Assembly: GCF_009758015.1 (NCBI RefSeq) | Contig: NZ_WSEL01000009.1 | Location: 1,413,501-1,477,500, forward strand | DNA length: 64,000 nt | DNA from: Ramlibacter pinisoli | Lineage (GTDB): Bacteria; Pseudomonadota; Gammaproteobacteria; Burkholderiales; Burkholderiaceae_C | Direction of reading: 5' to 3' | In this document: positions 1 to 64,000 of the stretch, piece after piece | Layout: each line of letters begins with the position of its first letter | How positions within the stretch are numbered: the stretch's first letter is position 1 | The notes under the pieces: generated by a model | The model's database searches: none | What the model was told of the DNA's origin: nothing | What the model saw: the letters and a program-made list of their open reading frames with translations, nothing else | Position numbers and translations under genes: made by a program

Positions 1-727
1 AGTCCTCGAGGGTGCGCAGGAACCCACGCGAGCGCACCATGTACTCGGCCTCCGCGAGCTCCACCACCGAACCGCCCGCGGCCTGGTTCGCCTTCTGGAG
101 CGCCTGGGTCACCATCGACTGGGTGACGCCCGCACTGCGCATGCGGTCCGGGTCCAGCACCACCTGGTACTGGCGCACCATGCCGCCGATGCTGGCCACC
201 TCCGCCACGTCGGGAACCGTCTTGAGCTCGAACTTCAGGAACCAGTCGTTCAGCGCCCGCAACTGCGAGATGTCATGCTGTCCCGTGCGGTCGACCAGCG
301 CGTATTCGTAGACCCAGCCGACGCCGGTGGCGTCCGGCCCCAGCGCGGCGTTGGCACCTGCCGGCAGGCGGCTCTGCACCTGGTTCAAGTACTCCACGAC
401 GCGCGAGCGGGCCCAGTAGGGGTCGGTCCTGTCGTCGAAGAGGACGTAGACGAACGAGTCGCCGAAGAAGGAATACCCGCGCACGACCTTTGCCCCGGGC
501 ACGCTCAGCATCGTCGTCGTCAGCGGATAGGTCACCAGGTCCTCGACCACTTGCGGCGCCTTGCCGGGATAGGGCGTGCGCACGATCACCTGGGTGTCCG
601 AGAGATCGGGCAGCGCATCGAGCGCCATGCGGGGCACGGACCAGACGCCGGCCAGCAGGATGAACGCCGTCGCCATCAGGACCAGGAACCGGTTGCGGAT
701 GGACCAGCGGATGAGCGCCGCGATCAC
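1..727 (-). CDS. cusA: Cu(I)/Ag(I) efflux RND pump, N-terminal part (cut by window edge)
   Basis: Inner-membrane proton-driven pump of a tripartite heavy-metal RND efflux system (CusA/CzcA family), which moves metal out through CusB and CusC. Only the first 242 codons are visible; family members are about 1,040 residues. Seen here are the first membrane helix (about residues 13-31), the following motif [10 protein letters not shown] and the start of the periplasmic porter domain. The GTG start overlaps the cusB stop as GTGA, which suggests translational coupling. Copper/silver rather than zinc/cobalt is inferred from the CusF-like domain on the neighbouring adaptor, because the metal-site residues of the pump lie outside the window. 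Confidence 0.9.
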
Positions 728-2244
728 TTGCCGGCTCCCGTGGGCTGCACTGTCACGAGCTCCCAGCCCATCGGGCCCCCCTTCCTGAACTCGAACCGGA
801 TGCTGTCGCCGGCCTTCAGGCCCGGGAACGCCTTCGGTCCGGGCTTGCTGAACCCCATGGTCATGGCCGGCCACTTGAGCTCGGGCACGGGGCCATGCGA
901 GATGGTGATGCCATCCGGATCCACACTCTCGACCGTCCCCTGGGCGCTGAAGGTGCCCGGCGCCGCAGGTGCCTGCGCCTGCGCCTGCGAGGCGGGCGCG
1001 CCGGCCGCAGGCACGGCCTGGCCGGCGGCTGCCATGCCCCCCAGGACGGACTTCAGGCGCGCCTCCGAATCCACCAGGAACTGCCCGCTGGCCACGACCT
1101 GGTCGCCTTCGCCCAGTCCCTGGACGACTTCGAGCTGGTCCCCCAGGTCGGCGCCCAGGCCGACTTCGCGCGGCTCGAACGTCCCGTTCGCGTTGCGCAC
1201 GATGGCCACCGCACGGGTCCCGGTCCGGATGACGGCTTCGGCGGGCACCACCAGGCGGGAGCGGACCGGACCGGCGACCTGCAGGCGCAACAGCATCCCC
1301 GGCGTGAGGCGGCCGGCCTTGTTGGCCACCTGGAACCGGGCCTGCACGGTCCGCGTGCTCGCGCTGACCTGCGGAAGGATTTCCTTGAGCTCGCCCTCGA
1401 AGGCCTGCGACGCGTCGGCCTGCAGCGCCGCCTTCACCTTCTGGCCCCGCTGCAGGTGCACCGCCTGCCCTTCCGGCACCTCCGCCACCGCCCAGACGCG
1501 CTCCAGGCCGGCGATCCGGAAGAGGGTCATGCCCGGATTCACCGCGACGCCATCGCGCACGCCGAGCTCCGCCACCACACCGCTCACCGGTGCCGTCACC
1601 GTGAAGCGTGCCTGGGCGGTGCCGGCCTGCTCGCTCTGCCGCAGCAAGGCGTCGGGGATGGACATCGCGCGCATCCGGTCCCGGGCCGCCGCCAGCAGGT
1701 CGTCGGCAACGCCGGCCCGCTTCAGGGCCAGGTACTCGTTCTGCGGCCCCAGCCAGCCGGGGGCGTAGATGGTCGCCAGGGGCTGCCCGCGGCGGACGGA
1801 CTCCATGGGAGCGCGGACCAGCAGACGCTCGACGTAGCCGTCGACCCGGGTCTGCACCGCCTCCGTCAGCCGCTCGTCGAACTGGACGGTCCCGACGGCA
1901 TCGAACGAGCTGGCCGCCCGGGTGCGCGTCACCGTTGCCGTGCGGATGCCCAGGTTCTGCTGCACGCCGGGGCTGACCTTCACCGCGGTGTCGTTCTGCT
2001 CGTCGGCGTAGACCGGCACCAGCTGCATGTCCATGAAGGGCGACTTGCCTGGCTTGTCGAAGCGGGGCCCCGGCACCATGGGGTCGTGCCAGTAGAGAAC
2101 CTTGCGCTCGCCCTGCTGTCCCGCGGCCGGCGCACCGGTTGCCTGCGTCTGCCCCGTGGTCCCGACGTGCCGGCCGGCGAAGAAGCCGCCGGCGGCCAGG
2201 GCGGCCGCCGCCACGGCTGCGGCCGCGATGTGGGTGCGCTTCAT
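724..2244 (-). CDS. cusB: Periplasmic adaptor CusB with fused CusF-like domain
   Basis: Membrane-fusion protein linking CusA to the outer-membrane channel. The 506 residues contain an N-terminal anchor or signal (about 6-24), a heavy-metal-binding segment with WHDPM and [14 protein letters not shown] (about 50-81), the barrel-sandwich and hairpin core of RND adaptors, and a C-terminal CusF-like domain (about 430-506). The CusF-like part carries KWPAMTMGF, matching the Trp/Met Cu(I) and Ag(I) site of CusF. In Escherichia coli CusF is a separate chaperone; here it is part of the adaptor. The start overlaps the cusC stop as ATGA, so cusC-cusB-cusA is one operon on this strand. Confidence 0.92.
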
Positions 2245-3470
2245 GGGGCACCTCCGGGAATGGACTTGAAGGCAAGCTGCGCCTGCACCCTGGCGAGGTC
2301 GCGCTGCAGCGTGAGCAACTTGCGCTGGACGTCGACCTCGGCGTGCCGGGCCTCGAACAGGGTCATGAGCGGCACCTGGTTGGACCGGTAGCCCGCCAGG
2401 GCGGCCTGGGTGCGTTGCTGCGTCGGCGTGACCACGCCGGCCCGGTATCGCTCCAGCCGCTGCGCGAGGCGCCGGGCGTCACTGGCCAGGCTGCGGTACT
2501 CGCCCGAGGCCGTCCGGGTCGCCTCTTCCAGCGCGGCTTCTGCCTTGCCGACCAACGCCAGCCGGGCCGCCGTGGCGCGGTCCTGCCGCTCGCCGGGAGC
2601 GACCGGCAGCGGGATGGTCACGCCGATGTTGACCATGTCCGAGAAGCCCGTGCGCTGGCCATAGGACGCCTCCCAGGTCCAGTTCGGCTGGCGGTTCACG
2701 GCCGTCGCGGAGGCTTCCGCGCGCGCGACCTCGATGTCCCGCTGCGCCTGGACGACGGCGGGATGGCTGGCGACCCAGGCCTGCTCGGCGGTTGTGGCCG
2801 GCAGCGCCGGCGCGGCCAGGTCATCGGCCGCAAGACCCACCCACCGTTGCAGGGTCGCCAGGGCCGAGGCCTGCGCCTGTCCCACGTCGGCGGATTCATC
2901 TTCCGCCACGCCGCGCGCCGCGGTCAGCTGCAGCACTTCCTGGCTGCTCCCGGTGGAGGATGCGAGGCGCGCTCTCGCGGCCTCTGCCTCCTCGTGCACG
3001 TGGTGCTCGGTGAGGGTCGTGAGTTTCAGCGCTTCGGCGGCGTAGTAGGCATCCAGGTACGCCAGGGCCGTTTGCAGGCGGGTGTCCGCCAGGGCCACCT
3101 GGCCGATGGCCGCTTCCCGGCCGACCTGCGCCGTGGCGGCGGCCTGGCGCAGCGCGCGCTTGTCGGATGACACCCACTCCTGGGTCACGCCGAGCCGCTT
3201 CATCGTCATCGAATCCGCGTTGGTGCGCAGCCGGTCCGGGCCGGTCACCGGCAGGTTCTCGATGCCGACGATGAGCATCGGGTCGGGCAGCTGCCCGGCG
3301 GCGCGTGCAGCCTCAGCGGCGCCGGAAGCACCGGCCCGCGCGGCACGCACGGACTGGGAGCGCTGCGCGGCAAGCTCGAGGGCCTGCTCCAGGCTCAGGG
3401 GCGCTGCCGGGGCCAGGGCCGGCAGCCATGCGGCAACTACGGCCGCCGCGGGAAGGAAACGGATCAGCAT
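2241..3470 (-). CDS. cusC: TolC-family outer-membrane channel of the Cus system
   Basis: Outer-membrane efflux protein, 409 residues, forming the exit duct for the CusAB pump. A cleavable signal peptide (about residues 1-22, ending APA) precedes the duplicated TolC-type helical repeats, starting at [15 protein letters not shown]. There is no lipobox cysteine, so unlike many CusC/NodT proteins it is probably not a lipoprotein. It is first of the three pump genes and is followed by cusB with a 4-base overlap. Family assignment is strong; the metal specificity comes from its neighbours. Confidence 0.88.
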
Positions 3471-3545
3471 GACATCTCCGGGGACAACGGGGCGGAGGTC
3501 GCGCAGCGGCCATGCCGCGGCGACGCCGGTCGGTCGACGGAGAAG

Positions 3546-3959
3546 TCAGACTCGAAGCCTGAGCGTGGACAGGAACAGCGGGTCCGGAGGTGGTCGCTCT
3601 TCACCGGCGCGGGCGAAGACGACCGATGGGTTGGCGCCGGCGTCCGGCAGGAGCCGCACCACGAGGACCTGCACCACGGCCGGCAGGCTGACGGCCGGGA
3701 CCTGGACGCCGTCAAACGACTGGGGCGCGTTGGCACAGTGCTGGTGGCACAGGACGGGCTGCTCCGGGTCGACCGGCTGGCCGCCCGCCATGTCCATGCC
3801 GTCGCAGGGCTGGCCGGCCACCATCTGCATGGCCGGCATCCCGCCGGGTTGCTGCGCCGGCTGCGGACAGACGTAGTTCGCCAGCGCGAACTGTGCGAAC
3901 AGCAGCGACAGCACCACGAGGAACGTGGTGGTCAGCCGGTGTGCGCGCAGGCGGAGCAT
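3546..3959 (-). CDS. Exported Met/Cys/His-rich small protein at head of cus operon
   Basis: Unrecognised 137-residue protein. It has a signal peptide (about residues 10-27, ending ALA) and then a short segment rich in potential metal ligands: Cys31, Met41, Met44, Met46, Cys52, Met55, Met57 and a CHQHC motif at 71-75. The C-terminal half is proline- and valine-rich without a recognisable domain. It lies 75 bases upstream of cusC on the same strand and probably shares its transcript. Similar small exported proteins are common at the head of copper/silver efflux operons. A periplasmic Cu(I)-binding or sensing role is inference from ligand content and position. Confidence 0.65.
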   Translation of the reverse strand: MLRLRAHRLTTTFLVVLSLLFAQFALANYVCPQPAQQPGGMPAMQMVAGQPCDGMDMAGGQPVDPEQPVLCHQHCANAPQSFDGVQVPAVSLPAVVQVLVVRLLPDAGANPSVVFARAGEERPPPDPLFLSTLRLRV

Positions 3960-4031
3960 GGAGTGCGAAGTGTACGTTCCGGTGTGCAGGGCGGCGGTTC
4001 AGCCAGATTCCATCGTCGAGCTTGCCGCCAC

Positions 4032-4526
4032 CTAGCCGTGCCAGGGGGTGATGCGCGGCAACCATCGCCTCACGTTCGCCCGGTAGCGCCTGTACTCGTC
4101 GCCGAACTGCTCGCCCAGCGCAGGCTCTTCGTAGGCGACAACGAACAGGAAGAATCCGGCCCACACGAACGCGCCGTACCCCAGCACCGTGACGCTCCCG
4201 AACAGGAGGCCCTGGCCGGCGATCAACGCCGTGACGGCGACGTACATCGGATTGCGGACGAAGCGATAGAGCCCGGTGACGACGAGGCGCTCGGGAGGCA
4301 TCACGGGCGCCGGTGTGCCGAGGCCCTGCAACGCGAAGCGAGCGAACGAATCGAGCAGGATGGGCAACCCGGCGACGACCAGGGCGGCGCCGAGCACGCG
4401 CGCGATCGGGAATAGCGCAGGCGCGAATTGCCAGTGCGTGAGGTACCAGGGGATGTACCCGGCGAGCGTGCCCGGCGCGATGACCAGGAAGATCGCGGAA
4501 CCGAAGATTGCGGCGGCGCGCTGCAC
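4032..4526 (-). CDS. Isoprenylcysteine carboxylmethyltransferase-family membrane protein
   Basis: Integral membrane protein of 164 residues with about four hydrophobic segments. It carries the conserved C-terminal signature of the ICMT/phospholipid methyltransferase superfamily: VVTGLYRFVRNPMYVA (about 85-100) and EEPALGEQFGDEYRRYRANV near the end. Bacterial members of this size usually lack a known substrate; methyl transfer from S-adenosylmethionine to a lipid or small molecule is the family expectation. It is on the same strand as the cus operon, downstream of the liv terminator, and may be transcribed alone. Specific function unknown. Confidence 0.8.
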   Translation of the reverse strand: MQRAAAIFGSAIFLVIAPGTLAGYIPWYLTHWQFAPALFPIARVLGAALVVAGLPILLDSFARFALQGLGTPAPVMPPERLVVTGLYRFVRNPMYVAVTALIAGQGLLFGSVTVLGYGAFVWAGFFLFVVAYEEPALGEQFGDEYRRYRANVRRWLPRITPWHG

Positions 4527-4614
4527 GACAGGAGCTTACTCACCGCCGCCGCGACATGTCCAGCCGACGCGGCGCGCGAAGCAGAGCGCGATCTCATCCG
4601 TGCAGGCCCCCGCA

Positions 4615-4646
4615 GAAAAAAGGCCACCTCAACTGGAGGTGGCCTT
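4615..4646 (-). terminator. Rho-independent terminator of the liv operon
   Basis: On the minus strand an 11-base-pair stem (core GGCCACCTC / GAGGTGGCC) with a five-base loop is followed directly by a run of T residues. It lies about 80 bases downstream of the stop of the branched-chain amino-acid-binding protein gene. This is a textbook intrinsic terminator and separates that operon from the methyltransferase-like gene. The short T/C tract on the other side could give weak activity on the plus strand. Confidence 0.9.
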
Positions 4647-4728
4647 CCTGTCCGCCGGTCAGCGCGGCATCAACACGTCAACCGATCGCCTGGCCCCCGG
4701 GGCGGCCTTGCCTGTCGCGGCATTCCGC

Positions 4729-5889
4729 TCACTTGAACGAACTGAGCGCGCGCTCCTTGACCTTGCCGCCCTCGATGACGGCCACGCGGGTGTCGGCCAT
4801 GGAGCCGCCCTTGTCGTCCACGCCGGCCAGGCCGTTCGGGTTGGCGACCGGCGAGAGCTGCTTCATCGCCTTGTCCAGGTTGGCGCGGATGGCAGTGGCA
4901 TCGGTCACGCTGCCGGCCAGCTTCATGGCCATGGCGGTGGCGTGCACGGCGGTGTAGTTGAGCGACACCTCCGAGCTGGGCACGCGACCCGGGTAGACCT
5001 TCTGGAAGCGCTGCACGAAGGCCTTGGAATCCGGCGCCGGGTCCTCGATCAGCGGCAGCACGCCGATGGAGCCTTCCAGCGGGCCGTAGCCGCCGATCAC
5101 CTTGGCCATCTCGTCCATCTTGGCCTGGTCGATGATGACGAAGCCGCCCTTGAAGCCCAGCTCGCGGGCCTGCTTGGCCACCAGTGCGGTGGGCTCGGAG
5201 GCGCCGCCGATGAACATCACGTCGGGCTTGGCCGACACGGCGCGGCTCACGCCGCTGTAGAAGTCGGTGTCCTTGTTGTAGGACATCGGGTTCTCGGCCA
5301 CCACCTTGCCGCCGGCAGCCTCCCAGGCCGGCTTGAACACCGCGGTCCAGGCCTTGGCGTAGTCGTGGTCGGCGTTGGCGATGGCCAGGTTCTTGCCGTA
5401 CTTGCCCATGGCGTGCCGGATGAACGGCTGCACGTAGGAGGTGAACTCCGGCGGGATGCGCAGGGTCAGCTTGTTGCCGCGCGCGGTGACCTGCGGCACG
5501 CTGGTGTAGGCCAGCACCAGGTACTTCTGCGCCTCGTTGTTGGTCTGGGCCGCGAAGATGCCGCCCGAGTGGGGAATCAGGATGGCCGGTGTCTTGTGCT
5601 CCTGCACCAGGCGCTGGGCATTGATGGCCGTCTCGCTGGGGTTGTACTTGTCGTCCAGGCCCACGACCTCGAGCTTGTATTTCTTGCCGCCCACGTCCAG
5701 GCCCTGGGCATTGATCTCGTCCACGGCCATCTTCATGCCGTCCAGCACGTTCTTGCCGTACAGCGCGGCGCCGCCGGAGAGCGGACCCGAGTAGCCGATC
5801 TTCACGACCTCCTGGGCCAGGGCCGGGGCGGTGGCGGCCAGGCCGAACGCGGCGACCGCCGCGAGGCGCTTGACGTGCGAGGGAATCAT
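4729..5889 (-). CDS. Branched-chain amino-acid-type ABC transporter substrate-binding protein
   Basis: Periplasmic binding protein of the LivJ/LivK type (Peripla_BP_6 fold), 386 residues, delivering ligand to the LivHM permease encoded upstream. The signal peptide (about residues 1-25, cut after ALA) is followed by VVKIGYSGPLSGGAALYGKN, the usual start of the mature domain, and LIPHSGGIFAAQTN near the ligand pocket. The ligand could be a branched-chain amino acid, an aromatic acid or an amide; sequence alone does not decide. It is the last gene of the operon, separated from livF by a 123-base repeat-like spacer, and is followed by an intrinsic terminator. Confidence 0.9.
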   Translation of the reverse strand: MIPSHVKRLAAVAAFGLAATAPALAQEVVKIGYSGPLSGGAALYGKNVLDGMKMAVDEINAQGLDVGGKKYKLEVVGLDDKYNPSETAINAQRLVQEHKTPAILIPHSGGIFAAQTNNEAQKYLVLAYTSVPQVTARGNKLTLRIPPEFTSYVQPFIRHAMGKYGKNLAIANADHDYAKAWTAVFKPAWEAAGGKVVAENPMSYNKDTDFYSGVSRAVSAKPDVMFIGGASEPTALVAKQARELGFKGGFVIIDQAKMDEMAKVIGGYGPLEGSIGVLPLIEDPAPDSKAFVQRFQKVYPGRVPSSEVSLNYTAVHATAMAMKLAGSVTDATAIRANLDKAMKQLSPVANPNGLAGVDDKGGSMADTRVAVIEGGKVKERALSSFK

Positions 5890-5925
5890 GAGGGTCTCCT
5901 TCGTTTGACAGAGCAGGGGATTTCG

Positions 5926-6011
5926 CGGGGGCCACCGCGGAACCGGCTTTGCCGGGCCGCTGGTGGCGCCCCCTCGAGGGGGAGGCGGCCACAGGCCGCT
6001 TCGGGGGGGAG
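5926..6011. repeat. Structured intergenic repeat between livF and the binding-protein gene
   Basis: A GC-rich spacer made of nested inverted repeats: CGGC-TTT-GCCG, a palindrome CCCCCTCGAGGGGG at 5969-5982, and GCGGCC-ACA-GGCCGC. The pattern, with CCCCCTCGAGGGGG followed by GGCCGC and a G run, resembles intergenic repeats that are abundant in Comamonadaceae genomes (from memory, not checked here). In this position it could adjust expression of the binding-protein gene relative to the membrane and ATPase genes upstream. No coding potential was seen. Confidence 0.55.
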
Positions 6012-6012
6012 C

Positions 6013-6720
6013 CTATGCACCGATGTAGGCCTTGCGGATGGTGTCGTTGCCCAGCAGGGTGTCGCGGTCGCCTTCCATCACGATGCGGCCGCTCTCGATG
6101 ACGTAGGCGCGGCTGGCGATCTTGAGCGCCGCATACGCGTTCTGTTCGGCCAGCAGCACGGTGGTGCCGGCCCGGTTGATGCGCTGGATGACCTCGAACA
6201 CCTGCTTGACCACCAGCGGCGCCAGGCCGAGCGAGGGTTCGTCGAGCAGCAGCGCCTGCGGGCGGCCCATGAGCGCGCGGCCGATGGCCACCATCTGCTG
6301 CTGGCCGCCCGACAGCGAGCCGGCGGTCTGCTCGCGCCGCTCGGCCAGGATGGGAAACAGCTCGAACACCTCCTGCAGCTTCCGCTGGTTGCCGGCCTTG
6401 TCGCCGCGGTGCACGTAGGCGCCCAGCATCAGGTTCTTCAGCACCGACATCTGCGGGAACAGCTTGCGGCCCTCGGGGCACAGCACCACGCCACGCTCGA
6501 CCACCTGCGAGGCCTTCAGGCCGGCCAGTTCCTGGTTGCGGAAGCGGATCGAGCCGCCGGTGGCCCGCAGCAGGCCGCTGGCGGTGAGGAAGATGGTGCT
6601 CTTGCCGGCGCCGTTGGCACCCAGCAGCACGACCAGCTCGCCCTCCTTCGCGTGCAGGCTGATGCCGTTGAGCGCGCGGAAGCTGCCGTAGTGCTGCGAG
6701 ACGTTCTCAAACGTCAGCAT
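6013..6720 (-). CDS. livF: Branched-chain amino-acid-type ABC transporter ATPase LivF
   Basis: ATP-hydrolysing subunit of the importer, 235 residues, the usual size. Walker A is GANGAGKS (34-41), the signature is LSGGQQQ and Walker B is ALLLDEP. The start overlaps the end of livG by 14 bases, so the two ATPases are likely translated in a coupled way. It works as a heterodimer with LivG under the LivHM channel. No missing catalytic motif was seen. Confidence 0.93.
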
Positions 6721-7471
6721 GCTCGCTCCCCAGGTAGGCGTCGATGACGGCCGGGTTGCGCCGGATCTCGGCCGGCGTGCCCTCGGCGATCTTCTCGCCG
6801 TAGTTCAGCACCATGATCTTGTCGGCCAGGCTCATGATCATGTCCATCTTGTGCTCGATCAGGCACACCGTGATGCCGTGCCGCACGAACTTGCGGATCA
6901 GGTCGGCCAGGCCCTGGGTCTCCTCGGGGTTCACGCCGCCGGCCGGCTCGTCCAGCAGCACCAGCTGCGGGTCGGTGGACAGGGCCAGCGCGAACGCCAC
7001 CCGCTTGCGCTCCTCCTGCGAGATGTCGCCGGCCAGCCGCTGGGCCACGTGCGACAGGCCGACGAAGTCGAGCGCGGCGGCGGCCTTCTCGCGGCAGGCC
7101 CTCTCGTCGTCGCGCAGGCGGCGCGAGTCGAACAGCACGTCGAGCAGGCCCGAGCGCGTGCGCAGGCGGTGCCCGACGATCAGGTTGTCGAGCACGGTGG
7201 CCATGTCGAACAGCGTGGTGGCCTGGAAGGTGCGCGAGATGCCCAGCCGGGCGACCTGGTCGGCGCGCAGGCCGGTGATGTCGCGGCCCTCGTAGGCGAT
7301 GGTTCCCGACGAGGGCGGGATGGTGCCGCCCACCAGGTGGAAGAAGGTAGTCTTGCCGGCACCGTTGGGGCCGATGATGGCGTTGACCTTGCCGCGCTCG
7401 ACCGTGGTGCTGACGTCGTTGACGGCCGCCAGGCCGCCGAAGCGCTTGGTGACGTTGCGGATCTCAAGCAC
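6707..7471 (-). CDS. livG: Branched-chain amino-acid-type ABC transporter ATPase LivG
   Basis: Second ATPase of the importer, 254 residues from a GTG start. That start is preferred because a GGGAG ribosome site lies six bases upstream and the protein then opens with [14 protein letters not shown], as in the family; a longer Arg/Pro-rich reading frame upstream overlaps livM and looks spurious. Walker A is GPNGAGKT (34-41) and Walker B is LVLLDEP (169-175). The signature region reads [10 protein letters not shown] (148-157) instead of the usual YGQQRRLE-type motif, a noticeable departure. It overlaps livM by eight bases. Confidence 0.88.
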
Positions 7472-8492
7472 GCCCGGCTCCCGGTTGCGCCTCGCCCGCG
7501 GGCAGCGGCACGGTCGCCGGCGCGGCCGGTGCCGGGGTGGGGGCAGCCGCGGCGGCACGGCGGGCCCGCCAGCCCAGCCAGGTGCCCACGATGCCGTGCG
7601 GCAGGAAAATCACCAGGGCCACCAGGATGGGCCCGAAGACGATGAAGCGGTACTCCTGCAGGAACTGCAGGTACTGCGTGAGCCACGGCACCGACAGCGC
7701 GCCCAGCAGCGGCCCGAGCAGCGTGCCCAGCCCGCCCACCAGCATGTACATGGTCATGTCGAAGGTGTGGTCCACGCCGGCCAGCCCGGGGCCGAGGAAG
7801 CGCACGAAGCCGGCGTACAGCCCGCCCGCCAGCCCGGCGTAGAACACCGACAGCATGAAGGCCAGCAGCTTGTTGCGCATCAGCGGGATGCCCAGCGCCT
7901 CGGCCAGTGCCTCGCCGTTGCGGATGGCCATGAAGGTACGGCCCAGCAGGGAGGTGGCGATGCGGTGCATGACGAACACGCCCAGCACCAGGAAGAAGAA
8001 CACCAGGTAGTACAGCGCGCGCGGGGTGTCGAACGCGATCGGTCCGATGGCGCCCGGCGCCGGGATGCCGATGATGCCCACCGTGCCGTGGGTCAGGCTC
8101 TCCCACTTCTCGATCACCAGGTACATGATGTAGCCGACGCACAGCGTGAAGATCGAGAAGTAGTGGCCCTTGAGCCGCAGCGACACGATGCCGACGAAGA
8201 AGCCCAGCACCGCGGCGGTGACGCCCGACAGCGGGAACGCGAACCAGAACGGCAGCTGGTGGTCCACCGTCAGGATGCCCACTGTGTAGGCGCCCACCGC
8301 CATGAAGCCGCTGTGCGCCAGGTTGAACTGGCCGGTGTAGCCGGTGATCAGGTTCAGCCCGATGGTGGCGATGGCGAAGATGTAGGCGGTGGACATCACC
8401 GTCAGGTGGTAGTCGTTCTTCGCCAGGAACGGGAACGCCAGGCCCAGCGCCAGCAGCAGCAGCCAGCCCGCCCGGCCGGAGAGGAAGTTCAT
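7464..8492 (-). CDS. livM: Branched-chain amino-acid-type ABC transporter permease LivM
   Basis: Polytopic inner-membrane permease, 342 residues, paired with LivH. The central part shows the family pattern GLNLITGYTGQFNLAHSGFMAVGAY in pieces (GLNLITGYTGQ, then NLAHSGFMAVGAY), several hydrophobic helices, and the cytoplasmic coupling segment EALGIPLMRNKLLAF. The Ala/Pro-rich C-terminal tail overlaps the livG start. It follows livH by four bases, so the whole liv set is one transcription unit. Confidence 0.92.
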   Translation of the reverse strand: MNFLSGRAGWLLLLALGLAFPFLAKNDYHLTVMSTAYIFAIATIGLNLITGYTGQFNLAHSGFMAVGAYTVGILTVDHQLPFWFAFPLSGVTAAVLGFFVGIVSLRLKGHYFSIFTLCVGYIMYLVIEKWESLTHGTVGIIGIPAPGAIGPIAFDTPRALYYLVFFFLVLGVFVMHRIATSLLGRTFMAIRNGEALAEALGIPLMRNKLLAFMLSVFYAGLAGGLYAGFVRFLGPGLAGVDHTFDMTMYMLVGGLGTLLGPLLGALSVPWLTQYLQFLQEYRFIVFGPILVALVIFLPHGIVGTWLGWRARRAAAAAPTPAPAAPATVPLPAGEAQPGAGRA

Positions 8493-8496
8493 GGCG

Positions 8497-9360
8497 TCAC
8501 CTGGCTCCCTGGGCGAAGATGCCCTGCGGCCGCACCGACAGGATGGCCACCAGCAGCACGAAGGCGATGATGTCCTTGTAGGTGGGCGAGATGTAGAAGG
8601 CGCCGAAACTCTCGGCGAAGCCGATGATCAGCCCGCCGGCGATGGCGCCCGGCACGCTGCCCATGCCGCCCAGGATGATGATGACGAAGGCCTTGGTGAT
8701 CACCAGGTTGCCCATCGCCGGGTACACCAGGTTGATCGGCGCGTACAGGGTGGCGGCCACGGCGGCCAGCACGCCCGAGATGGCGAAGGTGAGCATGGAC
8801 ACCCGGGTGGCGTCGATGCCCACCAGCGCGGCGCCCTCGCGGTTCTGCGCCATCGCGATGATGGTCGAGCCCAGCACGGTGCGGGTGAGGAACAGGTGCA
8901 GCACCACCACCAGGGAGAAGGCGGCGCCGATGATCAGCAGCCGCTGCACCGGCGCCGTGACGCCGCCCAGTTCGACGATGCCCGTGTAGGGCGTCTGCAT
9001 GCGCTGGAAGTCGGCGCCCCACAGCGCCTGCGCCCCGGCCTCCAGGAACAGCAGCACGCCGATGGCGGCGATCATGGGATGCAGGCCCGAGGCCTTGCGC
9101 AGCGGGTGGAACACCAGCCGCTCGGCCAGCGTGGCCAGCACGGCGACGCAGGCCGCCGACCCCAGCATGGCCAGCCAGTAGTTGAAGCCCCAGGCCTTCA
9201 TGAGGTGGAAGGAGATGAAGGCGCCTGCCATGTAGAACGCGCCGTGGGCGAAGTTCGGCACGTGCAGGATGCCGTACACCAGCGTGAGGCCGAGCGCGAC
9301 GAGGCTGTAGATGCCGCCGAGCGTCAGCCCGTTGAGCACTTGCTGCAGGAAGAGATCCAT
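8497..9360 (-). CDS. livH: Branched-chain amino-acid-type ABC transporter permease LivH
   Basis: Inner-membrane permease, 287 residues from the chosen ATG. The start is placed at MDLFLQQVLNGLTLGG because family members begin there; an in-frame ATG 69 bases upstream would add a 23-residue Ala/Pro-rich stretch that does not look like LivH, although neither start has a strong ribosome site. Family motifs include YSLVALGLTLVYGILHVPNF and ILGGMGSVPGAIAGG. It is the first gene of the liv operon. The upstream spacer holds an inverted repeat (GCCAACC / GGTTGGC, 9425-9455) that could be an operator. Confidence 0.88.
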   Translation of the reverse strand: MDLFLQQVLNGLTLGGIYSLVALGLTLVYGILHVPNFAHGAFYMAGAFISFHLMKAWGFNYWLAMLGSAACVAVLATLAERLVFHPLRKASGLHPMIAAIGVLLFLEAGAQALWGADFQRMQTPYTGIVELGGVTAPVQRLLIIGAAFSLVVVLHLFLTRTVLGSTIIAMAQNREGAALVGIDATRVSMLTFAISGVLAAVAATLYAPINLVYPAMGNLVITKAFVIIILGGMGSVPGAIAGGLIIGFAESFGAFYISPTYKDIIAFVLLVAILSVRPQGIFAQGAR

Positions 9361-9486
9361 GGGCACCGGTGGGAGGGGCGCGGCCAATGTAGCGCAGGGT
9401 TCGGCCTGCGCAACGCCGCGGATCGCCAACCAAGGGAAACCACCGAAGGGTTGGCGTCCTCCCGTGTCACCTTCGCGTCTGCCGGT

Positions 9487-9508
9487 CCCGCGACCGGCTG
9501 GTCGCGGG
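9487..9508 (-). terminator. Hairpin downstream of the receiver-kinase-receiver gene
   Basis: A perfect nine-base-pair stem CCCGCGACC / GGTCGCGGG with loop GGCT lies about 45 bases beyond the stop of the hybrid kinase gene. There is no T-run, so it is at most a factor-assisted terminator or an mRNA 3-prime end stabiliser. Direction is assigned from the upstream gene. Confidence 0.35.
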
Positions 9509-9552
9509 CGCGCGTCCGGCCGCCAGGGCCACGCGGCGGACCGCGTGCCCGC

Positions 9553-11286
9553 TCACCCGGCGTTGTTGCGCCGTGCTGCCGGTTCCGGCACGGTCTTGAG
9601 GATCTCGACCAGGGCGTCGAAATCCATCGGCTTGACCAGGTGCCGGTCGAAGCCGGCCTCCTTGGACCGCTTCAGGTCCTCGGGCTGGCCCCAGCCGGTG
9701 ATGGCGACCATGGTGCGCTTCTTGCCGCCGCGCTGCTGGCGCATGCGGCGGCACACGTCGTAGCCGTTCATGCCGGGCAGGCCGATGTCGAGCAGCACGA
9801 CATGGGGCGCGAACTTCTCCGCGACCTTCAGCGCGGCCTCGCCGTCGCCGGCCTGCCGCACCTCGTAGCCCATGGTGCCGAGCAGTTCGGCCAGCGTCTC
9901 GGCGGCATCCAGGTTGTCGTCGACCACCAGCAGGCGCAAGGCGCCGGTCGGCTCCTCCGCCTCCGTCCCGGCCTCCGGCTCGGCCGGCCGGGTGCCGTCG
10001 CCCGCGCGAGCGAGCGGCAGCACCACCTGGAACTTGCTGCCCTGGCCGACGCCGTCGCTGTAGGCGCGCACGATTCCGCCGTGCATCTGCACCAGCCGCT
10101 GGGTGAGCGACAGGCCGATGCCCAGCCCGCCACGCGAGCGCGAGATGGCCGTCTCGACCTGGGAGAACATCTCGAACACGCTCTCCAGCCGGTCGGGCGG
10201 AATGCCGATGCCGTTGTCGCGGATGGTGACCACGACGCCATCACGCTCCAGCGTGACGGCCAGCTCGATGCGCCCGCCGCTGTCGGTGTACTTGGAGGCG
10301 TTGTTCAGCAGGTTGGTGAACACCTGGGCCAGTCGCGTGCGGTCGCCGTCGACCACCAGCGTGTGGTCGGGCAGCAGAACGGCCAGGTCCTGCTGGCACT
10401 CCTGGACCATGGGCCGCACCGTCTCGATGGCGTCGGACAGCACGTCGTTGAGCGCGACGATCTCGCGCCGCAGCTCGATGCGGCCCTGGTTGATGCGGCT
10501 GACGTCCATCAGGTCGTCGATCAGGTGCGAGAACGAGCGCACCTGGCGGTCGATCAGGTCGGCCGCCCACTGCACCTTGGCGGGGTCCGGCTGCTGGCGC
10601 TTGAGCAGTTCGACCGCGTTGCGCACCGGCGCCAGCGGGTTGCGCAGCTCGTGCGCCAGCGTGGCCAGGAACTCGTCCTTGCGCCGGCTGGCCTCCAGCA
10701 GGCGCGCCTCGCTGGCCTCCAGGTCGCGGGTGCGCTCGGTCACCCGGCGGTCGAGCGACTCGTTCAGTTCGCTCAGCCGCTGTTCGGCGCGCCGGCGCTC
10801 GGCCACTTCGCCCAGCAGCAGGCGGTTGGCCTGCTCCAGCGCCCGCCCCTGCCGGTGCAGCTCGGCGAACATCGACACCTTGGAGCGCAGCACCGCGGGA
10901 TTGACCGGCTTGTGCAGGTAGTCGACGGCGCCGGTGCCGTAGCCCTCCAGGATGTGCTGGTCCTCGTTGTAGTAGGCCGTCAGGAAGATGATGGGGATGC
11001 GCGCGGTCTTGCGCCGCTCCTTGACCATGTGCGCGACCTCGAAGCCCGACATGCCGGGCATGCGCACGTCGAGGATGAGGAGCGCGAACTCGTCGGCCAT
11101 CAGCGCCAGCAGCGCCTCGTCGCCGGAGCTGGCGCGCACCAGCCGGTAGCCCGGATCGTCGAGCACCACCTCCAGCACCGCCAGGTTCTTGGGCTCGTCG
11201 TCGACGATCAGGATGTTGACCGGCTGCACGGCATCGCCGCGACCCTGGTCGCTGCCGGCGTGCGGTCCGGTGGGGGAAGTCGTCAT
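9553..11286 (-). CDS. Receiver-histidine kinase-receiver hybrid signalling protein
   Basis: Soluble 577-residue two-component protein. Domain order: N-terminal receiver (about 23-140, phosphoacceptor Asp73 in LDVRMPG), a coiled coil (about 145-205), HisKA with His212 in LAHELRNP, HATPase_c (about 310-425, with DNGIGIP and GGLGIGLS), and a C-terminal receiver (about 451-570, Asp500 in LDIGLPG). No membrane segment or output domain is seen, so it probably relays phosphate to another protein. It begins 13 bases after the stop of the giant poly-HAMP kinase gene, so the two are very likely one operon and one pathway. Confidence 0.92.
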   Translation of the reverse strand: MTTSPTGPHAGSDQGRGDAVQPVNILIVDDEPKNLAVLEVVLDDPGYRLVRASSGDEALLALMADEFALLILDVRMPGMSGFEVAHMVKERRKTARIPIIFLTAYYNEDQHILEGYGTGAVDYLHKPVNPAVLRSKVSMFAELHRQGRALEQANRLLLGEVAERRRAEQRLSELNESLDRRVTERTRDLEASEARLLEASRRKDEFLATLAHELRNPLAPVRNAVELLKRQQPDPAKVQWAADLIDRQVRSFSHLIDDLMDVSRINQGRIELRREIVALNDVLSDAIETVRPMVQECQQDLAVLLPDHTLVVDGDRTRLAQVFTNLLNNASKYTDSGGRIELAVTLERDGVVVTIRDNGIGIPPDRLESVFEMFSQVETAISRSRGGLGIGLSLTQRLVQMHGGIVRAYSDGVGQGSKFQVVLPLARAGDGTRPAEPEAGTEAEEPTGALRLLVVDDNLDAAETLAELLGTMGYEVRQAGDGEAALKVAEKFAPHVVLLDIGLPGMNGYDVCRRMRQQRGGKKRTMVAITGWGQPEDLKRSKEAGFDRHLVKPMDFDALVEILKTVPEPAARRNNAG

Positions 11287-11299
11287 GCCTGTTGCTGTC

Positions 11300-18457
<7,158 letters not shown>

Positions 18458-18772
18458 GGGCGACGTCGTTGTTCTGGCTCGGCCGTGAGCGAACTGGACA
18501 AAACCGCGGCCCGACAAGGGCATGCCACGGATGAGCCAGACTGCCGAGCTTGGCGGTGGCCGCCTAGTGTCGGCCCGCGAGTCGTGACAACATGTAGGAC
18601 GATTCCGATAACGACCAACCAGTCGCCCTCTGACCGGGGATGCTGTGCTATGGACCCTCCCGTGTGTCGCGCGTCCGCATCGTTGGCGCGCAGTCGGTCC
18701 CCTGAGTCAGGGAAACCCCGGATCCGTTGGCAGCGGGTCATCCAACAGGTCGCGCCCGCACAATCACGCCCC
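18458..18772. other. Intergenic region between divergent poly-HAMP kinase and binding-protein genes
   Basis: About 315 bases separating two divergent genes. The first 66 bases could be coding if the kinase starts at the upstream ATG. A TTGTCA hexamer on the minus strand (18585-18590) could be part of a promoter for the kinase operon, but its matching -10 box is poor. No repeat, hairpin terminator or RNA gene was recognised. Confidence 0.5.
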
Positions 18773-19534
18773 ATGATCCGACGCCTCGCCCTCACCGTCC
18801 TGGCAGCCCTGGCGGCCACGGCTGCGCCCGCCTGGGCGGCCGACCTCCGGGTGCTGACCGCCGGCGCCTTCAAGCAGGTGCTGGTGGCTGCCCAGCCCGA
18901 GTTCGAGCGGCGCACCGGCCACCGGCTGCTGATCGACAACGACACCGCCGGCGCGCTGCAGCGTCGCATCACGGCCGGCGAGGCATTCGACCTGGTGGTC
19001 TCCAGCCCGGCCTCGCTGCAGCCGCTGCGCCAGGCCGGCAAGCTGGCCGAAGAGGCGCCGCCACCGCTGGCACGGGTGGGCATCGGCGTGGCCGTCAAGC
19101 CCGGCACGCCGGTGCCGCCGCTGGCCAGCGTCGACGACTTCCGCCGCCTGCTGCTGCAGGCCCGGTCGGTCGCGATGATCGATCCGGCGGCTGGCGGCTC
19201 CAGCGGCATCTACCTCGCGCAACTGTTCGAGCAGTGGGGCATCGCGCCCCAGGTGAAGGCCAAGGCGGTGCTGGTGCCGGGCGGGCTGGTCGCCGAGCGC
19301 GTGATGAATGGCCAGGCCGAGGTGGCCGTGCACCAGATCAGCGAAATCCTGGCGGTGCCCGGCGCCGTGCTGGTCGGGCCGCTGCCGGCCGAGATCCAGA
19401 ACTACACCGTGTATGCCGGCGCCATCGGCGCGCAGGCCAGGGACCCGGCGGCGGCGCGGCAGCTGCTCGACACGCTGCGCGGACCGGGTCTGGCCGGGCT
19501 GCTCCAGGCCAAGGGCATGGAACCCGTGCACTGA
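18773..19534 (+). CDS. ModA-like extracytoplasmic substrate-binding protein
   Basis: Periplasmic solute-binding protein, 253 residues, of the molybdate/sulfate-binding (PBP type II) family. The signal peptide ends AWA about residue 22 and the mature protein starts DLRVLTAGAFKQVL, where ModA proteins have VFAAASL. The motif DPAAGGSSGIYLAQLF lies in the second lobe. The canonical oxyanion-binding serines are not clearly conserved, and no permease or ATPase gene is adjacent, so transport of molybdate is doubtful. Orphan proteins of this kind are common in Burkholderiales. The dipeptidase gene follows after 16 bases, probably in one operon. Confidence 0.75.
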   Translation: MIRRLALTVLAALAATAAPAWAADLRVLTAGAFKQVLVAAQPEFERRTGHRLLIDNDTAGALQRRITAGEAFDLVVSSPASLQPLRQAGKLAEEAPPPLARVGIGVAVKPGTPVPPLASVDDFRRLLLQARSVAMIDPAAGGSSGIYLAQLFEQWGIAPQVKAKAVLVPGGLVAERVMNGQAEVAVHQISEILAVPGAVLVGPLPAEIQNYTVYAGAIGAQARDPAAARQLLDTLRGPGLAGLLQAKGMEPVH

Positions 19535-19550
19535 TCGGGCCGAGGCGGCC

Positions 19551-20621
19551 ATGACCCAGCTGCTCGACCGCCGCCGCTTCGCCCTGCTCGCCGGGGCCGC
19601 GCTGTTCGGCAGCAGCCTGCCCGGCCGTGCGCAAGCGCCGGCGCCGCGGCCGCGCATCGCCGACATGCATTCGCACCTGGGCTTGCTCAAGCCGGTGCCG
19701 GACGTCCGGCTGCGCGAGCAGATGGAGGCCACCGGCACCGGCCTGGTGGCCTGGGCACTGGTGGACGACCAGCCGTGGATCCGCAGCACCGGGGCCGGCA
19801 TCGCCCAGGTCGGCGAGCCGCGGCCGGGTGACCTGTGGAACTGGTTCCTGCGCGAGTCCAGGGTGCTGGACGCGCGGCTGCTGCGCTGGGGCCTGCCCAA
19901 GGCGCTGACGCCGGCGGACGTGGATGCCGCCATGGCGGGCACGCCGCACGTGGTGATGGCCAGCGAGTCGGCCAACTTCCTCGAGGGCGACCCGGGGCGG
20001 CTGGCGCAGGCGCACGCGATGGGACTGCGCCACCTGCAGCTGGTCCACTACATCGCCTCGCCGCTGGGCGACCTGCAGACCACCGCGCCCCGCCACAACG
20101 GCATGCCCGCCGTGGCGCGGGAGGTGATCGAGGGCTGCCGCAAGCTCGGCATCCTGGTCGACCTGGCGCACAGCACGCCGGACTTCGTCGACCAGGCGCT
20201 CGAGGCCAGCCAGGCGCGCGTCGTGTGGTCGCATTCGTGGATCCGCGCGGCGGGCGGACGCTGGCAGGACTGGGGCTACATCGCCCGATCGCTGGCGCCG
20301 CAGCAGGCGCGCAAGATCGCCGCCCGCGGCGGCGTGATCGGCCTGTGGTCGGTGCGGGCGCGGCGCGACAGCAGCTACCCGATCTACAGCATCCGCGCCT
20401 ACGCCGACGAGATCGTGCGCATGGCCGACATCGTGGGACCGCAGGCCGTGGGCTTCGGCACCGACCTCGATGGCGCCGGGCCCGACCCGGTGCTGGCCAC
20501 CTACGCCGACCTGCGCGAGGTGGTGAACCTGCTGGTGCAACGCGGCCTGCCCGAGGCGATGCTGGAAGGCATCTGCGGCGGCAACTACGCGCGGGTGCTG
20601 AAGCAGGCCATGGCGGCCTGA
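19551..20621 (+). CDS. Exported M19-family (membrane dipeptidase-like) hydrolase
   Basis: Zinc-dependent dipeptidase-like protein of the peptidase M19 family, 356 residues, close to the family length. The N-terminus, DRRRFALLAGAALFG, followed by GRAQA, looks like a twin-arginine signal, so export in folded form is likely. DMHSHLG (about 38-44) provides the first two metal ligands, LVDLAHS a later one, and the C-terminal GFGTDLDG motif is typical. Physiological substrate is unknown; D-amino-acid-containing dipeptides or beta-lactam-like rings are handled by relatives. It is co-directional with the preceding binding-protein gene. Confidence 0.85.
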   Translation: MTQLLDRRRFALLAGAALFGSSLPGRAQAPAPRPRIADMHSHLGLLKPVPDVRLREQMEATGTGLVAWALVDDQPWIRSTGAGIAQVGEPRPGDLWNWFLRESRVLDARLLRWGLPKALTPADVDAAMAGTPHVVMASESANFLEGDPGRLAQAHAMGLRHLQLVHYIASPLGDLQTTAPRHNGMPAVAREVIEGCRKLGILVDLAHSTPDFVDQALEASQARVVWSHSWIRAAGGRWQDWGYIARSLAPQQARKIAARGGVIGLWSVRARRDSSYPIYSIRAYADEIVRMADIVGPQAVGFGTDLDGAGPDPVLATYADLREVVNLLVQRGLPEAMLEGICGGNYARVLKQAMAA

Positions 20622-20685
20622 CGCGCCCTCGCCGGCGAGTGGTGGATCGCGGCCAGGTCGTTCGACTCGCCGATGCCCAGCACCC

Positions 20686-21654
20686 TCACGCCGGCCTCCG
20701 CACCACCAGCGCGACGGCGGCGATGCGCTCGGCGCGGGCGTAGGCGGGCTCGAGCAGTTCCTCGCCGAACACGTCGGGGTCGATCTCGCGGTAGCGCCAC
20801 GGCCAGCCGCGCAGGTCCAGCGTCGGGCGCAGCGATTCGAGCAGCGGGTCGCGGCCGCCGACGATCGCGGCGCCGGTGTAGAGCACCAGGCGGCCGCCCG
20901 GCGCCAGCCGCGGCAGGCCTTCACGCACGATGCGTTCGGACAGACCGACGCCCCAGTCGCCGCCGCCGTGCCGGTAGGTGCGCTGCGCGGCATCGTTCAG
21001 GTACGGCGGGTTCGCCACCACCAGGTCGAAGTCGCCCTGCACCGCCTGGAACAGGTCGCCCAGCGCGAAGGCCACCCGGGTGCGGCCGGCCAGCGCCGCG
21101 TTGGCGGCCGCGAAGCGCAGGGCGCGCGGATTGATGTCGGCCAGCACCAGGCGCGGCTGCAGCCCGTCGCAGGCCTGCGCGGCCACCAGCCCGCCCGGCC
21201 CCGCGCCGCAGCCCAGGTCGAGGATGCGGGCGCCGTGGCGCAGCGGTTCGCGCTGCAGCTCGGCCAGCACCAGGTCGGCGAAGCGCACGGTGTCGGGGCC
21301 GAAGAACACGGCGTCGGGGTCGGTGGTCGGGTAGCCCGAATGCGCGTACAGGCCGCCGGCGAGGGTGGCGTACCGCACCCGGCTGCGCAGCAGGCCGCCC
21401 GGCTCCTCGGCCAGCAGCCGGGCCGACCGCAGCAGCACCATGGCCTCCTCCGGCAGCAGGCCGGGCGCGAACGGACGGCTCCAGCCGAACACGTCGCGCA
21501 GGGTGTGGGCAAGCTGGGCCTCGGGCCGCGCGTTCACGCGCGCCTGGGTGGCCGGCGTCACGGTCGTGAAGGCGTACCCGGCGCCCAGCAATCGCCGCCC
21601 CATGGCGATCAGCGCATCGGTGAGGGCCAGGTCGGAAGTGACGGACGCGTTCAT
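20686..21654 (-). CDS. Class I SAM-dependent methyltransferase with NPPY motif
   Basis: Methyltransferase of 322 residues. The Rossmann motif I is ILDLGCGAGPGG (about 144-155) and motif IV is VVANPPYLND, the NPPY signature of enzymes that methylate planar amide or amino groups in glutamine, adenine or guanine (PrmC/HemK/RlmG-like). The N-terminal third is a helical substrate-recognition part resembling that of PrmC-like enzymes but not diagnostic. Its start overlaps the stop of a small upstream reading frame as ATGA. The target, protein or RNA, cannot be told from sequence. Confidence 0.82.
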   Translation of the reverse strand: MNASVTSDLALTDALIAMGRRLLGAGYAFTTVTPATQARVNARPEAQLAHTLRDVFGWSRPFAPGLLPEEAMVLLRSARLLAEEPGGLLRSRVRYATLAGGLYAHSGYPTTDPDAVFFGPDTVRFADLVLAELQREPLRHGARILDLGCGAGPGGLVAAQACDGLQPRLVLADINPRALRFAAANAALAGRTRVAFALGDLFQAVQGDFDLVVANPPYLNDAAQRTYRHGGGDWGVGLSERIVREGLPRLAPGGRLVLYTGAAIVGGRDPLLESLRPTLDLRGWPWRYREIDPDVFGEELLEPAYARAERIAAVALVVRRPA

Positions 21655-21839
21655 CGCGGACCAGCGCCGCGCGGCGGGCGGTCACCGGCGCGCCGGCGCG
21701 GTGTGGCGGGATCGGGGTCCGGGGGCGCCGGTGCGCGACGCTCGTTCCAGCCGGCGGTGGGCGGGAACGGATCGTCCGCCGATTCGGGCCGCGCCTTGCG
21801 CGCGCGCGGGCGCAGGGTGAACAGGGCACCGAAGCTCAT
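21651..21839 (-). CDS. Small basic Pro/Arg-rich hypothetical protein
   Basis: Possible 62-residue protein opening MSFGALFTLRPRARK and otherwise Pro/Arg/Asp-rich. In favour: a GGAG ribosome site about six bases before the ATG, and a stop that overlaps the methyltransferase start as ATGA, a coupling pattern common in this window. Against: low-complexity composition of the kind that arises by chance in GC-rich DNA, and no recognisable domain. It may only act as a leader for translation of the methyltransferase. Confidence 0.35.
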   Translation of the reverse strand: MSFGALFTLRPRARKARPESADDPFPPTAGWNERRAPAPPDPDPATPRRRAGDRPPRGAGPR

Positions 21840-21970
21840 GCGGGCTCCGGGCGGTCGAGGGTGCAGGAACGGGGCCGCATGGTGGCACGCTACCCAGGCG
21901 GCGATGGCCCGGCTGTAGGCGCGCGGCGCAAGCGGGCCGCCGGCGCCGCCTGCAAGCCCAGGCGCCGGCG

Positions 21971-22282
21971 TCAGGCCGGCCGTGGGGTGAAGCCGGCCAG
22001 CCAGCCGCGCCGGCGCGGCGGCGACGGTCGGGCCACTTCGGCCACGTCGGTCGCCAGTTCCAGCACGGCGTCGTCCAGCGCGTAGACCAGGGCCCGGCGA
22101 CCGGGCGGCACCTCGAACGACTCCCCGGCCGCCAGCACGATGTCGCGCAGGTCGTCGTCCAGGGTCAGCCACAGCGTCCCGGCACCGGACGCCACGCGGG
22201 CGCCGGAGCGCTGCGGCACCTCGAGCAGGGTCGAGCGGGACATGGCAATACGGGCGGGAGTCGCGGTCACGGTGGCGGTCAT
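21971..22282 (-). CDS. DUF2917 domain-containing protein
   Basis: A 103-residue protein of the DUF2917 family, a small cupin-like beta fold found mainly in beta-proteobacteria. The visible core is ASGAGTLWLTLDDDLRDIVL followed by AAGESFEVPPGRRALVYAL. The start is fixed by a GAGGTG ribosome site a few bases upstream of the ATG. It diverges from a LysR-type regulator gene across a 70-base spacer, an arrangement that usually means the regulator controls it. Molecular role unknown. Confidence 0.78.
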   Translation of the reverse strand: MTATVTATPARIAMSRSTLLEVPQRSGARVASGAGTLWLTLDDDLRDIVLAAGESFEVPPGRRALVYALDDAVLELATDVAEVARPSPPRRRGWLAGFTPRPA

Positions 22283-22352
22283 GGGGCACCTCGCATGCAG
22301 AATGCGAATGACTATACTGAGTGCTCCCTCTAGCATCCAATCGCGGTTTCGC

Positions 22353-23342
22353 ATGCCTCACATGCAACCAACACATGCGAACACGTCCACGGCCGAAGCC
22401 ACCCTGCCGCGCTCGCGGCAGCTGCGGCTGGACCTGCTGCAGGCGTTCGAGGCCGCCGCCCGCCACCTGAGCTTCACCCGGGCGGGCACCGAGCTGGCCC
22501 TGTCGCAGCCGGCCATCAGTCGCCAGATCCAGCAGCTGGAGGCCTCCCTCGGCACGCCGCTGTTCGAGCGCCGCCACCGGGCGCTGGTGCTGACCGAGGC
22601 CGGGCGGGTGATGCAGCGGGCCGTCGACGACAGCCTGGAGCGCCTGCGCGACGCCGCCGCGCGGGTGCGCGGCAGCGCGGCGCCCAGCCAGGTGGCGATC
22701 ACCTGCACGCCGGGCTTCGCCTCGTTCTGGCTCATCCCGCGCCTGCCGCGGTTCACGGCCGCTTTCCCCGCCGTCGACGTGCGCATCTCGGCCTCGCTGG
22801 CCATCGTCGACCTCGAGCGCAGCGACGTCGACTTCGCCGTGCGTTTCGTGCCGATCGAGCAGGGCCGCGGTCCGCGCCTGTTCGAGGAGGAAGTGCAGCC
22901 CATGTGCGCTCCCTCGTTGCTGCGCGACCGGTCGCGGCCGCTGCGCTCCCCGGCCGACCTGGTCGAGCAGACGCTGCTGACCATCGACATGACCGGCGCC
23001 CCGCTCACCGTCGACTGGGAGCCGTGGTTCCAGCTGATGGGCTTGCGCGACGTGCGCATGGCCCACACCATGCGGTTCACCCACTACACCGAGGCGGTGG
23101 CCGCCGCCGTCGCCGGGCAGGGGGTGGTGATCGGCCGGCTGCCGCTGCTGGCCGACCTGGTGCGGCGCAAGCAGCTGGTGGCGCCGTTCCGCACCCCGGC
23201 CGCCTCGCGCCGCGGCTACTTCCTCACCCCCGCGCCGCGGGCCGCGCGCAACCCGCACGCGCTCGACTTCATGCGCTGGCTGCAGTCGGAGGCCGAACAG
23301 GCCCAGGCCGGCGCCGATCCCGCCACCACCCCAAGGAGATGA
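22353..23342 (+). CDS. LysR-family transcriptional regulator (GcvA-like)
   Basis: DNA-binding regulator of 329 residues. The N-terminal helix-turn-helix (about 28-87) reads LLQAFEAAARHLSFTRAGTE then ALSQPAISRQIQQLE, typical of the GcvA subgroup; a LysR substrate-binding domain fills the rest. A second in-frame ATG nine bases on is equally usable. It diverges from the DUF2917 gene; the shared spacer contains TATACT at 22313-22318, a good -10 box for this gene, and two GCATGC palindromes. The SRPBCC gene follows after two bases and is probably co-transcribed. Effector unknown. Confidence 0.88.
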   Translation: MPHMQPTHANTSTAEATLPRSRQLRLDLLQAFEAAARHLSFTRAGTELALSQPAISRQIQQLEASLGTPLFERRHRALVLTEAGRVMQRAVDDSLERLRDAAARVRGSAAPSQVAITCTPGFASFWLIPRLPRFTAAFPAVDVRISASLAIVDLERSDVDFAVRFVPIEQGRGPRLFEEEVQPMCAPSLLRDRSRPLRSPADLVEQTLLTIDMTGAPLTVDWEPWFQLMGLRDVRMAHTMRFTHYTEAVAAAVAGQGVVIGRLPLLADLVRRKQLVAPFRTPAASRRGYFLTPAPRAARNPHALDFMRWLQSEAEQAQAGADPATTPRR

Positions 23343-23344
23343 CC

Positions 23345-23740
23345 ATGGCCAGCCTTCGCCACGAGATCGCCGTCGCCGCCGCACCCGCCGCCGCCTGGGA
23401 TGCGGTGCGCGACTTCGGCGCCCTGCCGACGCGCCTGGTGCCCGGCTTCGTGACCGCCAGCGCGCCGGAGGACGAGGGGGCGGTGCGCCGCCTGACCTTC
23501 GCCAACGGCCTGCAGCTGCGCGAGCGCCTGGTGACCTGCGACGACGCCGCACGGCGCCTGGTCTACACCGCCATCGACGGCCGCACCACGCACTACAACG
23601 CCGCGGTGCAGGTGCAGGACGCACCCGGCGGCGGCAGCCTGCTGGTGTGGACCGTCGACCTGCTGCCGGACGCGCTGGCGCCGGCCATCGACGCCATGAT
23701 GGCCCTGGGCACGCAGGCGATGCGGCGCGCACTGGGCTGA
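23345..23740 (+). CDS. SRPBCC-family (polyketide cyclase/START-like) protein
   Basis: Small 131-residue protein with the SRPBCC helix-grip fold: it opens with a basic strand and AAPAAAWDAVRDFGALP, continues with the family strand-turn pattern RERLVTCDDAARRLVYT, and ends in a long C-terminal helix. Such proteins bind hydrophobic ligands or act as cyclases. The ATG has a strong AAGGAG site and lies almost on the LysR stop codon, so translation is likely coupled. Substrate unknown. Confidence 0.8.
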   Translation: MASLRHEIAVAAAPAAAWDAVRDFGALPTRLVPGFVTASAPEDEGAVRRLTFANGLQLRERLVTCDDAARRLVYTAIDGRTTHYNAAVQVQDAPGGGSLLVWTVDLLPDALAPAIDAMMALGTQAMRRALG

Positions 23741-23760
23741 GCCGCCCGCGCCCGCGCCGT

Positions 23761-25805
<2,045 letters not shown>

Positions 25806-25809
<4 letters not shown>

Positions 25810-26453
25810 GCGGGTGTCTCCTTCATCGTCCGGCGCGGGGCCGCGGCGGGAAGCTCGGGCACGCGCACGGCACCCAGCCCGCCCAGGAACAGGTCGGCCA
25901 CGATGGGCGCCATGGCGTCATGGTCGAGCGCGCCGTCCGGCTTCATCCAGGTGAACATCCAGTTGACCATGCCGAACAGCAGCATGGTGAGCGGCTTGTC
26001 CAGCGCGGCCTGCTTCAGGTCGGGGCGCAGCGCGCCGACCACGTCGGCGAAGGCGGCCACCACCTCGCGCTGGCGGTCCAGGATGCGCTCGCGGTCGGCG
26101 GCGTCCAGGAAGCGCACCTCGCCGGTCAGCACCCAGTGCGCATCCTGCGCGTCGGCGTACTCGGCGACGAAGCGCCGCACCAGCGCGCGCAGGCGGGCGC
26201 CGGGCTCCTGCGCCTCGGCGATGGCCTGGGCCACGATGCGCTGCAGGCGCTCGACGTGCGAGTCGGCGATGGAGAACAGCAGCGCGTCCTTGTCGCGGTA
26301 GTAGTGGTACAGCGTGGCCTTGGACAGGCCGCAGGCCTCGGCCACCTCGTTCATCGAGGTGGCCGCGTAGCCGCGCAGCGCGAACAGGTGCGCCGCCCGC
26401 GCGAGGATGGTCTCGCGCTGGTCGTCGTAGCCGGCGTGGCGTCCCCGGCCCAT
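25806..26453 (-). CDS. paaR: TetR-family regulator of phenylacetate catabolism (PaaR-like)
   Basis: Repressor of 215 residues. The N-terminal helix-turn-helix (about 10-56) reads ATSMNEVAEACGLSKATLYH, typical of TetR proteins; the rest is the helical ligand-binding domain. It starts immediately after the paaE stop and overlaps paaZ. TetR-type PaaR proteins of beta-proteobacteria are relieved by phenylacetyl-CoA. The inverted repeat overlapping the paaA promoter in this window is the likely target; that link is inference. Confidence 0.85.
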
Positions 26454-27542
26454 CTAGCGCTCGTCGAACGACAGCACCACCCGCTCGGTGACCGGGTGGG
26501 CCTGGCAGGTGAGGACGAAGCCGGCGGCGACCTCGTTCCTGTCGAGCGCGAAGTTGCGCTCCATGCGGACCTGGCCCTCGACCAGCTTGGCGCGGCAGGT
26601 GCCGCAGACGCCCGAGGTGCAGGAGAACGGCACTTCCAGCCCCGCGGCCGACGCGCAGTCGAGGATGCTGGGCTGGTCCTTGGTGAAGGTGATCTCGCGC
26701 TGCAGGCCGTCGCGCACGATGACCACCTTGGCCACCTCGGCGTCGCCGGGCCGCGCCTCGTGCATCACCGCGCCGACCGCGCCGGCGGCCTGCTGCGGCA
26801 CGCCGAAGCGCTCGATGTGGATGCGGTCCTCCGGCACGCCGGCGGCCAGCAGCGCGGCCTCGGCCTCGTCGTTCATCTGGAACGGGCCGCAGACGTAGGC
26901 GTGGTCGATCGAGGCGGCCGGCACCACGGTGCGCAGGAACACGCCCAGCTTGTCGCGGTCCATCACGCCCATGTTGAGCGGCGTGTCGGCGTGCTCGTCG
27001 GAGAACACGTGGTGCAGCACCAGCCGCGTCATGTGGCGGTCCTTCAGGTCCTCCAGCTCCTCCTTGAACATGGTGGAGCGCAGGCTGCGGTTGCCGTACA
27101 CCAGGGTGAAGCGGCTGCCCGGCTCGCGCGCCAGCACCGTCTTCATGATCGACAGGATGGGCGTGATGCCGCTGCCGCCCGCGATGCCCAGGTGGTGGCG
27201 CCGCGCGCCGGCCTCCAGCGGCACGAAGAAGCGCCCCTGCGGGGCCATCACGTGGATGGTGTCGCCGGGCTTGAGCGACTCGTTGATCCAGTTGGAGAAC
27301 ACGCCCCCGCGCACCTTGCGCACGCCGACCCGCAGCTCGCCCTCGTCCACGCCGGCGCAGATGGAATACGAGCGCCGCAGGTCCTGCCCGTCGATGTCCT
27401 TGCGCAGGGTGAGGTACTGGCCCTGGGTGAAGCCGAACACCGGCTGCAGCGACTCGGGCACGTCGAACGTGACGACCACGGCCTCGGGCGTGTCGGGCGT
27501 GACGCGGCGGACGGTCAGGGGGTGGAAGAGAGGTGTGGTCAT
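26454..27542 (-). CDS. paaE: Phenylacetyl-CoA 1,2-epoxidase reductase PaaE
   Basis: Electron-transfer subunit of the ring epoxidase, 362 residues. It has an FAD-binding domain (RRSYSICAG), an NAD(P)H-binding domain (GIAGGSGITPILS, YVCGPFQM) and a C-terminal plant-type 2Fe-2S ferredoxin with the CTSGVCGTCRAKL cluster motif plus a later Cys in VLTCQAHP. It feeds NADPH electrons to the PaaA diiron site. The ATG start is chosen for family length; a longer upstream frame overlaps paaD and is spurious. Confidence 0.95.
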   Translation of the reverse strand: MTTPLFHPLTVRRVTPDTPEAVVVTFDVPESLQPVFGFTQGQYLTLRKDIDGQDLRRSYSICAGVDEGELRVGVRKVRGGVFSNWINESLKPGDTIHVMAPQGRFFVPLEAGARRHHLGIAGGSGITPILSIMKTVLAREPGSRFTLVYGNRSLRSTMFKEELEDLKDRHMTRLVLHHVFSDEHADTPLNMGVMDRDKLGVFLRTVVPAASIDHAYVCGPFQMNDEAEAALLAAGVPEDRIHIERFGVPQQAAGAVGAVMHEARPGDAEVAKVVIVRDGLQREITFTKDQPSILDCASAAGLEVPFSCTSGVCGTCRAKLVEGQVRMERNFALDRNEVAAGFVLTCQAHPVTERVVLSFDER

Positions 27543-27571
27543 GGTGCTCGGCTGCGACCGGGAGTCCGCAA

Positions 27572-28081
27572 TCAGATCGGCTTGAAATACTCGAACGGCT
27601 CCAGGCAATCCAGGCAGCGGTACAGCGCCTTGCAGGCCGTCGAGCCGAACGCCGAGGTGCGTTCGGTGTGCGCACTGCCGCAGCGCGGGCAGGCGATGGC
27701 GGGCTGGCGGCGCACGATGCGGACGGGCTGGTAGCCCTCGGCGTCGGCGGGCCCCGGCGGGGCGATGCCGTACTCGTGCAGCTTGCGCCGGCCTTCGGCA
27801 CTGATCCAGTCGGTGGTCCAGGCCGGCGCGCGGCGCAGGGTGGCCCGCGCCGGTCCCAGGCCCTGGGCATGCAGGGCGTCCAGCACGCCGCGCTCGATCA
27901 CCTCGGTGGCCGGGCAGCCGGAGTAGGTGGGCGTGAGCACCACCTCCAGCTCGGCGCCGTGGTCGACCACGTCGCGCACGATGCCCAGGTCGCGCACCGA
28001 CAGCGCCGGCACCTCGGGATCGGGCACCTCGTCCAGCGCCGCCCAGGCGCGCTCGACACGGCTGGCGAGGACGGCGCTCAC
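27572..28081 (-). CDS. paaD: Epoxidase maturation protein PaaD (MIP18-type)
   Basis: A 169-residue protein of the DUF59/MIP18 family with a C-terminal zinc-ribbon-like segment (CPRCGSAH and CLDCLEPFEYF). The N-terminal part carries DPEVPALSVRDLGIVRDV and the conserved Cys in TYSGCPATE. PaaD is needed for assembly of iron-sulfur or diiron centres of the phenylacetyl-CoA epoxidase. The GTG start overlaps the paaC stop as GTGA; a second GTG three bases upstream cannot be excluded. Confidence 0.93.
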   Translation of the reverse strand: MSAVLASRVERAWAALDEVPDPEVPALSVRDLGIVRDVVDHGAELEVVLTPTYSGCPATEVIERGVLDALHAQGLGPARATLRRAPAWTTDWISAEGRRKLHEYGIAPPGPADAEGYQPVRIVRRQPAIACPRCGSAHTERTSAFGSTACKALYRCLDCLEPFEYFKPI

Positions 28082-28848
28082 CACACGCCGCCCGGGTAGG
28101 CGCGCTGCAGGTACTGCATGTCGGCCAGCAGGTAACCCATGTGCTCGCTGTGCACGCCGCGCTTGCCGCCGGAGCGGAAGGTCGAGGCCGCGGGCAGGTC
28201 GACGCCGGCCTCGCCGAGCAGCGCATGCATCTCGGCTTCCCAGGCATCGACCAGCTCGCTCCAGCGCGGCCCCAGGCCGGTGTGCGCGGCATGGTCCTCG
28301 ACGGCGTCGGAATCGAACAGCTCGGCGCTGTAGCGCCACAAGAGCTCGACCGCGGCGCCCATCCGGCGCGCGGACTCGTCCGTGCCCTGCCCCAGCCGCA
28401 CGACCCAGTCGGCCGCGTGCTGCTGGTGGTAGCGCGCCTCCTTCAGGGCCTTGCCGGCGATGGCGGCGAGCTCGGCGTCGCTGGAGTGGCGCAGCTCGTC
28501 CCACAGCAGGCGCAGGAAGGTGGCCATCATGGCGTTGCGCAGCACCGTCACGGCGAAGTCGCCACGCGGCAGCTCGACCAGCGTGACGTTGCGGTAGTCG
28601 CGCTCGTCGCGCAGGAAGGCGAGCTGGTCCTCGTCGTGCCCGGCGCCCTCGAGTTCACCGGCGCGCGTGAGCACGGCGCGCGCCTGCCCGACCAGGTCGA
28701 GCGCCATGTTGGCCAGGGCGATGTCCTCCTCCAGCACGGGCGCATGGCCGGTCCACTCGGCCAGCCGCTGCGCCAGCACCAGCACGGTGTCGCCGATGCG
28801 CAGCAGGTACTGGACGGCCGGGTCGTTCTTGATCGCGATCGATTGCAT
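28078..28848 (-). CDS. paaC: Phenylacetyl-CoA epoxidase structural subunit PaaC
   Basis: Ferritin-like structural partner of PaaA, 256 residues, the normal size. The helical bundle includes RLAEWTGHAPVLEEDIALAN and RNAMMATFLRLLWDELRHS, but as expected for PaaC it lacks a complete diiron ligand set. PaaA and PaaC form the core heterotetramer of the epoxidase. It precedes paaD with a four-base overlap. Confidence 0.95.
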   Translation of the reverse strand: MQSIAIKNDPAVQYLLRIGDTVLVLAQRLAEWTGHAPVLEEDIALANMALDLVGQARAVLTRAGELEGAGHDEDQLAFLRDERDYRNVTLVELPRGDFAVTVLRNAMMATFLRLLWDELRHSSDAELAAIAGKALKEARYHQQHAADWVVRLGQGTDESARRMGAAVELLWRYSAELFDSDAVEDHAAHTGLGPRWSELVDAWEAEMHALLGEAGVDLPAASTFRSGGKRGVHSEHMGYLLADMQYLQRAYPGGVW

Positions 28849-28894
28849 GGTCAGGTGCTGGCGCGGTTGAGAGAGTGCCTTGCCGCCGAATTCT

Positions 28895-29209
28895 TTACAT
28901 GTGGTCGACCGAGCCGGGCAACTTGTAGAAGGTCGGGTGGCGGTACACCTTGTCCTCGGCCGGGTCGAAGTACATGTCCTTGTCGCCGGGGTCGCTGGCG
29001 ACGATGTGGTCCGAGCGCACCACCCACACGCTGGTGCCTTCCTGGCGGCGCGTGTAGACGTCGCGCGCCATCTGGATCGCCATCTTGGGGTCGGCGGCGT
29101 GCAGGCTGCCGCAGTGCTTGTGGTCGAGGCCGCTCTTGCTGCGCACGAAGACTTCCCACAGCGGCCATTCGCCGCTGGAGGGCGTTGCGCTCTTGTCCGA
29201 CGTGTTCAT
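28895..29209 (-). CDS. paaB: Phenylacetyl-CoA epoxidase subunit PaaB
   Basis: Small 104-residue subunit that bridges PaaAC units and is required for activity in vivo. The family core [20 protein letters not shown] and [12 protein letters not shown] are both present. The ATG overlaps the paaA stop by four bases. The N-terminal dozen residues are Ser/Thr-rich and variable in the family. Confidence 0.95.
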
Positions 29210-30213
29210 GCCGCCTCCTGCAGCGGTGCTGCCTGCTTCGCCGCGTACGCCAGCGCCGCCTCGCGCACCCAGGCGCCCTCGTCCCAGGCCTTCACCCGGG
29301 CGGCCAGGCGCTCCCTGTTGCACGGGCCATGGCCGTTGACCACGTTCCAGAACTCGTCCCAGTCGATCGTCCCGAAGTCGTGCGACTGGCGCTCCTCGTT
29401 CCACTTCAGCTCGGGATCGGGCAGCGTGACGCCCAGCACCTTGGCCTGTTCGGCCGCGGCGTCGATGAAGCGCTGGCGCAGCTCGTCGTTGCTCACGCGC
29501 TTGATGCCCCAGCGCATCGACTGCGCGCTGTTGGGCGACTGGTCGTCGGGCGGGCCGAACATCATGATGGAAGGCCACCACCAGCGATCGACCGCGTCCT
29601 GCACCATGGCCTTCTGCGCCGCGGTGCCCCGCTCCATCATCGTCAGCAGGCTCTCGAATCCCTGGCGCTGGTGGAAGCTCTCCTCGCGGCAGATGCGGAT
29701 CATGGCGCGCGCATAGGGGCCGTACGAACAGCGGCAGATCGGCACCTGGTTCATGATGGCCGCGCCGTCGACCAGCCAGCCGATCACGCCGACGTCGGCC
29801 CAGGTCAGCGTGGGGTAGTTGAAGATCGAGCTGTACTTGGCCTTGCCGGTGTGCAGCGCGTGCAGCATCTGGTCGCGCGAGGTGCCCAGGGTCTCGGCCG
29901 CCGAGTACAGGTACAGCCCGTGCCCGCCCTCGTCCTGCACCTTGGCCAGCAGGATGGCCTTGCGCTTGAGCGTGGGGGCGCGGCTGATCCAGTTGCCCTC
30001 GGGCAGCATCCCCACGATCTCCGAGTGCGCGTGCTGGCTGATCTGCCGCACCAGCGTCTTGCGGTAGTGCTCGGGCATCCAGTCCTTGGCCTCGATGAAC
30101 TCGCCGCCATCGATGCGGGCGTCGAACCGTTCCTGCAGCTTGAGCTCGTCGGCCGACTGCAGGGGCTTGCGCCCCTCGTCCTTGCCCATGGTGTCCATCG
30201 CCTGCGTGTACAT
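29206..30213 (-). CDS. paaA: Phenylacetyl-CoA epoxidase catalytic subunit PaaA
   Basis: Diiron oxygenase subunit, 335 residues, that converts phenylacetyl-CoA to the 1,2-epoxide with electrons from PaaE. The diiron-ligand helices appear as [17 protein letters not shown] and [11 protein letters not shown]. The start has a near-perfect GAGGAGG ribosome site four bases upstream. First gene of paaABCDE-paaR-paaZ; its promoter and operator lie within about 70 bases upstream. Confidence 0.96.
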
Positions 30214-30236
30214 GCCACCTCCTCGGTCAAATTCAC

Positions 30237-30280
30237 CGACCGCTCGGTCGATAATAGACCAGGACCGGTGGCGCGGGCAA
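30237..30280 (-). promoter_or_regulatory. paaA promoter with overlapping TetR-type operator
   Basis: On the minus strand a -35 box TTGCCC (30275-30280) and a -10 box TATTAT (30251-30256) are separated by 18 bases. The perfect inverted repeat CGACCG-CT-CGGTCG (30237-30250) abuts the -10 box and spans the likely start site, so a bound repressor would block transcription. Its form fits PaaR-type TetR operators (ACCGACCG-like half sites). The motif was read directly; the assignment to this cluster's regulator is inference. Confidence 0.75.
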
Positions 30281-30343
30281 GCGCGACGGCGGCGGCGCGG
30301 CGACGGCGCAGCGATGCCGTGGCCCGCCGCGCGGTCGCGGGCG

Positions 30344-30547
30344 CTAACGGCCGGACGGCTTGGCGCGATCGACCTCGGCCAACCAGTCGGCGCCCGAGCG
30401 CCACAGCGGCGTCTCGGCCGGCGCCGGATAGGGGTTGACGGCGACTGCGGTCGGCCCGCCATCGATGCCGGACGTTCCGTTGCAGGCAGCCAGCAGCGGT
30501 GCGGCCAGGAGCAGGGCCGCGATGCGGCGCAGGGGCTGGAGGTTCAC
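30344..30547 (-). CDS. Small lipoprotein, hypothetical
   Basis: A 67-residue predicted lipoprotein from a GTG start, with an AAAGG-type ribosome site. The signal peptide [21 protein letters not shown] ends in a good lipobox (LAAC, Cys22). The mature part is about 45 residues with the sequence [19 protein letters not shown] at its end (19 residues). No family recognised. It follows another small lipoprotein-like frame by 11 bases and may form a two-gene unit with it. Confidence 0.55.
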
Positions 30548-30558
30548 GGTGCAGCCTT

Positions 30559-30780
30559 TCAGAACACGCGATCGGTGGCGACGACGATGTCGCCGTCGGC
30601 GGTCATGGCGATCCCGCCGCCCAGGTCCAGGGTGACGGGATCGAAGCCGCCGCCACCGCAGGCCGCCAGGCTGGAGGCGAGCACGCAGGCGCAGGCCACG
30701 CGCCGGCGCCGCGCCCGCACCGCACGCTGCTGAACCGGCGCCGGCGTGGCGCGATGCGACGAAGCGAAGCGGTGGGCCAT
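30559..30780 (-). CDS. Small lipoprotein-like protein, hypothetical
   Basis: A 73-residue frame with ASSLAACGGGG, a clear lipobox (Cys41). The stretch before it is long for a signal peptide, so a GTG at about 30720 giving a 53-residue lipoprotein with VRARRRRVACACVLASSLAA as signal is more likely. The mature part reads FDPVTLDLGGGIAMTADGD, a short beta-rich tail. Function unknown; neighbour of a second small lipoprotein gene on the same strand. Confidence 0.45.
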   Translation of the reverse strand: MAHRFASSHRATPAPVQQRAVRARRRRVACACVLASSLAACGGGGFDPVTLDLGGGIAMTADGDIVVATDRVF

Positions 30781-31076
30781 GGCTCCCCCGGACACGATGG
30801 TCGCAGTCCACGCCCGTGGGCCACGGTCTCGCAGTATGGAGGGCGCGGCAACATTTACAACCGCGCGATCCGGGCACGCGACGAACGCGCGCGGGCCACG
30901 TGCTGACAGCCCAGTTCACGGCGGCGACGACGCAGCCTTCGAGCGCCAGAGCCGCGGCCCACGGCCAAACGCGCTGGCCGGCAAACGAATTCAAACCGAT
31001 TCCACGCAGGCGGCAACCCATTGGCGAACCGGTCCCCTGGGATGGGGACCGGGATGAAACCAACAGGAGAACGACC
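30781..31076. other. Intergenic spacer upstream of two small lipoprotein genes
   Basis: Just under 300 bases without a convincing gene. Composition is less GC-extreme than flanking genes, with an AT-richer patch around 30850-30870 (AACATTTACAA) that could be a promoter region for the minus-strand lipoprotein genes. No repeat, RNA gene or terminator was recognised. Confidence 0.4.
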
Positions 31077-31187
31077 ATGGCGAACTACCGGATCGGGCGG
31101 ATGGCCCTCCACCTCATGTGCATCGTGCGCGGCAGCGACTTCCGCATGCACATGGCGGGCGTGATGCGGGAACTGCAGGGCATCTGA
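31077..31187 (+). CDS. Possible 36-residue micro-protein
   Basis: A short frame with sequence starting MANYRIGRMALHLMCIVRG. An AGGAGAA ribosome site lies about seven bases before the ATG, unusually good for a random frame in GC-rich DNA. The product would be a basic amphipathic helix with several Met/His residues. No family was recognised and there is no partner gene. It could be a leader peptide, a toxin-like micro-protein or nothing. Confidence 0.3.
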   Translation: MANYRIGRMALHLMCIVRGSDFRMHMAGVMRELQGI

Positions 31188-31319
31188 ATGCCTGCAGGCA
31201 CCCCGCCCCGCCGCAGCTTGCGGATCACCGGCGCCAGCACATCGGGCGTTCCGGCCGGCAAGTCGGCGGCGCCCAGCGACATGGGAGCGCTGCCGAGTTC
31301 CGCCTTGGCCATCGACAGT

Positions 31320-31417
31320 CGTCGTGCCGGGCGCGACCCGGCATCCAACTCCGGAACCAGGCCGCCCCGGAGGGCGATCGGAAGATGGATTGCCGGTCGA
31401 GCCCGCCATGACGACGG
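31320..31417. repeat. Intergenic repeat element, copy 1
   Basis: About 97 bases closely matching 40177-40272. Shared blocks are GACCCGGCATCCA, CTCCGGAACCAGGCCGC and GATGGATTGC, and ends CGTC-TGCCGG ... ATGACG. Terminal parts are complementary (GACCCGGCATCC versus GGATGGATTGCCGGTC, imperfect), so it can fold into a long hairpin. It is probably a REP-like or palindromic unit present many times in the genome. It contains no gene. Confidence 0.7.
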
Positions 31418-31460
31418 GAACAGGGAAATCCCTTATCTGATGGTCTGTGCATCGTTACAC

Positions 31461-31485
31461 TAAATCGGTACAGTAAATCGGTACA
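31461..31485. promoter_or_regulatory. Tandem direct repeats upstream of TRAP operon
   Basis: Two exact copies of TAAATCGGTACA spaced 13 bases apart, preceded by a partial third (GTTACAC). They end about 20 bases before the first TRAP gene start, inside the expected promoter or leader. Direct repeats of this spacing suggest a regulator binding in tandem; the LacI-type regulator encoded at the end of the operon is a candidate, though LacI sites are normally palindromic. Confidence 0.5.
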
Positions 31486-31504
31486 CCTCTTGAGGAGCAC
31501 CGAT

Positions 31505-32527
31505 ATGACGCCGATTCGCCGCCGCCGCTTCCTGCAGGCCACCGCCTCGTCCATCGCCTGCGTCGGCGTTCCGCTCGCAGCGCGTGCCCAGGCCACGCTC
31601 GCGCTGCGCTTCTCCTCCTCGATGACCGCCGACGACAACGCCGCGCACTATGTCTGGTACCAGCGCATGGCCGCCAACCTCAGGAACCAGGTCGGCGAGG
31701 CCATCAGGCTGGATTACTTCCCCAACAACCAGCTGGGCAAGGAGAGCGACGTGGTGCAGCAGGTCAAGGTGGGCGCCATCGACATGATGGTGACCGGCTC
31801 CTCGATCTGGGCCACGGTGCTGCCCGAGATCGGCATGCTGGACCTCGGCTACATGTTCGACAACTACGGGCACATGGCCAAGGTGGCCGAAGGCGGCGTG
31901 GGCAAGTCGCTCAACGACATGCTGCAGCAACGCGCCGGTTGCACCATCCTCACCTGGGCCTCCCACTTCGGCCCGCGCAACGTCTACACCAAGCAGCCCA
32001 TCAAGTCGCTGGCGGACATCAAGGGCGTGAAGCTGCGCGTGCTGCCCACGCCTGCCTTCATCGAGACCTTCAAGATCATGGGCGCCATCCCCACGCCCAT
32101 CCCCTTCGGCGAGCTCTACATGTCGGCGCAGACCGGCGTGGTGGATGGCTTCGAGCACGATGCCGGCACGGTGCTCGCCAGCAAGCTGAACGAGGTCACG
32201 AAGTCCTGCTGGCAAACCGAGCATCTGTTCAGCCCGATGGTGGTGGTGATCGGCCGCCGCAGCCTGGACAAGATCCCGGCGCCGCTGCGCGCGGGCTTCA
32301 TGAAGGCGGTGGCCGAGAGCACCGGGCAGCAGCGCGTGATCGCCGCCGACAAGGCCACGGCCGCGATCGAGGACCTGAAGAAGAAGGGCATGACCTTCTT
32401 TCCGATGTCGGCCGCCGACCGGGCGGCGGTGCGCAAGGAGATGGAGGCCCGCCTCTGGGCCGACTTTGCCAGGCAGTTCACGTCGACCGCGCCGCTCTTC
32501 GCCGCCATCAACGCCGCCCGCGCCTGA
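31505..32527 (+). CDS. TRAP transporter substrate-binding protein (DctP family), first system
   Basis: Periplasmic solute receptor of a TRAP transporter, 340 residues. The signal region RRRRFLQATASS looks like a twin-arginine signal, followed by ARAQA cleavage. The conserved Arg that binds ligand carboxylates sits in GVKLRVLPTPAF. It captures an organic acid and hands it to the QM membrane subunits encoded next. The start is supported by a GAGGAG site. Ligand unknown; the downstream dehydrogenase and amidohydrolase point to a hydroxy-acid or lactone-derived acid. Confidence 0.9.
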   Translation: MTPIRRRRFLQATASSIACVGVPLAARAQATLALRFSSSMTADDNAAHYVWYQRMAANLRNQVGEAIRLDYFPNNQLGKESDVVQQVKVGAIDMMVTGSSIWATVLPEIGMLDLGYMFDNYGHMAKVAEGGVGKSLNDMLQQRAGCTILTWASHFGPRNVYTKQPIKSLADIKGVKLRVLPTPAFIETFKIMGAIPTPIPFGELYMSAQTGVVDGFEHDAGTVLASKLNEVTKSCWQTEHLFSPMVVVIGRRSLDKIPAPLRAGFMKAVAESTGQQRVIAADKATAAIEDLKKKGMTFFPMSAADRAAVRKEMEARLWADFARQFTSTAPLFAAINAARA

Positions 32528-32528
32528 C

Positions 32529-33056
32529 ATGGCCGTCCTGGACCGCTGGCTGGCCCGCGCCGTGGAGGGCGTGCTGGCCTTCCTCATGCTCGGCATGGTG
32601 CTGATGGTGTTCGGCAACGTGGTCCTGCGCTACGCCTTCAACTCCGGGATCCTGTTCTCCGAGGAGATGTCGCGCGTCTTCTTCGTCTGGATGACCTTCG
32701 TGGGCGCCATCGTCGCGGTGCGCGAAGGCACGCACCTGGGCATGGACAACGTGGTGCAGCGCCTGCCGCGCGCCGGCAAGGTGCTGTGCCTGGCGGCGAG
32801 CCAGCTGCTGGTCCTCGCCTGCTGCGCCATCCTGTTCTGGGGCACCTGGCGCCAGCACGAGGTGAATGCCAGCATGCGGGCGCCGGTCACCGGCCTGTCG
32901 CTGATCTGGGTGTTCGGCCTGGGTTATGTCTGCAGCGTCGCCATCGGCGGCCTGACGCTGGCCAGCCTGTGGCGCCTCGCGCGCGGCCAGATGGCAGAAG
33001 CCGAACTGGTGCAGGTGCGTGAGACCGATGAGCCTGCGGTGGGGGCGAGCGCATGA
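32529..33056 (+). CDS. TRAP transporter small permease subunit (DctQ), first system
   Basis: Four-helix small membrane subunit, 175 residues, with the family motif FSEEMSRVFFVWMTFVGA and the following REGTHLGMDN. It starts one base after the upstream stop and overlaps the large subunit gene by four bases, so P-Q-M are translated in series. Confidence 0.92.
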   Translation: MAVLDRWLARAVEGVLAFLMLGMVLMVFGNVVLRYAFNSGILFSEEMSRVFFVWMTFVGAIVAVREGTHLGMDNVVQRLPRAGKVLCLAASQLLVLACCAILFWGTWRQHEVNASMRAPVTGLSLIWVFGLGYVCSVAIGGLTLASLWRLARGQMAEAELVQVRETDEPAVGASA

Positions 33057-34330
33057 CGGTCGCCGCCTTCACCTTCTCGCTGCTGGGCGCCATGGCGCTG
33101 GGCATGCCCATCGCCTTCGCTCTCCTGGTCTGCGCCGCCGCGCTGATGCTGGCGCAGGGCCAGTGGGACGCCACCATCCTGTCGCAGAAGCTGTTCGAGG
33201 GGGCCGACAGCTTTCCGCTGCTGGCCATTCCCTTCTTCATGCTGGCCGGCGAGCTGATGAACGCCGGCGGGATCTCCCGGCGCATCGTCAACTTCGCGCT
33301 GGCCTGGGTGGGCCACATCCGCGGGGGCCTGGGCTTCGTCGCGGTGTTCGCGTCGGTGATGATGGCCGCCATCTCGGGCAGCGCCGCCGCGGACACGGCG
33401 GCCATCGGCACGCTGCTCATCCCGCTGATGCGCGAGGCCGGTTACAACGTGCCCCGCTCGGCTGGGCTGATTGCGGCCGGCGGCGTGATCGCGCCGGTGA
33501 TCCCGCCATCGATCGGCTTCATCATGTTCGGCGTCATCGCCAACGTGTCCATCGGCAAGCTGTTCCTGGCCGGCTTCTTTCCCGGCATCCTGATGGGCGT
33601 GTCGCTGGCGATCGCCTGGCAATGGGTCGCCCGGCGCGACCAGGTCGCCGTGCTGCCGCGCCAGAGCTGGGGCGCGCGGCTGCGGGCCGGCTGGGACGGC
33701 GTCTGGGCGCTGCTGATGCCGGTGGGCATCGTCGCGGTGCTCAAGTTCGGCATCTTCACGCCGACCGAGGCCGGGGTCGCCGCCTGCGTCTATGCCTTCC
33801 TGATCGGGACGCTGGCCTATCGCGAGCTGCCGCTGCGCCAGCTCTACCCGCTGCTGGTGGCGGCCGCCAAGAGAACGGCCGTCGTCGTGTTCCTGATCGC
33901 GGCGGCGCTGGTGTCGGCCTGGCTGATCACCGCATCGGACGTGCCGGAGCAGATCGCCGCCATGCTGCGCCCCTTCATGGGCGACAGGACGCTGCTGATG
34001 TTCGTGATCATGGTGCTGGTGGTCATCGTCGGCACCGCGCTGGATTTCGCGCCCACGGTGATGATCCTCACGCCAGTGCTGATGCCGGTGATCAAGGAGG
34101 CGGGCATCGACCCCGTCTACTTCGGCGTGCTCTTCATCATGAACAACGCCATCGGCCTGATCACGCCGCCGGTGGGCATCGTGCTCAACGTCATCTGCGG
34201 CGTGGCCCGCATCCCCATGACCGATCTGGTCCGGCACCTGTGGCCTTTCCTCTGGGCCGAACTGATCGTGCTGCTCCTGCTCGTGCTGTTCCCCTCGCTC
34301 GTGATGGTGCCGCTCAGGTGGCTGATGTGA
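33053..34330 (+). CDS. TRAP transporter large permease subunit (DctM), first system
   Basis: Sodium- or proton-coupled transport subunit, 425 residues, about 12 helices. Family motifs seen: PFFMLAGELMNAGGIS, SGSAAADTAAIGTLLIP, GVIAPVIPPSIGFIMFG and ITPPVGIVLNVICGV. Complete, with no frameshift. It ends 20 bases before the second TRAP binding-protein gene, which probably shares the transcript. Confidence 0.93.
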   Translation: MTVAAFTFSLLGAMALGMPIAFALLVCAAALMLAQGQWDATILSQKLFEGADSFPLLAIPFFMLAGELMNAGGISRRIVNFALAWVGHIRGGLGFVAVFASVMMAAISGSAAADTAAIGTLLIPLMREAGYNVPRSAGLIAAGGVIAPVIPPSIGFIMFGVIANVSIGKLFLAGFFPGILMGVSLAIAWQWVARRDQVAVLPRQSWGARLRAGWDGVWALLMPVGIVAVLKFGIFTPTEAGVAACVYAFLIGTLAYRELPLRQLYPLLVAAAKRTAVVVFLIAAALVSAWLITASDVPEQIAAMLRPFMGDRTLLMFVIMVLVVIVGTALDFAPTVMILTPVLMPVIKEAGIDPVYFGVLFIMNNAIGLITPPVGIVLNVICGVARIPMTDLVRHLWPFLWAELIVLLLLVLFPSLVMVPLRWLM

Positions 34331-34350
34331 CTCTCAACCGGAGACATGCA

Positions 34351-35355
34351 ATGAAGACCCGCCTCGCCGTCGTCGCGCTGGCCGCCCTGGCCGCGCTCGC
34401 CCTGCCTGCCCAGGCCCAGTTCCAGGATCGCAGCCTGCGCCTGTCGGTGCCGGTGCCCAAGGAGCACCCCATGGGCCAGGGGGCCCGCACCATGATCGCC
34501 TGCGCCGCCGAGAAGAGCGGCGGCAAGCTGAAGGTCAACCCCACCTACGACGGCGCGCTCGGCAACGACGTGGCCGCGACGCAAAGCGCGCGCTCGGGCA
34601 CGCTGGACATGTACATCACGTCCACCGCGCCGCTGGTGGGCGTGCTGCCCTCCATCGGCGTGTTCGACCTGCCGTTCCTCTTCTCCAACGAGAAGGAGGC
34701 CGACGCGGTGCTGGATGGCAAGGCCGGCGCCTACTTTTCCGAGAAGCTGATGGGCGTGGGCCTGGTGAACCTTGCCTGGTGGGAGAACGGCTTCCGCCAC
34801 GCGACCAACTCCAAGCACCCGATCCAGCGGGCCGAGGATTTCCAGGGCGTGAAGATGCGCGTGATGCAGAACAACATCTTCATCGACACGTTCAGGACCC
34901 TGGGCAGCAACGCCGTGCCGATGGCGTTCTCGGAGGTGTACTCGGCGCTGGAGACCAGGACGGTGGACGGCCAGGAGAACCCTTTCGCCAACATCGAGAA
35001 CAGCAAGTTCTACGAAGTGCAGAAGTACCTCACGCTGACCAAGCACGCCTACAGCCCGCTCGCGGTGCTGATGTCGAAGAAGACCTGGGATGGGCTGTCG
35101 CCGCCCGAGCGGGCAGCGATGATGGAATGCGCCGCCAAGGGCCGGGACGACGAGCGCCGGATCAACCGCGAATCGGCCGCCGCCAGCCTGGCCAACCTCA
35201 AGTCCAAGGGCATGCAGGTCAACGAGATCAGCCCGGCCGAGATGCAGCGCATCCGCGACAAGGCGCAGGTGGTCTACCAGACGCACGCCAAGTCGATCGG
35301 CGACGAGGCCATGAACCTCGTGTCCGGCGAACTCAAGCGCATCCGGGGACAGTAG
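34351..35355 (+). CDS. TRAP transporter substrate-binding protein (DctP family), second system
   Basis: Periplasmic receptor of a second TRAP transporter, 334 residues, with a Sec signal (cut after AQA, about residue 23). The carboxylate-binding Arg lies in GVKMRVMQNNIF and the pocket motif PMAFSEVYSALETRTVDGQE is canonical (20 residues). It is clearly paralogous to but distinct from the first binding protein. It precedes a fused QM subunit, so each binding protein has its own membrane partner. Confidence 0.92.
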   Translation: MKTRLAVVALAALAALALPAQAQFQDRSLRLSVPVPKEHPMGQGARTMIACAAEKSGGKLKVNPTYDGALGNDVAATQSARSGTLDMYITSTAPLVGVLPSIGVFDLPFLFSNEKEADAVLDGKAGAYFSEKLMGVGLVNLAWWENGFRHATNSKHPIQRAEDFQGVKMRVMQNNIFIDTFRTLGSNAVPMAFSEVYSALETRTVDGQENPFANIENSKFYEVQKYLTLTKHAYSPLAVLMSKKTWDGLSPPERAAMMECAAKGRDDERRINRESAAASLANLKSKGMQVNEISPAEMQRIRDKAQVVYQTHAKSIGDEAMNLVSGELKRIRGQ

Positions 35356-35368
35356 TCCACCCACCCGC

Positions 35369-37243
35369 ATGTCCGTCGACACCACCCTGCCCGCCTGGGG
35401 CTTCCGGCACGACACGCAGCCCGGCCGCTGGCTGGCCCGTCTCACGCAGGCCATGGAATGGCTGGCCGCGGCGGTGCTGGCGGCCGACGTGCTGGTGGTG
35501 TTCCTGTCGGTCGTCTACCGCTACTTCCTGCACGACCCGGTGGACTGGGCCGAGGAAGCGGCGCGCGCCCTCATGATCGTGCTGGTCTTCTTCGGTGCGG
35601 CCACGGTGCTGGCGCGCAGCCAGCACGTCGGCGTCGACTTCTTCCGGCAGATGCTGCCTGCGTCCTGGCATCCTGCGATGGTGCAGGTCGGACACTGGAT
35701 GATCGCCTTCGTCTCGGCCAGCCTGCTCGTCTCCTCCGTGCTGCTGCTGGCCGACTCGTACAGCCAGACCACGCCCCTGGGCCTGCCGCAATGGCTCTAC
35801 GTGTACCCGGTGGTGGCGGGCAGCCTGTTCATGACCCTGTTCGCGGTGGCGAACGCGGTGAACGCGCCGGCACGCCTCGTGTGGCTCACGCTGGTGGCCA
35901 GCGCACTGCTGCTCGGTGCGGTCTACGCCTGGAACGCGCTGGCGCCTTCGCATGCGATTCCGCGCGGGCTGCTGCTGGCTGCAGGCTTTTTCACCGGCCT
36001 GGTGGCCGGTGTGCCGATCGGCTTCGTCCTCGCGTTCTCCTCGCTGCTGTACTTCCTCTCGGACCCGTCCCTGCCGATCCTGGTGTACTCGCAGCAGGTG
36101 ATGGCGGGCAGCGACCACTTCGTGTTGCTGGCCATCCCCTTCTTCGTGCTGGCCGGCCTGTTGATGGAATCGAACGGCATGTCCTCGCGCCTGATCGAGC
36201 TGCTGCTGCGCGTGTTTGGCCGCGTACGCGGCGGGCTGGGGCTCATCACGATCACGGCAACGGCCTTCTTCTCCGGCGTCTCGGGATCGAAGCTGGCCGA
36301 CGTCGCCGCCGTGGGCGGCATCGTGATGCCGGCCGTGCGCCGCACCCGGCAGGATCCGAACGAGGCCGCGGGCCTGCTGGCCAGCACCGCCGTCATGGCC
36401 GAGACCATCCCGCCCTGCATCAACATGATCATCATGGGCTTCGTCGCCAACATCTCCATCGCGGGGCTGTTCATGGCGGGCCTGCTGCCGGCGGTCGTGA
36501 TGGCCGTCGCGCTGGCGACGCTGGCGGTGATCGTCGGCCGCAAGATCGATCCCGATGAGGCCTTCCCGCAGCGCCGCCCGCTGCTGCGCCTGCTGGGCGG
36601 TGCGCTGGTCGCGATCCTGATGGTCGCCATGATCGGCAAGGGCGTGGTGTCGGGCATCGCCACCTCGACGGAAGTCTCGGCCTTCGCCGTCGTGTACGCG
36701 CTGGTCGCGGGCGGGCTCGCGTTCCGCGAGCTGAGCCTGAAGTCCATCGCGCAGCTGTTCGTGAAATCGGCGTCGATGGCCGGCAGCATCCTCTTCATCG
36801 TGGCGGCGGCGTCCAGCCTGTCGTTCGCGCTCACCATCGAACAGGTGCCGCAGGCGATGTCGGCCACCATGGTGGCCTTCGCGCAGCACTGGGGCAGCAC
36901 GATGTTCCTGCTGCTGGCGGTGCTGCTGATGGTGGTGTTCGGCGCGGTGCTGGAGGGCGCGCCGGCGCTCATCATCTTCGGTCCGCTGCTCACGCCGATC
37001 GCGGCGCAGCTGGGCGTCCATCCGCTGCACTTCGGCACCGTGATGGTCATTGCAATGGGCCTGGGCCTGTTCGCCCCGCCCGTCGGCCTGGGCCTGTTCG
37101 CGACCTGCGCGCTGACCGGCACGCAGGTCAAGGACGTGGCCCGGCCCATGTTGAAATACCTGCTGGTGCTGGCACTGACGCTGGTGCTGCTGGCGCTGGT
37201 TCCCTCCTTCTCCCTGTGGCTGCCGAACCGGCTCGGCCTGTAG
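35369..37243 (+). CDS. TRAP transporter fused small and large permease (DctQM)
   Basis: A 624-residue fusion: residues about 25-165 are the DctQ part (DWAEEAARALMIVLVFFGAA) and about 195-620 the DctM part (PFFVLAGLLMESNGMS, FSGVSGSKLADVAAVG, AETIPPCINMIIMG, LFAPPVGLGLFATC). Fused QM subunits are known in the family, so the contrast with the separate Q and M of the first system shows two different TRAP lineages placed in tandem. The LacI gene follows after 22 bases. Confidence 0.93.
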   Translation: MSVDTTLPAWGFRHDTQPGRWLARLTQAMEWLAAAVLAADVLVVFLSVVYRYFLHDPVDWAEEAARALMIVLVFFGAATVLARSQHVGVDFFRQMLPASWHPAMVQVGHWMIAFVSASLLVSSVLLLADSYSQTTPLGLPQWLYVYPVVAGSLFMTLFAVANAVNAPARLVWLTLVASALLLGAVYAWNALAPSHAIPRGLLLAAGFFTGLVAGVPIGFVLAFSSLLYFLSDPSLPILVYSQQVMAGSDHFVLLAIPFFVLAGLLMESNGMSSRLIELLLRVFGRVRGGLGLITITATAFFSGVSGSKLADVAAVGGIVMPAVRRTRQDPNEAAGLLASTAVMAETIPPCINMIIMGFVANISIAGLFMAGLLPAVVMAVALATLAVIVGRKIDPDEAFPQRRPLLRLLGGALVAILMVAMIGKGVVSGIATSTEVSAFAVVYALVAGGLAFRELSLKSIAQLFVKSASMAGSILFIVAAASSLSFALTIEQVPQAMSATMVAFAQHWGSTMFLLLAVLLMVVFGAVLEGAPALIIFGPLLTPIAAQLGVHPLHFGTVMVIAMGLGLFAPPVGLGLFATCALTGTQVKDVARPMLKYLLVLALTLVLLALVPSFSLWLPNRLGL

Positions 37244-37265
37244 TTGCTTCGAAGAATTCCGATCT

Positions 37266-38345
37266 ATGCCCACCATCCAGGACGTCGCTCTCCATGCCAA
37301 GGTATCCGTGAGCACGGTGTCCAACGTGCTGAACGGTCGCACCGACCGCATGCGGGCCGAGACGCTGGCCCGCGTGGAAGCGGCCATTGCCGAGCTGCAG
37401 TTCCGCCCCAGCAAGCTGGCGCAGCAGCTCAAGACCGGGCAGACACCGCTGCTCGGCCTGCTGGTGCCCTCGATGACCAACCCCATGTACGGCTACATCG
37501 CGCGCGAGATCGAGAGCTACGCCCAGGAGCACTTCGGCTATCGCCTGCTGATCGGCAGTACCTACCGCGACCGCGACAAGGAAAGCGCCTTCTTCGAGGA
37601 CCTGTCGGCGCAGGGCGTGCGGCGCGTCATCGTGATCTCCTCGCTGGCCGACGAGCGCCACTTCGAGTCGGCGGTGGAACGCGGCATGACCGTCGTCAGC
37701 TACGACCGCGGCGCCACCCCCGGCAAGCTGTCCCGCGTCGGCCACGTCATGCCCGACAACTTCGAGGCCGCGCGCATCGCCACGCGCCACCTCATCTCCC
37801 ACGGCCACGAGCGCCTGGCCTTCGCCACGGTGGCCGGCATGACCATGAGTCGCAGCGCCAAGATCGACGGCTTTCATGCGGCGGCCGAAGAAGCCGGCCT
37901 GAAGGGCAAGGTGCTGGACGGCGGCCCGCTCGACGAATACGGCGATGCCGTGATCGCCGAGGTGGGCCGTGCCACGGCCCACCAGATCGCCGCGCTGGGC
38001 CAGCGACCCACCGGCATCGTCGCCCTCAACGACCTCATGGCCATGGGCCTGATGGCCGGCCTGCGCGAAACGGGCCTGGAGGTGCCGCGCGATGTTTCCG
38101 TGGTCGGCATCGACGGCCTGTACCTGTCGGGGCTGAGCAACCCGGGACTCACCACCGTTCCCTTGCCGGTGAAGACCATGGCCCGCGCCATGGTCGAGCG
38201 CGCCATGCGCGCCGACGCGCCGCCCGAGTCCGCCGAGAGCGACCAGGTCTTCGCGCCCGAGCCGTTGGTACAACGCGAGTCGGTCGCGGCGCCCCCGGAC
38301 CGGCAGCGAGCGGCCAGGGTCCCCGAAGAGGGCACCGCTTCATGA
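37266..38345 (+). CDS. LacI-family transcriptional regulator
   Basis: Regulator of 359 residues. The N-terminal LacI helix-turn-helix is IQDVALHAKVSVSTVSNVLN (3-22), followed by the hinge helix and a periplasmic-binding-protein-like sensor domain with the late motif VVGIDGLYLSGLSNPGLTTV. It lies inside the TRAP/dehydrogenase operon and overlaps the next gene by four bases, so it is probably autoregulated. Candidate targets are the direct repeats before the first TRAP gene. The C-terminus is somewhat longer than usual. Confidence 0.9.
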   Translation: MPTIQDVALHAKVSVSTVSNVLNGRTDRMRAETLARVEAAIAELQFRPSKLAQQLKTGQTPLLGLLVPSMTNPMYGYIAREIESYAQEHFGYRLLIGSTYRDRDKESAFFEDLSAQGVRRVIVISSLADERHFESAVERGMTVVSYDRGATPGKLSRVGHVMPDNFEAARIATRHLISHGHERLAFATVAGMTMSRSAKIDGFHAAAEEAGLKGKVLDGGPLDEYGDAVIAEVGRATAHQIAALGQRPTGIVALNDLMAMGLMAGLRETGLEVPRDVSVVGIDGLYLSGLSNPGLTTVPLPVKTMARAMVERAMRADAPPESAESDQVFAPEPLVQRESVAAPPDRQRAARVPEEGTAS

Positions 38346-39343
38346 ACGTGGTGTTCGTCAGCCACCCTGCCGACCGGCTGGAGCAGTATTTCGGCCCCCG
38401 GGCCGTGCGGGCGCTTCATGCCATCGCCGAGGTCCGCTACAACGCCAACGCCCGCGAGCTGGGCACGCAGGAGCTGGTCGACGCCGCGCGGGATTGCGAC
38501 GCGATCATCGCCTACCGCCAGACGCCGGCGCCGCGCGCGCTCTTCGCGGGACTGCCGAAGCTGGCCGCCTTCCTGCGCTGCGCAGTGGACATCCGCACCG
38601 TGGACATCGCGGCAGCCAGCGAATTCGGTGTGCTGGTCACGCAGGCCTCGGCGGGCTACGTCGCCGCCGTCACGGAATGGATCGTCGCGATGATGGTGGA
38701 CCTGGCGCGCGGCATCGCCGGCTACACCCGCGACTACCGGCAGGGCAGCGCCCCCACGCCCGTGATGGGGCGGCAGCTGCGGGGCGCGACGCTGGGCGTG
38801 ATCGGCCACGGCCAGATCGGCAGCGACCTGGTGCGCGTCGCGCTGGCGCTGGGCATGGACGTCCTGGTCAACGATCCTCAGCCCGTGCCCGCGCAGCCAG
38901 GCTTGCAGCAGGTTGATCTCGGCACGCTGCTCTCCGGGTCGGACTTCGTCGTGTGCCTGGCTCCGGCCAACACCGACACCGATCGGCTGATGAACGCCGA
39001 GGCCTTCGCGGCGATGAAGCCGCAGGCCTTCTTCATCAATGCCTCGCGCGGCGAACTGGTCGACGACGCGGCGCTGCTGCACGCGCTGGACCGGGGTCAG
39101 CTCGCGGGTTGCGCCGTCGATGTGGGACGCGCGCCGGACCAGATGCCTTCGCCGGCCGTGGCGCGGCATCCGCGCGTGCTGGCGACACCGCACATCGGCG
39201 GGCTCACATTGCCCGCGATCGAGCACCAGGCGCTGGAGACGGTGATGCAGTTCAGCGCATTGAAGAACGGCCAACTGCCGCCCGGCGCCGTCAATGCCGA
39301 TCGCGCCACCCGCTGGCAACACTGGCACGAGGCGGTGAAGTGA
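38342..39343 (+). CDS. D-isomer-specific 2-hydroxyacid dehydrogenase
   Basis: NAD(P)-dependent oxidoreductase, 333 residues. The nucleotide-binding motif is GVIGHGQIGSDLVRVA (about 149-164). The catalytic Arg is in INASRGELVDDAAL, and the catalytic His in TPHIGGLT. It interconverts 2-oxo and D-2-hydroxy acids; the specific acid is unknown. Its place between a LacI regulator and an amidohydrolase, downstream of organic-acid TRAP transporters, suggests catabolism of an imported hydroxy acid. The stop overlaps the next GTG start. Confidence 0.9.
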   Translation: MNVVFVSHPADRLEQYFGPRAVRALHAIAEVRYNANARELGTQELVDAARDCDAIIAYRQTPAPRALFAGLPKLAAFLRCAVDIRTVDIAAASEFGVLVTQASAGYVAAVTEWIVAMMVDLARGIAGYTRDYRQGSAPTPVMGRQLRGATLGVIGHGQIGSDLVRVALALGMDVLVNDPQPVPAQPGLQQVDLGTLLSGSDFVVCLAPANTDTDRLMNAEAFAAMKPQAFFINASRGELVDDAALLHALDRGQLAGCAVDVGRAPDQMPSPAVARHPRVLATPHIGGLTLPAIEHQALETVMQFSALKNGQLPPGAVNADRATRWQHWHEAVK

Positions 39344-40155
39344 ACACGCCCCTCGGCATCGACGGCGCCTGCGACTGCCACATCCACGTCTTCGAGGAAA
39401 CACGGCCGCTCGCACCTACCGCGACCTTCACGCCGCCCCATGCGCCCGCGCCCGAATACGCGCGGGTGCGCGAGGCGCTGGGGCTGTCGCGCGTCGTCGT
39501 GGTCCAGCCCACCGGCTACGCCTTCGACAACGACTGCACGCTGCAGGCCATGAAGACGCTGGGCCCGGGCGCGCGCGGCGTGTGCGTCGTCCCGCACGAC
39601 ACGGCGGATGCCGAGTTGCAGGCCCTGCACGACGTCGGCGTCCGCGGCGTGCGCTTCATGATGCTCGCCGGCGGCGTGCTGCCCTGGGAAGCGCTGGCCC
39701 CGACGGCAGCGCGCATCGCGCCCTTCGGCTGGCACATCAACCTGCAGCTCGATGGTCACGAGCTGCCACGACACGAAGCCCTGCTGCGCCACCTGCCCTG
39801 CCGTTTGGTGATCGACCACATCGGCAAGTTCCTCGGTCCGGTGAGCACGCACAGCGAGGGTTTCGCGAGCCTGCGGCGCCTGATCGACGCAGGCCATGCC
39901 TGGGTCAAGCTGTCCGCGCCGTACGAATGTTCGCGGGCGGGCCCGCCGGGCTACGACGACATCGCACCCCTGGTGGAAACGCTCGCGGCAGCCCATACCG
40001 AACGCTGCCTGTGGGCGAGCAACTGGCCGCACCCCAACATCCACCCGACGCCTTCGAGCCAGGACCTGCTGGCGTGGGCACTGGCCCGCATGCCCGGCGA
40101 TGCCGCGCAGCGCCGCATCCTGGTGGACAACCCAGCCCTGCTGTACGGGTTCTGA
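39340..40155 (+). CDS. Amidohydrolase-family TIM-barrel hydrolase (PDC-hydrolase-like)
   Basis: A 271-residue amidohydrolase-2 family protein from a GTG start overlapping the preceding stop. DCHIHVFEE (about 13-21) supplies metal or active-site histidines, VIDHIGKF a mid-barrel site and WASNWPHPN the C-terminal Asn/His region. This pattern is close to 2-pyrone-4,6-dicarboxylate lactonase and sugar-lactone hydrolases. A lactone or dicarboxylate substrate fits the TRAP and dehydrogenase neighbours, but is inference. Last gene of the operon. Confidence 0.85.
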   Translation: MNTPLGIDGACDCHIHVFEETRPLAPTATFTPPHAPAPEYARVREALGLSRVVVVQPTGYAFDNDCTLQAMKTLGPGARGVCVVPHDTADAELQALHDVGVRGVRFMMLAGGVLPWEALAPTAARIAPFGWHINLQLDGHELPRHEALLRHLPCRLVIDHIGKFLGPVSTHSEGFASLRRLIDAGHAWVKLSAPYECSRAGPPGYDDIAPLVETLAAAHTERCLWASNWPHPNIHPTPSSQDLLAWALARMPGDAAQRRILVDNPALLYGF

Positions 40156-40176
40156 AAGCCCTCGCGGTCGCGACTC

Positions 40177-40272
40177 CGTCATGCCGGACCTGACCCGGCA
40201 TCCATCTCCGGAACCAGGCCGCATCCGAACCGCGATTGGGGGATGGATTGCGGGTCTACCTCCTATGACGGG
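40177..40272. repeat. Intergenic repeat element, copy 2
   Basis: Second copy of the element at 31320-31417, lying just after the amidohydrolase stop. The blocks GACCCGGCATCCA, CTCCGGAACCAGGCCGC and GGATGGATTGC are the same. It marks the boundary between the metabolic operon and the peptide/secretion locus and may act as a transcript end. Confidence 0.7.
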
Positions 40273-40338
40273 CAGGTGGACCGACCCGGCGCGCCGGGGA
40301 GCAGGCTTTCGAGCCCGTCCCAATCGCCGTCATGACGT

Positions 40339-40506
40339 TCAGCTGGCAAAGAAGTGGATGGTCGCCCCGATCCGGGGGCTATAGGACAGGAAGGCGCAAT
40401 AGGCCCCGAAGACCCACGGCGCGCAGACTGCGCCCCGGATGAACGACATCGCCTTGAACCCCAGGGCGCGGCCCAGCGGCAGGTCCGTGATGGTCGTGGT
40501 GCTCAT
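40339..40506 (-). CDS. Class C leader peptide precursor, short form
   Basis: A 55-residue precursor. Its first 26 residues, MSTTTITDLPLGRALGFKAM then SFIRGA, match the leader of the 100-residue precursor at the end of the second cassette almost residue for residue. RGA is a double-glycine-type (GA) site for a C39 peptidase. The predicted mature part is 29 residues, starts VCAPWVFGAYCAF and has two Cys, whereas the long form has none there and continues for 45 more residues. It may be a truncated copy or a distinct active peptide. Last gene of cassette 1. Confidence 0.7.
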   Translation of the reverse strand: MSTTTITDLPLGRALGFKAMSFIRGAVCAPWVFGAYCAFLSYSPRIGATIHFFAS

Positions 40507-40538
40507 GGTGATTTCTCCAGGAAGCTGCGCCTGGGACC

Positions 40539-40564
40539 GGGTGGGGTCGGCAGCGACCCCACCC
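40539..40564 (-). promoter_or_regulatory. Conserved intercistronic hairpin, cassette 1 (B to C)
   Basis: A perfect 11-base-pair inverted repeat GGGTGGGGTCG / CGACCCCACCC with loop GCAG between the class B stop and class C start. Closely related hairpins with the same loop sit at 54120-54146 and 54542-54573. No T-run follows, so it is more likely an mRNA-stabilising or partial-termination element that sets peptide ratios than a full terminator. Confidence 0.7.
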
Positions 40565-40578
40565 TGCCCGCAGCGTTG

Positions 40579-40893
40579 TCAGCGACGGGGCCTGCGGGGG
40601 CCGGCGGGACCCGGCACGCCGCCCAGGCCCAGGCCGACGAGCAGCGCATCGACGTTCGACGCGGTGTTCGTGTTCGAGGCGTCCTGGTCGAACGTGTTGT
40701 CGGACTGGATGTTGACCGGTCCACCGCAAAAGGCGGAGCCGTTGCCGATGTTCGCCGCGGAGAACATGGCTTGGGCGTTCGACTGGCTCGTGCCGACGGC
40801 CTGGTTGTCCTGGCCGCCGTGCACGGCGCTCATCGCCTCGCGGTCGAGATCGGTGCTGGTCGACAGGTCCTTGATGGTCAGGGGGGTGTTCAT
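40579..40893 (-). CDS. Class B double-glycine leader peptide precursor
   Basis: A 104-residue precursor. Leader residues 1-27 are TIKDLSTSTDLD followed by AMSAVHGG, ending in a double glycine. The mature part opens QDNQAVGTSQSN, contains AMFSAANIGNGS and IQSDNTFDQDASNTNTASN, and ends in a Gly/Pro/Arg tail (PGPAGPRRPRR). The Asn/Gln/Ser-rich middle recalls curlin-type amyloid or beta-arcade repeats, without a formal match. Paralogue of the class B gene in cassette 2 (leaders differ at a few positions). It has the conserved AAGCGAG upstream sequence. Expected export: the C39 ABC transporter encoded nearby. Confidence 0.85.
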   Translation of the reverse strand: MNTPLTIKDLSTSTDLDREAMSAVHGGQDNQAVGTSQSNAQAMFSAANIGNGSAFCGGPVNIQSDNTFDQDASNTNTASNVDALLVGLGLGGVPGPAGPRRPRR

Positions 40894-40951
40894 GGGATGC
40901 CTCGCTTGAAGGAAATGGGTGGAGTCAGGGTGGTGGGATGGAAGGGACTTC

Positions 40952-41236
40952 TCAGCAGCGGTCCTTGCCGAGCAGGGCCGCCAGGAACAGTTCCTTGTTG
41001 GAGGCCTTGTTCGAGTTGTCGGCGTCCTGGCCGAAGGTGTTGTCCGACTGGATGATCACGGGGGAGTTGGCCCCGACGACCATGCCGTTGCCGACGTTTG
41101 CCGCAGCCAGCATGGATTGCAGGTTCAACTGGCTCGTGCCGATGGCCTGGTCGTCGGCGCCGCCGCGCACGGCCGCCATGGCCTTGCCGTCGAGTTCCTT
41201 GCTGCTGGACAGATCGCTGATGTGGAGGGTGGTCAT
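40952..41236 (-). CDS. Class A double-glycine leader peptide precursor (cassette 1)
   Basis: A 94-residue precursor and first gene of cassette 1. The leader ISDLSSSKELDGKAMAAVRGG ends at residue 26. The mature part opens ADDQAIGTSQLN, has SMLAAANVGNG and IQSDNTFGQDADNSN, then ends ELFLAALLGKDRC, with a single C-terminal Cys unlike its paralogues. It is preceded by TTCAAGCGAGAAACGAC, a leader shared with the class A genes of cassette 2, and by an ECF-type promoter motif at 41305-41330. No enzyme for post-translational modification is adjacent, so it may be exported unmodified. Confidence 0.88.
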   Translation of the reverse strand: MTTLHISDLSSSKELDGKAMAAVRGGADDQAIGTSQLNLQSMLAAANVGNGMVVGANSPVIIQSDNTFGQDADNSNKASNKELFLAALLGKDRC

Positions 41237-41304
41237 GTCGTTTCTCGCTTGAAAAAGAGTTGAGGGAGGGTGGTGGTGCACTTCACGAGGGAAGGCGTCT
41301 ATGA

Positions 41305-41330
41305 GTTGCGGCGGGCGCTGTTTGGGTTCA
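41305..41330 (-). promoter_or_regulatory. ECF-type promoter motif for peptide cassette 1
   Basis: On the minus strand TGAACC (41325-41330), a 15-base spacer and GCAAC (41305-41309), followed by TCATAG. One of six such motifs in this locus with identical spacing. It lies about 70 bases before the class A start codon. Upstream is an AT-rich CGATTTCCCG, also seen at the cassette 2 site. Confidence 0.82.
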
Positions 41331-41528
41331 CGGGAAATCGAGCTGAATTCGCTCCGGTTGCCCGGCCCCGTCTCCCGCCTGTCGCGGCGCAAGCGAGCCG
41401 CGCGCAGCTGGCAACCCGTGGCAGGGCGTCGATGTCGATCGCCATGCGGTGCAAGCGAGCGCGGGGCGCACGCCTGCACGTGCGCCCCGCGCTCCCGGTT
41501 CGGCCGCGTCAGGCCGGCGCCGAGCGGA

Positions 41529-43343
41529 CTACTTGAACTGAACCACGAAGCTGGCTTCGGCCAGCTCGTCGGCGCCCATGCGCGCAAAGGCGCTTCGCAC
41601 CTCGCCGAGCGAGCCGACGGGCAGCTTCTCGAAGTCGGTGCCGACCACCTGGGGCGGCAGCTGGTCGACGGGATCACGGGCGCCCGCGAAGCAGGCAATC
41701 GTCTCCGTCACCTTGCGTGTGTTGGCCAGGATCTCGAACCTCATCGGGCCGGGGATCTCCAGCGGCTCGGCCGCCGTCACCAGGGCGCTCGTGCGGAAGC
41801 GGTTGGGATGGAAACGCACGATGCGCTGGGCCTCGTCCTGCAGGTAGCAGTAGACGTGCGCATCGTGGCTGGTGACCACCCGCAGCCGCACGCGCTCGCC
41901 CGGCTGGTAGCGGCCATCGGATCCCAGGGGAGCGATGGTCAGGGCGCGCGGCACGGCGGTGGCGACCTGCGCCGGCGGCTGTGCCGCCTGCAGGGGCGCA
42001 GGCGCGACGGTTTCCGGCGCGGCGGGTCCCGGCTCGGCCGCCCTGCCACCCTCGACCGGGGCTGCCGGCTGAGGCGCGACGGCCTGCGCCGCCCCGGCGG
42101 CAGGCGCCGCGTGTTGCTCCGTGCGCGTCGTCAGGACGAGCGCGCCGGCCGCCAGTGCGGCCAGTGCCAGGGCGATGCCGGCGGCGCGGCGACCGAGCTT
42201 CGGCAACTTGCGCCGCGCCGTGGCCGCAGGCACCGGTCGCACCAGGGTTGCCGCAGCCGCCAGGTCCTCCTCTGCCCCGCGTGCCGCCGCGCCTTCCGGC
42301 TCTCCTTGCCGATGGCCCAGCGCGGGATTCACGGCCGTTCTCGACAGGGTCGTCGCGGCGGGCGCCGCGCGGGCCGGCCGTTGCGTCGCCACCGCCGCGC
42401 CAGAATCGACGCCGGCGAGCGCACGCGAAAACTCGGCCACGGTCTGGAATCGGGCGGACGGATCCTTCTGGAGCGCCCGCATCACCGCGGCCTCCACCTC
42501 GGTCGGCACGTCGGGGGCGAGCGCGCGCAGCGGCGGCGGCGCCTGCTCCAGCTGGGCCTTCATCAGCGCGAGGTCGGTGTCGGCGTCGAACGGCGCCCGG
42601 CCGGCCAGCATCGTGTACAGCACGATGCCGAGCGAATAGATGTCGGAACGGACGTCGGCGTCTGCGCCACGGATCTGCTCGGGCGACATCGCCTTGGCCG
42701 TGCCCGCAACCTGCCCGACGCGCGTGAGGTGCTCGTGGCAGTCGATCGCGCGGGCGATGCCGAAGTCCATGACCTTCACCGCGCCGCTGTCGGCCACCAT
42801 GATGTTCGCCGGCTTGATGTCCCGGTGCACGATGCCGTTGCGGTGGGCATGCTCGATGCCGTCGAGCGCCCGCCGGAAGATGCCCAGCGCCCGCGCGACG
42901 GGCACCGGGCCGCCGGAGCGAACGAACTCGTCGAGCGAGATCCCGGCCACGAATTCCATCACCATGAACTGCTTGTCGCCTTCGTGCAGGAAGGCATGGA
43001 CGGTGGCGACATTGGGGTGGCTGAGCTGTGCGTGCAGCCGCGCCTCGCGGCTGAAACGTGCGACGAAGAGCGGGTCGCACGCGAACTCGGGATGCAGCAC
43101 CTTGATCGCGACCTCGCGCTTGAGCACCTCGTCGACGCCCTTGTACACCGCGCCGACGCCGCCCTCCCCGAGCCGCTTCGTGATGAGATAGGGGCCGACA
43201 CGGCTGCCGACCAGGGAGCGCTCTGCGGCCGGCCGGGCTGTCGCCAGCCGCGGATCGGCGCCGTCGGATGCACCGCCGGGCTGCATGTCCCTGTCCTGGG
43301 CATTGCCCGCCCGAAATCGCGTCGTCAAGGTCGACAGATTCAT
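41529..43343 (-). CDS. Membrane Ser/Thr protein kinase with DUF4384 domain (PpkA-like)
   Basis: Hanks-type kinase of 604 residues. Gly-rich loop GEGGVGAVY (59-67), Lys81, catalytic HRDIKPAN (173-180), DFG (193-195) and SPEQ (220-223) are all present, so it should be active. A membrane helix (386-405) leads to a periplasmic C-terminal part with a DUF4384-like region (about 485-570). In type VI systems a PpkA-type kinase, a PP2C phosphatase and an FHA protein form a Thr-phosphorylation switch; all three are in this locus. The start has an AGGAG site. Its promoter motif matches the ECF set. Confidence 0.92.
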   Translation of the reverse strand: MNLSTLTTRFRAGNAQDRDMQPGGASDGADPRLATARPAAERSLVGSRVGPYLITKRLGEGGVGAVYKGVDEVLKREVAIKVLHPEFACDPLFVARFSREARLHAQLSHPNVATVHAFLHEGDKQFMVMEFVAGISLDEFVRSGGPVPVARALGIFRRALDGIEHAHRNGIVHRDIKPANIMVADSGAVKVMDFGIARAIDCHEHLTRVGQVAGTAKAMSPEQIRGADADVRSDIYSLGIVLYTMLAGRAPFDADTDLALMKAQLEQAPPPLRALAPDVPTEVEAAVMRALQKDPSARFQTVAEFSRALAGVDSGAAVATQRPARAAPAATTLSRTAVNPALGHRQGEPEGAAARGAEEDLAAAATLVRPVPAATARRKLPKLGRRAAGIALALAALAAGALVLTTRTEQHAAPAAGAAQAVAPQPAAPVEGGRAAEPGPAAPETVAPAPLQAAQPPAQVATAVPRALTIAPLGSDGRYQPGERVRLRVVTSHDAHVYCYLQDEAQRIVRFHPNRFRTSALVTAAEPLEIPGPMRFEILANTRKVTETIACFAGARDPVDQLPPQVVGTDFEKLPVGSLGEVRSAFARMGADELAEASFVVQFK

Positions 43344-43400
43344 CTTCACTCCTGCAGCAAGCCCATCAGGCAGCACGGTCCTGTCGGCAACAGGCGATGG

Positions 43401-43426
43401 GTTGCCGCTTCCGGCCAGGCGGTTCA
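43401..43426 (-). promoter_or_regulatory. ECF-type promoter motif for the Ser/Thr kinase gene
   Basis: Minus-strand TGAACC (43421-43426), 15-base spacer, GCAAC (43401-43405), then CCATC. It sits about 60 bases before the kinase start codon. Same spacing as the five other sites, slightly divergent after GCAAC. Confidence 0.75.
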
Positions 43427-43649
43427 CTGTTTCCGGCGAGCTGCTCGACCGCGCGGCCGGCCCCGCCGCGCTACCGGGCTGCGCACGCCCGTGCACGATA
43501 GGACAGCGGGCTTCGCTGCGCCAGTTTCGGTTGTTGCCCGGACGCCCGTTGACAGCCAATCGCGTCCTGCATAAGTTTGCAGCGCCCCCGAGCGTCGACT
43601 CGCGACCTTCGCCCTCACCAGGGCGCACCGCGGCGAGCTGAAACCGGCA

Positions 43650-43680
43650 TGAACCGTTTGAGTGCCGGTCGCAACTCAGG
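43650..43680 (+). promoter_or_regulatory. ECF-type promoter motif for the export operon
   Basis: Plus-strand TGAACC (43650-43655), 15-base spacer, GCAAC (43671-43675), then TCAGG. It lies about 97 bases before the outer-membrane factor gene, the first gene of the export operon. Confidence 0.8.
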
Positions 43681-43771
43681 GTGCCGACAAGCTCCTGGCA
43701 GCGATGCGAGAGCGCGAATCCCGCGCCAGGAGATCCCGCCGGCAAGGTTCGATTCTTGAGCAGGGGGCGCA

Positions 43772-45172
43772 ATGAGGCAGACCATTCTTCTCTCCGGCTT
43801 CTGTGCGGCACTTCTGTGCGGTTGCGCGGACGTCCGCATCACCGAATACCAGCGCCCGGAGGCACCCGACAAGCCGTCCTGGTCCCGCCCTTCCGGCACC
43901 ACCCCCGTGTCCGCTGCCGACACGATTTCGACCCAGTGGTGGACGGAGTTCCGCGATCCCTACCTGGACTCGCTCGTGGCCAGGGCGATCGCGGGCAGCT
44001 TCGACCTGAAGATCCTGGCGGCCCGCATCGACGTGGCCAACCTGCAGATCGCCGAGGCCGGCGCGGGCGGCAAGCCGACGGTGGACATCGGCGCCGGCGC
44101 CAACATCGAGAAGTCGACCGGGCAGCGCACGAGCAAGCAGTACAGCGTGGGCGCCCAGGTGAACTGGGACATCGATGTCTGGGGCAAGTACGCCAAGGGC
44201 GTCCAGGCCCAGACCGCCGAGTTCAACGCGACCGAGGCGGACTGGCGCGCCGGCTACCTGACGCTGGCCTCCAGCGTCTCGACCACGTACTTCCAGATCC
44301 GCCTGTTCGACGAGCAGCTCGAGGACCAGCAGCGCGCGCTGACCCGGAGCCAGCAGATCCTGGCCATCTTCGAGACGATGCGCAGCAACGGCCTGGTGCC
44401 CACCACCCAGGTCCAGCGCCAACGAGCGGAAACGGCCCGGCTCACCAAGGACCTGCTGGAGCTGCGCCGCCTGCGCGACGTCTCCGAGAACGCGCTGGCC
44501 ACCCTGGTCGGGGTGCCGGCCGGACAGCTCAAGGTGCCCGTGGGCCGCCTCCAGGACCGGGTGCAGCTCCCCACCGTGCCCACCGGACTGCCGTCGCAGT
44601 TGCTGGCGCGGCGGCCCGACATCGTCGCGGCCGAGTTCCGCGTGCTTGCCGCCCATGACCTGATGGGGCAGGCGAAGCTCGAACAGTTGCCATCCATCGG
44701 CCTGACCGGGCGCGGCGGCTCGGCCAGCTTCGCGCTGAGCGACCTGCTCAAGTCCTTCACGTTCGGGCTCGCGCCGAGCATCAACATCCCCGCGCTCAAT
44801 CCCGGCATCAAGGCGCGCGCCAAGACCAGCGAGGCGCAGGTGAAGGTCGCCGAGCAGGAATACCGCCGCACCGTGATCGCCGCGTTCGAGGACGCAGAGA
44901 ACGCGCTGGTGAACCTCGACGCCCACCGCCAGCAGCGCGAACAGCTCCAGCTGCAGGTCAAGGAGCTTCGGCAGGTCGGGGCCAGCAGCACGACGCAGCT
45001 GGCGGCCGGGCTCATCTCGCAGCTCGAGGTGTTCGAGAACGAACGCTCGCTGCTTGCGGCCGAGCTGGCGCTGCTCGCGAGCCACCAGCAGGTCCTCTCC
45101 GACACGGTCACCCTCTACAAGGCGCTGGGTGGCGGCTGGGCGCCCGTGGAGGTCGCGAATGCCCGCCGCTGA
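43772..45172 (+). CDS. NodT/TolC-type outer-membrane factor lipoprotein
   Basis: Outer-membrane channel of 466 residues. The signal peptide ends in a lipobox LLCGC (Cys18), then the NodT-family repeats: WWTEFRDPYLDSLVARA, a central ARRPDIVAAEFRVLAAH and AFEDAENALVNLDAHRQQ. It would be the outer-membrane exit of a type I secretion system with the HlyD adaptor and C39 ABC exporter of the same operon. NodT proteins normally serve RND pumps, but no RND pump is near. It overlaps the FHA gene by 14 bases. Confidence 0.9.
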   Translation: MRQTILLSGFCAALLCGCADVRITEYQRPEAPDKPSWSRPSGTTPVSAADTISTQWWTEFRDPYLDSLVARAIAGSFDLKILAARIDVANLQIAEAGAGGKPTVDIGAGANIEKSTGQRTSKQYSVGAQVNWDIDVWGKYAKGVQAQTAEFNATEADWRAGYLTLASSVSTTYFQIRLFDEQLEDQQRALTRSQQILAIFETMRSNGLVPTTQVQRQRAETARLTKDLLELRRLRDVSENALATLVGVPAGQLKVPVGRLQDRVQLPTVPTGLPSQLLARRPDIVAAEFRVLAAHDLMGQAKLEQLPSIGLTGRGGSASFALSDLLKSFTFGLAPSINIPALNPGIKARAKTSEAQVKVAEQEYRRTVIAAFEDAENALVNLDAHRQQREQLQLQVKELRQVGASSTTQLAAGLISQLEVFENERSLLAAELALLASHQQVLSDTVTLYKALGGGWAPVEVANARR

Positions 45173-47672
45173 CAGTGCACTGCAGCGCGAGGCGCCTCCG
45201 GCTGCCCCGGAGGCGCCGACGGGCAGTGCGCAGGACATTGTGCTCAAGCCGCTGTCCCGACCCGAGCTGGGCGACATCCGCGTGGACGGCGTGCTCGCCG
45301 TGGGGCGCGCCGAGCAGCCTTTCGCGACCTTCCGGGACGACACGGTCGTCTCCCTGTCGCGCCGGCACGCCAGGCTCTTCTGCGAGGCCGGCGAGGTCTA
45401 CGTGGCCGACCTGGGCAGCAGCAACGGCACGACCGTCAACCGCGCCGCGGTCGGCCCATCACCGCATCGGCTGCGCGACGGCGACGAGATCTGCTTCGGC
45501 GGCGTGCTGTCGTACCGGGTGCAGATCGGCCCGCGCACCAAGGCGCGGCCGGATGCGTTCACCCTGACGCTCGCGCCCGCCGCCGAGGGGAAAGGCCTGG
45601 AAACACTGGTCATCACGCGCTTTCCCTTTCTCGTCAGCAAGACCGAGGGCGCGTTCTCCCAGCAGCGCGGCGAGCATGCCGCGCAGTTGAGCTACCTGTC
45701 GCGGCGGCACGCGCACATCTTCCTCAAGGGCGGACGCGCCTGCATCGAGGACCTGGGAAGCACCAACGGCACCTTCGTGGACGGGCTGCGCCTGCAGGAG
45801 TGCGCGGTGCCCCTGCAGGACGGCGCCCTGCTCGCCTTCGGGGGGGACCACTTCACCTACCGGGTGGGCGTCACGCAGGCCGCCGGGCTCGACCTGCCCC
45901 AGCCGCGCGAGCTGGCCGAGCCGGCCGAGCCGACCCGGGCGGGCCAGGCGCAACCCGCCGACAACCGCTCCTCCGCAGCCGGCGGCAAGACCACGTTCGT
46001 GGCGGCGCCGACCTCCTTCCTCGACATCTTTTGCGTCGAGAACGCCCTCGACGAGAGCGCCGAAGGCAGCCGCCCGACGGTGCCCGCCGTCGCCGAGCAG
46101 GCACCCGGCCGCCGCCCGCGCCGGCGCGCGGCGGCGCTGTGGTCCGAGCTCGCCTCGGTCTTCCAGGGCCACGACGAAGGCGGGACCAGGCGCGGCCCCT
46201 GGCGGGCCGTGGCGCTGGTGGCGGTCCTGGCCGCGGCGGGCACCGCGCTGTACTGGTGGGACGCGCCCGATCGCCAGCTCAAGGACCTGGTCGCCAGTGG
46301 CGACTACGCACAGGCCGCGCTGGTGGCGGACCGGTCGCTGGAGCAGCGCCCGGACGATGCGCAGCTCAAGGCGCTGTCCATCGAGGCCGCCCTCAAGGCG
46401 AACGTGCCGGCCTGGCTCGCCAAGGTGGCGGCGCGCGACTTCGACGGCGCCGGCGCCGTGACCGCCGCCATGTCCCGGCTCGGCGTGCGCAATGCCGAGC
46501 TGCGGCCGCTCGTGGCGGAACTGGAGTGGCTGGGCCAGCTCGAACGGCTGGTCAACCAGCGCGGCGGGCCGGACCAGCCGATCCGCATCTACGCCGACGA
46601 GGACGCCATCGCCGCCCTCATCGACCGCTGGAACAACGACACGCGCGAGCACCAGCGCGCCCTGGCCCGCATCGCGTCGTACGTGCCGCAGTTCGGCGCC
46701 CCCTACGCCGAGGCCCTGACCCACGTGCGCAAGCTGCAGAGCGAGGCCAGCGTGCACCTGGGGGTGATCGAGCGCCTGAAGACCACCATCGTCGCCGAGC
46801 TCAAGCGCGACCGGCCGGAGGCGCTGGACCCCGTCCTGAAGGAGGTCGCGGCGAAGTATCCCGGCCTCGGCGGGCTGGACAGCGTGCGCCAGGACCTGAA
46901 CCGGTATCTCGAGATCCGGTCGGAAGCGCGCGCCGGACGGCCCGGCCGGTTGTTCGCGCTGGTGCTCAAGGGCCGCTTCGCGACGCCACCGTTCCAGGAG
47001 CGCTTCGATGCGCTGGCCGCGAGCGGGCAGCTGCCGCCGGCCGAGGCGGTCCGCCAGTACGAAGCCGCCACCCGGGCGTGGAAAGAGGGCCAGGCCGACT
47101 CGTCGCTCGAGGGTCTGCGGCAGATGGCCGCCGGGCCCTGGGCCGCAGCGGTCCAGAGGGAGGTGGAGCGCCGCCAGGCCGTCCTCACCCGGTTCGCGGC
47201 GCTGCAGGCAGCGCGCGGCGCCAGCGGCTATGCGGACCAGTTGCTGGCGTTCCGCCTCGCGCTGGACCCCGAGGAAGACGCTCACTTCGCGCGCGCCACG
47301 CAGGCGGACCTCGACCAGAACAAGGACAAGGTGCTTGCGCGGGCCCAGGACACCGTGAGCCGGGCGCGGCTGGCGTGGCAGGACTACCGCGGCCAGGGCG
47401 GCATCGAAGCCTCGCAGCGCAGCGAGATCGCCGTCTCGGGCCCGTTCCGCGCCCGGGCCCGCCTGCTCGCCGACGCCAACAGCTACTCGCAACAGGCCCT
47501 GCAGATGCATGCGCAGCTGGGGGCCGCCCCGCCGGAGGGCCTGGCCACGCTCCACGCCGAGATCAAGGCCGAGATGGATCAGCAGCGCACGGCCTTGCGC
47601 GAGCTGCGCAACGTGCTCGAGCCGGACCTCCTCAAGAGCAAGCTGGCACTGCTGGGAGACCCTGAGCGATGA
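45159..47672 (+). CDS. Twin-FHA-domain membrane protein
   Basis: An 837-residue protein with two forkhead-associated domains that read phosphothreonine: FHA1 (about 46-122; Arg50, SRRH 67-70, Asn89) and FHA2 (about 152-236; SRRH 181-184, Asn203 in GSTNGTFV). A Pro/Ala-rich linker and one membrane helix (about 348-367) lead to a large helical C-terminal region (about 370-837) of unknown fold. It is a probable phospho-dependent scaffold for the locus kinase, comparable to Fha of type VI systems, but inserted in an export operon. A GGAGG site supports the ATG. It overlaps the HlyD gene by four bases. Confidence 0.9.
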   Translation: MPAADSALQREAPPAAPEAPTGSAQDIVLKPLSRPELGDIRVDGVLAVGRAEQPFATFRDDTVVSLSRRHARLFCEAGEVYVADLGSSNGTTVNRAAVGPSPHRLRDGDEICFGGVLSYRVQIGPRTKARPDAFTLTLAPAAEGKGLETLVITRFPFLVSKTEGAFSQQRGEHAAQLSYLSRRHAHIFLKGGRACIEDLGSTNGTFVDGLRLQECAVPLQDGALLAFGGDHFTYRVGVTQAAGLDLPQPRELAEPAEPTRAGQAQPADNRSSAAGGKTTFVAAPTSFLDIFCVENALDESAEGSRPTVPAVAEQAPGRRPRRRAAALWSELASVFQGHDEGGTRRGPWRAVALVAVLAAAGTALYWWDAPDRQLKDLVASGDYAQAALVADRSLEQRPDDAQLKALSIEAALKANVPAWLAKVAARDFDGAGAVTAAMSRLGVRNAELRPLVAELEWLGQLERLVNQRGGPDQPIRIYADEDAIAALIDRWNNDTREHQRALARIASYVPQFGAPYAEALTHVRKLQSEASVHLGVIERLKTTIVAELKRDRPEALDPVLKEVAAKYPGLGGLDSVRQDLNRYLEIRSEARAGRPGRLFALVLKGRFATPPFQERFDALAASGQLPPAEAVRQYEAATRAWKEGQADSSLEGLRQMAAGPWAAAVQREVERRQAVLTRFAALQAARGASGYADQLLAFRLALDPEEDAHFARATQADLDQNKDKVLARAQDTVSRARLAWQDYRGQGGIEASQRSEIAVSGPFRARARLLADANSYSQQALQMHAQLGAAPPEGLATLHAEIKAEMDQQRTALRELRNVLEPDLLKSKLALLGDPER

Positions 47673-49042
47673 CGCACCCCAACCATCTCAAGCCCCTGAA
47701 CCAGGCGCTCGCCGACCACAGCAGCGAGGGCATCGCGATCCTCACCGCGGAGCCTGCGCGCGCGCTCGGCGCCGTGGTCCTGGCCATGATCGCCCTGGTG
47801 CTGTGTGCGCTGGCCTGGTCGTTCTTCGGCAAGGCCAACGTGATCGTCGCCGCGCAGGGCGTGCTGCAGCCCGACTCGGAGGTCCGGCGCATCTACGCGC
47901 CGGTCGACGGCGAGCTGGCCAACCTCTACATCGCCGCCGGCCAGCCGGTGTCCAAGGGCGACGTCCTGGCCCGGCTCAATGCCCGGGGCGCGATCGAGGC
48001 CGCGAGCAACGCGCTGCAGGCCCAGCTCAAGCTCGAGGAGGCGGAGCGCGAGCTGCAGCAGTTTCCCGAGAAGAAGGCGCTGCTCGAGCGCAAGGCGGCG
48101 ACGCTGCGGCAGGCGCTGGAGCTCGAAAAGCAGCAGCACGAACAGCGCATCGCCCTGGGGACGACCAAGCTGGAAGAGGTGCACCGGGCGCAGCAGAACG
48201 AATCGCGGACCAACGTGGAGGACGCCCGCCGGGCGCGCGACGCGGCCAAGGCCGAAGCGGACAAGTTCGAGCGCGTGTTCGCCACGACGGGCGGAGGCGG
48301 CGTGTCGCAGCTGCAGGTCGAGAGCAAGAAGAACGCCTTGCTCGCGGCGGAGAACTCCCTGCGCGTGGCCCAGGCGCGGGTCGGGGAAGTGGGCGCCCGG
48401 CAGGCCCAGGAATTCGCGCTGGCCCGGGCCCGGGTGGAGGCCAGCGGCCAGGAGCTCAACAGGCTGCGGGTGGAGTACGAGGGCGCCACGAACGAGCTGA
48501 CCAACGCCGAGGAAAAGATGCGGCTGAAGCTGCAGACCGCGCGCCTGGTCGCCGACGCCGCGACCCGCATCCGCTTCGAGAACATCGACAAGGAGAACTT
48601 CCTGCTCGTCGTCGCGCCGGTGTCCGGCGTCATCACCGAGGTGGCGACCACGCAGCCCGGAGACAAGGTCCAGGCCAACATGCCGCTGGGCGGGATCGCC
48701 CCGAGCAATGCACGCGCCGTCCTCCAGGTCGAGATCGCCGAGCAGGACCGCGCCTTCCTGCGCGAGGGCCTTCCGGTCAAGCTCAAGTTCAGTGCCTTCC
48801 CGTACCAGCGCTACGGCCTCATCAACGGCACGCTGGAATACATCTCCCCCGCCACCCGGCCGTCGCAGCAGACCAAGCAGCTGGCCTACGAGGCCCGCGT
48901 GACGCTGGAGCGCGACCACTACCTCGTCGCCGACAAGAAGTACCCGCTGCGCTACGGAATGACGGCCACGGCCGAAGTCATCGTGCGCGAGCGGCGCCTG
49001 ATCGACCTCGCGCTGGATCCGTTCCGGCAGGTCGCCGGCTGA
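47669..49042 (+). CDS. HlyD-family periplasmic adaptor
   Basis: Type I secretion membrane-fusion protein, 457 residues. A single membrane helix (about 33-53) is followed by a lipoyl half-motif (APVDGELANLYIAAGQPVSK), a very long coiled coil (about 100-300), the second lipoyl half (VVAPVSGVITEVATTQPGDK) and a beta-barrel. This geometry suits bridging an ABC exporter in the inner membrane and a TolC-like channel. The arm is of the long type seen in NHLM and HetC-like exporters. Confidence 0.92.
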   Translation: MTHPNHLKPLNQALADHSSEGIAILTAEPARALGAVVLAMIALVLCALAWSFFGKANVIVAAQGVLQPDSEVRRIYAPVDGELANLYIAAGQPVSKGDVLARLNARGAIEAASNALQAQLKLEEAERELQQFPEKKALLERKAATLRQALELEKQQHEQRIALGTTKLEEVHRAQQNESRTNVEDARRARDAAKAEADKFERVFATTGGGGVSQLQVESKKNALLAAENSLRVAQARVGEVGARQAQEFALARARVEASGQELNRLRVEYEGATNELTNAEEKMRLKLQTARLVADAATRIRFENIDKENFLLVVAPVSGVITEVATTQPGDKVQANMPLGGIAPSNARAVLQVEIAEQDRAFLREGLPVKLKFSAFPYQRYGLINGTLEYISPATRPSQQTKQLAYEARVTLERDHYLVADKKYPLRYGMTATAEVIVRERRLIDLALDPFRQVAG

Positions 49043-49071
49043 GATCCGCCAACCCCGAAGGAGCACGCCAC

Positions 49072-49824
49072 ATGACCACCATCCTGAAGATCGACGGCCA
49101 GGCGATCAGCGACGCCGAGTTGCTGCAGACCTTGAAGCTGACGGGGCAGTTCCAGCAGCTCGTCGAGCAGTTCACCAGCGACCGCATCACGGTGCTGGCC
49201 GCCAGGAAGCAGGGCCTGCGCGTCTCCGACGAGGAGATCCAGGAGCGTGCCGACCAGTTCCGCCGGGTGCGCGGCCTGCACCGGGCGTCGGACACCAACA
49301 AGTACCTGGACGCGCGGGGGATCGGGCTGGAGGAGTTCCAGGCCTTCATCACGGACAGCCTCTACCGGGAAAAGATGATGGAGCGGGTCTGCAGCGACGA
49401 GGCCGTGCGTGGCTTCTTCAAGCTGAACTCGCCCCGCTTCGACAGCATCGAGGTCAGCCACATCGTCGTCGACTCCGAAGGCAAGGCCAAGGAAGTGGTG
49501 TCGGTGCTGCGCGACGACCCGGACAGCTTCGAGGAGATGGCGCGCGAACATTCGATCGCCGACACCCGCGAGCGCGGCGGCCTGATCGGCAAGGTGCTGC
49601 GGGGCGCGCTGCGCGGGGAAGTCGAGGCCAAGGTGTTCAACGCCGCCGCGGGCGAGGTGCTCGGGCCGTTCGCGTCTTCGGACGGCACGACGTTCGAGGT
49701 CTTCCGGGTGAACACGAAGCATCCGGCCAGCCTGGACGACGACACCGCCACCGAGGTGCGCCGCCAGCTGCGCCAGGACTGGCTGCGAGCCCGGGCCCAG
49801 GAACACATCGTCGAGGCCTGCTAG
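49072..49824 (+). CDS. PpiC/SurA-type peptidyl-prolyl isomerase without signal peptide
   Basis: A 250-residue protein: an N-terminal SurA-like helical chaperone part (about 1-120) and a parvulin rotamase domain (about 130-220; VSHIVVDSEGKAKEVVS, ERGGLIGKVLRGAL). No signal peptide or membrane helix is visible, so it would act in the cytoplasm, perhaps holding the Pro-containing precursor peptides in an export-competent state. PpiC genes accompany HlyD and C39-type exporters in other bacteria. An AAGGAG site supports the start. Confidence 0.88.
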   Translation: MTTILKIDGQAISDAELLQTLKLTGQFQQLVEQFTSDRITVLAARKQGLRVSDEEIQERADQFRRVRGLHRASDTNKYLDARGIGLEEFQAFITDSLYREKMMERVCSDEAVRGFFKLNSPRFDSIEVSHIVVDSEGKAKEVVSVLRDDPDSFEEMAREHSIADTRERGGLIGKVLRGALRGEVEAKVFNAAAGEVLGPFASSDGTTFEVFRVNTKHPASLDDDTATEVRRQLRQDWLRARAQEHIVEAC

Positions 49825-49844
49825 GCCGCAACACTGGCAACACC

Positions 49845-52800
49845 ATGGACACGCGGGCCGCGGACCAGCCTCACGCCGACTTCCTGGCGACGGTCGACCT
49901 GTTCTCCACTTTCACGCGGGCCGACATCGACCGGATCGCCGAATGCGCGCAGCCGCGCTTCTTCGCGTTCGGCGACACCGTGTGCAAGGCCGGCGAGGCG
50001 GCCGACGGCCTGCTCGTCGTCAAGTCGGGCGCGATCCGCGTCTTTGCCGAGGAGCAAGGCAAGGAGGTCAGCCTGGGGGTGCGCAAGGCCGGCGACGTGC
50101 TGGCCGAGATGGTCATGCTGCGCGAGCACCGGCATGAGGTGTCGGCGCGCGCCTCGGCCAAGGCCGAGGTGCTGTACATCCCGCGCAGCTGCATCGGCCC
50201 CCTCGTGGCGGGCAACCCTGCAGCGCGCGCGTTCGTCGCGAGCCGCGTCGCGATCAGTTCCGCCGGCGGGATGATCAGCCAGCTGTTCGACCTGCGCGGC
50301 AAGGTCGACAAGAACGAGCTCGAGGAGCTGATCCGCAGTGTCGGCGTCAAGCAGGTCGCCGCCGGCAAGGAGATCCTGAAGCAGGACTCGCGGGACGATC
50401 GCAGGCTGTACGTGGTGCGGCACGGCGCGGTGCGCCTGGTGCGCCACGAGGAAGGCACCGACTACCCGCTCGCCACGCTCGGGCACGGCGAAACCTTCGG
50501 CGAGAACGCCTGCCTGATGCGCCAGGAGCAGTTCGCCGCGGTGGTGGCCACCACCGACTCGGCGTTGCTGGTCATCCCGGAGAAGACGGTCCAGTTCCTG
50601 CTGGGGCGCAATCCGAAGCTGCGCGAGGCGCTGGAAGAGCGGATGCGGCTGCTCGACCGGGAGCTGCAGCGGCAGAAGAAGATGGCCGAGCGGCGCAAGC
50701 TGCCGGCGATGATCGACCTGGCGTCGAAGGCCGAGTTCGGCGAGAAGGTCATCGCGCGCTTCGCGTGCGTGCAGCAGGCCGAGGAGATGGACTGCGGGGC
50801 GGCCTGCCTCGCGATGATCTGCAAGCACTACGGCATCGGCATGACGCTGGGCAAGCTGCGCGAGCTCGCCAACGTCACGACGCAGGGCGCCACGCTGGAG
50901 AGCCTGGCCCGCACCGGCGAAGCGCTCGGGTTCACGACACGCGGCGTGCAGTGCACGATGGACGCGCTGCGCGGGTTCGAGCTGCCGCTCATCGCGCACT
51001 GGATGGGCTACCACTACATCGTGGTCTACGGCGTGTCCAAGCGCAACGTGTGGGTGGCCGACCCCGCGACCGGGTTCAAGAAGATGACGGTGGAGGAGTT
51101 CGAGCGCGGCTGGAGCGGCACCTGCCTGGTCTTCACGGCCGGCGAGGACATGGCGCAGGTGGCCGCGACGCGGTCGCCCTGGGTACGGTTCGCGCGCTAC
51201 CTCGTTCCCCACAAGAAGGTGCTGCTCCACCTGTGCCTGGCGACCTTCGTGATCCAGATCCTGGGGCTCGTTCCGCCGGTCATCATCCAGAACATCCTGG
51301 ACGGGGTGATCGTGCACCAGGACGTGAGCCTGCTGCACCTGCTGATCGTCGGCCTGGTCGTCTCGCACCTGTTCACGCAGCTCATGGCGACGATCCGGGC
51401 GACGCTGGCGAACTTCATGGTCCGCAAGCTGGACTTCGACATGATGTCACAGTTCCTCAAGCACACGCTCTCGCTGCCCTATTCGTTCTTCGCCAAGCGC
51501 AAGACGGGCGACATCTTCGCGCGGTTCCAGGAGAACCAGACCATCCGGGCCTTCCTGACGGAGTCCACCGTCTCGACCGTGCTCAACCTGTTGATGGTCT
51601 TCGTCTACTTCACGGTCATGTTCCTCTACAACGTGAAGCTGACGCTGCTGCTGATCGCGTTCGTCGCCCCCATCCTGGCGTTGACGGTGCTCGTGACGCC
51701 GAAGATCAAGGCCTTTGCGCGCGAATCGTTCACGGCGGGCACCGACGCGAAATCGTTCCTGATGGAAGCGCTGGGCGGGGTGGAGACCGTCAAGGGCATG
51801 GGCATCGAGCGTCCGGTGCGCCTGAAGTGGGAGAAGAAGTACGCCAAGGCGCTGGAAGTGGCGTACCGCTCGCAATCGTTCAACATCCGCATCGGCCTGG
51901 CGGGGCAGCTGCTGAACGCCGCCACCACGGTGGCGATCCTGTGGGCCGGCGCCAGCCTGGTGCTCTCGCGCGAACTCACCATCGGCCAGCTCATTGCGTT
52001 CAACGCGCTGATGGGCAGCGTGCTCGCACCGCTGATGGGCCTGGTGGGCCTGTGGAGCATGCTCAACGACGCCGGGGTGGCCATGGAGCGGCTGGGCGAC
52101 GTGCTCGACCTCGAGCCCGAGCAGAGGCCCGAGGACCTGGCCTCCCGCGTCGCGCTCCCGGAACTCCAGGGTGACATCCGCCTGGACGGCGTCTACTTCC
52201 GCTACGGCGGTGACGAGACGTCCTACGTGCTGGAGAACATCAGCCTGGCGATCAAGCCCGGCGAACTCATCGCCATCGTGGGCCGCAGCGGGTCGGGCAA
52301 GACGACGCTGGCCAAGCTGCTCGTGGGCTTCTACCCGCCCACCGAAGGCAAGCTGACCGTGGACGGCTACGACATGAACGTGATCGACAAGGAGTACTAC
52401 CGGTCGCAGGTCGGCTACGTGATGCAGACCAACCTGCTGTTCTCGGGAACCATCGCCGAGAACATCGCCAGCGGCGACGCCAGCCCCGATCGACGCCGCA
52501 TCGAGGAGGTCGCGAAGAAGGCCGATGCGCACGCCTTCATCAGCAAGATGCCGCTGGGCTACGAACAGGTCGTCGGCGAGCGCGGCATGGGGCTGTCCGG
52601 CGGGCAGATCCAGCGGCTGTGCATTGCCCGGGCGCTGTACCACGATCCCCGGCTGCTGGTGTTCGACGAGGCGACATCGGCGCTCGACACGCAGTCCGAG
52701 AGCAACATCATCGCCGCCATGAGCGACATCCTGGAAGGGCGAACCGCGGTGATCATCGCGCACCGCCTTAGCACCATCATGCGCGCGGACAAGATCCTCG

Positions 52801-52907
52801 TGCTCTACGAAGGCGCCATCGTCGAGCAAGGTACGCACGAGGAGCTGGTGGAGCGGCGCGGGATGTATTACGAGCTGGTGCAGAAGCAGTTGAGCGCCGC
52901 GACCTGA
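49845..52907 (+). CDS. C39-peptidase ABC exporter with two cyclic-nucleotide-binding-like domains
   Basis: Peptidase-containing ABC transporter of 1,020 residues. Order: two cNMP-binding-like domains (about 15-135 and 145-265), C39 protease (about 300-435; Gln311, Cys317 in EEMDCGAAC, His390, Asp406 in ADPATG, all catalytic positions present), six-helix exporter domain (about 455-740) and ATPase (Walker A GRSGSGKT 813-820, LSGGQ 917-921, LLVFDE 937-942). It should cut leaders after the double-glycine motif and export the core. The arrangement matches cyanobacterial HetC-like exporters. The extra domains suggest gating by a nucleotide or another ligand. Confidence 0.93.
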   Translation: MDTRAADQPHADFLATVDLFSTFTRADIDRIAECAQPRFFAFGDTVCKAGEAADGLLVVKSGAIRVFAEEQGKEVSLGVRKAGDVLAEMVMLREHRHEVSARASAKAEVLYIPRSCIGPLVAGNPAARAFVASRVAISSAGGMISQLFDLRGKVDKNELEELIRSVGVKQVAAGKEILKQDSRDDRRLYVVRHGAVRLVRHEEGTDYPLATLGHGETFGENACLMRQEQFAAVVATTDSALLVIPEKTVQFLLGRNPKLREALEERMRLLDRELQRQKKMAERRKLPAMIDLASKAEFGEKVIARFACVQQAEEMDCGAACLAMICKHYGIGMTLGKLRELANVTTQGATLESLARTGEALGFTTRGVQCTMDALRGFELPLIAHWMGYHYIVVYGVSKRNVWVADPATGFKKMTVEEFERGWSGTCLVFTAGEDMAQVAATRSPWVRFARYLVPHKKVLLHLCLATFVIQILGLVPPVIIQNILDGVIVHQDVSLLHLLIVGLVVSHLFTQLMATIRATLANFMVRKLDFDMMSQFLKHTLSLPYSFFAKRKTGDIFARFQENQTIRAFLTESTVSTVLNLLMVFVYFTVMFLYNVKLTLLLIAFVAPILALTVLVTPKIKAFARESFTAGTDAKSFLMEALGGVETVKGMGIERPVRLKWEKKYAKALEVAYRSQSFNIRIGLAGQLLNAATTVAILWAGASLVLSRELTIGQLIAFNALMGSVLAPLMGLVGLWSMLNDAGVAMERLGDVLDLEPEQRPEDLASRVALPELQGDIRLDGVYFRYGGDETSYVLENISLAIKPGELIAIVGRSGSGKTTLAKLLVGFYPPTEGKLTVDGYDMNVIDKEYYRSQVGYVMQTNLLFSGTIAENIASGDASPDRRRIEEVAKKADAHAFISKMPLGYEQVVGERGMGLSGGQIQRLCIARALYHDPRLLVFDEATSALDTQSESNIIAAMSDILEGRTAVIIAHRLSTIMRADKILVLYEGAIVEQGTHEELVERRGMYYELVQKQLSAAT

Positions 52908-53008
52908 CCAGCGCGGACCACCAGCCGGACACGATTACCGCCACTCGCCTGCGGGCCTGATCCGGGCGGCTCGGGCGCCCTGCGCCCGACGCTCGCGCGG
53001 GCCCAACC

Positions 53009-53788
53009 TCACAGGACCGGGTGGATCACGGTGCGGTCGGGGCTGTACAGGTCCTCGGCGCGGACTACCACGGCGGTGATGTTATCGCGCCCACCGTGTT
53101 CGAGCGCGAGATCGAGCAGTTCCTGCGCCGCCTGCCCGCAGTTGCCGGGCAGCAGCGCCTGCTCGATGGCCGCCTCGCCGACCTCGTTGGTCAGGCCGTC
53201 GGTGCACAGCAGGAAGACGTCGCCGTCGAGGACTGCGTGCGTCACGCAATCGATCTCGATCGTGTCCTCGGCGCCGAGCGCGCGCGTGATGACGTTCGAA
53301 GCCGGCAGGTGCAGCGTGTCCTCGCCCGGGCGGCCGCGGGACCGGACCGCCTCGACCTCGCTGTGGTCCCGCGTGAGCTGCCCGAGACGGCCGCTCCGAT
53401 AGAGGTAGACGCGGCTGTCGCCGGCCCACAGGCATGCGCACTGGCGTTGCCACACCAGCAGCGCCGCGATCGTGGTGCCGATCAGCGGCACATCGCGCCG
53501 CGCCGCCTCGTCGCGAAGCCGGCGGTTCGCACCCTGCAGCCGTTCCTGCGCCTGGGCGACATGGTGCACCAGGGTCTGCGGGGACGGAAGGTCGGTCAGG
53601 GAGCGGATCGCCAGCCGGCTCGCGAACTCGCCCAGCGCATGGCCTCCCATGCCGTCGGCGACGGCCCAGGCCCCGCGTCCCGGCTGTTCCAGGCAGGCGT
53701 CCTCGTTGACCTCGCGGACGCGGCCCGCGTGCGAACACGAGGCCGACGTCCAGCGAAACGGAGAAGATTCCATGCTCGCGTCGCTCAA
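53009..53788 (-). CDS. PP2C-family Ser/Thr protein phosphatase
   Basis: Metal-dependent phosphatase of 259 residues, with the PP2C motifs VREVNEDACLE, VADGMGGH, GTTIAALL, LCTDGLTNEV and GRDNITAVVV carrying the metal-binding aspartates. It should reverse the action of the locus Ser/Thr kinase, as PppA does for PpkA. It is last in peptide cassette 2, its ATG overlapping the class C precursor stop by four bases, so it is expressed with the peptides. A second ATG 15 bases in is possible. Confidence 0.93.
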   Translation of the reverse strand: MSDASMESSPFRWTSASCSHAGRVREVNEDACLEQPGRGAWAVADGMGGHALGEFASRLAIRSLTDLPSPQTLVHHVAQAQERLQGANRRLRDEAARRDVPLIGTTIAALLVWQRQCACLWAGDSRVYLYRSGRLGQLTRDHSEVEAVRSRGRPGEDTLHLPASNVITRALGAEDTIEIDCVTHAVLDGDVFLLCTDGLTNEVGEAAIEQALLPGNCGQAAQELLDLALEHGGRDNITAVVVRAEDLYSPDRTVIHPVL

Positions 53789-54087
53789 AACGGCTTCGGC
53801 ACGGCGACGTCGACGTCAACGTCAACGTTGACGTTGATGGCGTTCTGGACCGCGGTGACGTTGATCACCGCATTGGGGGCGCTGTTCTCGACGTTGATCG
53901 TCTGCATCTGGACGTTCAGCTGGTCGGCGAAGAAGTTGAGGATCGGCGGGGTCCGGGCGCTCTCGGGTGCGAAGGCGCGAAAAGCCCCGAAGACCCAGGG
54001 CGCGCCGCCTGCGCCGCGGATGAACGACATCGCCCGGAAATCCAGGGCCCGGCTCAACGGCAGGTCCTTGATGGTCATGGTGCTCAT
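53785..54087 (-). CDS. Class C leader peptide precursor, long form
   Basis: A 100-residue precursor with leader TIKDLPLSRALDFRAMSFIRGA and core GGAPWVFGAFRAFAP, matching the short class C gene of cassette 1. It then continues through QLNVQMQTINVENSAPNAV into a strictly alternating hydrophobic/polar tail (INVTAVQNAINVNVDVDVDV), suggesting one long beta strand or amyloid-like stacking. The tail is encoded by repeated GACGTC/AACGTC hexamers. The stop overlaps the phosphatase start by four bases. Confidence 0.8.
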   Translation of the reverse strand: MSTMTIKDLPLSRALDFRAMSFIRGAGGAPWVFGAFRAFAPESARTPPILNFFADQLNVQMQTINVENSAPNAVINVTAVQNAINVNVDVDVDVAVPKPF

Positions 54088-54119
54088 GGTGTGTGTCTCC
54101 AAAACCTGCGCCTGCGCCC

Positions 54120-54146
54120 GGGTGGGGATCGGCAGCGACCCCACCC
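54120..54146 (-). promoter_or_regulatory. Conserved intercistronic hairpin, cassette 2 (B to C)
   Basis: Inverted repeat GGGTGGGG-TCG / CGACCCCACCC with loop GCAG and one bulged A (54128), located between the class B stop and class C start, exactly as in cassette 1. Conservation of loop and stem ends suggests function beyond chance similarity of duplicated DNA. Confidence 0.65.
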
Positions 54147-54160
54147 TGCCCGAAGCGCTG

Positions 54161-54481
54161 TCAACGACCGCCCCCCGCGCGTCCGCGTCCCCGCACGCCG
54201 CCGCCGATGCCACCGATGCCCAGGCCGGCGAGCAGCGCATCGACGTTCGCCGAGGTGTTCGTGTTGGTGGCGTCCTGGTTGAACGTGTTGTCCGACTGGA
54301 TGTCGACCGGGCCGCCGAAGATGGAACCGTTGCCGATGTTCGCCGCGGTGAACATGGCCTGCCCGTTCGACTGGCTCGTGCCGAGGGCCTGGTTGTCCTG
54401 GCCGCCGTGCACGGCGCTCATCGCCTTGCGGTCGAGATCGGTGCTGGTCGACAGGTCCTTGATGGTCAGGGGGGTGTGCAT
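54161..54481 (-). CDS. Class B double-glycine leader peptide precursor (cassette 2)
   Basis: A 106-residue precursor. Leader TIKDLSTSTDLDRKAMSAVHGG ends at residue 27. The core contains QALGTSQSNGQAM, FTAANIGNGS and IQSDNTFNQDATNTNTSAN, then VDALLAGLGIGG and a Gly/Arg tail. Closest relative is the class B gene of cassette 1. The upstream sequence CCAAGCGAGGTATCCC provides a GCGAGG ribosome site. No Cys in the core. Confidence 0.85.
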   Translation of the reverse strand: MHTPLTIKDLSTSTDLDRKAMSAVHGGQDNQALGTSQSNGQAMFTAANIGNGSIFGGPVDIQSDNTFNQDATNTNTSANVDALLAGLGIGGIGGGVRGRGRAGGGR

Positions 54482-54541
54482 GGGATACCTCGCTTGGAAA
54501 AGAGATGACGTTGAAATCAGGGTGAAGATCGTTGCCTGCGT

Positions 54542-54573
54542 CTGGCTGGGGGTCGGCAGCGACCCCCAGCCAG
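54542..54573 (-). promoter_or_regulatory. Conserved intercistronic hairpin, cassette 2 (A to B)
   Basis: A 14-base-pair inverted repeat with core GGCTGGGGGTCG / CGACCCCCAGCC and loop GCAG, between the second class A gene and the class B gene. The stem has compensatory changes relative to the other two hairpins (C/G for G/C positions) while the loop is the same, which supports conservation of the fold. Confidence 0.7.
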
Positions 54574-54584
54574 CCCGGGCGATG

Positions 54585-54890
54585 TCAGAGCTTGCCGCCG
54601 CGCCCGCGTCCCGGCAGGCCGCCCAGGCCCATGCCGGCGAGCAGCGCATCGACGTTCGTCGAGGTGTTCGTGTTCGTCGCGTCCTGGTGGAACGTGTTGT
54701 CCGACTGGATGTTGGCCGGGCCGCCGAAGAAGCCGGAACCGTTGCCGACGTTCGACGCAGCCAGCATGGACTGCAGGTTCATCTGGCTCGTGCCGATCGC
54801 CTGGTCGTCGGCGCCGCCGCGCACGGCCGCCATGGCCTTGCCGTCGAGTTCCTTGCTGGTGGACAGGTCGGTGATGTGGAGGGTGGTCAT
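54585..54890 (-). CDS. Class A double-glycine leader peptide precursor (cassette 2, second copy)
   Basis: A 101-residue precursor with leader ITDLSTSKELDGKAM then AAVRGG (26 residues). The core opens ADDQAIGTSQMNLQSMLAAS, contains IQSDNTFHQDATNTNTSTN and ends VDALLAGMGLGGLPGRGRG. The C-terminal half is closer to class B than to the other class A genes, so it looks like an A leader joined to a B-type tail, possibly by recombination. It follows the first class A gene by 45 bases. Confidence 0.87.
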   Translation of the reverse strand: MTTLHITDLSTSKELDGKAMAAVRGGADDQAIGTSQMNLQSMLAASNVGNGSGFFGGPANIQSDNTFHQDATNTNTSTNVDALLAGMGLGGLPGRGRGGKL

Positions 54891-54935
54891 GTTCGTTTCT
54901 CGCTTGAAAGGAAGTGGAGGGAGGCGGCGTGGACG

Positions 54936-55229
54936 TCAGAACGGGAACCGGGGGAACCGGGGGCCCAGGCGGGCGAGCAACCCGGCGCCGTCGAAGTTGG
55001 AAGCCGTGTTGGTGTTGGAGGCGGTCTGGGTGAAGGTGTTGTCCGACTGGATGTCCGCCGGGCCGCCGAAGGACGAGCCGTTGCCGACGTTCGCCGCGGC
55101 GACCATGCTCTGGACGTTCGCCTGGCTCGTGCCGACGGCCTGGTCGTCGGAGCCGCCGCGCACGGCCGCCATGGCCTTGCCGTCGAGTTCCTTGCTGGTG
55201 GACAGGTCGCTGATGTGGAGGGTGGTCAT
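54936..55229 (-). CDS. Class A double-glycine leader peptide precursor (cassette 2, first copy)
   Basis: A 97-residue precursor and first gene of cassette 2. Leader ISDLSTSKELDGKAM then AAVRGG. The core begins SDDQAVGTSQANVQSMVAAA, includes IQSDNTFTQTASNTNTASN and ends RLGPRFPRFPF, a Pro/Phe/Arg tail. The ATG is preceded by CCAGCGAGAAACGAC. An ECF-type promoter motif lies about 70 bases upstream, and the sigma gene diverges on the other side. Confidence 0.88.
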   Translation of the reverse strand: MTTLHISDLSTSKELDGKAMAAVRGGSDDQAVGTSQANVQSMVAAANVGNGSSFGGPADIQSDNTFTQTASNTNTASNFDGAGLLARLGPRFPRFPF

Positions 55230-55300
55230 GTCGTTTCTCGCTGGAAGGATGGAAGGTTGTGGGAGGGTGGGGTTGCACTTCAAGGTGAAGGCGACCCTAA

Positions 55301-55326
55301 GTTGCGGGGACCGCAAATCCGGTTCA
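55301..55326 (-). promoter_or_regulatory. ECF-type promoter motif for peptide cassette 2
   Basis: Minus-strand TGAACC (55321-55326), 15-base spacer, GCAAC (55301-55305) then TTAGG, with a T-run just upstream of the -35 element. It would drive A-A-B-C-phosphatase. Confidence 0.83.
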
Positions 55327-55477
55327 CAAAAAAATCGAGCCTGTGCTCGAAAGCTGCTGTTGCCCTCGCGGGTGCCGGGTCGCCGCGCCGCCTTTCCAAC
55401 GGGATGCCGCCGCGGCCGACGCGAAAAGGCCGGGTGATTCCTGCGTTCGAGCTGTCGCCGTCACGGCCGGTCAAGGC

Positions 55478-55483
55478 TATATT
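55478..55483 (+). promoter_or_regulatory. Possible -10 box for the sigma-factor gene
   Basis: TATATT stands out in GC-rich DNA about 27 bases before the sigma gene ATG. A matching -35 hexamer is weak. The TGAACC-N15-GCAAC motif is absent on this strand, so the sigma gene may be transcribed from a housekeeping promoter rather than by itself. Confidence 0.4.
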
Positions 55484-55510
55484 GCGTCACCGCCCTGCAC
55501 CACCGCCCGC

Positions 55511-56107
55511 ATGAACAACGACGAGGTCGCCCAGCTGCTCGTCCGCATCGGCCATGAGGACCAGGCAGCTTTTCGCCAGCTCTACAAGGCGTTCAGCCGC
55601 AAGGTCTACGCCTACGTGCTCAACATGCTGAACGACCACGCGCGGGCCGAGGAGGTCGTGGCGGACACGCTGTACGAGGTCTGGCGGCAGCCGCAGCGTT
55701 TTCGCGGCGATTCGCAGTTCTCCACCTGGCTCATCGGCATCGCGCGCCGGAAGGCGCTGATGGTCTATCGCGCGCGCCGGCCCGACGAGGTGCATGCCGA
55801 CCTCGACGACATCGCCGAGACCACCGCCTCCGAATCGGCCGACGGCTATGCCGAGCTTGCGGACAAGCAACGGCGCGAGGGAGTGCAGCACTGCATGGGA
55901 AAGCTCTCGGACGAGCACCGCGAGTGCCTGCACCTGGTGTTCTACGAGGGCATGGGCCTGGCGGAGGTGGCACAGGTGCAGAACTGTCCCGAGGGCACCG
56001 TCAAGACGCGCCTGTTCCACGCCCGCCAGAAGATCCGCAACTGCCTGCAGGCGCTGCTGCGCCGCGAGGGCAGCGCCCCGGACGCCAAGGGTGCGCTGGC
56101 GTCCTGA
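55511..56107 (+). CDS. ECF-type sigma-70 family RNA polymerase sigma factor
   Basis: A 198-residue sigma factor with region 2 (about 18-92; DHARAEEVVADTLYEVWRQP, RFRGDSQFSTWLIGIARR) and region 4 (about 130-185; MGLAEVAQVQNCPEGTVKTR). It lacks region 3, as ECF factors do. Between cassette 2 and the anti-sigma-like gene it is the obvious candidate to read the six TGAACC-N15-GCAAC motifs of the locus; the AAC in the -35 element is typical of ECF promoters. Direct recognition is inference. Confidence 0.92.
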   Translation: MNNDEVAQLLVRIGHEDQAAFRQLYKAFSRKVYAYVLNMLNDHARAEEVVADTLYEVWRQPQRFRGDSQFSTWLIGIARRKALMVYRARRPDEVHADLDDIAETTASESADGYAELADKQRREGVQHCMGKLSDEHRECLHLVFYEGMGLAEVAQVQNCPEGTVKTRLFHARQKIRNCLQALLRREGSAPDAKGALAS

Positions 56108-56138
56108 AGCCCGGCAGTGTGCGGAGCGAAAAAAAGTT

Positions 56139-56170
56139 TGAACCGGCCACGGACCCCACGCAACACAGGG
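56139..56170 (+). promoter_or_regulatory. ECF-type promoter motif for anti-sigma/caspase operon
   Basis: Plus-strand TGAACC (56139-56144), 15-base spacer, GCAAC (56160-56164) then ACAGGG, with an A-run upstream. It lies in the 136-base gap between sigma and anti-sigma genes, giving the latter its own sigma-dependent promoter, a usual negative-feedback design. Confidence 0.83.
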
Positions 56171-56243
56171 GCAGCGCGGGCATCACCCGCCGAGGTAGAC
56201 ACCATGGTCGAGGTCCAAACATCGCCGACAGGGGAGCACGGAC

Positions 56244-56864
56244 ATGATGAATGAACGTTTTGAAGAGCTGCTCCCGTTCTATGTCAACGGTTCGCTGGGA
56301 GCCGAGGACCGCGCCTTCGTCGAGGACTACCTCGCGAAGAACCCGGATGCCCAGGACGAGCTGGACTGGCATCGCTCGCTGCAGCGACGGGTCCTGGAGA
56401 ACGCGCCGGCCGTGCCGGCCACGATCGGGCTGGCCAAGGCCATGCGCCTGATCCAGGGCGACCGTCCGACGCTGGCCGAGCGCATCAACGCCTTCTTCGG
56501 CGGCCTGGTCCTGCGCCCGAGCTATGCCATGGCCGGCCTGGCGGTGCTGGCCGTGCAGGGCGGCGTGATCCTGAACCTGCTGGGCGATGCCCGCCAGGAC
56601 GCGGACGAGATCCGCGCACTGCGCTCGGTGCATGTCGAAGAAGGCCCGATGCTCAAGATCAGCTTCTCGCCCGACGCCCGGGAAACCGACATCCGCATGC
56701 TGGTGGTCCAGCTGCGCGGCGAGCTGGCCGGCGGCCCGGGCCAGCTCGGCGACTACTACCTGCGGGTGCCGGCCGGCAGCGAGGCCGCGGCGCTGGCCCG
56801 CGCGCAGGCCGCCCCCATCGTCCAGGCCGCCGCGCTGGCGCCCGGCGTGCCGCCCCGGGAGTAG
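56244..56864 (+). CDS. Probable membrane-bound anti-sigma factor
   Basis: A 206-residue protein. The N-terminal cytoplasmic part (1-70) has the layout of anti-sigma domains (ELLPFYVNGSLGAEDRAFVE, then DELDWHRSLQRRV), but lacks the zinc HxxxCxxC motif. One membrane helix follows (about 94-113) and then a periplasmic domain of about 90 residues (EEGPMLKISFSPDARETDIR). Position next to the sigma gene supports the role. The periplasmic part could sense envelope state or be cut by a protease. Two adjacent ATG codons are possible starts. Confidence 0.82.
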   Translation: MMNERFEELLPFYVNGSLGAEDRAFVEDYLAKNPDAQDELDWHRSLQRRVLENAPAVPATIGLAKAMRLIQGDRPTLAERINAFFGGLVLRPSYAMAGLAVLAVQGGVILNLLGDARQDADEIRALRSVHVEEGPMLKISFSPDARETDIRMLVVQLRGELAGGPGQLGDYYLRVPAGSEAAALARAQAAPIVQAAALAPGVPPRE

Positions 56865-56866
56865 CC

Positions 56867-57700
56867 ATGGTCACGCTGCTGACCCGCCGCATCCTGCTGC
56901 GCGGCGCATTGGGCGCCACGGCGCTGCATGTCAGCCGGGTGATGGCTGCGCCCCCGGATCCCAGGCCGGACTCGCGCATCGCCCTGGTGATCGGCAACGG
57001 CGCGTACCGCGCCGCGCCGCTGAAGAACCCGCCGGGCGACGCGAACGCGGTCGCGAAGAAGCTGCGCGACCTCGGCTACGAGGTCACCCTGCGCCAGAAC
57101 ACGTCCCTGCGCGACCTGATCGAGGCGCTGCGCGAGTTCTCGGTGCGCGCCCCCAAGGCCTCGGTGCGCATGCTGTTCTATGCGGGCCACGGCGTGCAGG
57201 TGAAGGGGCGCAACTACCTGGTGCCGGTCGACGCCGACCCGAAGTCGGAAGAGGACATCCCGCGCCAGAGCGCGGACGTCGGCGAGTTCGTCGACCGGCT
57301 CAGCGCGATCCGCACGGGGACCAACATCGTCGTGCTCGACGCCTGCCGCGTGAACCCGTTTGCCGGCGGCGTGATCGTCGGGCCCGACGGACGGCGACTG
57401 AAATTCCGCGGCGCCACGCCGGGCGGCCTGGCGACCGTCGATGCGCCCGTGGGCACGCTCGTGGCCTTCTCCACCGCGCCCAACGGCGTGGCGCTCGACG
57501 GCTCCGACGGCGAGCACAGCGTCTACGCGCGCCACCTGCTGGCCCACCTCCAGACGCCGGGACTGACGATCGAGCAGCTGTTCAAGCGCGTGCGCATCGG
57601 CGTGGCCCAGGACACCGGCCGCGTCCAGGTCCCCTGGGAGTCGTCGAGCCTGACGGCCGACTTCTGCTTCAAGCCGGACACCGGCGGCCGCTGCGGCTGA
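56867..57700 (+). CDS. Exported caspase-like protease (peptidase C14 family)
   Basis: A 277-residue caspase-fold protein. The dyad is His108 (FYAGHGVQ) and Cys160 (VVLDACRVNPF), with the start IALVIGNGAYRAAPLKNP of the domain near residue 38. The N-terminus TRRILLRGALGATAL resembles a twin-arginine signal, so it is probably periplasmic. It starts two bases after the anti-sigma gene, so one possible job is signal-dependent cleavage of that protein's periplasmic part; this is speculation. A second caspase-like domain is fused to TssJ downstream. Confidence 0.9.
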   Translation: MVTLLTRRILLRGALGATALHVSRVMAAPPDPRPDSRIALVIGNGAYRAAPLKNPPGDANAVAKKLRDLGYEVTLRQNTSLRDLIEALREFSVRAPKASVRMLFYAGHGVQVKGRNYLVPVDADPKSEEDIPRQSADVGEFVDRLSAIRTGTNIVVLDACRVNPFAGGVIVGPDGRRLKFRGATPGGLATVDAPVGTLVAFSTAPNGVALDGSDGEHSVYARHLLAHLQTPGLTIEQLFKRVRIGVAQDTGRVQVPWESSSLTADFCFKPDTGGRCG

Positions 57701-57716
57701 GGCACGCGCCTGGCGC

Positions 57717-58670
57717 TCAGGCGTGATCGGCGATGAAGCGCTCGAGTTCGCGCGCGAACCGCCCGGGCTCGCTGAGATGTGGCGAATGCCCGGCGCGAGG
57801 GTAGACCGAGATCTGCGCGTGCCGGACCGTGTCGCGGTACCAGGCATCGAGGGGCAGGCCGCCGTAGTGCGGGCTGCGCGCCCCGAGCACGACGAGCAGC
57901 GGGGCATCCAGGCGCGCCAGCGATGCGCGGAAATCGGCTTGCGCCATCGACTCGGCCAGGTCGAGCAGCGGCCGCACGTCGATGCGGCCCAGGCGCCGGC
58001 GCAGCATCCTGCCGAGCGGCGCCTCGGCGGCCAGCTGGCGCCTGAGCCAGGCCCCACCGAAAGCGCCCAGCTCGCTCAGCAGCGTCTCGGCCAGGTCGCG
58101 CCGCGCACCCGCGATCAGCCCGGCGAGCATCTCCGCGCTGCAGCCGCCGAACAGGCCGAGACGCCAGCCGTCGTCCGTCACGATGCGCGGCGACTGGTCG
58201 ATCATGGTCACGGCCCCCACATGTTGCGTGCCGTACGAATGCAGGTACTGCATGAGCACCAGAGCGCCCATCGAATGCCCCACCAGCGCCGACCGGTCCA
58301 GCCCGAACTGCTCGATCATGTCCGCCAGGTCGGCCGCGAGCCGCGCGAGGGTGATGCTGCCCAGCACCGGACGGCATTGGCCATGGCCGCGCGCATCCCA
58401 GGCCAGCACGCAATGGCGCCGCGCCAGCCGGCGGGCCACCGGCAGCCAGTCGCCATGCGAGCACCCCACGCCATGCACCAGCACCAGCGGCGAGCCTTCG
58501 CCGAGCACGCACACGGGGACGACCTGCCCGTCGCTGGCCGTGAAGGTGTCGTAGTTGCCGGTGGTGGGCCCCCCCATCAGCCCGAAGTTGCGCAGCGCAT
58601 TCCACGTGCCGCGCAGGCCCGTCAGCGGCGGCGGCCGTGCAGGCGGTTCGGGCGGGGCGTGGTCGAGCAT
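57717..58670 (-). CDS. Alpha/beta-hydrolase family protein
   Basis: A 317-residue serine hydrolase. The nucleophile elbow is GHSMGA, the oxyanion region VLVHGVGCSHGDW, and the catalytic His in RAGHSPHLSEP; a conserved Asp lies earlier in the C-terminal third. No signal peptide was seen. It is on the opposite strand to the surrounding secretion genes, convergent with the caspase gene, and lacks the ECF motif, so it may be unrelated to the locus. Substrate unknown. Confidence 0.87.
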   Translation of the reverse strand: MLDHAPPEPPARPPPLTGLRGTWNALRNFGLMGGPTTGNYDTFTASDGQVVPVCVLGEGSPLVLVHGVGCSHGDWLPVARRLARRHCVLAWDARGHGQCRPVLGSITLARLAADLADMIEQFGLDRSALVGHSMGALVLMQYLHSYGTQHVGAVTMIDQSPRIVTDDGWRLGLFGGCSAEMLAGLIAGARRDLAETLLSELGAFGGAWLRRQLAAEAPLGRMLRRRLGRIDVRPLLDLAESMAQADFRASLARLDAPLLVVLGARSPHYGGLPLDAWYRDTVRHAQISVYPRAGHSPHLSEPGRFARELERFIADHA

Positions 58671-58772
58671 GGCGGCGTCGAGCGTGCTGGCGCACTATGC
58701 GCCCGCCTCCAAACGTCATGCAAGCCGCTCAGGCGCGCGAAGGGCATCGGGACGTTCCAGACGAAAAGAAAT

Positions 58773-58803
58773 TGAACCGGCCCCCGGGCGCGGGCAACAC
58801 AGG
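58773..58803 (+). promoter_or_regulatory. ECF-type promoter motif for ompA-caspase/TssJ-tssL-tssM
   Basis: Plus-strand TGAACC (58773-58778), 15-base spacer, GCAAC (58794-58798) then ACAGG. Nearly identical to the site before the anti-sigma gene from the upstream A-rich stretch through ACAGGG. About 58 bases before the OmpA-family gene. Confidence 0.83.
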
Positions 58804-58835
58804 GTCGACTGCAATCCAGCCCCCAGGAGCCCGCG

Positions 58836-59429
58836 ATGATCCGCTACCTCAGCACCCTCGTTCTCGCGCTCGCCGCCGCCTTGCTCATGTCGCAGGCGCG
58901 GGCCGAGAAGGTCGTCATCTACCGGGAGGGGCAACTGGTGAACCCGCAGGAGGTCGCGCAGGTGCTCGGCAAGACGCGCGGCATCCAGCTGCTCGACGGT
59001 GGAGCCACGGGGGGTTCGGCGCGGTCCGCCACGGCCGCCGCCCTGCCCGCCCGGGCCCCTGGCGCGGCCGCCAGCGAGAAGGCGAATGCCGAAGCTGCGG
59101 CGCTTTCGCTGCCGGTGCGCTTCGCCTTCGCCTCCGCCGAGATCCTGCCGGCCGCGCGCGACCAGCTCGACGCCCTGGCCAAGGGCATCAAGCTGCTGCC
59201 TTCCGACAGCGCCGTGACGATCGAGGGCCACACCGACGCTGTCGGTGACGGGGCCTACAACCTCGCGCTGTCGCGCGCCCGCGCGCAGTCCGTGCGCGAC
59301 TACCTCGTGCAGCAGCACGGCATCGACGCCGCCCGCCTGAAGACCGTGGGCTTCGGCAAGGAGCAGCCGATCGAGGGCAGCGATCCCTGCGCCGCCCTGA
59401 ACCGCCGCGTTCAGTTCCGCGGCTCCTGA
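58836..59429 (+). CDS. OmpA-family peptidoglycan-associated protein
   Basis: A 197-residue exported protein with signal peptide (cut after ARA, about residue 23), a short unusual N-terminal segment (VVIYREGQLVNPQEVAQVLG) and a complete OmpA C-terminal domain (about 90-197). Peptidoglycan-binding residues are kept in GHTDAVGDGAYNLALSRARA and the terminal NRRVQF. It probably anchors the envelope complex to the wall, as OmpA-like domains on TssL do in some type VI systems. It heads the caspase/TssJ-TssL-TssM group. Confidence 0.9.
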   Translation: MIRYLSTLVLALAAALLMSQARAEKVVIYREGQLVNPQEVAQVLGKTRGIQLLDGGATGGSARSATAAALPARAPGAAASEKANAEAAALSLPVRFAFASAEILPAARDQLDALAKGIKLLPSDSAVTIEGHTDAVGDGAYNLALSRARAQSVRDYLVQQHGIDAARLKTVGFGKEQPIEGSDPCAALNRRVQFRGS

Positions 59430-59511
59430 ACGGCCGCGCGCGACCATGGAAGCTCAGCCGGCTCGCCGCGGACGCGCCCCCCTTGTTCCCCGGCGGCGCC
59501 ATGCCGAGAAT

Positions 59512-59530
59512 GGGTTGCCCGCCGCAACCC
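59512..59530. other. Hairpin just upstream of the caspase-TssJ gene
   Basis: GGGTTGC-CCGCC-GCAACCC forms a seven-base-pair stem followed by TTCTT, 10 bases before the ATG. It could act as a weak terminator after the OmpA gene or mask the ribosome site of the fusion gene. Short, so chance is possible. Confidence 0.4.
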
Positions 59531-59540
59531 TTCTTGCCGC

Positions 59541-60734
59541 ATGAGCCGCCGCCGACTGCTCGCCTGCCTTGCGCTCGTGCCCGTCTGGTGGAGCGCGCTC
59601 TGCCGCGCGCAGGCGCCGGCGAAAGTGGAGGCTACGCGCCAGCGCCGGATCGCCCTCGTGATCGGCAATGCCCGGTATGCCGAGTTCCCCCTGAACAACC
59701 CCGAGCACGACGCACGGCTGGTCGCGCAGACCCTGCGCAACCTCGGCTTCGAGGTGAGCGAGCACCTCAATCTCAAGGCCCGGGACTTCAAGCGCGTGCT
59801 GCGCGACTTCGCACAGGCCATGGCCGACGACCAGGTCGCGTCGGTCTTCTACTACGCGGGCCACGGCGTGCAGATCGGCGGGCGCAACTACCTGCTGCCG
59901 GTCGACATCGCGCTGCGCGACGAGGCCGAGGTGCGCGACGAGGCCGTCGACCTGCAGGAAGCCCTGCTCGCGCATGTCGACCGGGTGCGTCCGCGCGCGC
60001 GCATCTTCATCATCGATGCCTGCCGCAACGACCCCTTCGCGGCGCGCGCCGGCTCCCCGCGCAAGTCCAACGGGTTGGCCGAGATGGCCGCGCCAGGCGC
60101 CCTCATCGCGTTCTCGGCGGCGCCGGGCCGGGCGGCGGAGGACGGACCGGTGGGGGGCAACAGCATCTACACGCGCCACCTCGCGGCCGAGCTGCGCAGC
60201 GCCGGCGTCGAGGTCGAGGAGATGATGAAGGCCGTGCGCATCAAGGTGCTGCGCGACACCGCCCAGCGCCAGATCCCGTGGGTCAACACCTCGATGGTGG
60301 TGAACTTCATGTTCAACCCGGGCCCGGCGCCGGCGCTGGCCGCGCAGAAGCGCAACCTGCAGCTGCACGTGCAGGCGCAGCGCAGCCTCAACACCGACGC
60401 CGGCAACGCCTCCGCGTCGCTGGCGCTGCGCATCTACGTGCTGCGCGATGCGAGCGGATTCGAGACCGCGAGCTTCGACAGCCTGTACGACGACGACGAG
60501 GCCACGCTCGGCTCGAACATGCTCGTGCGCGAGAGCCTGCACCTGCGGCCCGGCGAGGCGCGCGAGGTGGCGCTCGAGCTCAGCGGAGACGCGCGCGCGA
60601 TCGCGGTGTTCGGCGCCTTCCGCGAGATCGGGCTTTCGCGATGGCGAGCCATCCTGCCCGTGCCCGCCGGCGCACTGGCGCGTGCGCGCATCGACGCGCA
60701 GGCACGCGAGGTGCATCTGGGGTGGGCCAAGTGA
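59541..60734 (+). CDS. Caspase-like protease fused to a TssJ-like domain
   Basis: A 397-residue two-domain protein. The signal region (1-26, cut likely after AQA) has Cys21 but not a proper lipobox. Caspase fold (about 36-255): His108 in YYAGHGVQIGG and Cys161 in IIDACRNDPF. C-terminal part (about 270-397) has the TssJ/SciN pattern: LALRIYVLRDASGFETASF, LYDDDEATLGSNML, HLRPGEAREV, AVFGAFREI and LSRWRAILPVPAG. TssJ is the outer-membrane lipoprotein of the type VI TssJLM complex. The next two genes are tssL and tssM, which strongly supports the reading. The stop overlaps tssL as GTGA. Confidence 0.88.
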   Translation: MSRRRLLACLALVPVWWSALCRAQAPAKVEATRQRRIALVIGNARYAEFPLNNPEHDARLVAQTLRNLGFEVSEHLNLKARDFKRVLRDFAQAMADDQVASVFYYAGHGVQIGGRNYLLPVDIALRDEAEVRDEAVDLQEALLAHVDRVRPRARIFIIDACRNDPFAARAGSPRKSNGLAEMAAPGALIAFSAAPGRAAEDGPVGGNSIYTRHLAAELRSAGVEVEEMMKAVRIKVLRDTAQRQIPWVNTSMVVNFMFNPGPAPALAAQKRNLQLHVQAQRSLNTDAGNASASLALRIYVLRDASGFETASFDSLYDDDEATLGSNMLVRESLHLRPGEAREVALELSGDARAIAVFGAFREIGLSRWRAILPVPAGALARARIDAQAREVHLGWAK

Positions 60735-61852
60735 CGCGGCCCGCCGCGTTGGCATCCCCGGCCGGCGGCGTCCCGGATGGTGTCGACGATCCCGCCGCGG
60801 CGCGCGCGCTGCGGACCCAGGCGCTGCCCCTGGTCGCCCTGCTGGCGCGCCTGCGGGACTCGACGCCCGCCGACCCGGCCGCCCTGCGCCGCACGCTGAT
60901 GGCGGCGGTGACCCGGTTCGAGGCCGATGCGCGCCTCGCCGGCGTCGACGAGGCCGGCGTCGCGGCGGCGAGCTACCTGCTGTGCGCCTGGGGCGACGAG
61001 CAGTTCGATGCGGCGCCCTGGGGCGCAGGAGGCGCGGGGCTGCTGCAGCGGTTCCACGATGACTCGGGTGGTGCCGGCAAGTTGCTGCGCCTGCTGGCAC
61101 GGCTGGCCCAGGAGCCGCGCCGGCACCGCGCGCTGCTCGAGCTGTTCCACACCTGCCTGAGCCTGGGCCTGCTCGCGGGCATGGCCCCGGGCGGCCGCGA
61201 GCACGAGACGCTGCGCTCGCGCGTGCATCTCGCGCTGCAGGGGGCGGCGCCGGTTCCCGCCCTGGTGGCCGGCTGGCATTGCGCTCCGGCCGCGGCCCGC
61301 CCGCCGCGCGCGCCGCGCATCGCCCTGCCCGGCGTCCTGCTGCTCGGCGTGCTGGCCTTCGGCGTCTACAGCGCCAGCCAGCTGCAGCTGGCGGCGCGCG
61401 TCGACGGCGTGCTGGTGTCGTTGCAGCGGCTCGTCCCGCCGCGCACCGCCGGCCCGGCCGTCGCGGGCACGGCCGCTGCGCCTGCGCGGCTGGGGCCCCT
61501 GCTGCGGGAGGACGTCGCCGCCGGCCGCCTGTCGGTGCGCGACGAGCCGCTGCGCAGCGTGGTCGTGGTCGGCGCCGACGCGCTAGGCGAAGCCTCCGGC
61601 CCGCTGACCCGCCTGGGCGCCGCACTGGCGAAGCTGCCGGGCAAGGTGCTCGTCGTCGGCTACACCGACGGCGCCGATGCTCCGACGGCCCGCACGCCGT
61701 CGGCCTGGCACCAGGCGATGGACTGGGCGCGTGCCGCCGCGAACGACCTGCGGCCGCAGGTGGGCGAGGCGCGGCTGGTGGTCGAGGCGCGCGTCGACGC
61801 CACGGCCGGGCAGCCGCAGCGCCGGGTCGAGATCCTCCTGTTCCCGCAATGA
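60731..61852 (+). CDS. tssL: TssL/DotU-like protein with degenerate OmpA-like C-terminus
   Basis: A 373-residue inner-membrane protein from a GTG start overlapping the caspase-TssJ stop. The cytoplasmic DotU domain (about 25-185) shows YLLCAWGDEQFDAAPW, the equivalent of the CALDE region, and LELFHTCLSLGLLAGM. One C-terminal membrane helix (about 197-215) leads to a periplasmic OmpA-like domain (about 255-373) in which VVGYTDG and RRVEILL remain but the usual LSxxRA helix is altered. It binds TssM in type VI systems. The stop overlaps tssM as ATGA. Confidence 0.9.
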   Translation: MTRPAALASPAGGVPDGVDDPAAARALRTQALPLVALLARLRDSTPADPAALRRTLMAAVTRFEADARLAGVDEAGVAAASYLLCAWGDEQFDAAPWGAGGAGLLQRFHDDSGGAGKLLRLLARLAQEPRRHRALLELFHTCLSLGLLAGMAPGGREHETLRSRVHLALQGAAPVPALVAGWHCAPAAARPPRAPRIALPGVLLLGVLAFGVYSASQLQLAARVDGVLVSLQRLVPPRTAGPAVAGTAAAPARLGPLLREDVAAGRLSVRDEPLRSVVVVGADALGEASGPLTRLGAALAKLPGKVLVVGYTDGADAPTARTPSAWHQAMDWARAAANDLRPQVGEARLVVEARVDATAGQPQRRVEILLFPQ

Positions 61853-64000
61853 AGGCACCGCTGCCCTTCGTGCAAGGCGCCGTGAACCTCGGCGTGGCGG
61901 GCGCCCTGCTGTGGTACGCCACGCCGCTCATCGAGGTCGGCGGCCGGCACCCGTTCGACAACGTGCAGGCGCGGGCCGCCCTGGTGGCCGGCATCGTGCT
62001 TCTCGTGGTGGGCGCGCTCGGGCTGCGCACCCTGCTCGCCCGGCGCCGCAACGAGCGCCTGCTCAAGGGCATCGGCGGCGCCACCGGACTGGACCAGCGC
62101 TTCCGCCAGGCGCTCGCCATGCTGCGGCACGGCATCGACGCGAAGGGCGCCGGCGGCTGGTGGAAGGCACGGGGCCAGGTGCAGCAGCTGCCCTGGTACC
62201 TGATCATCGGAGCGCCCGGGGCGGGCAAGACCACGGCGCTGCTGCATTCGGGCCTGCGCTTCCCGCTGGCCGACAAGCTCGGCCGCGCACCGCTGGCCGG
62301 CGCCGGCGGCACGCGCCAGTGCGATTGGTGGTTCGGCGAAGACGCGGTGTTCATCGATACCGCGGGCCGCTACACCACCCAGGACAGCGACGCGGCGGCG
62401 GATGCGCGCGAATGGCAGGAGTTCCTGGCCCTGCTGCGCCGGCACCGTCCGCTGCAGCCGATCAACGGCGTGCTCGTCACCGTCAGCGTGCCCGACCTGC
62501 TGCACGGCGGCTCCGAACTGGCGCGGCAGACCACCGCGATCGCGGCGCGCCTGGACGAACTGCGCCGCGAGCTCGACCTCGCCTTCCCGGTCTACCTGCT
62601 GGTGACCAAGGCCGACCTGCTCGCCGGCTTCATGGAAACCTTCGGCGAACTCGACGCCGGGCAGCGCGAGCAGCTCTGGGGCGTGGTGTTCGACGACGAT
62701 GCCGCCGGCGTTCCGGCCGACCTCGGCTGGCGCCTGTCCGACCTGTCGCAGCGCCTGGCGCGCCGCACGCCCGAGGCGCTGCAGCGTGAACGCATGCCGC
62801 GGCGCCGCCTGGCGGTCTACGCCTTCGCGGCGCAGTTCGATGCGCTGCTGGCGCCGCTGGAGCTGTTCGTGCGCAAGGCCTTCGCCGGCATCGGCGCCCG
62901 GCCGGCGCAGCGGCTGCGCGCCATCGCGCTCGCGAGCGGCACCCAGGAGGGCAATCCGATCGACCGCGTCATCGGCGAACTGGCGCGCAGCCACGGCCTG
63001 GCGCTCAAGCCGCTGCCGCGGCCCGACGCGGGCGGCAAGTCGTTTTTCCTGACGTCGCTGCTCAGGCAGCTGGTGATCGCCGAAGCGCCCCTGGCCGGAC
63101 ACCGGCTGCAGCGCCTTCGCCGGCGCCGGCAGGTCGCCCTGCTCGGCGCAGGCGTCGCGGGCGCGGCACTGCTCGCGGTGTGCGCCCTGCTCTGGCAGAG
63201 CTACCAGCGCAACCTCGCCTACGTCGCTGCGGTCCACGCGCGCGTCGAGCAGCTGACCCGGCGCATCGGCGCGCTCGAGTCGGCCAGCCTGGAGCAGGTG
63301 CTGCCGCTGTATTCGCTGCTCGAGCGCCTGGCCGCCAACGACGGCATCGATCCCGAGGAGCCGGCCGCCGGCTTCGGCTTCGGGCTGTTCCAGGGCCCCC
63401 GCCTCGCGCGCTCGGCGGAGCAGGCGTACCGCGAGATGCTCGATCGCAGCCTGGCGCCGCTGCTGGTCGACCGCCTGCGCCGTGACCTGCGCGAAGGCGA
63501 GGACAGCGCCACGCGCTACGAGGCGCTGCGCGCGTCGCTGATGCTCGGCAGCCCTGCGCGGCTGGTGCGCGCCGAGTTGCGGCGCTGGGCCGGGCCGGCG
63601 CTGGCGCGGGCCGGCGGCGCCGGCGAACGCGCCGAATGGTCGCGCCATGCCGACGCGCTGCTCGAGCGCAGCGGATTGCCCGACGCCTGGCGCCCGGACG
63701 AGGCGGGGGTGAAGGCCGCGCGCAGCGCACTGGCCGCCTTGCCGCTCTCGCAGCGGGTGCACGAGCACCTGCTGCGCCGCGTCGCCGATCCCGAGCCGCC
63801 GCAAGACCTGCCCACGCGGCTGGGCGCGGCCGGCGCGCTGATGTTCGCGGCAACCGCCGCCGGCCCGATGCCCGTGCATGCGAGCGCCGTCGACTGGCGG
63901 CGCAACCTGGCGCCGCAGCTCGAAGCGACGTTCGACGCGCTGGCGAACGAAGCCGACTGGGTCCTGGGCGACGCGGGGGGCGACGCCAAGCGGCTGCAGA
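61849..64000 (+). CDS. tssM: TssM/IcmF-like inner-membrane protein (cut by window edge)
   Basis: The first 717 codons of an IcmF-family protein, normally 1,100-1,300 residues. Two N-terminal membrane helices (about 8-25 and 44-62), a GTPase-like cytoplasmic domain with Walker A GAPGAGKTT (121-129), FIDTAGRY and VTKADLL, then a third helix (about 426-446) and the start of the large periplasmic domain. Walker A is intact, so nucleotide binding is plausible. Together with TssJ- and TssL-like partners it forms the type VI envelope-spanning complex. Genes beyond the right edge will show whether sheath and tube components follow. Confidence 0.92.
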   Translation, partial: MKAPLPFVQGAVNLGVAGALLWYATPLIEVGGRHPFDNVQARAALVAGIVLLVVGALGLRTLLARRRNERLLKGIGGATGLDQRFRQALAMLRHGIDAKGAGGWWKARGQVQQLPWYLIIGAPGAGKTTALLHSGLRFPLADKLGRAPLAGAGGTRQCDWWFGEDAVFIDTAGRYTTQDSDAAADAREWQEFLALLRRHRPLQPINGVLVTVSVPDLLHGGSELARQTTAIAARLDELRRELDLAFPVYLLVTKADLLAGFMETFGELDAGQREQLWGVVFDDDAAGVPADLGWRLSDLSQRLARRTPEALQRERMPRRRLAVYAFAAQFDALLAPLELFVRKAFAGIGARPAQRLRAIALASGTQEGNPIDRVIGELARSHGLALKPLPRPDAGGKSFFLTSLLRQLVIAEAPLAGHRLQRLRRRRQVALLGAGVAGAALLAVCALLWQSYQRNLAYVAAVHARVEQLTRRIGALESASLEQVLPLYSLLERLAANDGIDPEEPAAGFGFGLFQGPRLARSAEQAYREMLDRSLAPLLVDRLRRDLREGEDSATRYEALRASLMLGSPARLVRAELRRWAGPALARAGGAGERAEWSRHADALLERSGLPDAWRPDEAGVKAARSALAALPLSQRVHEHLLRRVADPEPPQDLPTRLGAAGALMFAATAAGPMPVHASAVDWRRNLAPQLEATFDALANEADWVLGDAGGDAKRLQ

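What the first reader, a model, noticed from the sequence alone, without database searches (positions are those of the whole stretch)
41305..58803. Six copies of TGAACC-N15-GCAAC define a local ECF sigma regulon
The same bipartite motif with exactly 15 bases between elements lies upstream of peptide cassette 1 (minus, 41305-41330), the kinase (minus, 43401-43426), the export operon (plus, 43650-43675), peptide cassette 2 (minus, 55301-55326), the anti-sigma/caspase operon (plus, 56139-56164) and the OmpA-caspase/TssJ-TssL-TssM group (plus, 58773-58798). All six are intergenic, correctly oriented and 58-104 bases from a start codon. With equal base frequencies an 11-base motif is expected about 0.03 times in 64 kb on both strands. 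An ECF sigma gene sits at 55511. The sigma gene itself lacks the site.
Basis: partly seen in the sequence, partly recalled or inferred. Interest (0 to 1): 0.88.

Follow-up and report, generated by a model that had tools for sequence, protein, structure and literature searches.

The report
One sigma factor's dedicated local regulon
Six (in fact seven) identical promoter sites indicate that one stress-type sigma factor switches on a single gene neighbourhood that makes secreted peptides, their exporter, protein kinases, caspases and the membrane part of a 'type VI' secretion machine whose firing parts were not found in this genome.

Summary
The six TGAACC-N15-GCAAC sites are exact and intergenic (0.01 expected). 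A seventh lies 6.2 kb past the window. The 5.5-Mb genome has 12 exact sites, 7 of them in this 29-kb stretch; 4 of the other 5 fall inside unrelated long frames. In the window region plus 27 related loci (583 kb) the motif occurs 85 times with 15 bases between the halves and at most 3 times at any other spacing from 8 to 24; a site precedes OmpA in 22 of 22 loci readable there. Of 299 family genomes, all 13 with this sigma (58% identity or more) have at least two extended sites, against 6 of the other 286. In relatives the site lies before the sigma gene or its operon; Rhodocyclaceae-type relatives mostly carry GCGAC, and their sigma has fixed differences in region 2, none in region 4. So this is almost certainly the sigma's own promoter. 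Beyond the finding: the TssJ-L-M/TagF/FHA/kinase genes it controls lack TssC, Hcp and TssF genome-wide, and the secreted cargo differs between lineages. All sequence-based; no transcription was measured.

The parts
41305..41330 (-). promoter site 1, upstream of peptide cassette 1
   Evidence: exact motif; 68 nt to start
43401..43426 (-). promoter site 2, upstream of Ser/Thr kinase
   Evidence: exact motif; a site directly precedes the homologous kinase in G199 (L063) and lies about 750 nt upstream of it, with a small frame between, in G098 (L064)
43650..43675 (+). promoter site 3, upstream of export operon
   Evidence: exact motif; a site precedes the homologous TolC gene in G199 and G098 (L063, L064)
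55301..55326 (-). promoter site 4, upstream of peptide cassette 2
   Evidence: exact motif; one mismatch to the NCA extension
56139..56164 (+). promoter site 5, between sigma and anti-sigma genes
   Evidence: a site precedes the anti-sigma gene in 14 of 28 loci (the window region and the 13 Variovorax-clade loci L016-L028)
58773..58798 (+). promoter site 6, upstream of OmpA / caspase-TssJ / TssL / TssM
   Evidence: site upstream of OmpA in 22 of 22 readable loci; alignment of 11
55511..56107 (+). ECF sigma factor
   Evidence: Sigma70_r2 and r4; PDB relatives include sigma-H, SigK, sigma-E
55470..55492 (+). conserved element with TATATT at 55478-55483 upstream of the sigma gene, candidate housekeeping promoter
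   Evidence: by eye in the window and 13 relatives; coordinates
56244..56864 (+). membrane-bound anti-sigma factor (probable)
   Evidence: follows sigma in 27 of 27 loci L016-L042 and 16 of 17 loci L045-L061; weak NCBIfam anti-sigma hits; N-terminal three helices
56867..57700 (+). caspase-fold peptidase (YAGHG / DACR present)
   Evidence: PF00656
57717..58670 (-). alpha/beta hydrolase
   Evidence: linked in most Variovorax loci
58836..59429 (+). OmpA-family protein
   Evidence: PF00691
59541..60734 (+). caspase-TssJ fusion lipoprotein
   Evidence: PF00656 + PF12790; TIGR03352 above cut-off; the 120 relatives listed (of 989 found) carry both domains
60722..61852 (+). TssL (DotU) with OmpA-like C-terminus
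   Evidence: TIGR03349 above cut-off, TIGR03350 below; PF09850
61849..64000 (+). TssM (IcmF), runs on to 65154 beyond the window
   Evidence: PF14331, PF06761, PF06744
41529..43343 (-). Ser/Thr kinase with C-terminal DUF4384
   Evidence: PF00069, PF14326; HRDIKPAN and DFG
43772..45172 (+). TolC/NodT-type outer-membrane channel
   Evidence: PF02321; TIGR01845 above cut-off
45054..47672 (+). two-FHA-domain protein (true start probably near 45170)
   Evidence: PF00498, two stretches
47669..49042 (+). HlyD-type adaptor
   Evidence: PF13437
49117..49824 (+). parvulin-like PPIase, TIGR04500 relative (true start may lie slightly upstream)
   Evidence: TIGR04500 below cut-off (90 of 180 bits); frame seen
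49845..52907 (+). ABC exporter with two cNMP-binding domains and C39 peptidase
   Evidence: Cys and His of C39 present
53009..53755 (-). PP2C phosphatase
   Evidence: Stp1-type below cut-off
53785..54087 (-). second-type leader peptide (cassette 2)
   Evidence: reading frame
54161..54484 (-). Gly-Gly leader peptide (cassette 2)
   Evidence: reading frame
54585..54890 (-). Gly-Gly leader peptide (cassette 2)
   Evidence: reading frame
54936..55229 (-). Gly-Gly leader peptide (cassette 2, first gene)
   Evidence: 432 database relatives
40952..41236 (-). Gly-Gly leader peptide (cassette 1, first gene)
40579..40893 (-). Gly-Gly leader peptide (cassette 1)
40339..40506 (-). second-type leader peptide (cassette 1)

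Best explanation
The sites are promoters of the ECF sigma factor encoded at 55511 (-35 TGAACC, -10 region GCAACNCA). Its regulon in this genome is essentially this one gene neighbourhood. Inferred working: a membrane-bound anti-sigma (56244) holds the sigma inactive; an envelope signal releases it; sigma-RNA polymerase then transcribes (i) anti-sigma plus caspase, as negative feedback, (ii) two Gly-Gly peptide cassettes and the TolC-FHA-HlyD-PPIase-ABC/C39 exporter that should cleave and secrete them, (iii) a DUF4384 Ser/Thr kinase, (iv) OmpA and the caspase-TssJ, TssL, TssM, TagF membrane module, and (v) the Tll0287-HAMP/kinase/FHA/PP2C set beyond the window. In this clade the sigma gene itself has a separate conserved TATATT-type element, so it should be made at a basal level and controlled by the anti-sigma; in sister lineages the site lies before the sigma gene or its operon, giving autoactivation. 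Shown by sequence: sites, conservation, co-occurrence, gene content. Inferred: binding, transcription, signal, secretion.
For: 6 exact sites, 0.01 expected; 7 of 12 genome matches here. Window region plus 27 loci, GCRAC allowed: 85 at N15, at most 3 at any other spacing 8-24, 0 reversed. Site within 450 nt upstream of OmpA in 22 of 22 loci, the gene being located by protein homology and not by motif (6 of 28 loci not counted because the OmpA start or 450 nt before it was not in the stretch). Bases outside the searched pattern are also conserved (A at +29 in 64 of 65 sites; A-rich stretch upstream). 299 genomes: sigma at 58% identity or more in 13, all 13 with 2 or more extended sites (64 hits, reversed control 2); 6 of 286 others (Fisher p 1.4e-18). 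Site 62-90 nt before the sigma gene in three genomes (L067, L069, L070) and before OmpA-sigma-anti-sigma-caspase operons in eight more. In seven Rhodocyclaceae-type loci, not used to train the matrix, 14 of 16 hits read GCGAC, and in 6 of 7 one starts 50 nt before the first aligned sigma codon; their sigma has fixed differences in region 2 and none in columns 123-178 covering region 4.
Against: No expression or binding data. The co-occurrence count is not corrected for relatedness. G273 (85% complete) has 8 extended sites but no sigma found. The 286 genomes without a close sigma still hold 49 extended matches (8 in G273; at least 5 repeat the letters of the GltB-frame match) against 18 for the reversed pattern: an excess that I did not explain. 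Four genomes with a more distant sigma (44-48%) have 0, 1, 0 and 0 extended sites, and of five distant sigma loci (L057-L061) only two have a matrix hit. Counted directly, a site of pattern TGAACC-N15-GCRAC lies within 450 nt before the sigma gene itself in only 4 of 27 loci. At least one of the 58 sites (L025, 14952) lies in a coding frame. Region 2.1-2.2 and the linker also carry fixed differences, so the -10/region 2 match is suggestive only. The 55301 site departs at the NCA extension.
Confidence: 0.9

Rival explanations
1. The motif is bound by another regulator (a second ECF sigma or a classical transcription factor) that travels with the cluster.
For: G000 had 21 loose sigma-like candidates in the first look, 10 of them scored. 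The sigma gene in this clade lacks the site. A LacI-family regulator lies at 37266-38345, about 2 kb outside the cluster.
Against: The motif is asymmetric, oriented, of fixed spacing and 36-96 nt before starts in this genome, as for a sigma promoter. No transcription factor besides the sigma was recognised among the cluster proteins scanned. Sites head the sigma gene or its operon in sister lineages.
Confidence: 0.07
2. The sites are a repeated element copied within the locus (recent duplication) rather than functional promoters.
For: The two peptide cassettes look duplicated, leader regions included.
Against: The six spacers all differ, and what is conserved is the two elements and a few flanking bases. 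Sites sit before non-homologous genes and persist across genera.
Confidence: 0.01
3. The regulon drives a conventional T6SS whose remaining genes lie elsewhere.
For: TssJ, TssL, TssM, TagF, FHA, kinase and phosphatase are T6SS-type families. 9 of 13 sigma-bearing genomes have TssC, Hcp and TssF somewhere.
Against: TssC, Hcp and TssF are undetected in G000 (99.98% complete) and in G098 and G199, which keep the sigma-linked TssM. In the 8 other genomes with a sigma-linked TssM, TssC, Hcp and TssF are on other contigs or over 0.5 Mb away, and each has at least one further TssM.
Confidence: 0.08

Closest known systems
HrpL (ECF) regulon and hrp box, GGAAC-N16-17-CCACNNA (PMC4149516, passages read)
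   Same: Near-identical -35 (GAAC); counted the same way ours is TGAAC-N17-CAACNCA, so the spacing fits and the -10 shares CxAC..A. Also a dedicated sigma for secretion genes.
   Different: First base T not G; -10 CAAC or CGAC instead of CCAC; target is not a type III system; here a probable anti-sigma is encoded beside the sigma.
EcfK/PknS of Xanthomonas citri and EcfP/PknT of Vibrio, group ECF43 (PMC8999054 and PMC13147305, passages read)
   Same: An ECF sigma with Hanks-type kinases nearby; EcfK controls T6SS genes.
   Different: ECF43 is kinase-activated and typically lacks the acidic residues of region 2.2; ours keeps AEEVVAD and has an adjacent probable anti-sigma. EcfK's target is a T6SS; ours lacks sheath, tube and baseplate genes.
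RpoE/AlgU-, SigK- and SigW-type ECFs with class I membrane anti-sigma (PMC7406223 passages)
   Same: Sigma sequence closest in the PDB to these; adjacent probable anti-sigma with predicted N-terminal three-helix bundle.
   Different: Dedicated local regulon instead of a broad envelope stress response (recalled); caspase in the anti-sigma operon.
C39/Gly-Gly peptide exporters of the NHLP or microcin type (below family cut-offs)
   Same: ABC with C39 peptidase, HlyD and TolC; Gly-Gly leader peptides; PPIase related to TIGR04500.
   Different: Two cNMP-binding domains and an FHA protein in the operon; the first peptide has 432 relatives, the 120 listed aligning over 80-100% of it, core included; control by an ECF sigma.

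Membership tests
ECF sigma factors | sigma regions 2 and 4 only, small size | tested here: met
   PF04542 and PF04545/PF08281 in 198 aa; TIGR02937 above cut-off
ECF sigma factors | -35 with GAAC core and group-specific -10, target promoters in own locus | tested here: met
   sequence only:
ECF43 (EcfK/EcfP) | non-acidic region 2.2 motif with phospho-acceptor Thr | tested here: not met
   AEEVVADTLYEVW in the window; A46, E47, E48, D52 invariant in 28 sequences; ECF43 description
ECF32/HrpL | hrp box GGAACC/CCACNNA | tested here: not met
   -35 differs at base 1, -10 at base 2; no HrpL protein comparison done. The group number ECF32 is recalled.
Class I anti-sigma factor | N-terminal three-helix bundle plus fourth helix, often one membrane helix; zinc motif optional | tested here: inconclusive
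   helices 2-15, 20-32, 36-52 at pLDDT about 77-90; the later helix 98-114 lies in a stretch under 50; no PDB anti-sigma match by profile or among the fold hits listed; no Hx3Cx2C
Type VI secretion system | sheath TssC, tube Hcp, baseplate TssF | tested here: not met
   0 matches each in G000; the same searches succeed in 9 of 13 genomes
Type VI secretion system | membrane complex TssJ-TssL-TssM | tested here: met
Type I peptide secretion with C39 peptidase | ABC/C39, HlyD, TolC, Gly-Gly leader substrates | tested here: met
Curli or holdfast-anchor type secretion (cargo operon of relatives) | CsgG/HfaB channel and curlin repeats | tested here: inconclusive
   only a weak HfaB match (E 1e-4, 21.6 of 300 bits); no Pfam CsgG or curlin hit; model too weak

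The most novel reading that the evidence does not exclude
A sheathless, T6SS-derived envelope complex (caspase-TssJ, TssL, TssM, OmpA, TagF, FHA, kinase, PP2C, Tll0287 sensor) forms a phospho-regulated assembly or secretion platform in its own right. It is wired by one ECF sigma to interchangeable extracellular cargo: Gly-Gly peptides with a cNMP/FHA-equipped type I exporter in some lineages, Sec-secreted Asn/Ser/Thr-rich repeat proteins with a lipoprotein partner in others.
Probability: 0.4. Interest if true: 0.85.

Novelty: new variant of a known kind. Interest (0 to 1): 0.72.

Why it matters
It gives a testable sigma-promoter pair from sequence alone, with a natural -10 variant (GCAAC versus GCGAC) alongside differences in sigma region 2. 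It also defines a gene set that should work together: a T6SS membrane complex kept without its tube, fused to and surrounded by caspases, beside a peptide exporter. That makes it possible to ask what TssJLM does without a sheath, and what bacterial caspases do in an envelope response.
Full report
OBSERVATION. All are intergenic and face a gene 37-96 nt downstream. In the whole 5.5-Mb genome there are 12 exact matches against 6 for the pattern read backwards. Seven are in this locus, counting one 6.2 kb past the window end before a Tll0287-HAMP gene. Of the other five, four lie in long reading frames that I recognise from sequence, without a family search, as SelO, TctC, Mfd and GltB; C3:1446596 is undecided. 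With the NCA extension seven exact matches remain, six of them in this locus; the 55301 site is one mismatch away. At up to one mismatch there are 12 matches against 2 for the reversed pattern.

CONSERVATION. A genome-contig scan with the sigma protein gave 28 loci: Variovorax, Azohydromonas, Rhizobacter, Rhodocyclaceae, one distant Gemmatimonadetes and others. They hold 58 exact motifs and no reversed control in 480 kb; at least one of the 58 (L025, 14952) lies in a coding frame. Allowing GCRAC, the window region plus 27 of those loci (the Gemmatimonadetes locus L043 left out) hold 85 motifs with spacing 15, and at most 3 at each other spacing from 8 to 24. Columns outside the searched letters are conserved too: A at +29 in 64 of 65 sites, C at +27 in 54 and at +28 in 59, an A-rich stretch before the -35. 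Starting from genes instead of motifs, a site lies within 450 nt upstream of OmpA in 22 of 22 loci where this could be read (6 of 28 not counted), of the anti-sigma in 14 of 28, of a caspase-1 match in 4 of 17 (which sites these are I did not look into), and of the sigma gene itself in 4 of 27; upstream of caspase-TssJ 0 of 19, TssL 0 of 11, TssM 0 of 7, the hydrolase 0 of 12 and HlyD 0 of 1. That is the pattern of operon promoters.

WHICH REGULATOR. Of 299 family genomes, 17 match the sigma at E 1e-40 or better: 13 at 58% identity or more and four at 44-48%. All 13 close ones have two or more extended motifs (64 hits, reversed control 2). Of the other 286, 6 do (49 hits in all, reversed control 18; Fisher p 1.4e-18, not corrected for kinship). 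The four with a distant sigma have 0, 1, 0 and 0. One of the six, G273, is 85% complete and has 8 sites; one of its five fetched stretches holds a kinase homologue but none holds the sigma. The site lies 62-90 nt before the sigma gene in three genomes (L067, L069, L070) and before an OmpA-sigma-anti-sigma-caspase operon in eight others. In the window and the 13 Variovorax-clade loci it sits between sigma and anti-sigma, and a TATATT-type element stands some 30-45 nt before the sigma start (by eye). In seven Rhodocyclaceae-type loci, 14 of 16 weight-matrix hits read GCGAC, and in six of seven one starts 50 nt before the first aligned sigma codon. Of five more distant sigma loci (L057-L061) two have a hit. 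Sigma columns 123-178 (region 4, which reads the -35) have no fixed difference between the two groups; region 2 has several, including columns 69, 80, 84, 86 and a two-residue deletion at 93-94, as have the N-terminus and the linker. Region boundaries are my assignment.

GENES CONTROLLED. Here: two cassettes of Gly-Gly leader peptides; a TolC-FHA-HlyD-PPIase-ABC exporter with C39 peptidase and two cNMP domains; a DUF4384 Ser/Thr kinase; anti-sigma plus caspase; OmpA, caspase-TssJ fusion, TssL, TssM, TagF. Beyond the window, the seventh site precedes Tll0287-HAMP, then a kinase, TagH/FHA and PP2C. The caspase-TssJ fusion is widespread: the 120 relatives listed, of 989 found, carry both domains.

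A T6SS WITHOUT A TUBE. TssC, Hcp and TssF give no match in G000, while one TssM does, in this locus. G098 and G199 show the same picture; G118 lacks all four. A TssM lies 4.7-9.2 kb from the sigma in 11 of 13 genomes (exceptions G271 and G118, in 380- and 240-contig assemblies). In the 8 of those 11 that have TssC, Hcp and TssF, these are on other contigs or over 0.5 Mb away. So the sigma-linked set is a membrane and phospho-signalling module, not a T6SS locus. Other core T6SS families (TssB, TssK, VgrG, ClpV) were not searched genome-wide. Loss of the tube from an ancestral T6SS and recruitment of the membrane complex are equally open.

CARGO SWAP. In G098 and G199 the exporter operon and a homologous kinase recur with sites upstream. 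In 11 of the 13 Variovorax-clade loci, in Azohydromonas lata (L030), in the Rhizobacter MAG (L035) and in G197 and G066, sites instead precede repeat proteins rich in Asn, Ser, Thr or Gln that start, by eye, with a Sec-type signal. In the three operons that I translated (L022, L066, L075) these are followed by a small secreted-looking protein and a lipoprotein-like protein, which in L075/L030 carries DUF4384 and a peptidoglycan-binding domain; L022 also has a DUF2807 protein. A curli or holdfast link is only hinted at (weak HfaB) and was not supported by Pfam or by the model.

KNOWN NEIGHBOURS. The promoter resembles the hrp box of HrpL, GGAAC-N16-17-CCACNNA (PMC4149516), but differs in both elements. 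The ECF-T6SS link that my searches turned up is EcfK/PknS, whose region 2.2 signature this sigma lacks. I could not assign an ECF group: no ECF-group profiles are on hand.

LIMITS. No expression or binding data. Anti-sigma identity rests on adjacency in 27 of 27 loci L016-L042 and 16 of 17 loci L045-L061, weak family hits and a partial model. Gene starts are from reading frames and may shift by some codons.

Noticed in passing
window 30992-31017 +: Weaker site (CAAACC-N15-GCAACCCATTGG, score 23.6 against a best of 10.8 in shuffled copies), about 60 nt before a 36-aa reading frame with a Shine-Dalgarno-like stretch. Possible eighth target.
   Followed up: partly
window 11300-18523 -: 2407-aa hybrid histidine kinase with about 14 HAMP domains in tandem, GAF and three receiver domains.
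   Followed up: no
window 55470-55513 and L016-L028 about 9940-10003: TATATT-type element some 30-45 nt before the sigma start, seen by eye in the window and 13 of 13 relatives although flanks diverge.
   Followed up: partly
[not shown]
   Followed up: partly
G273 (L079-L083): Eight extended sites on four contigs but no sigma found in an 85% complete genome.
   Followed up: partly
window-equivalent 70247-71215 -: FecR-domain protein next to the seventh site; a homologue lies beside the Tll0287 gene in G199, G098, G197 and L029. Possible sensor or structural partner.
   Followed up: no
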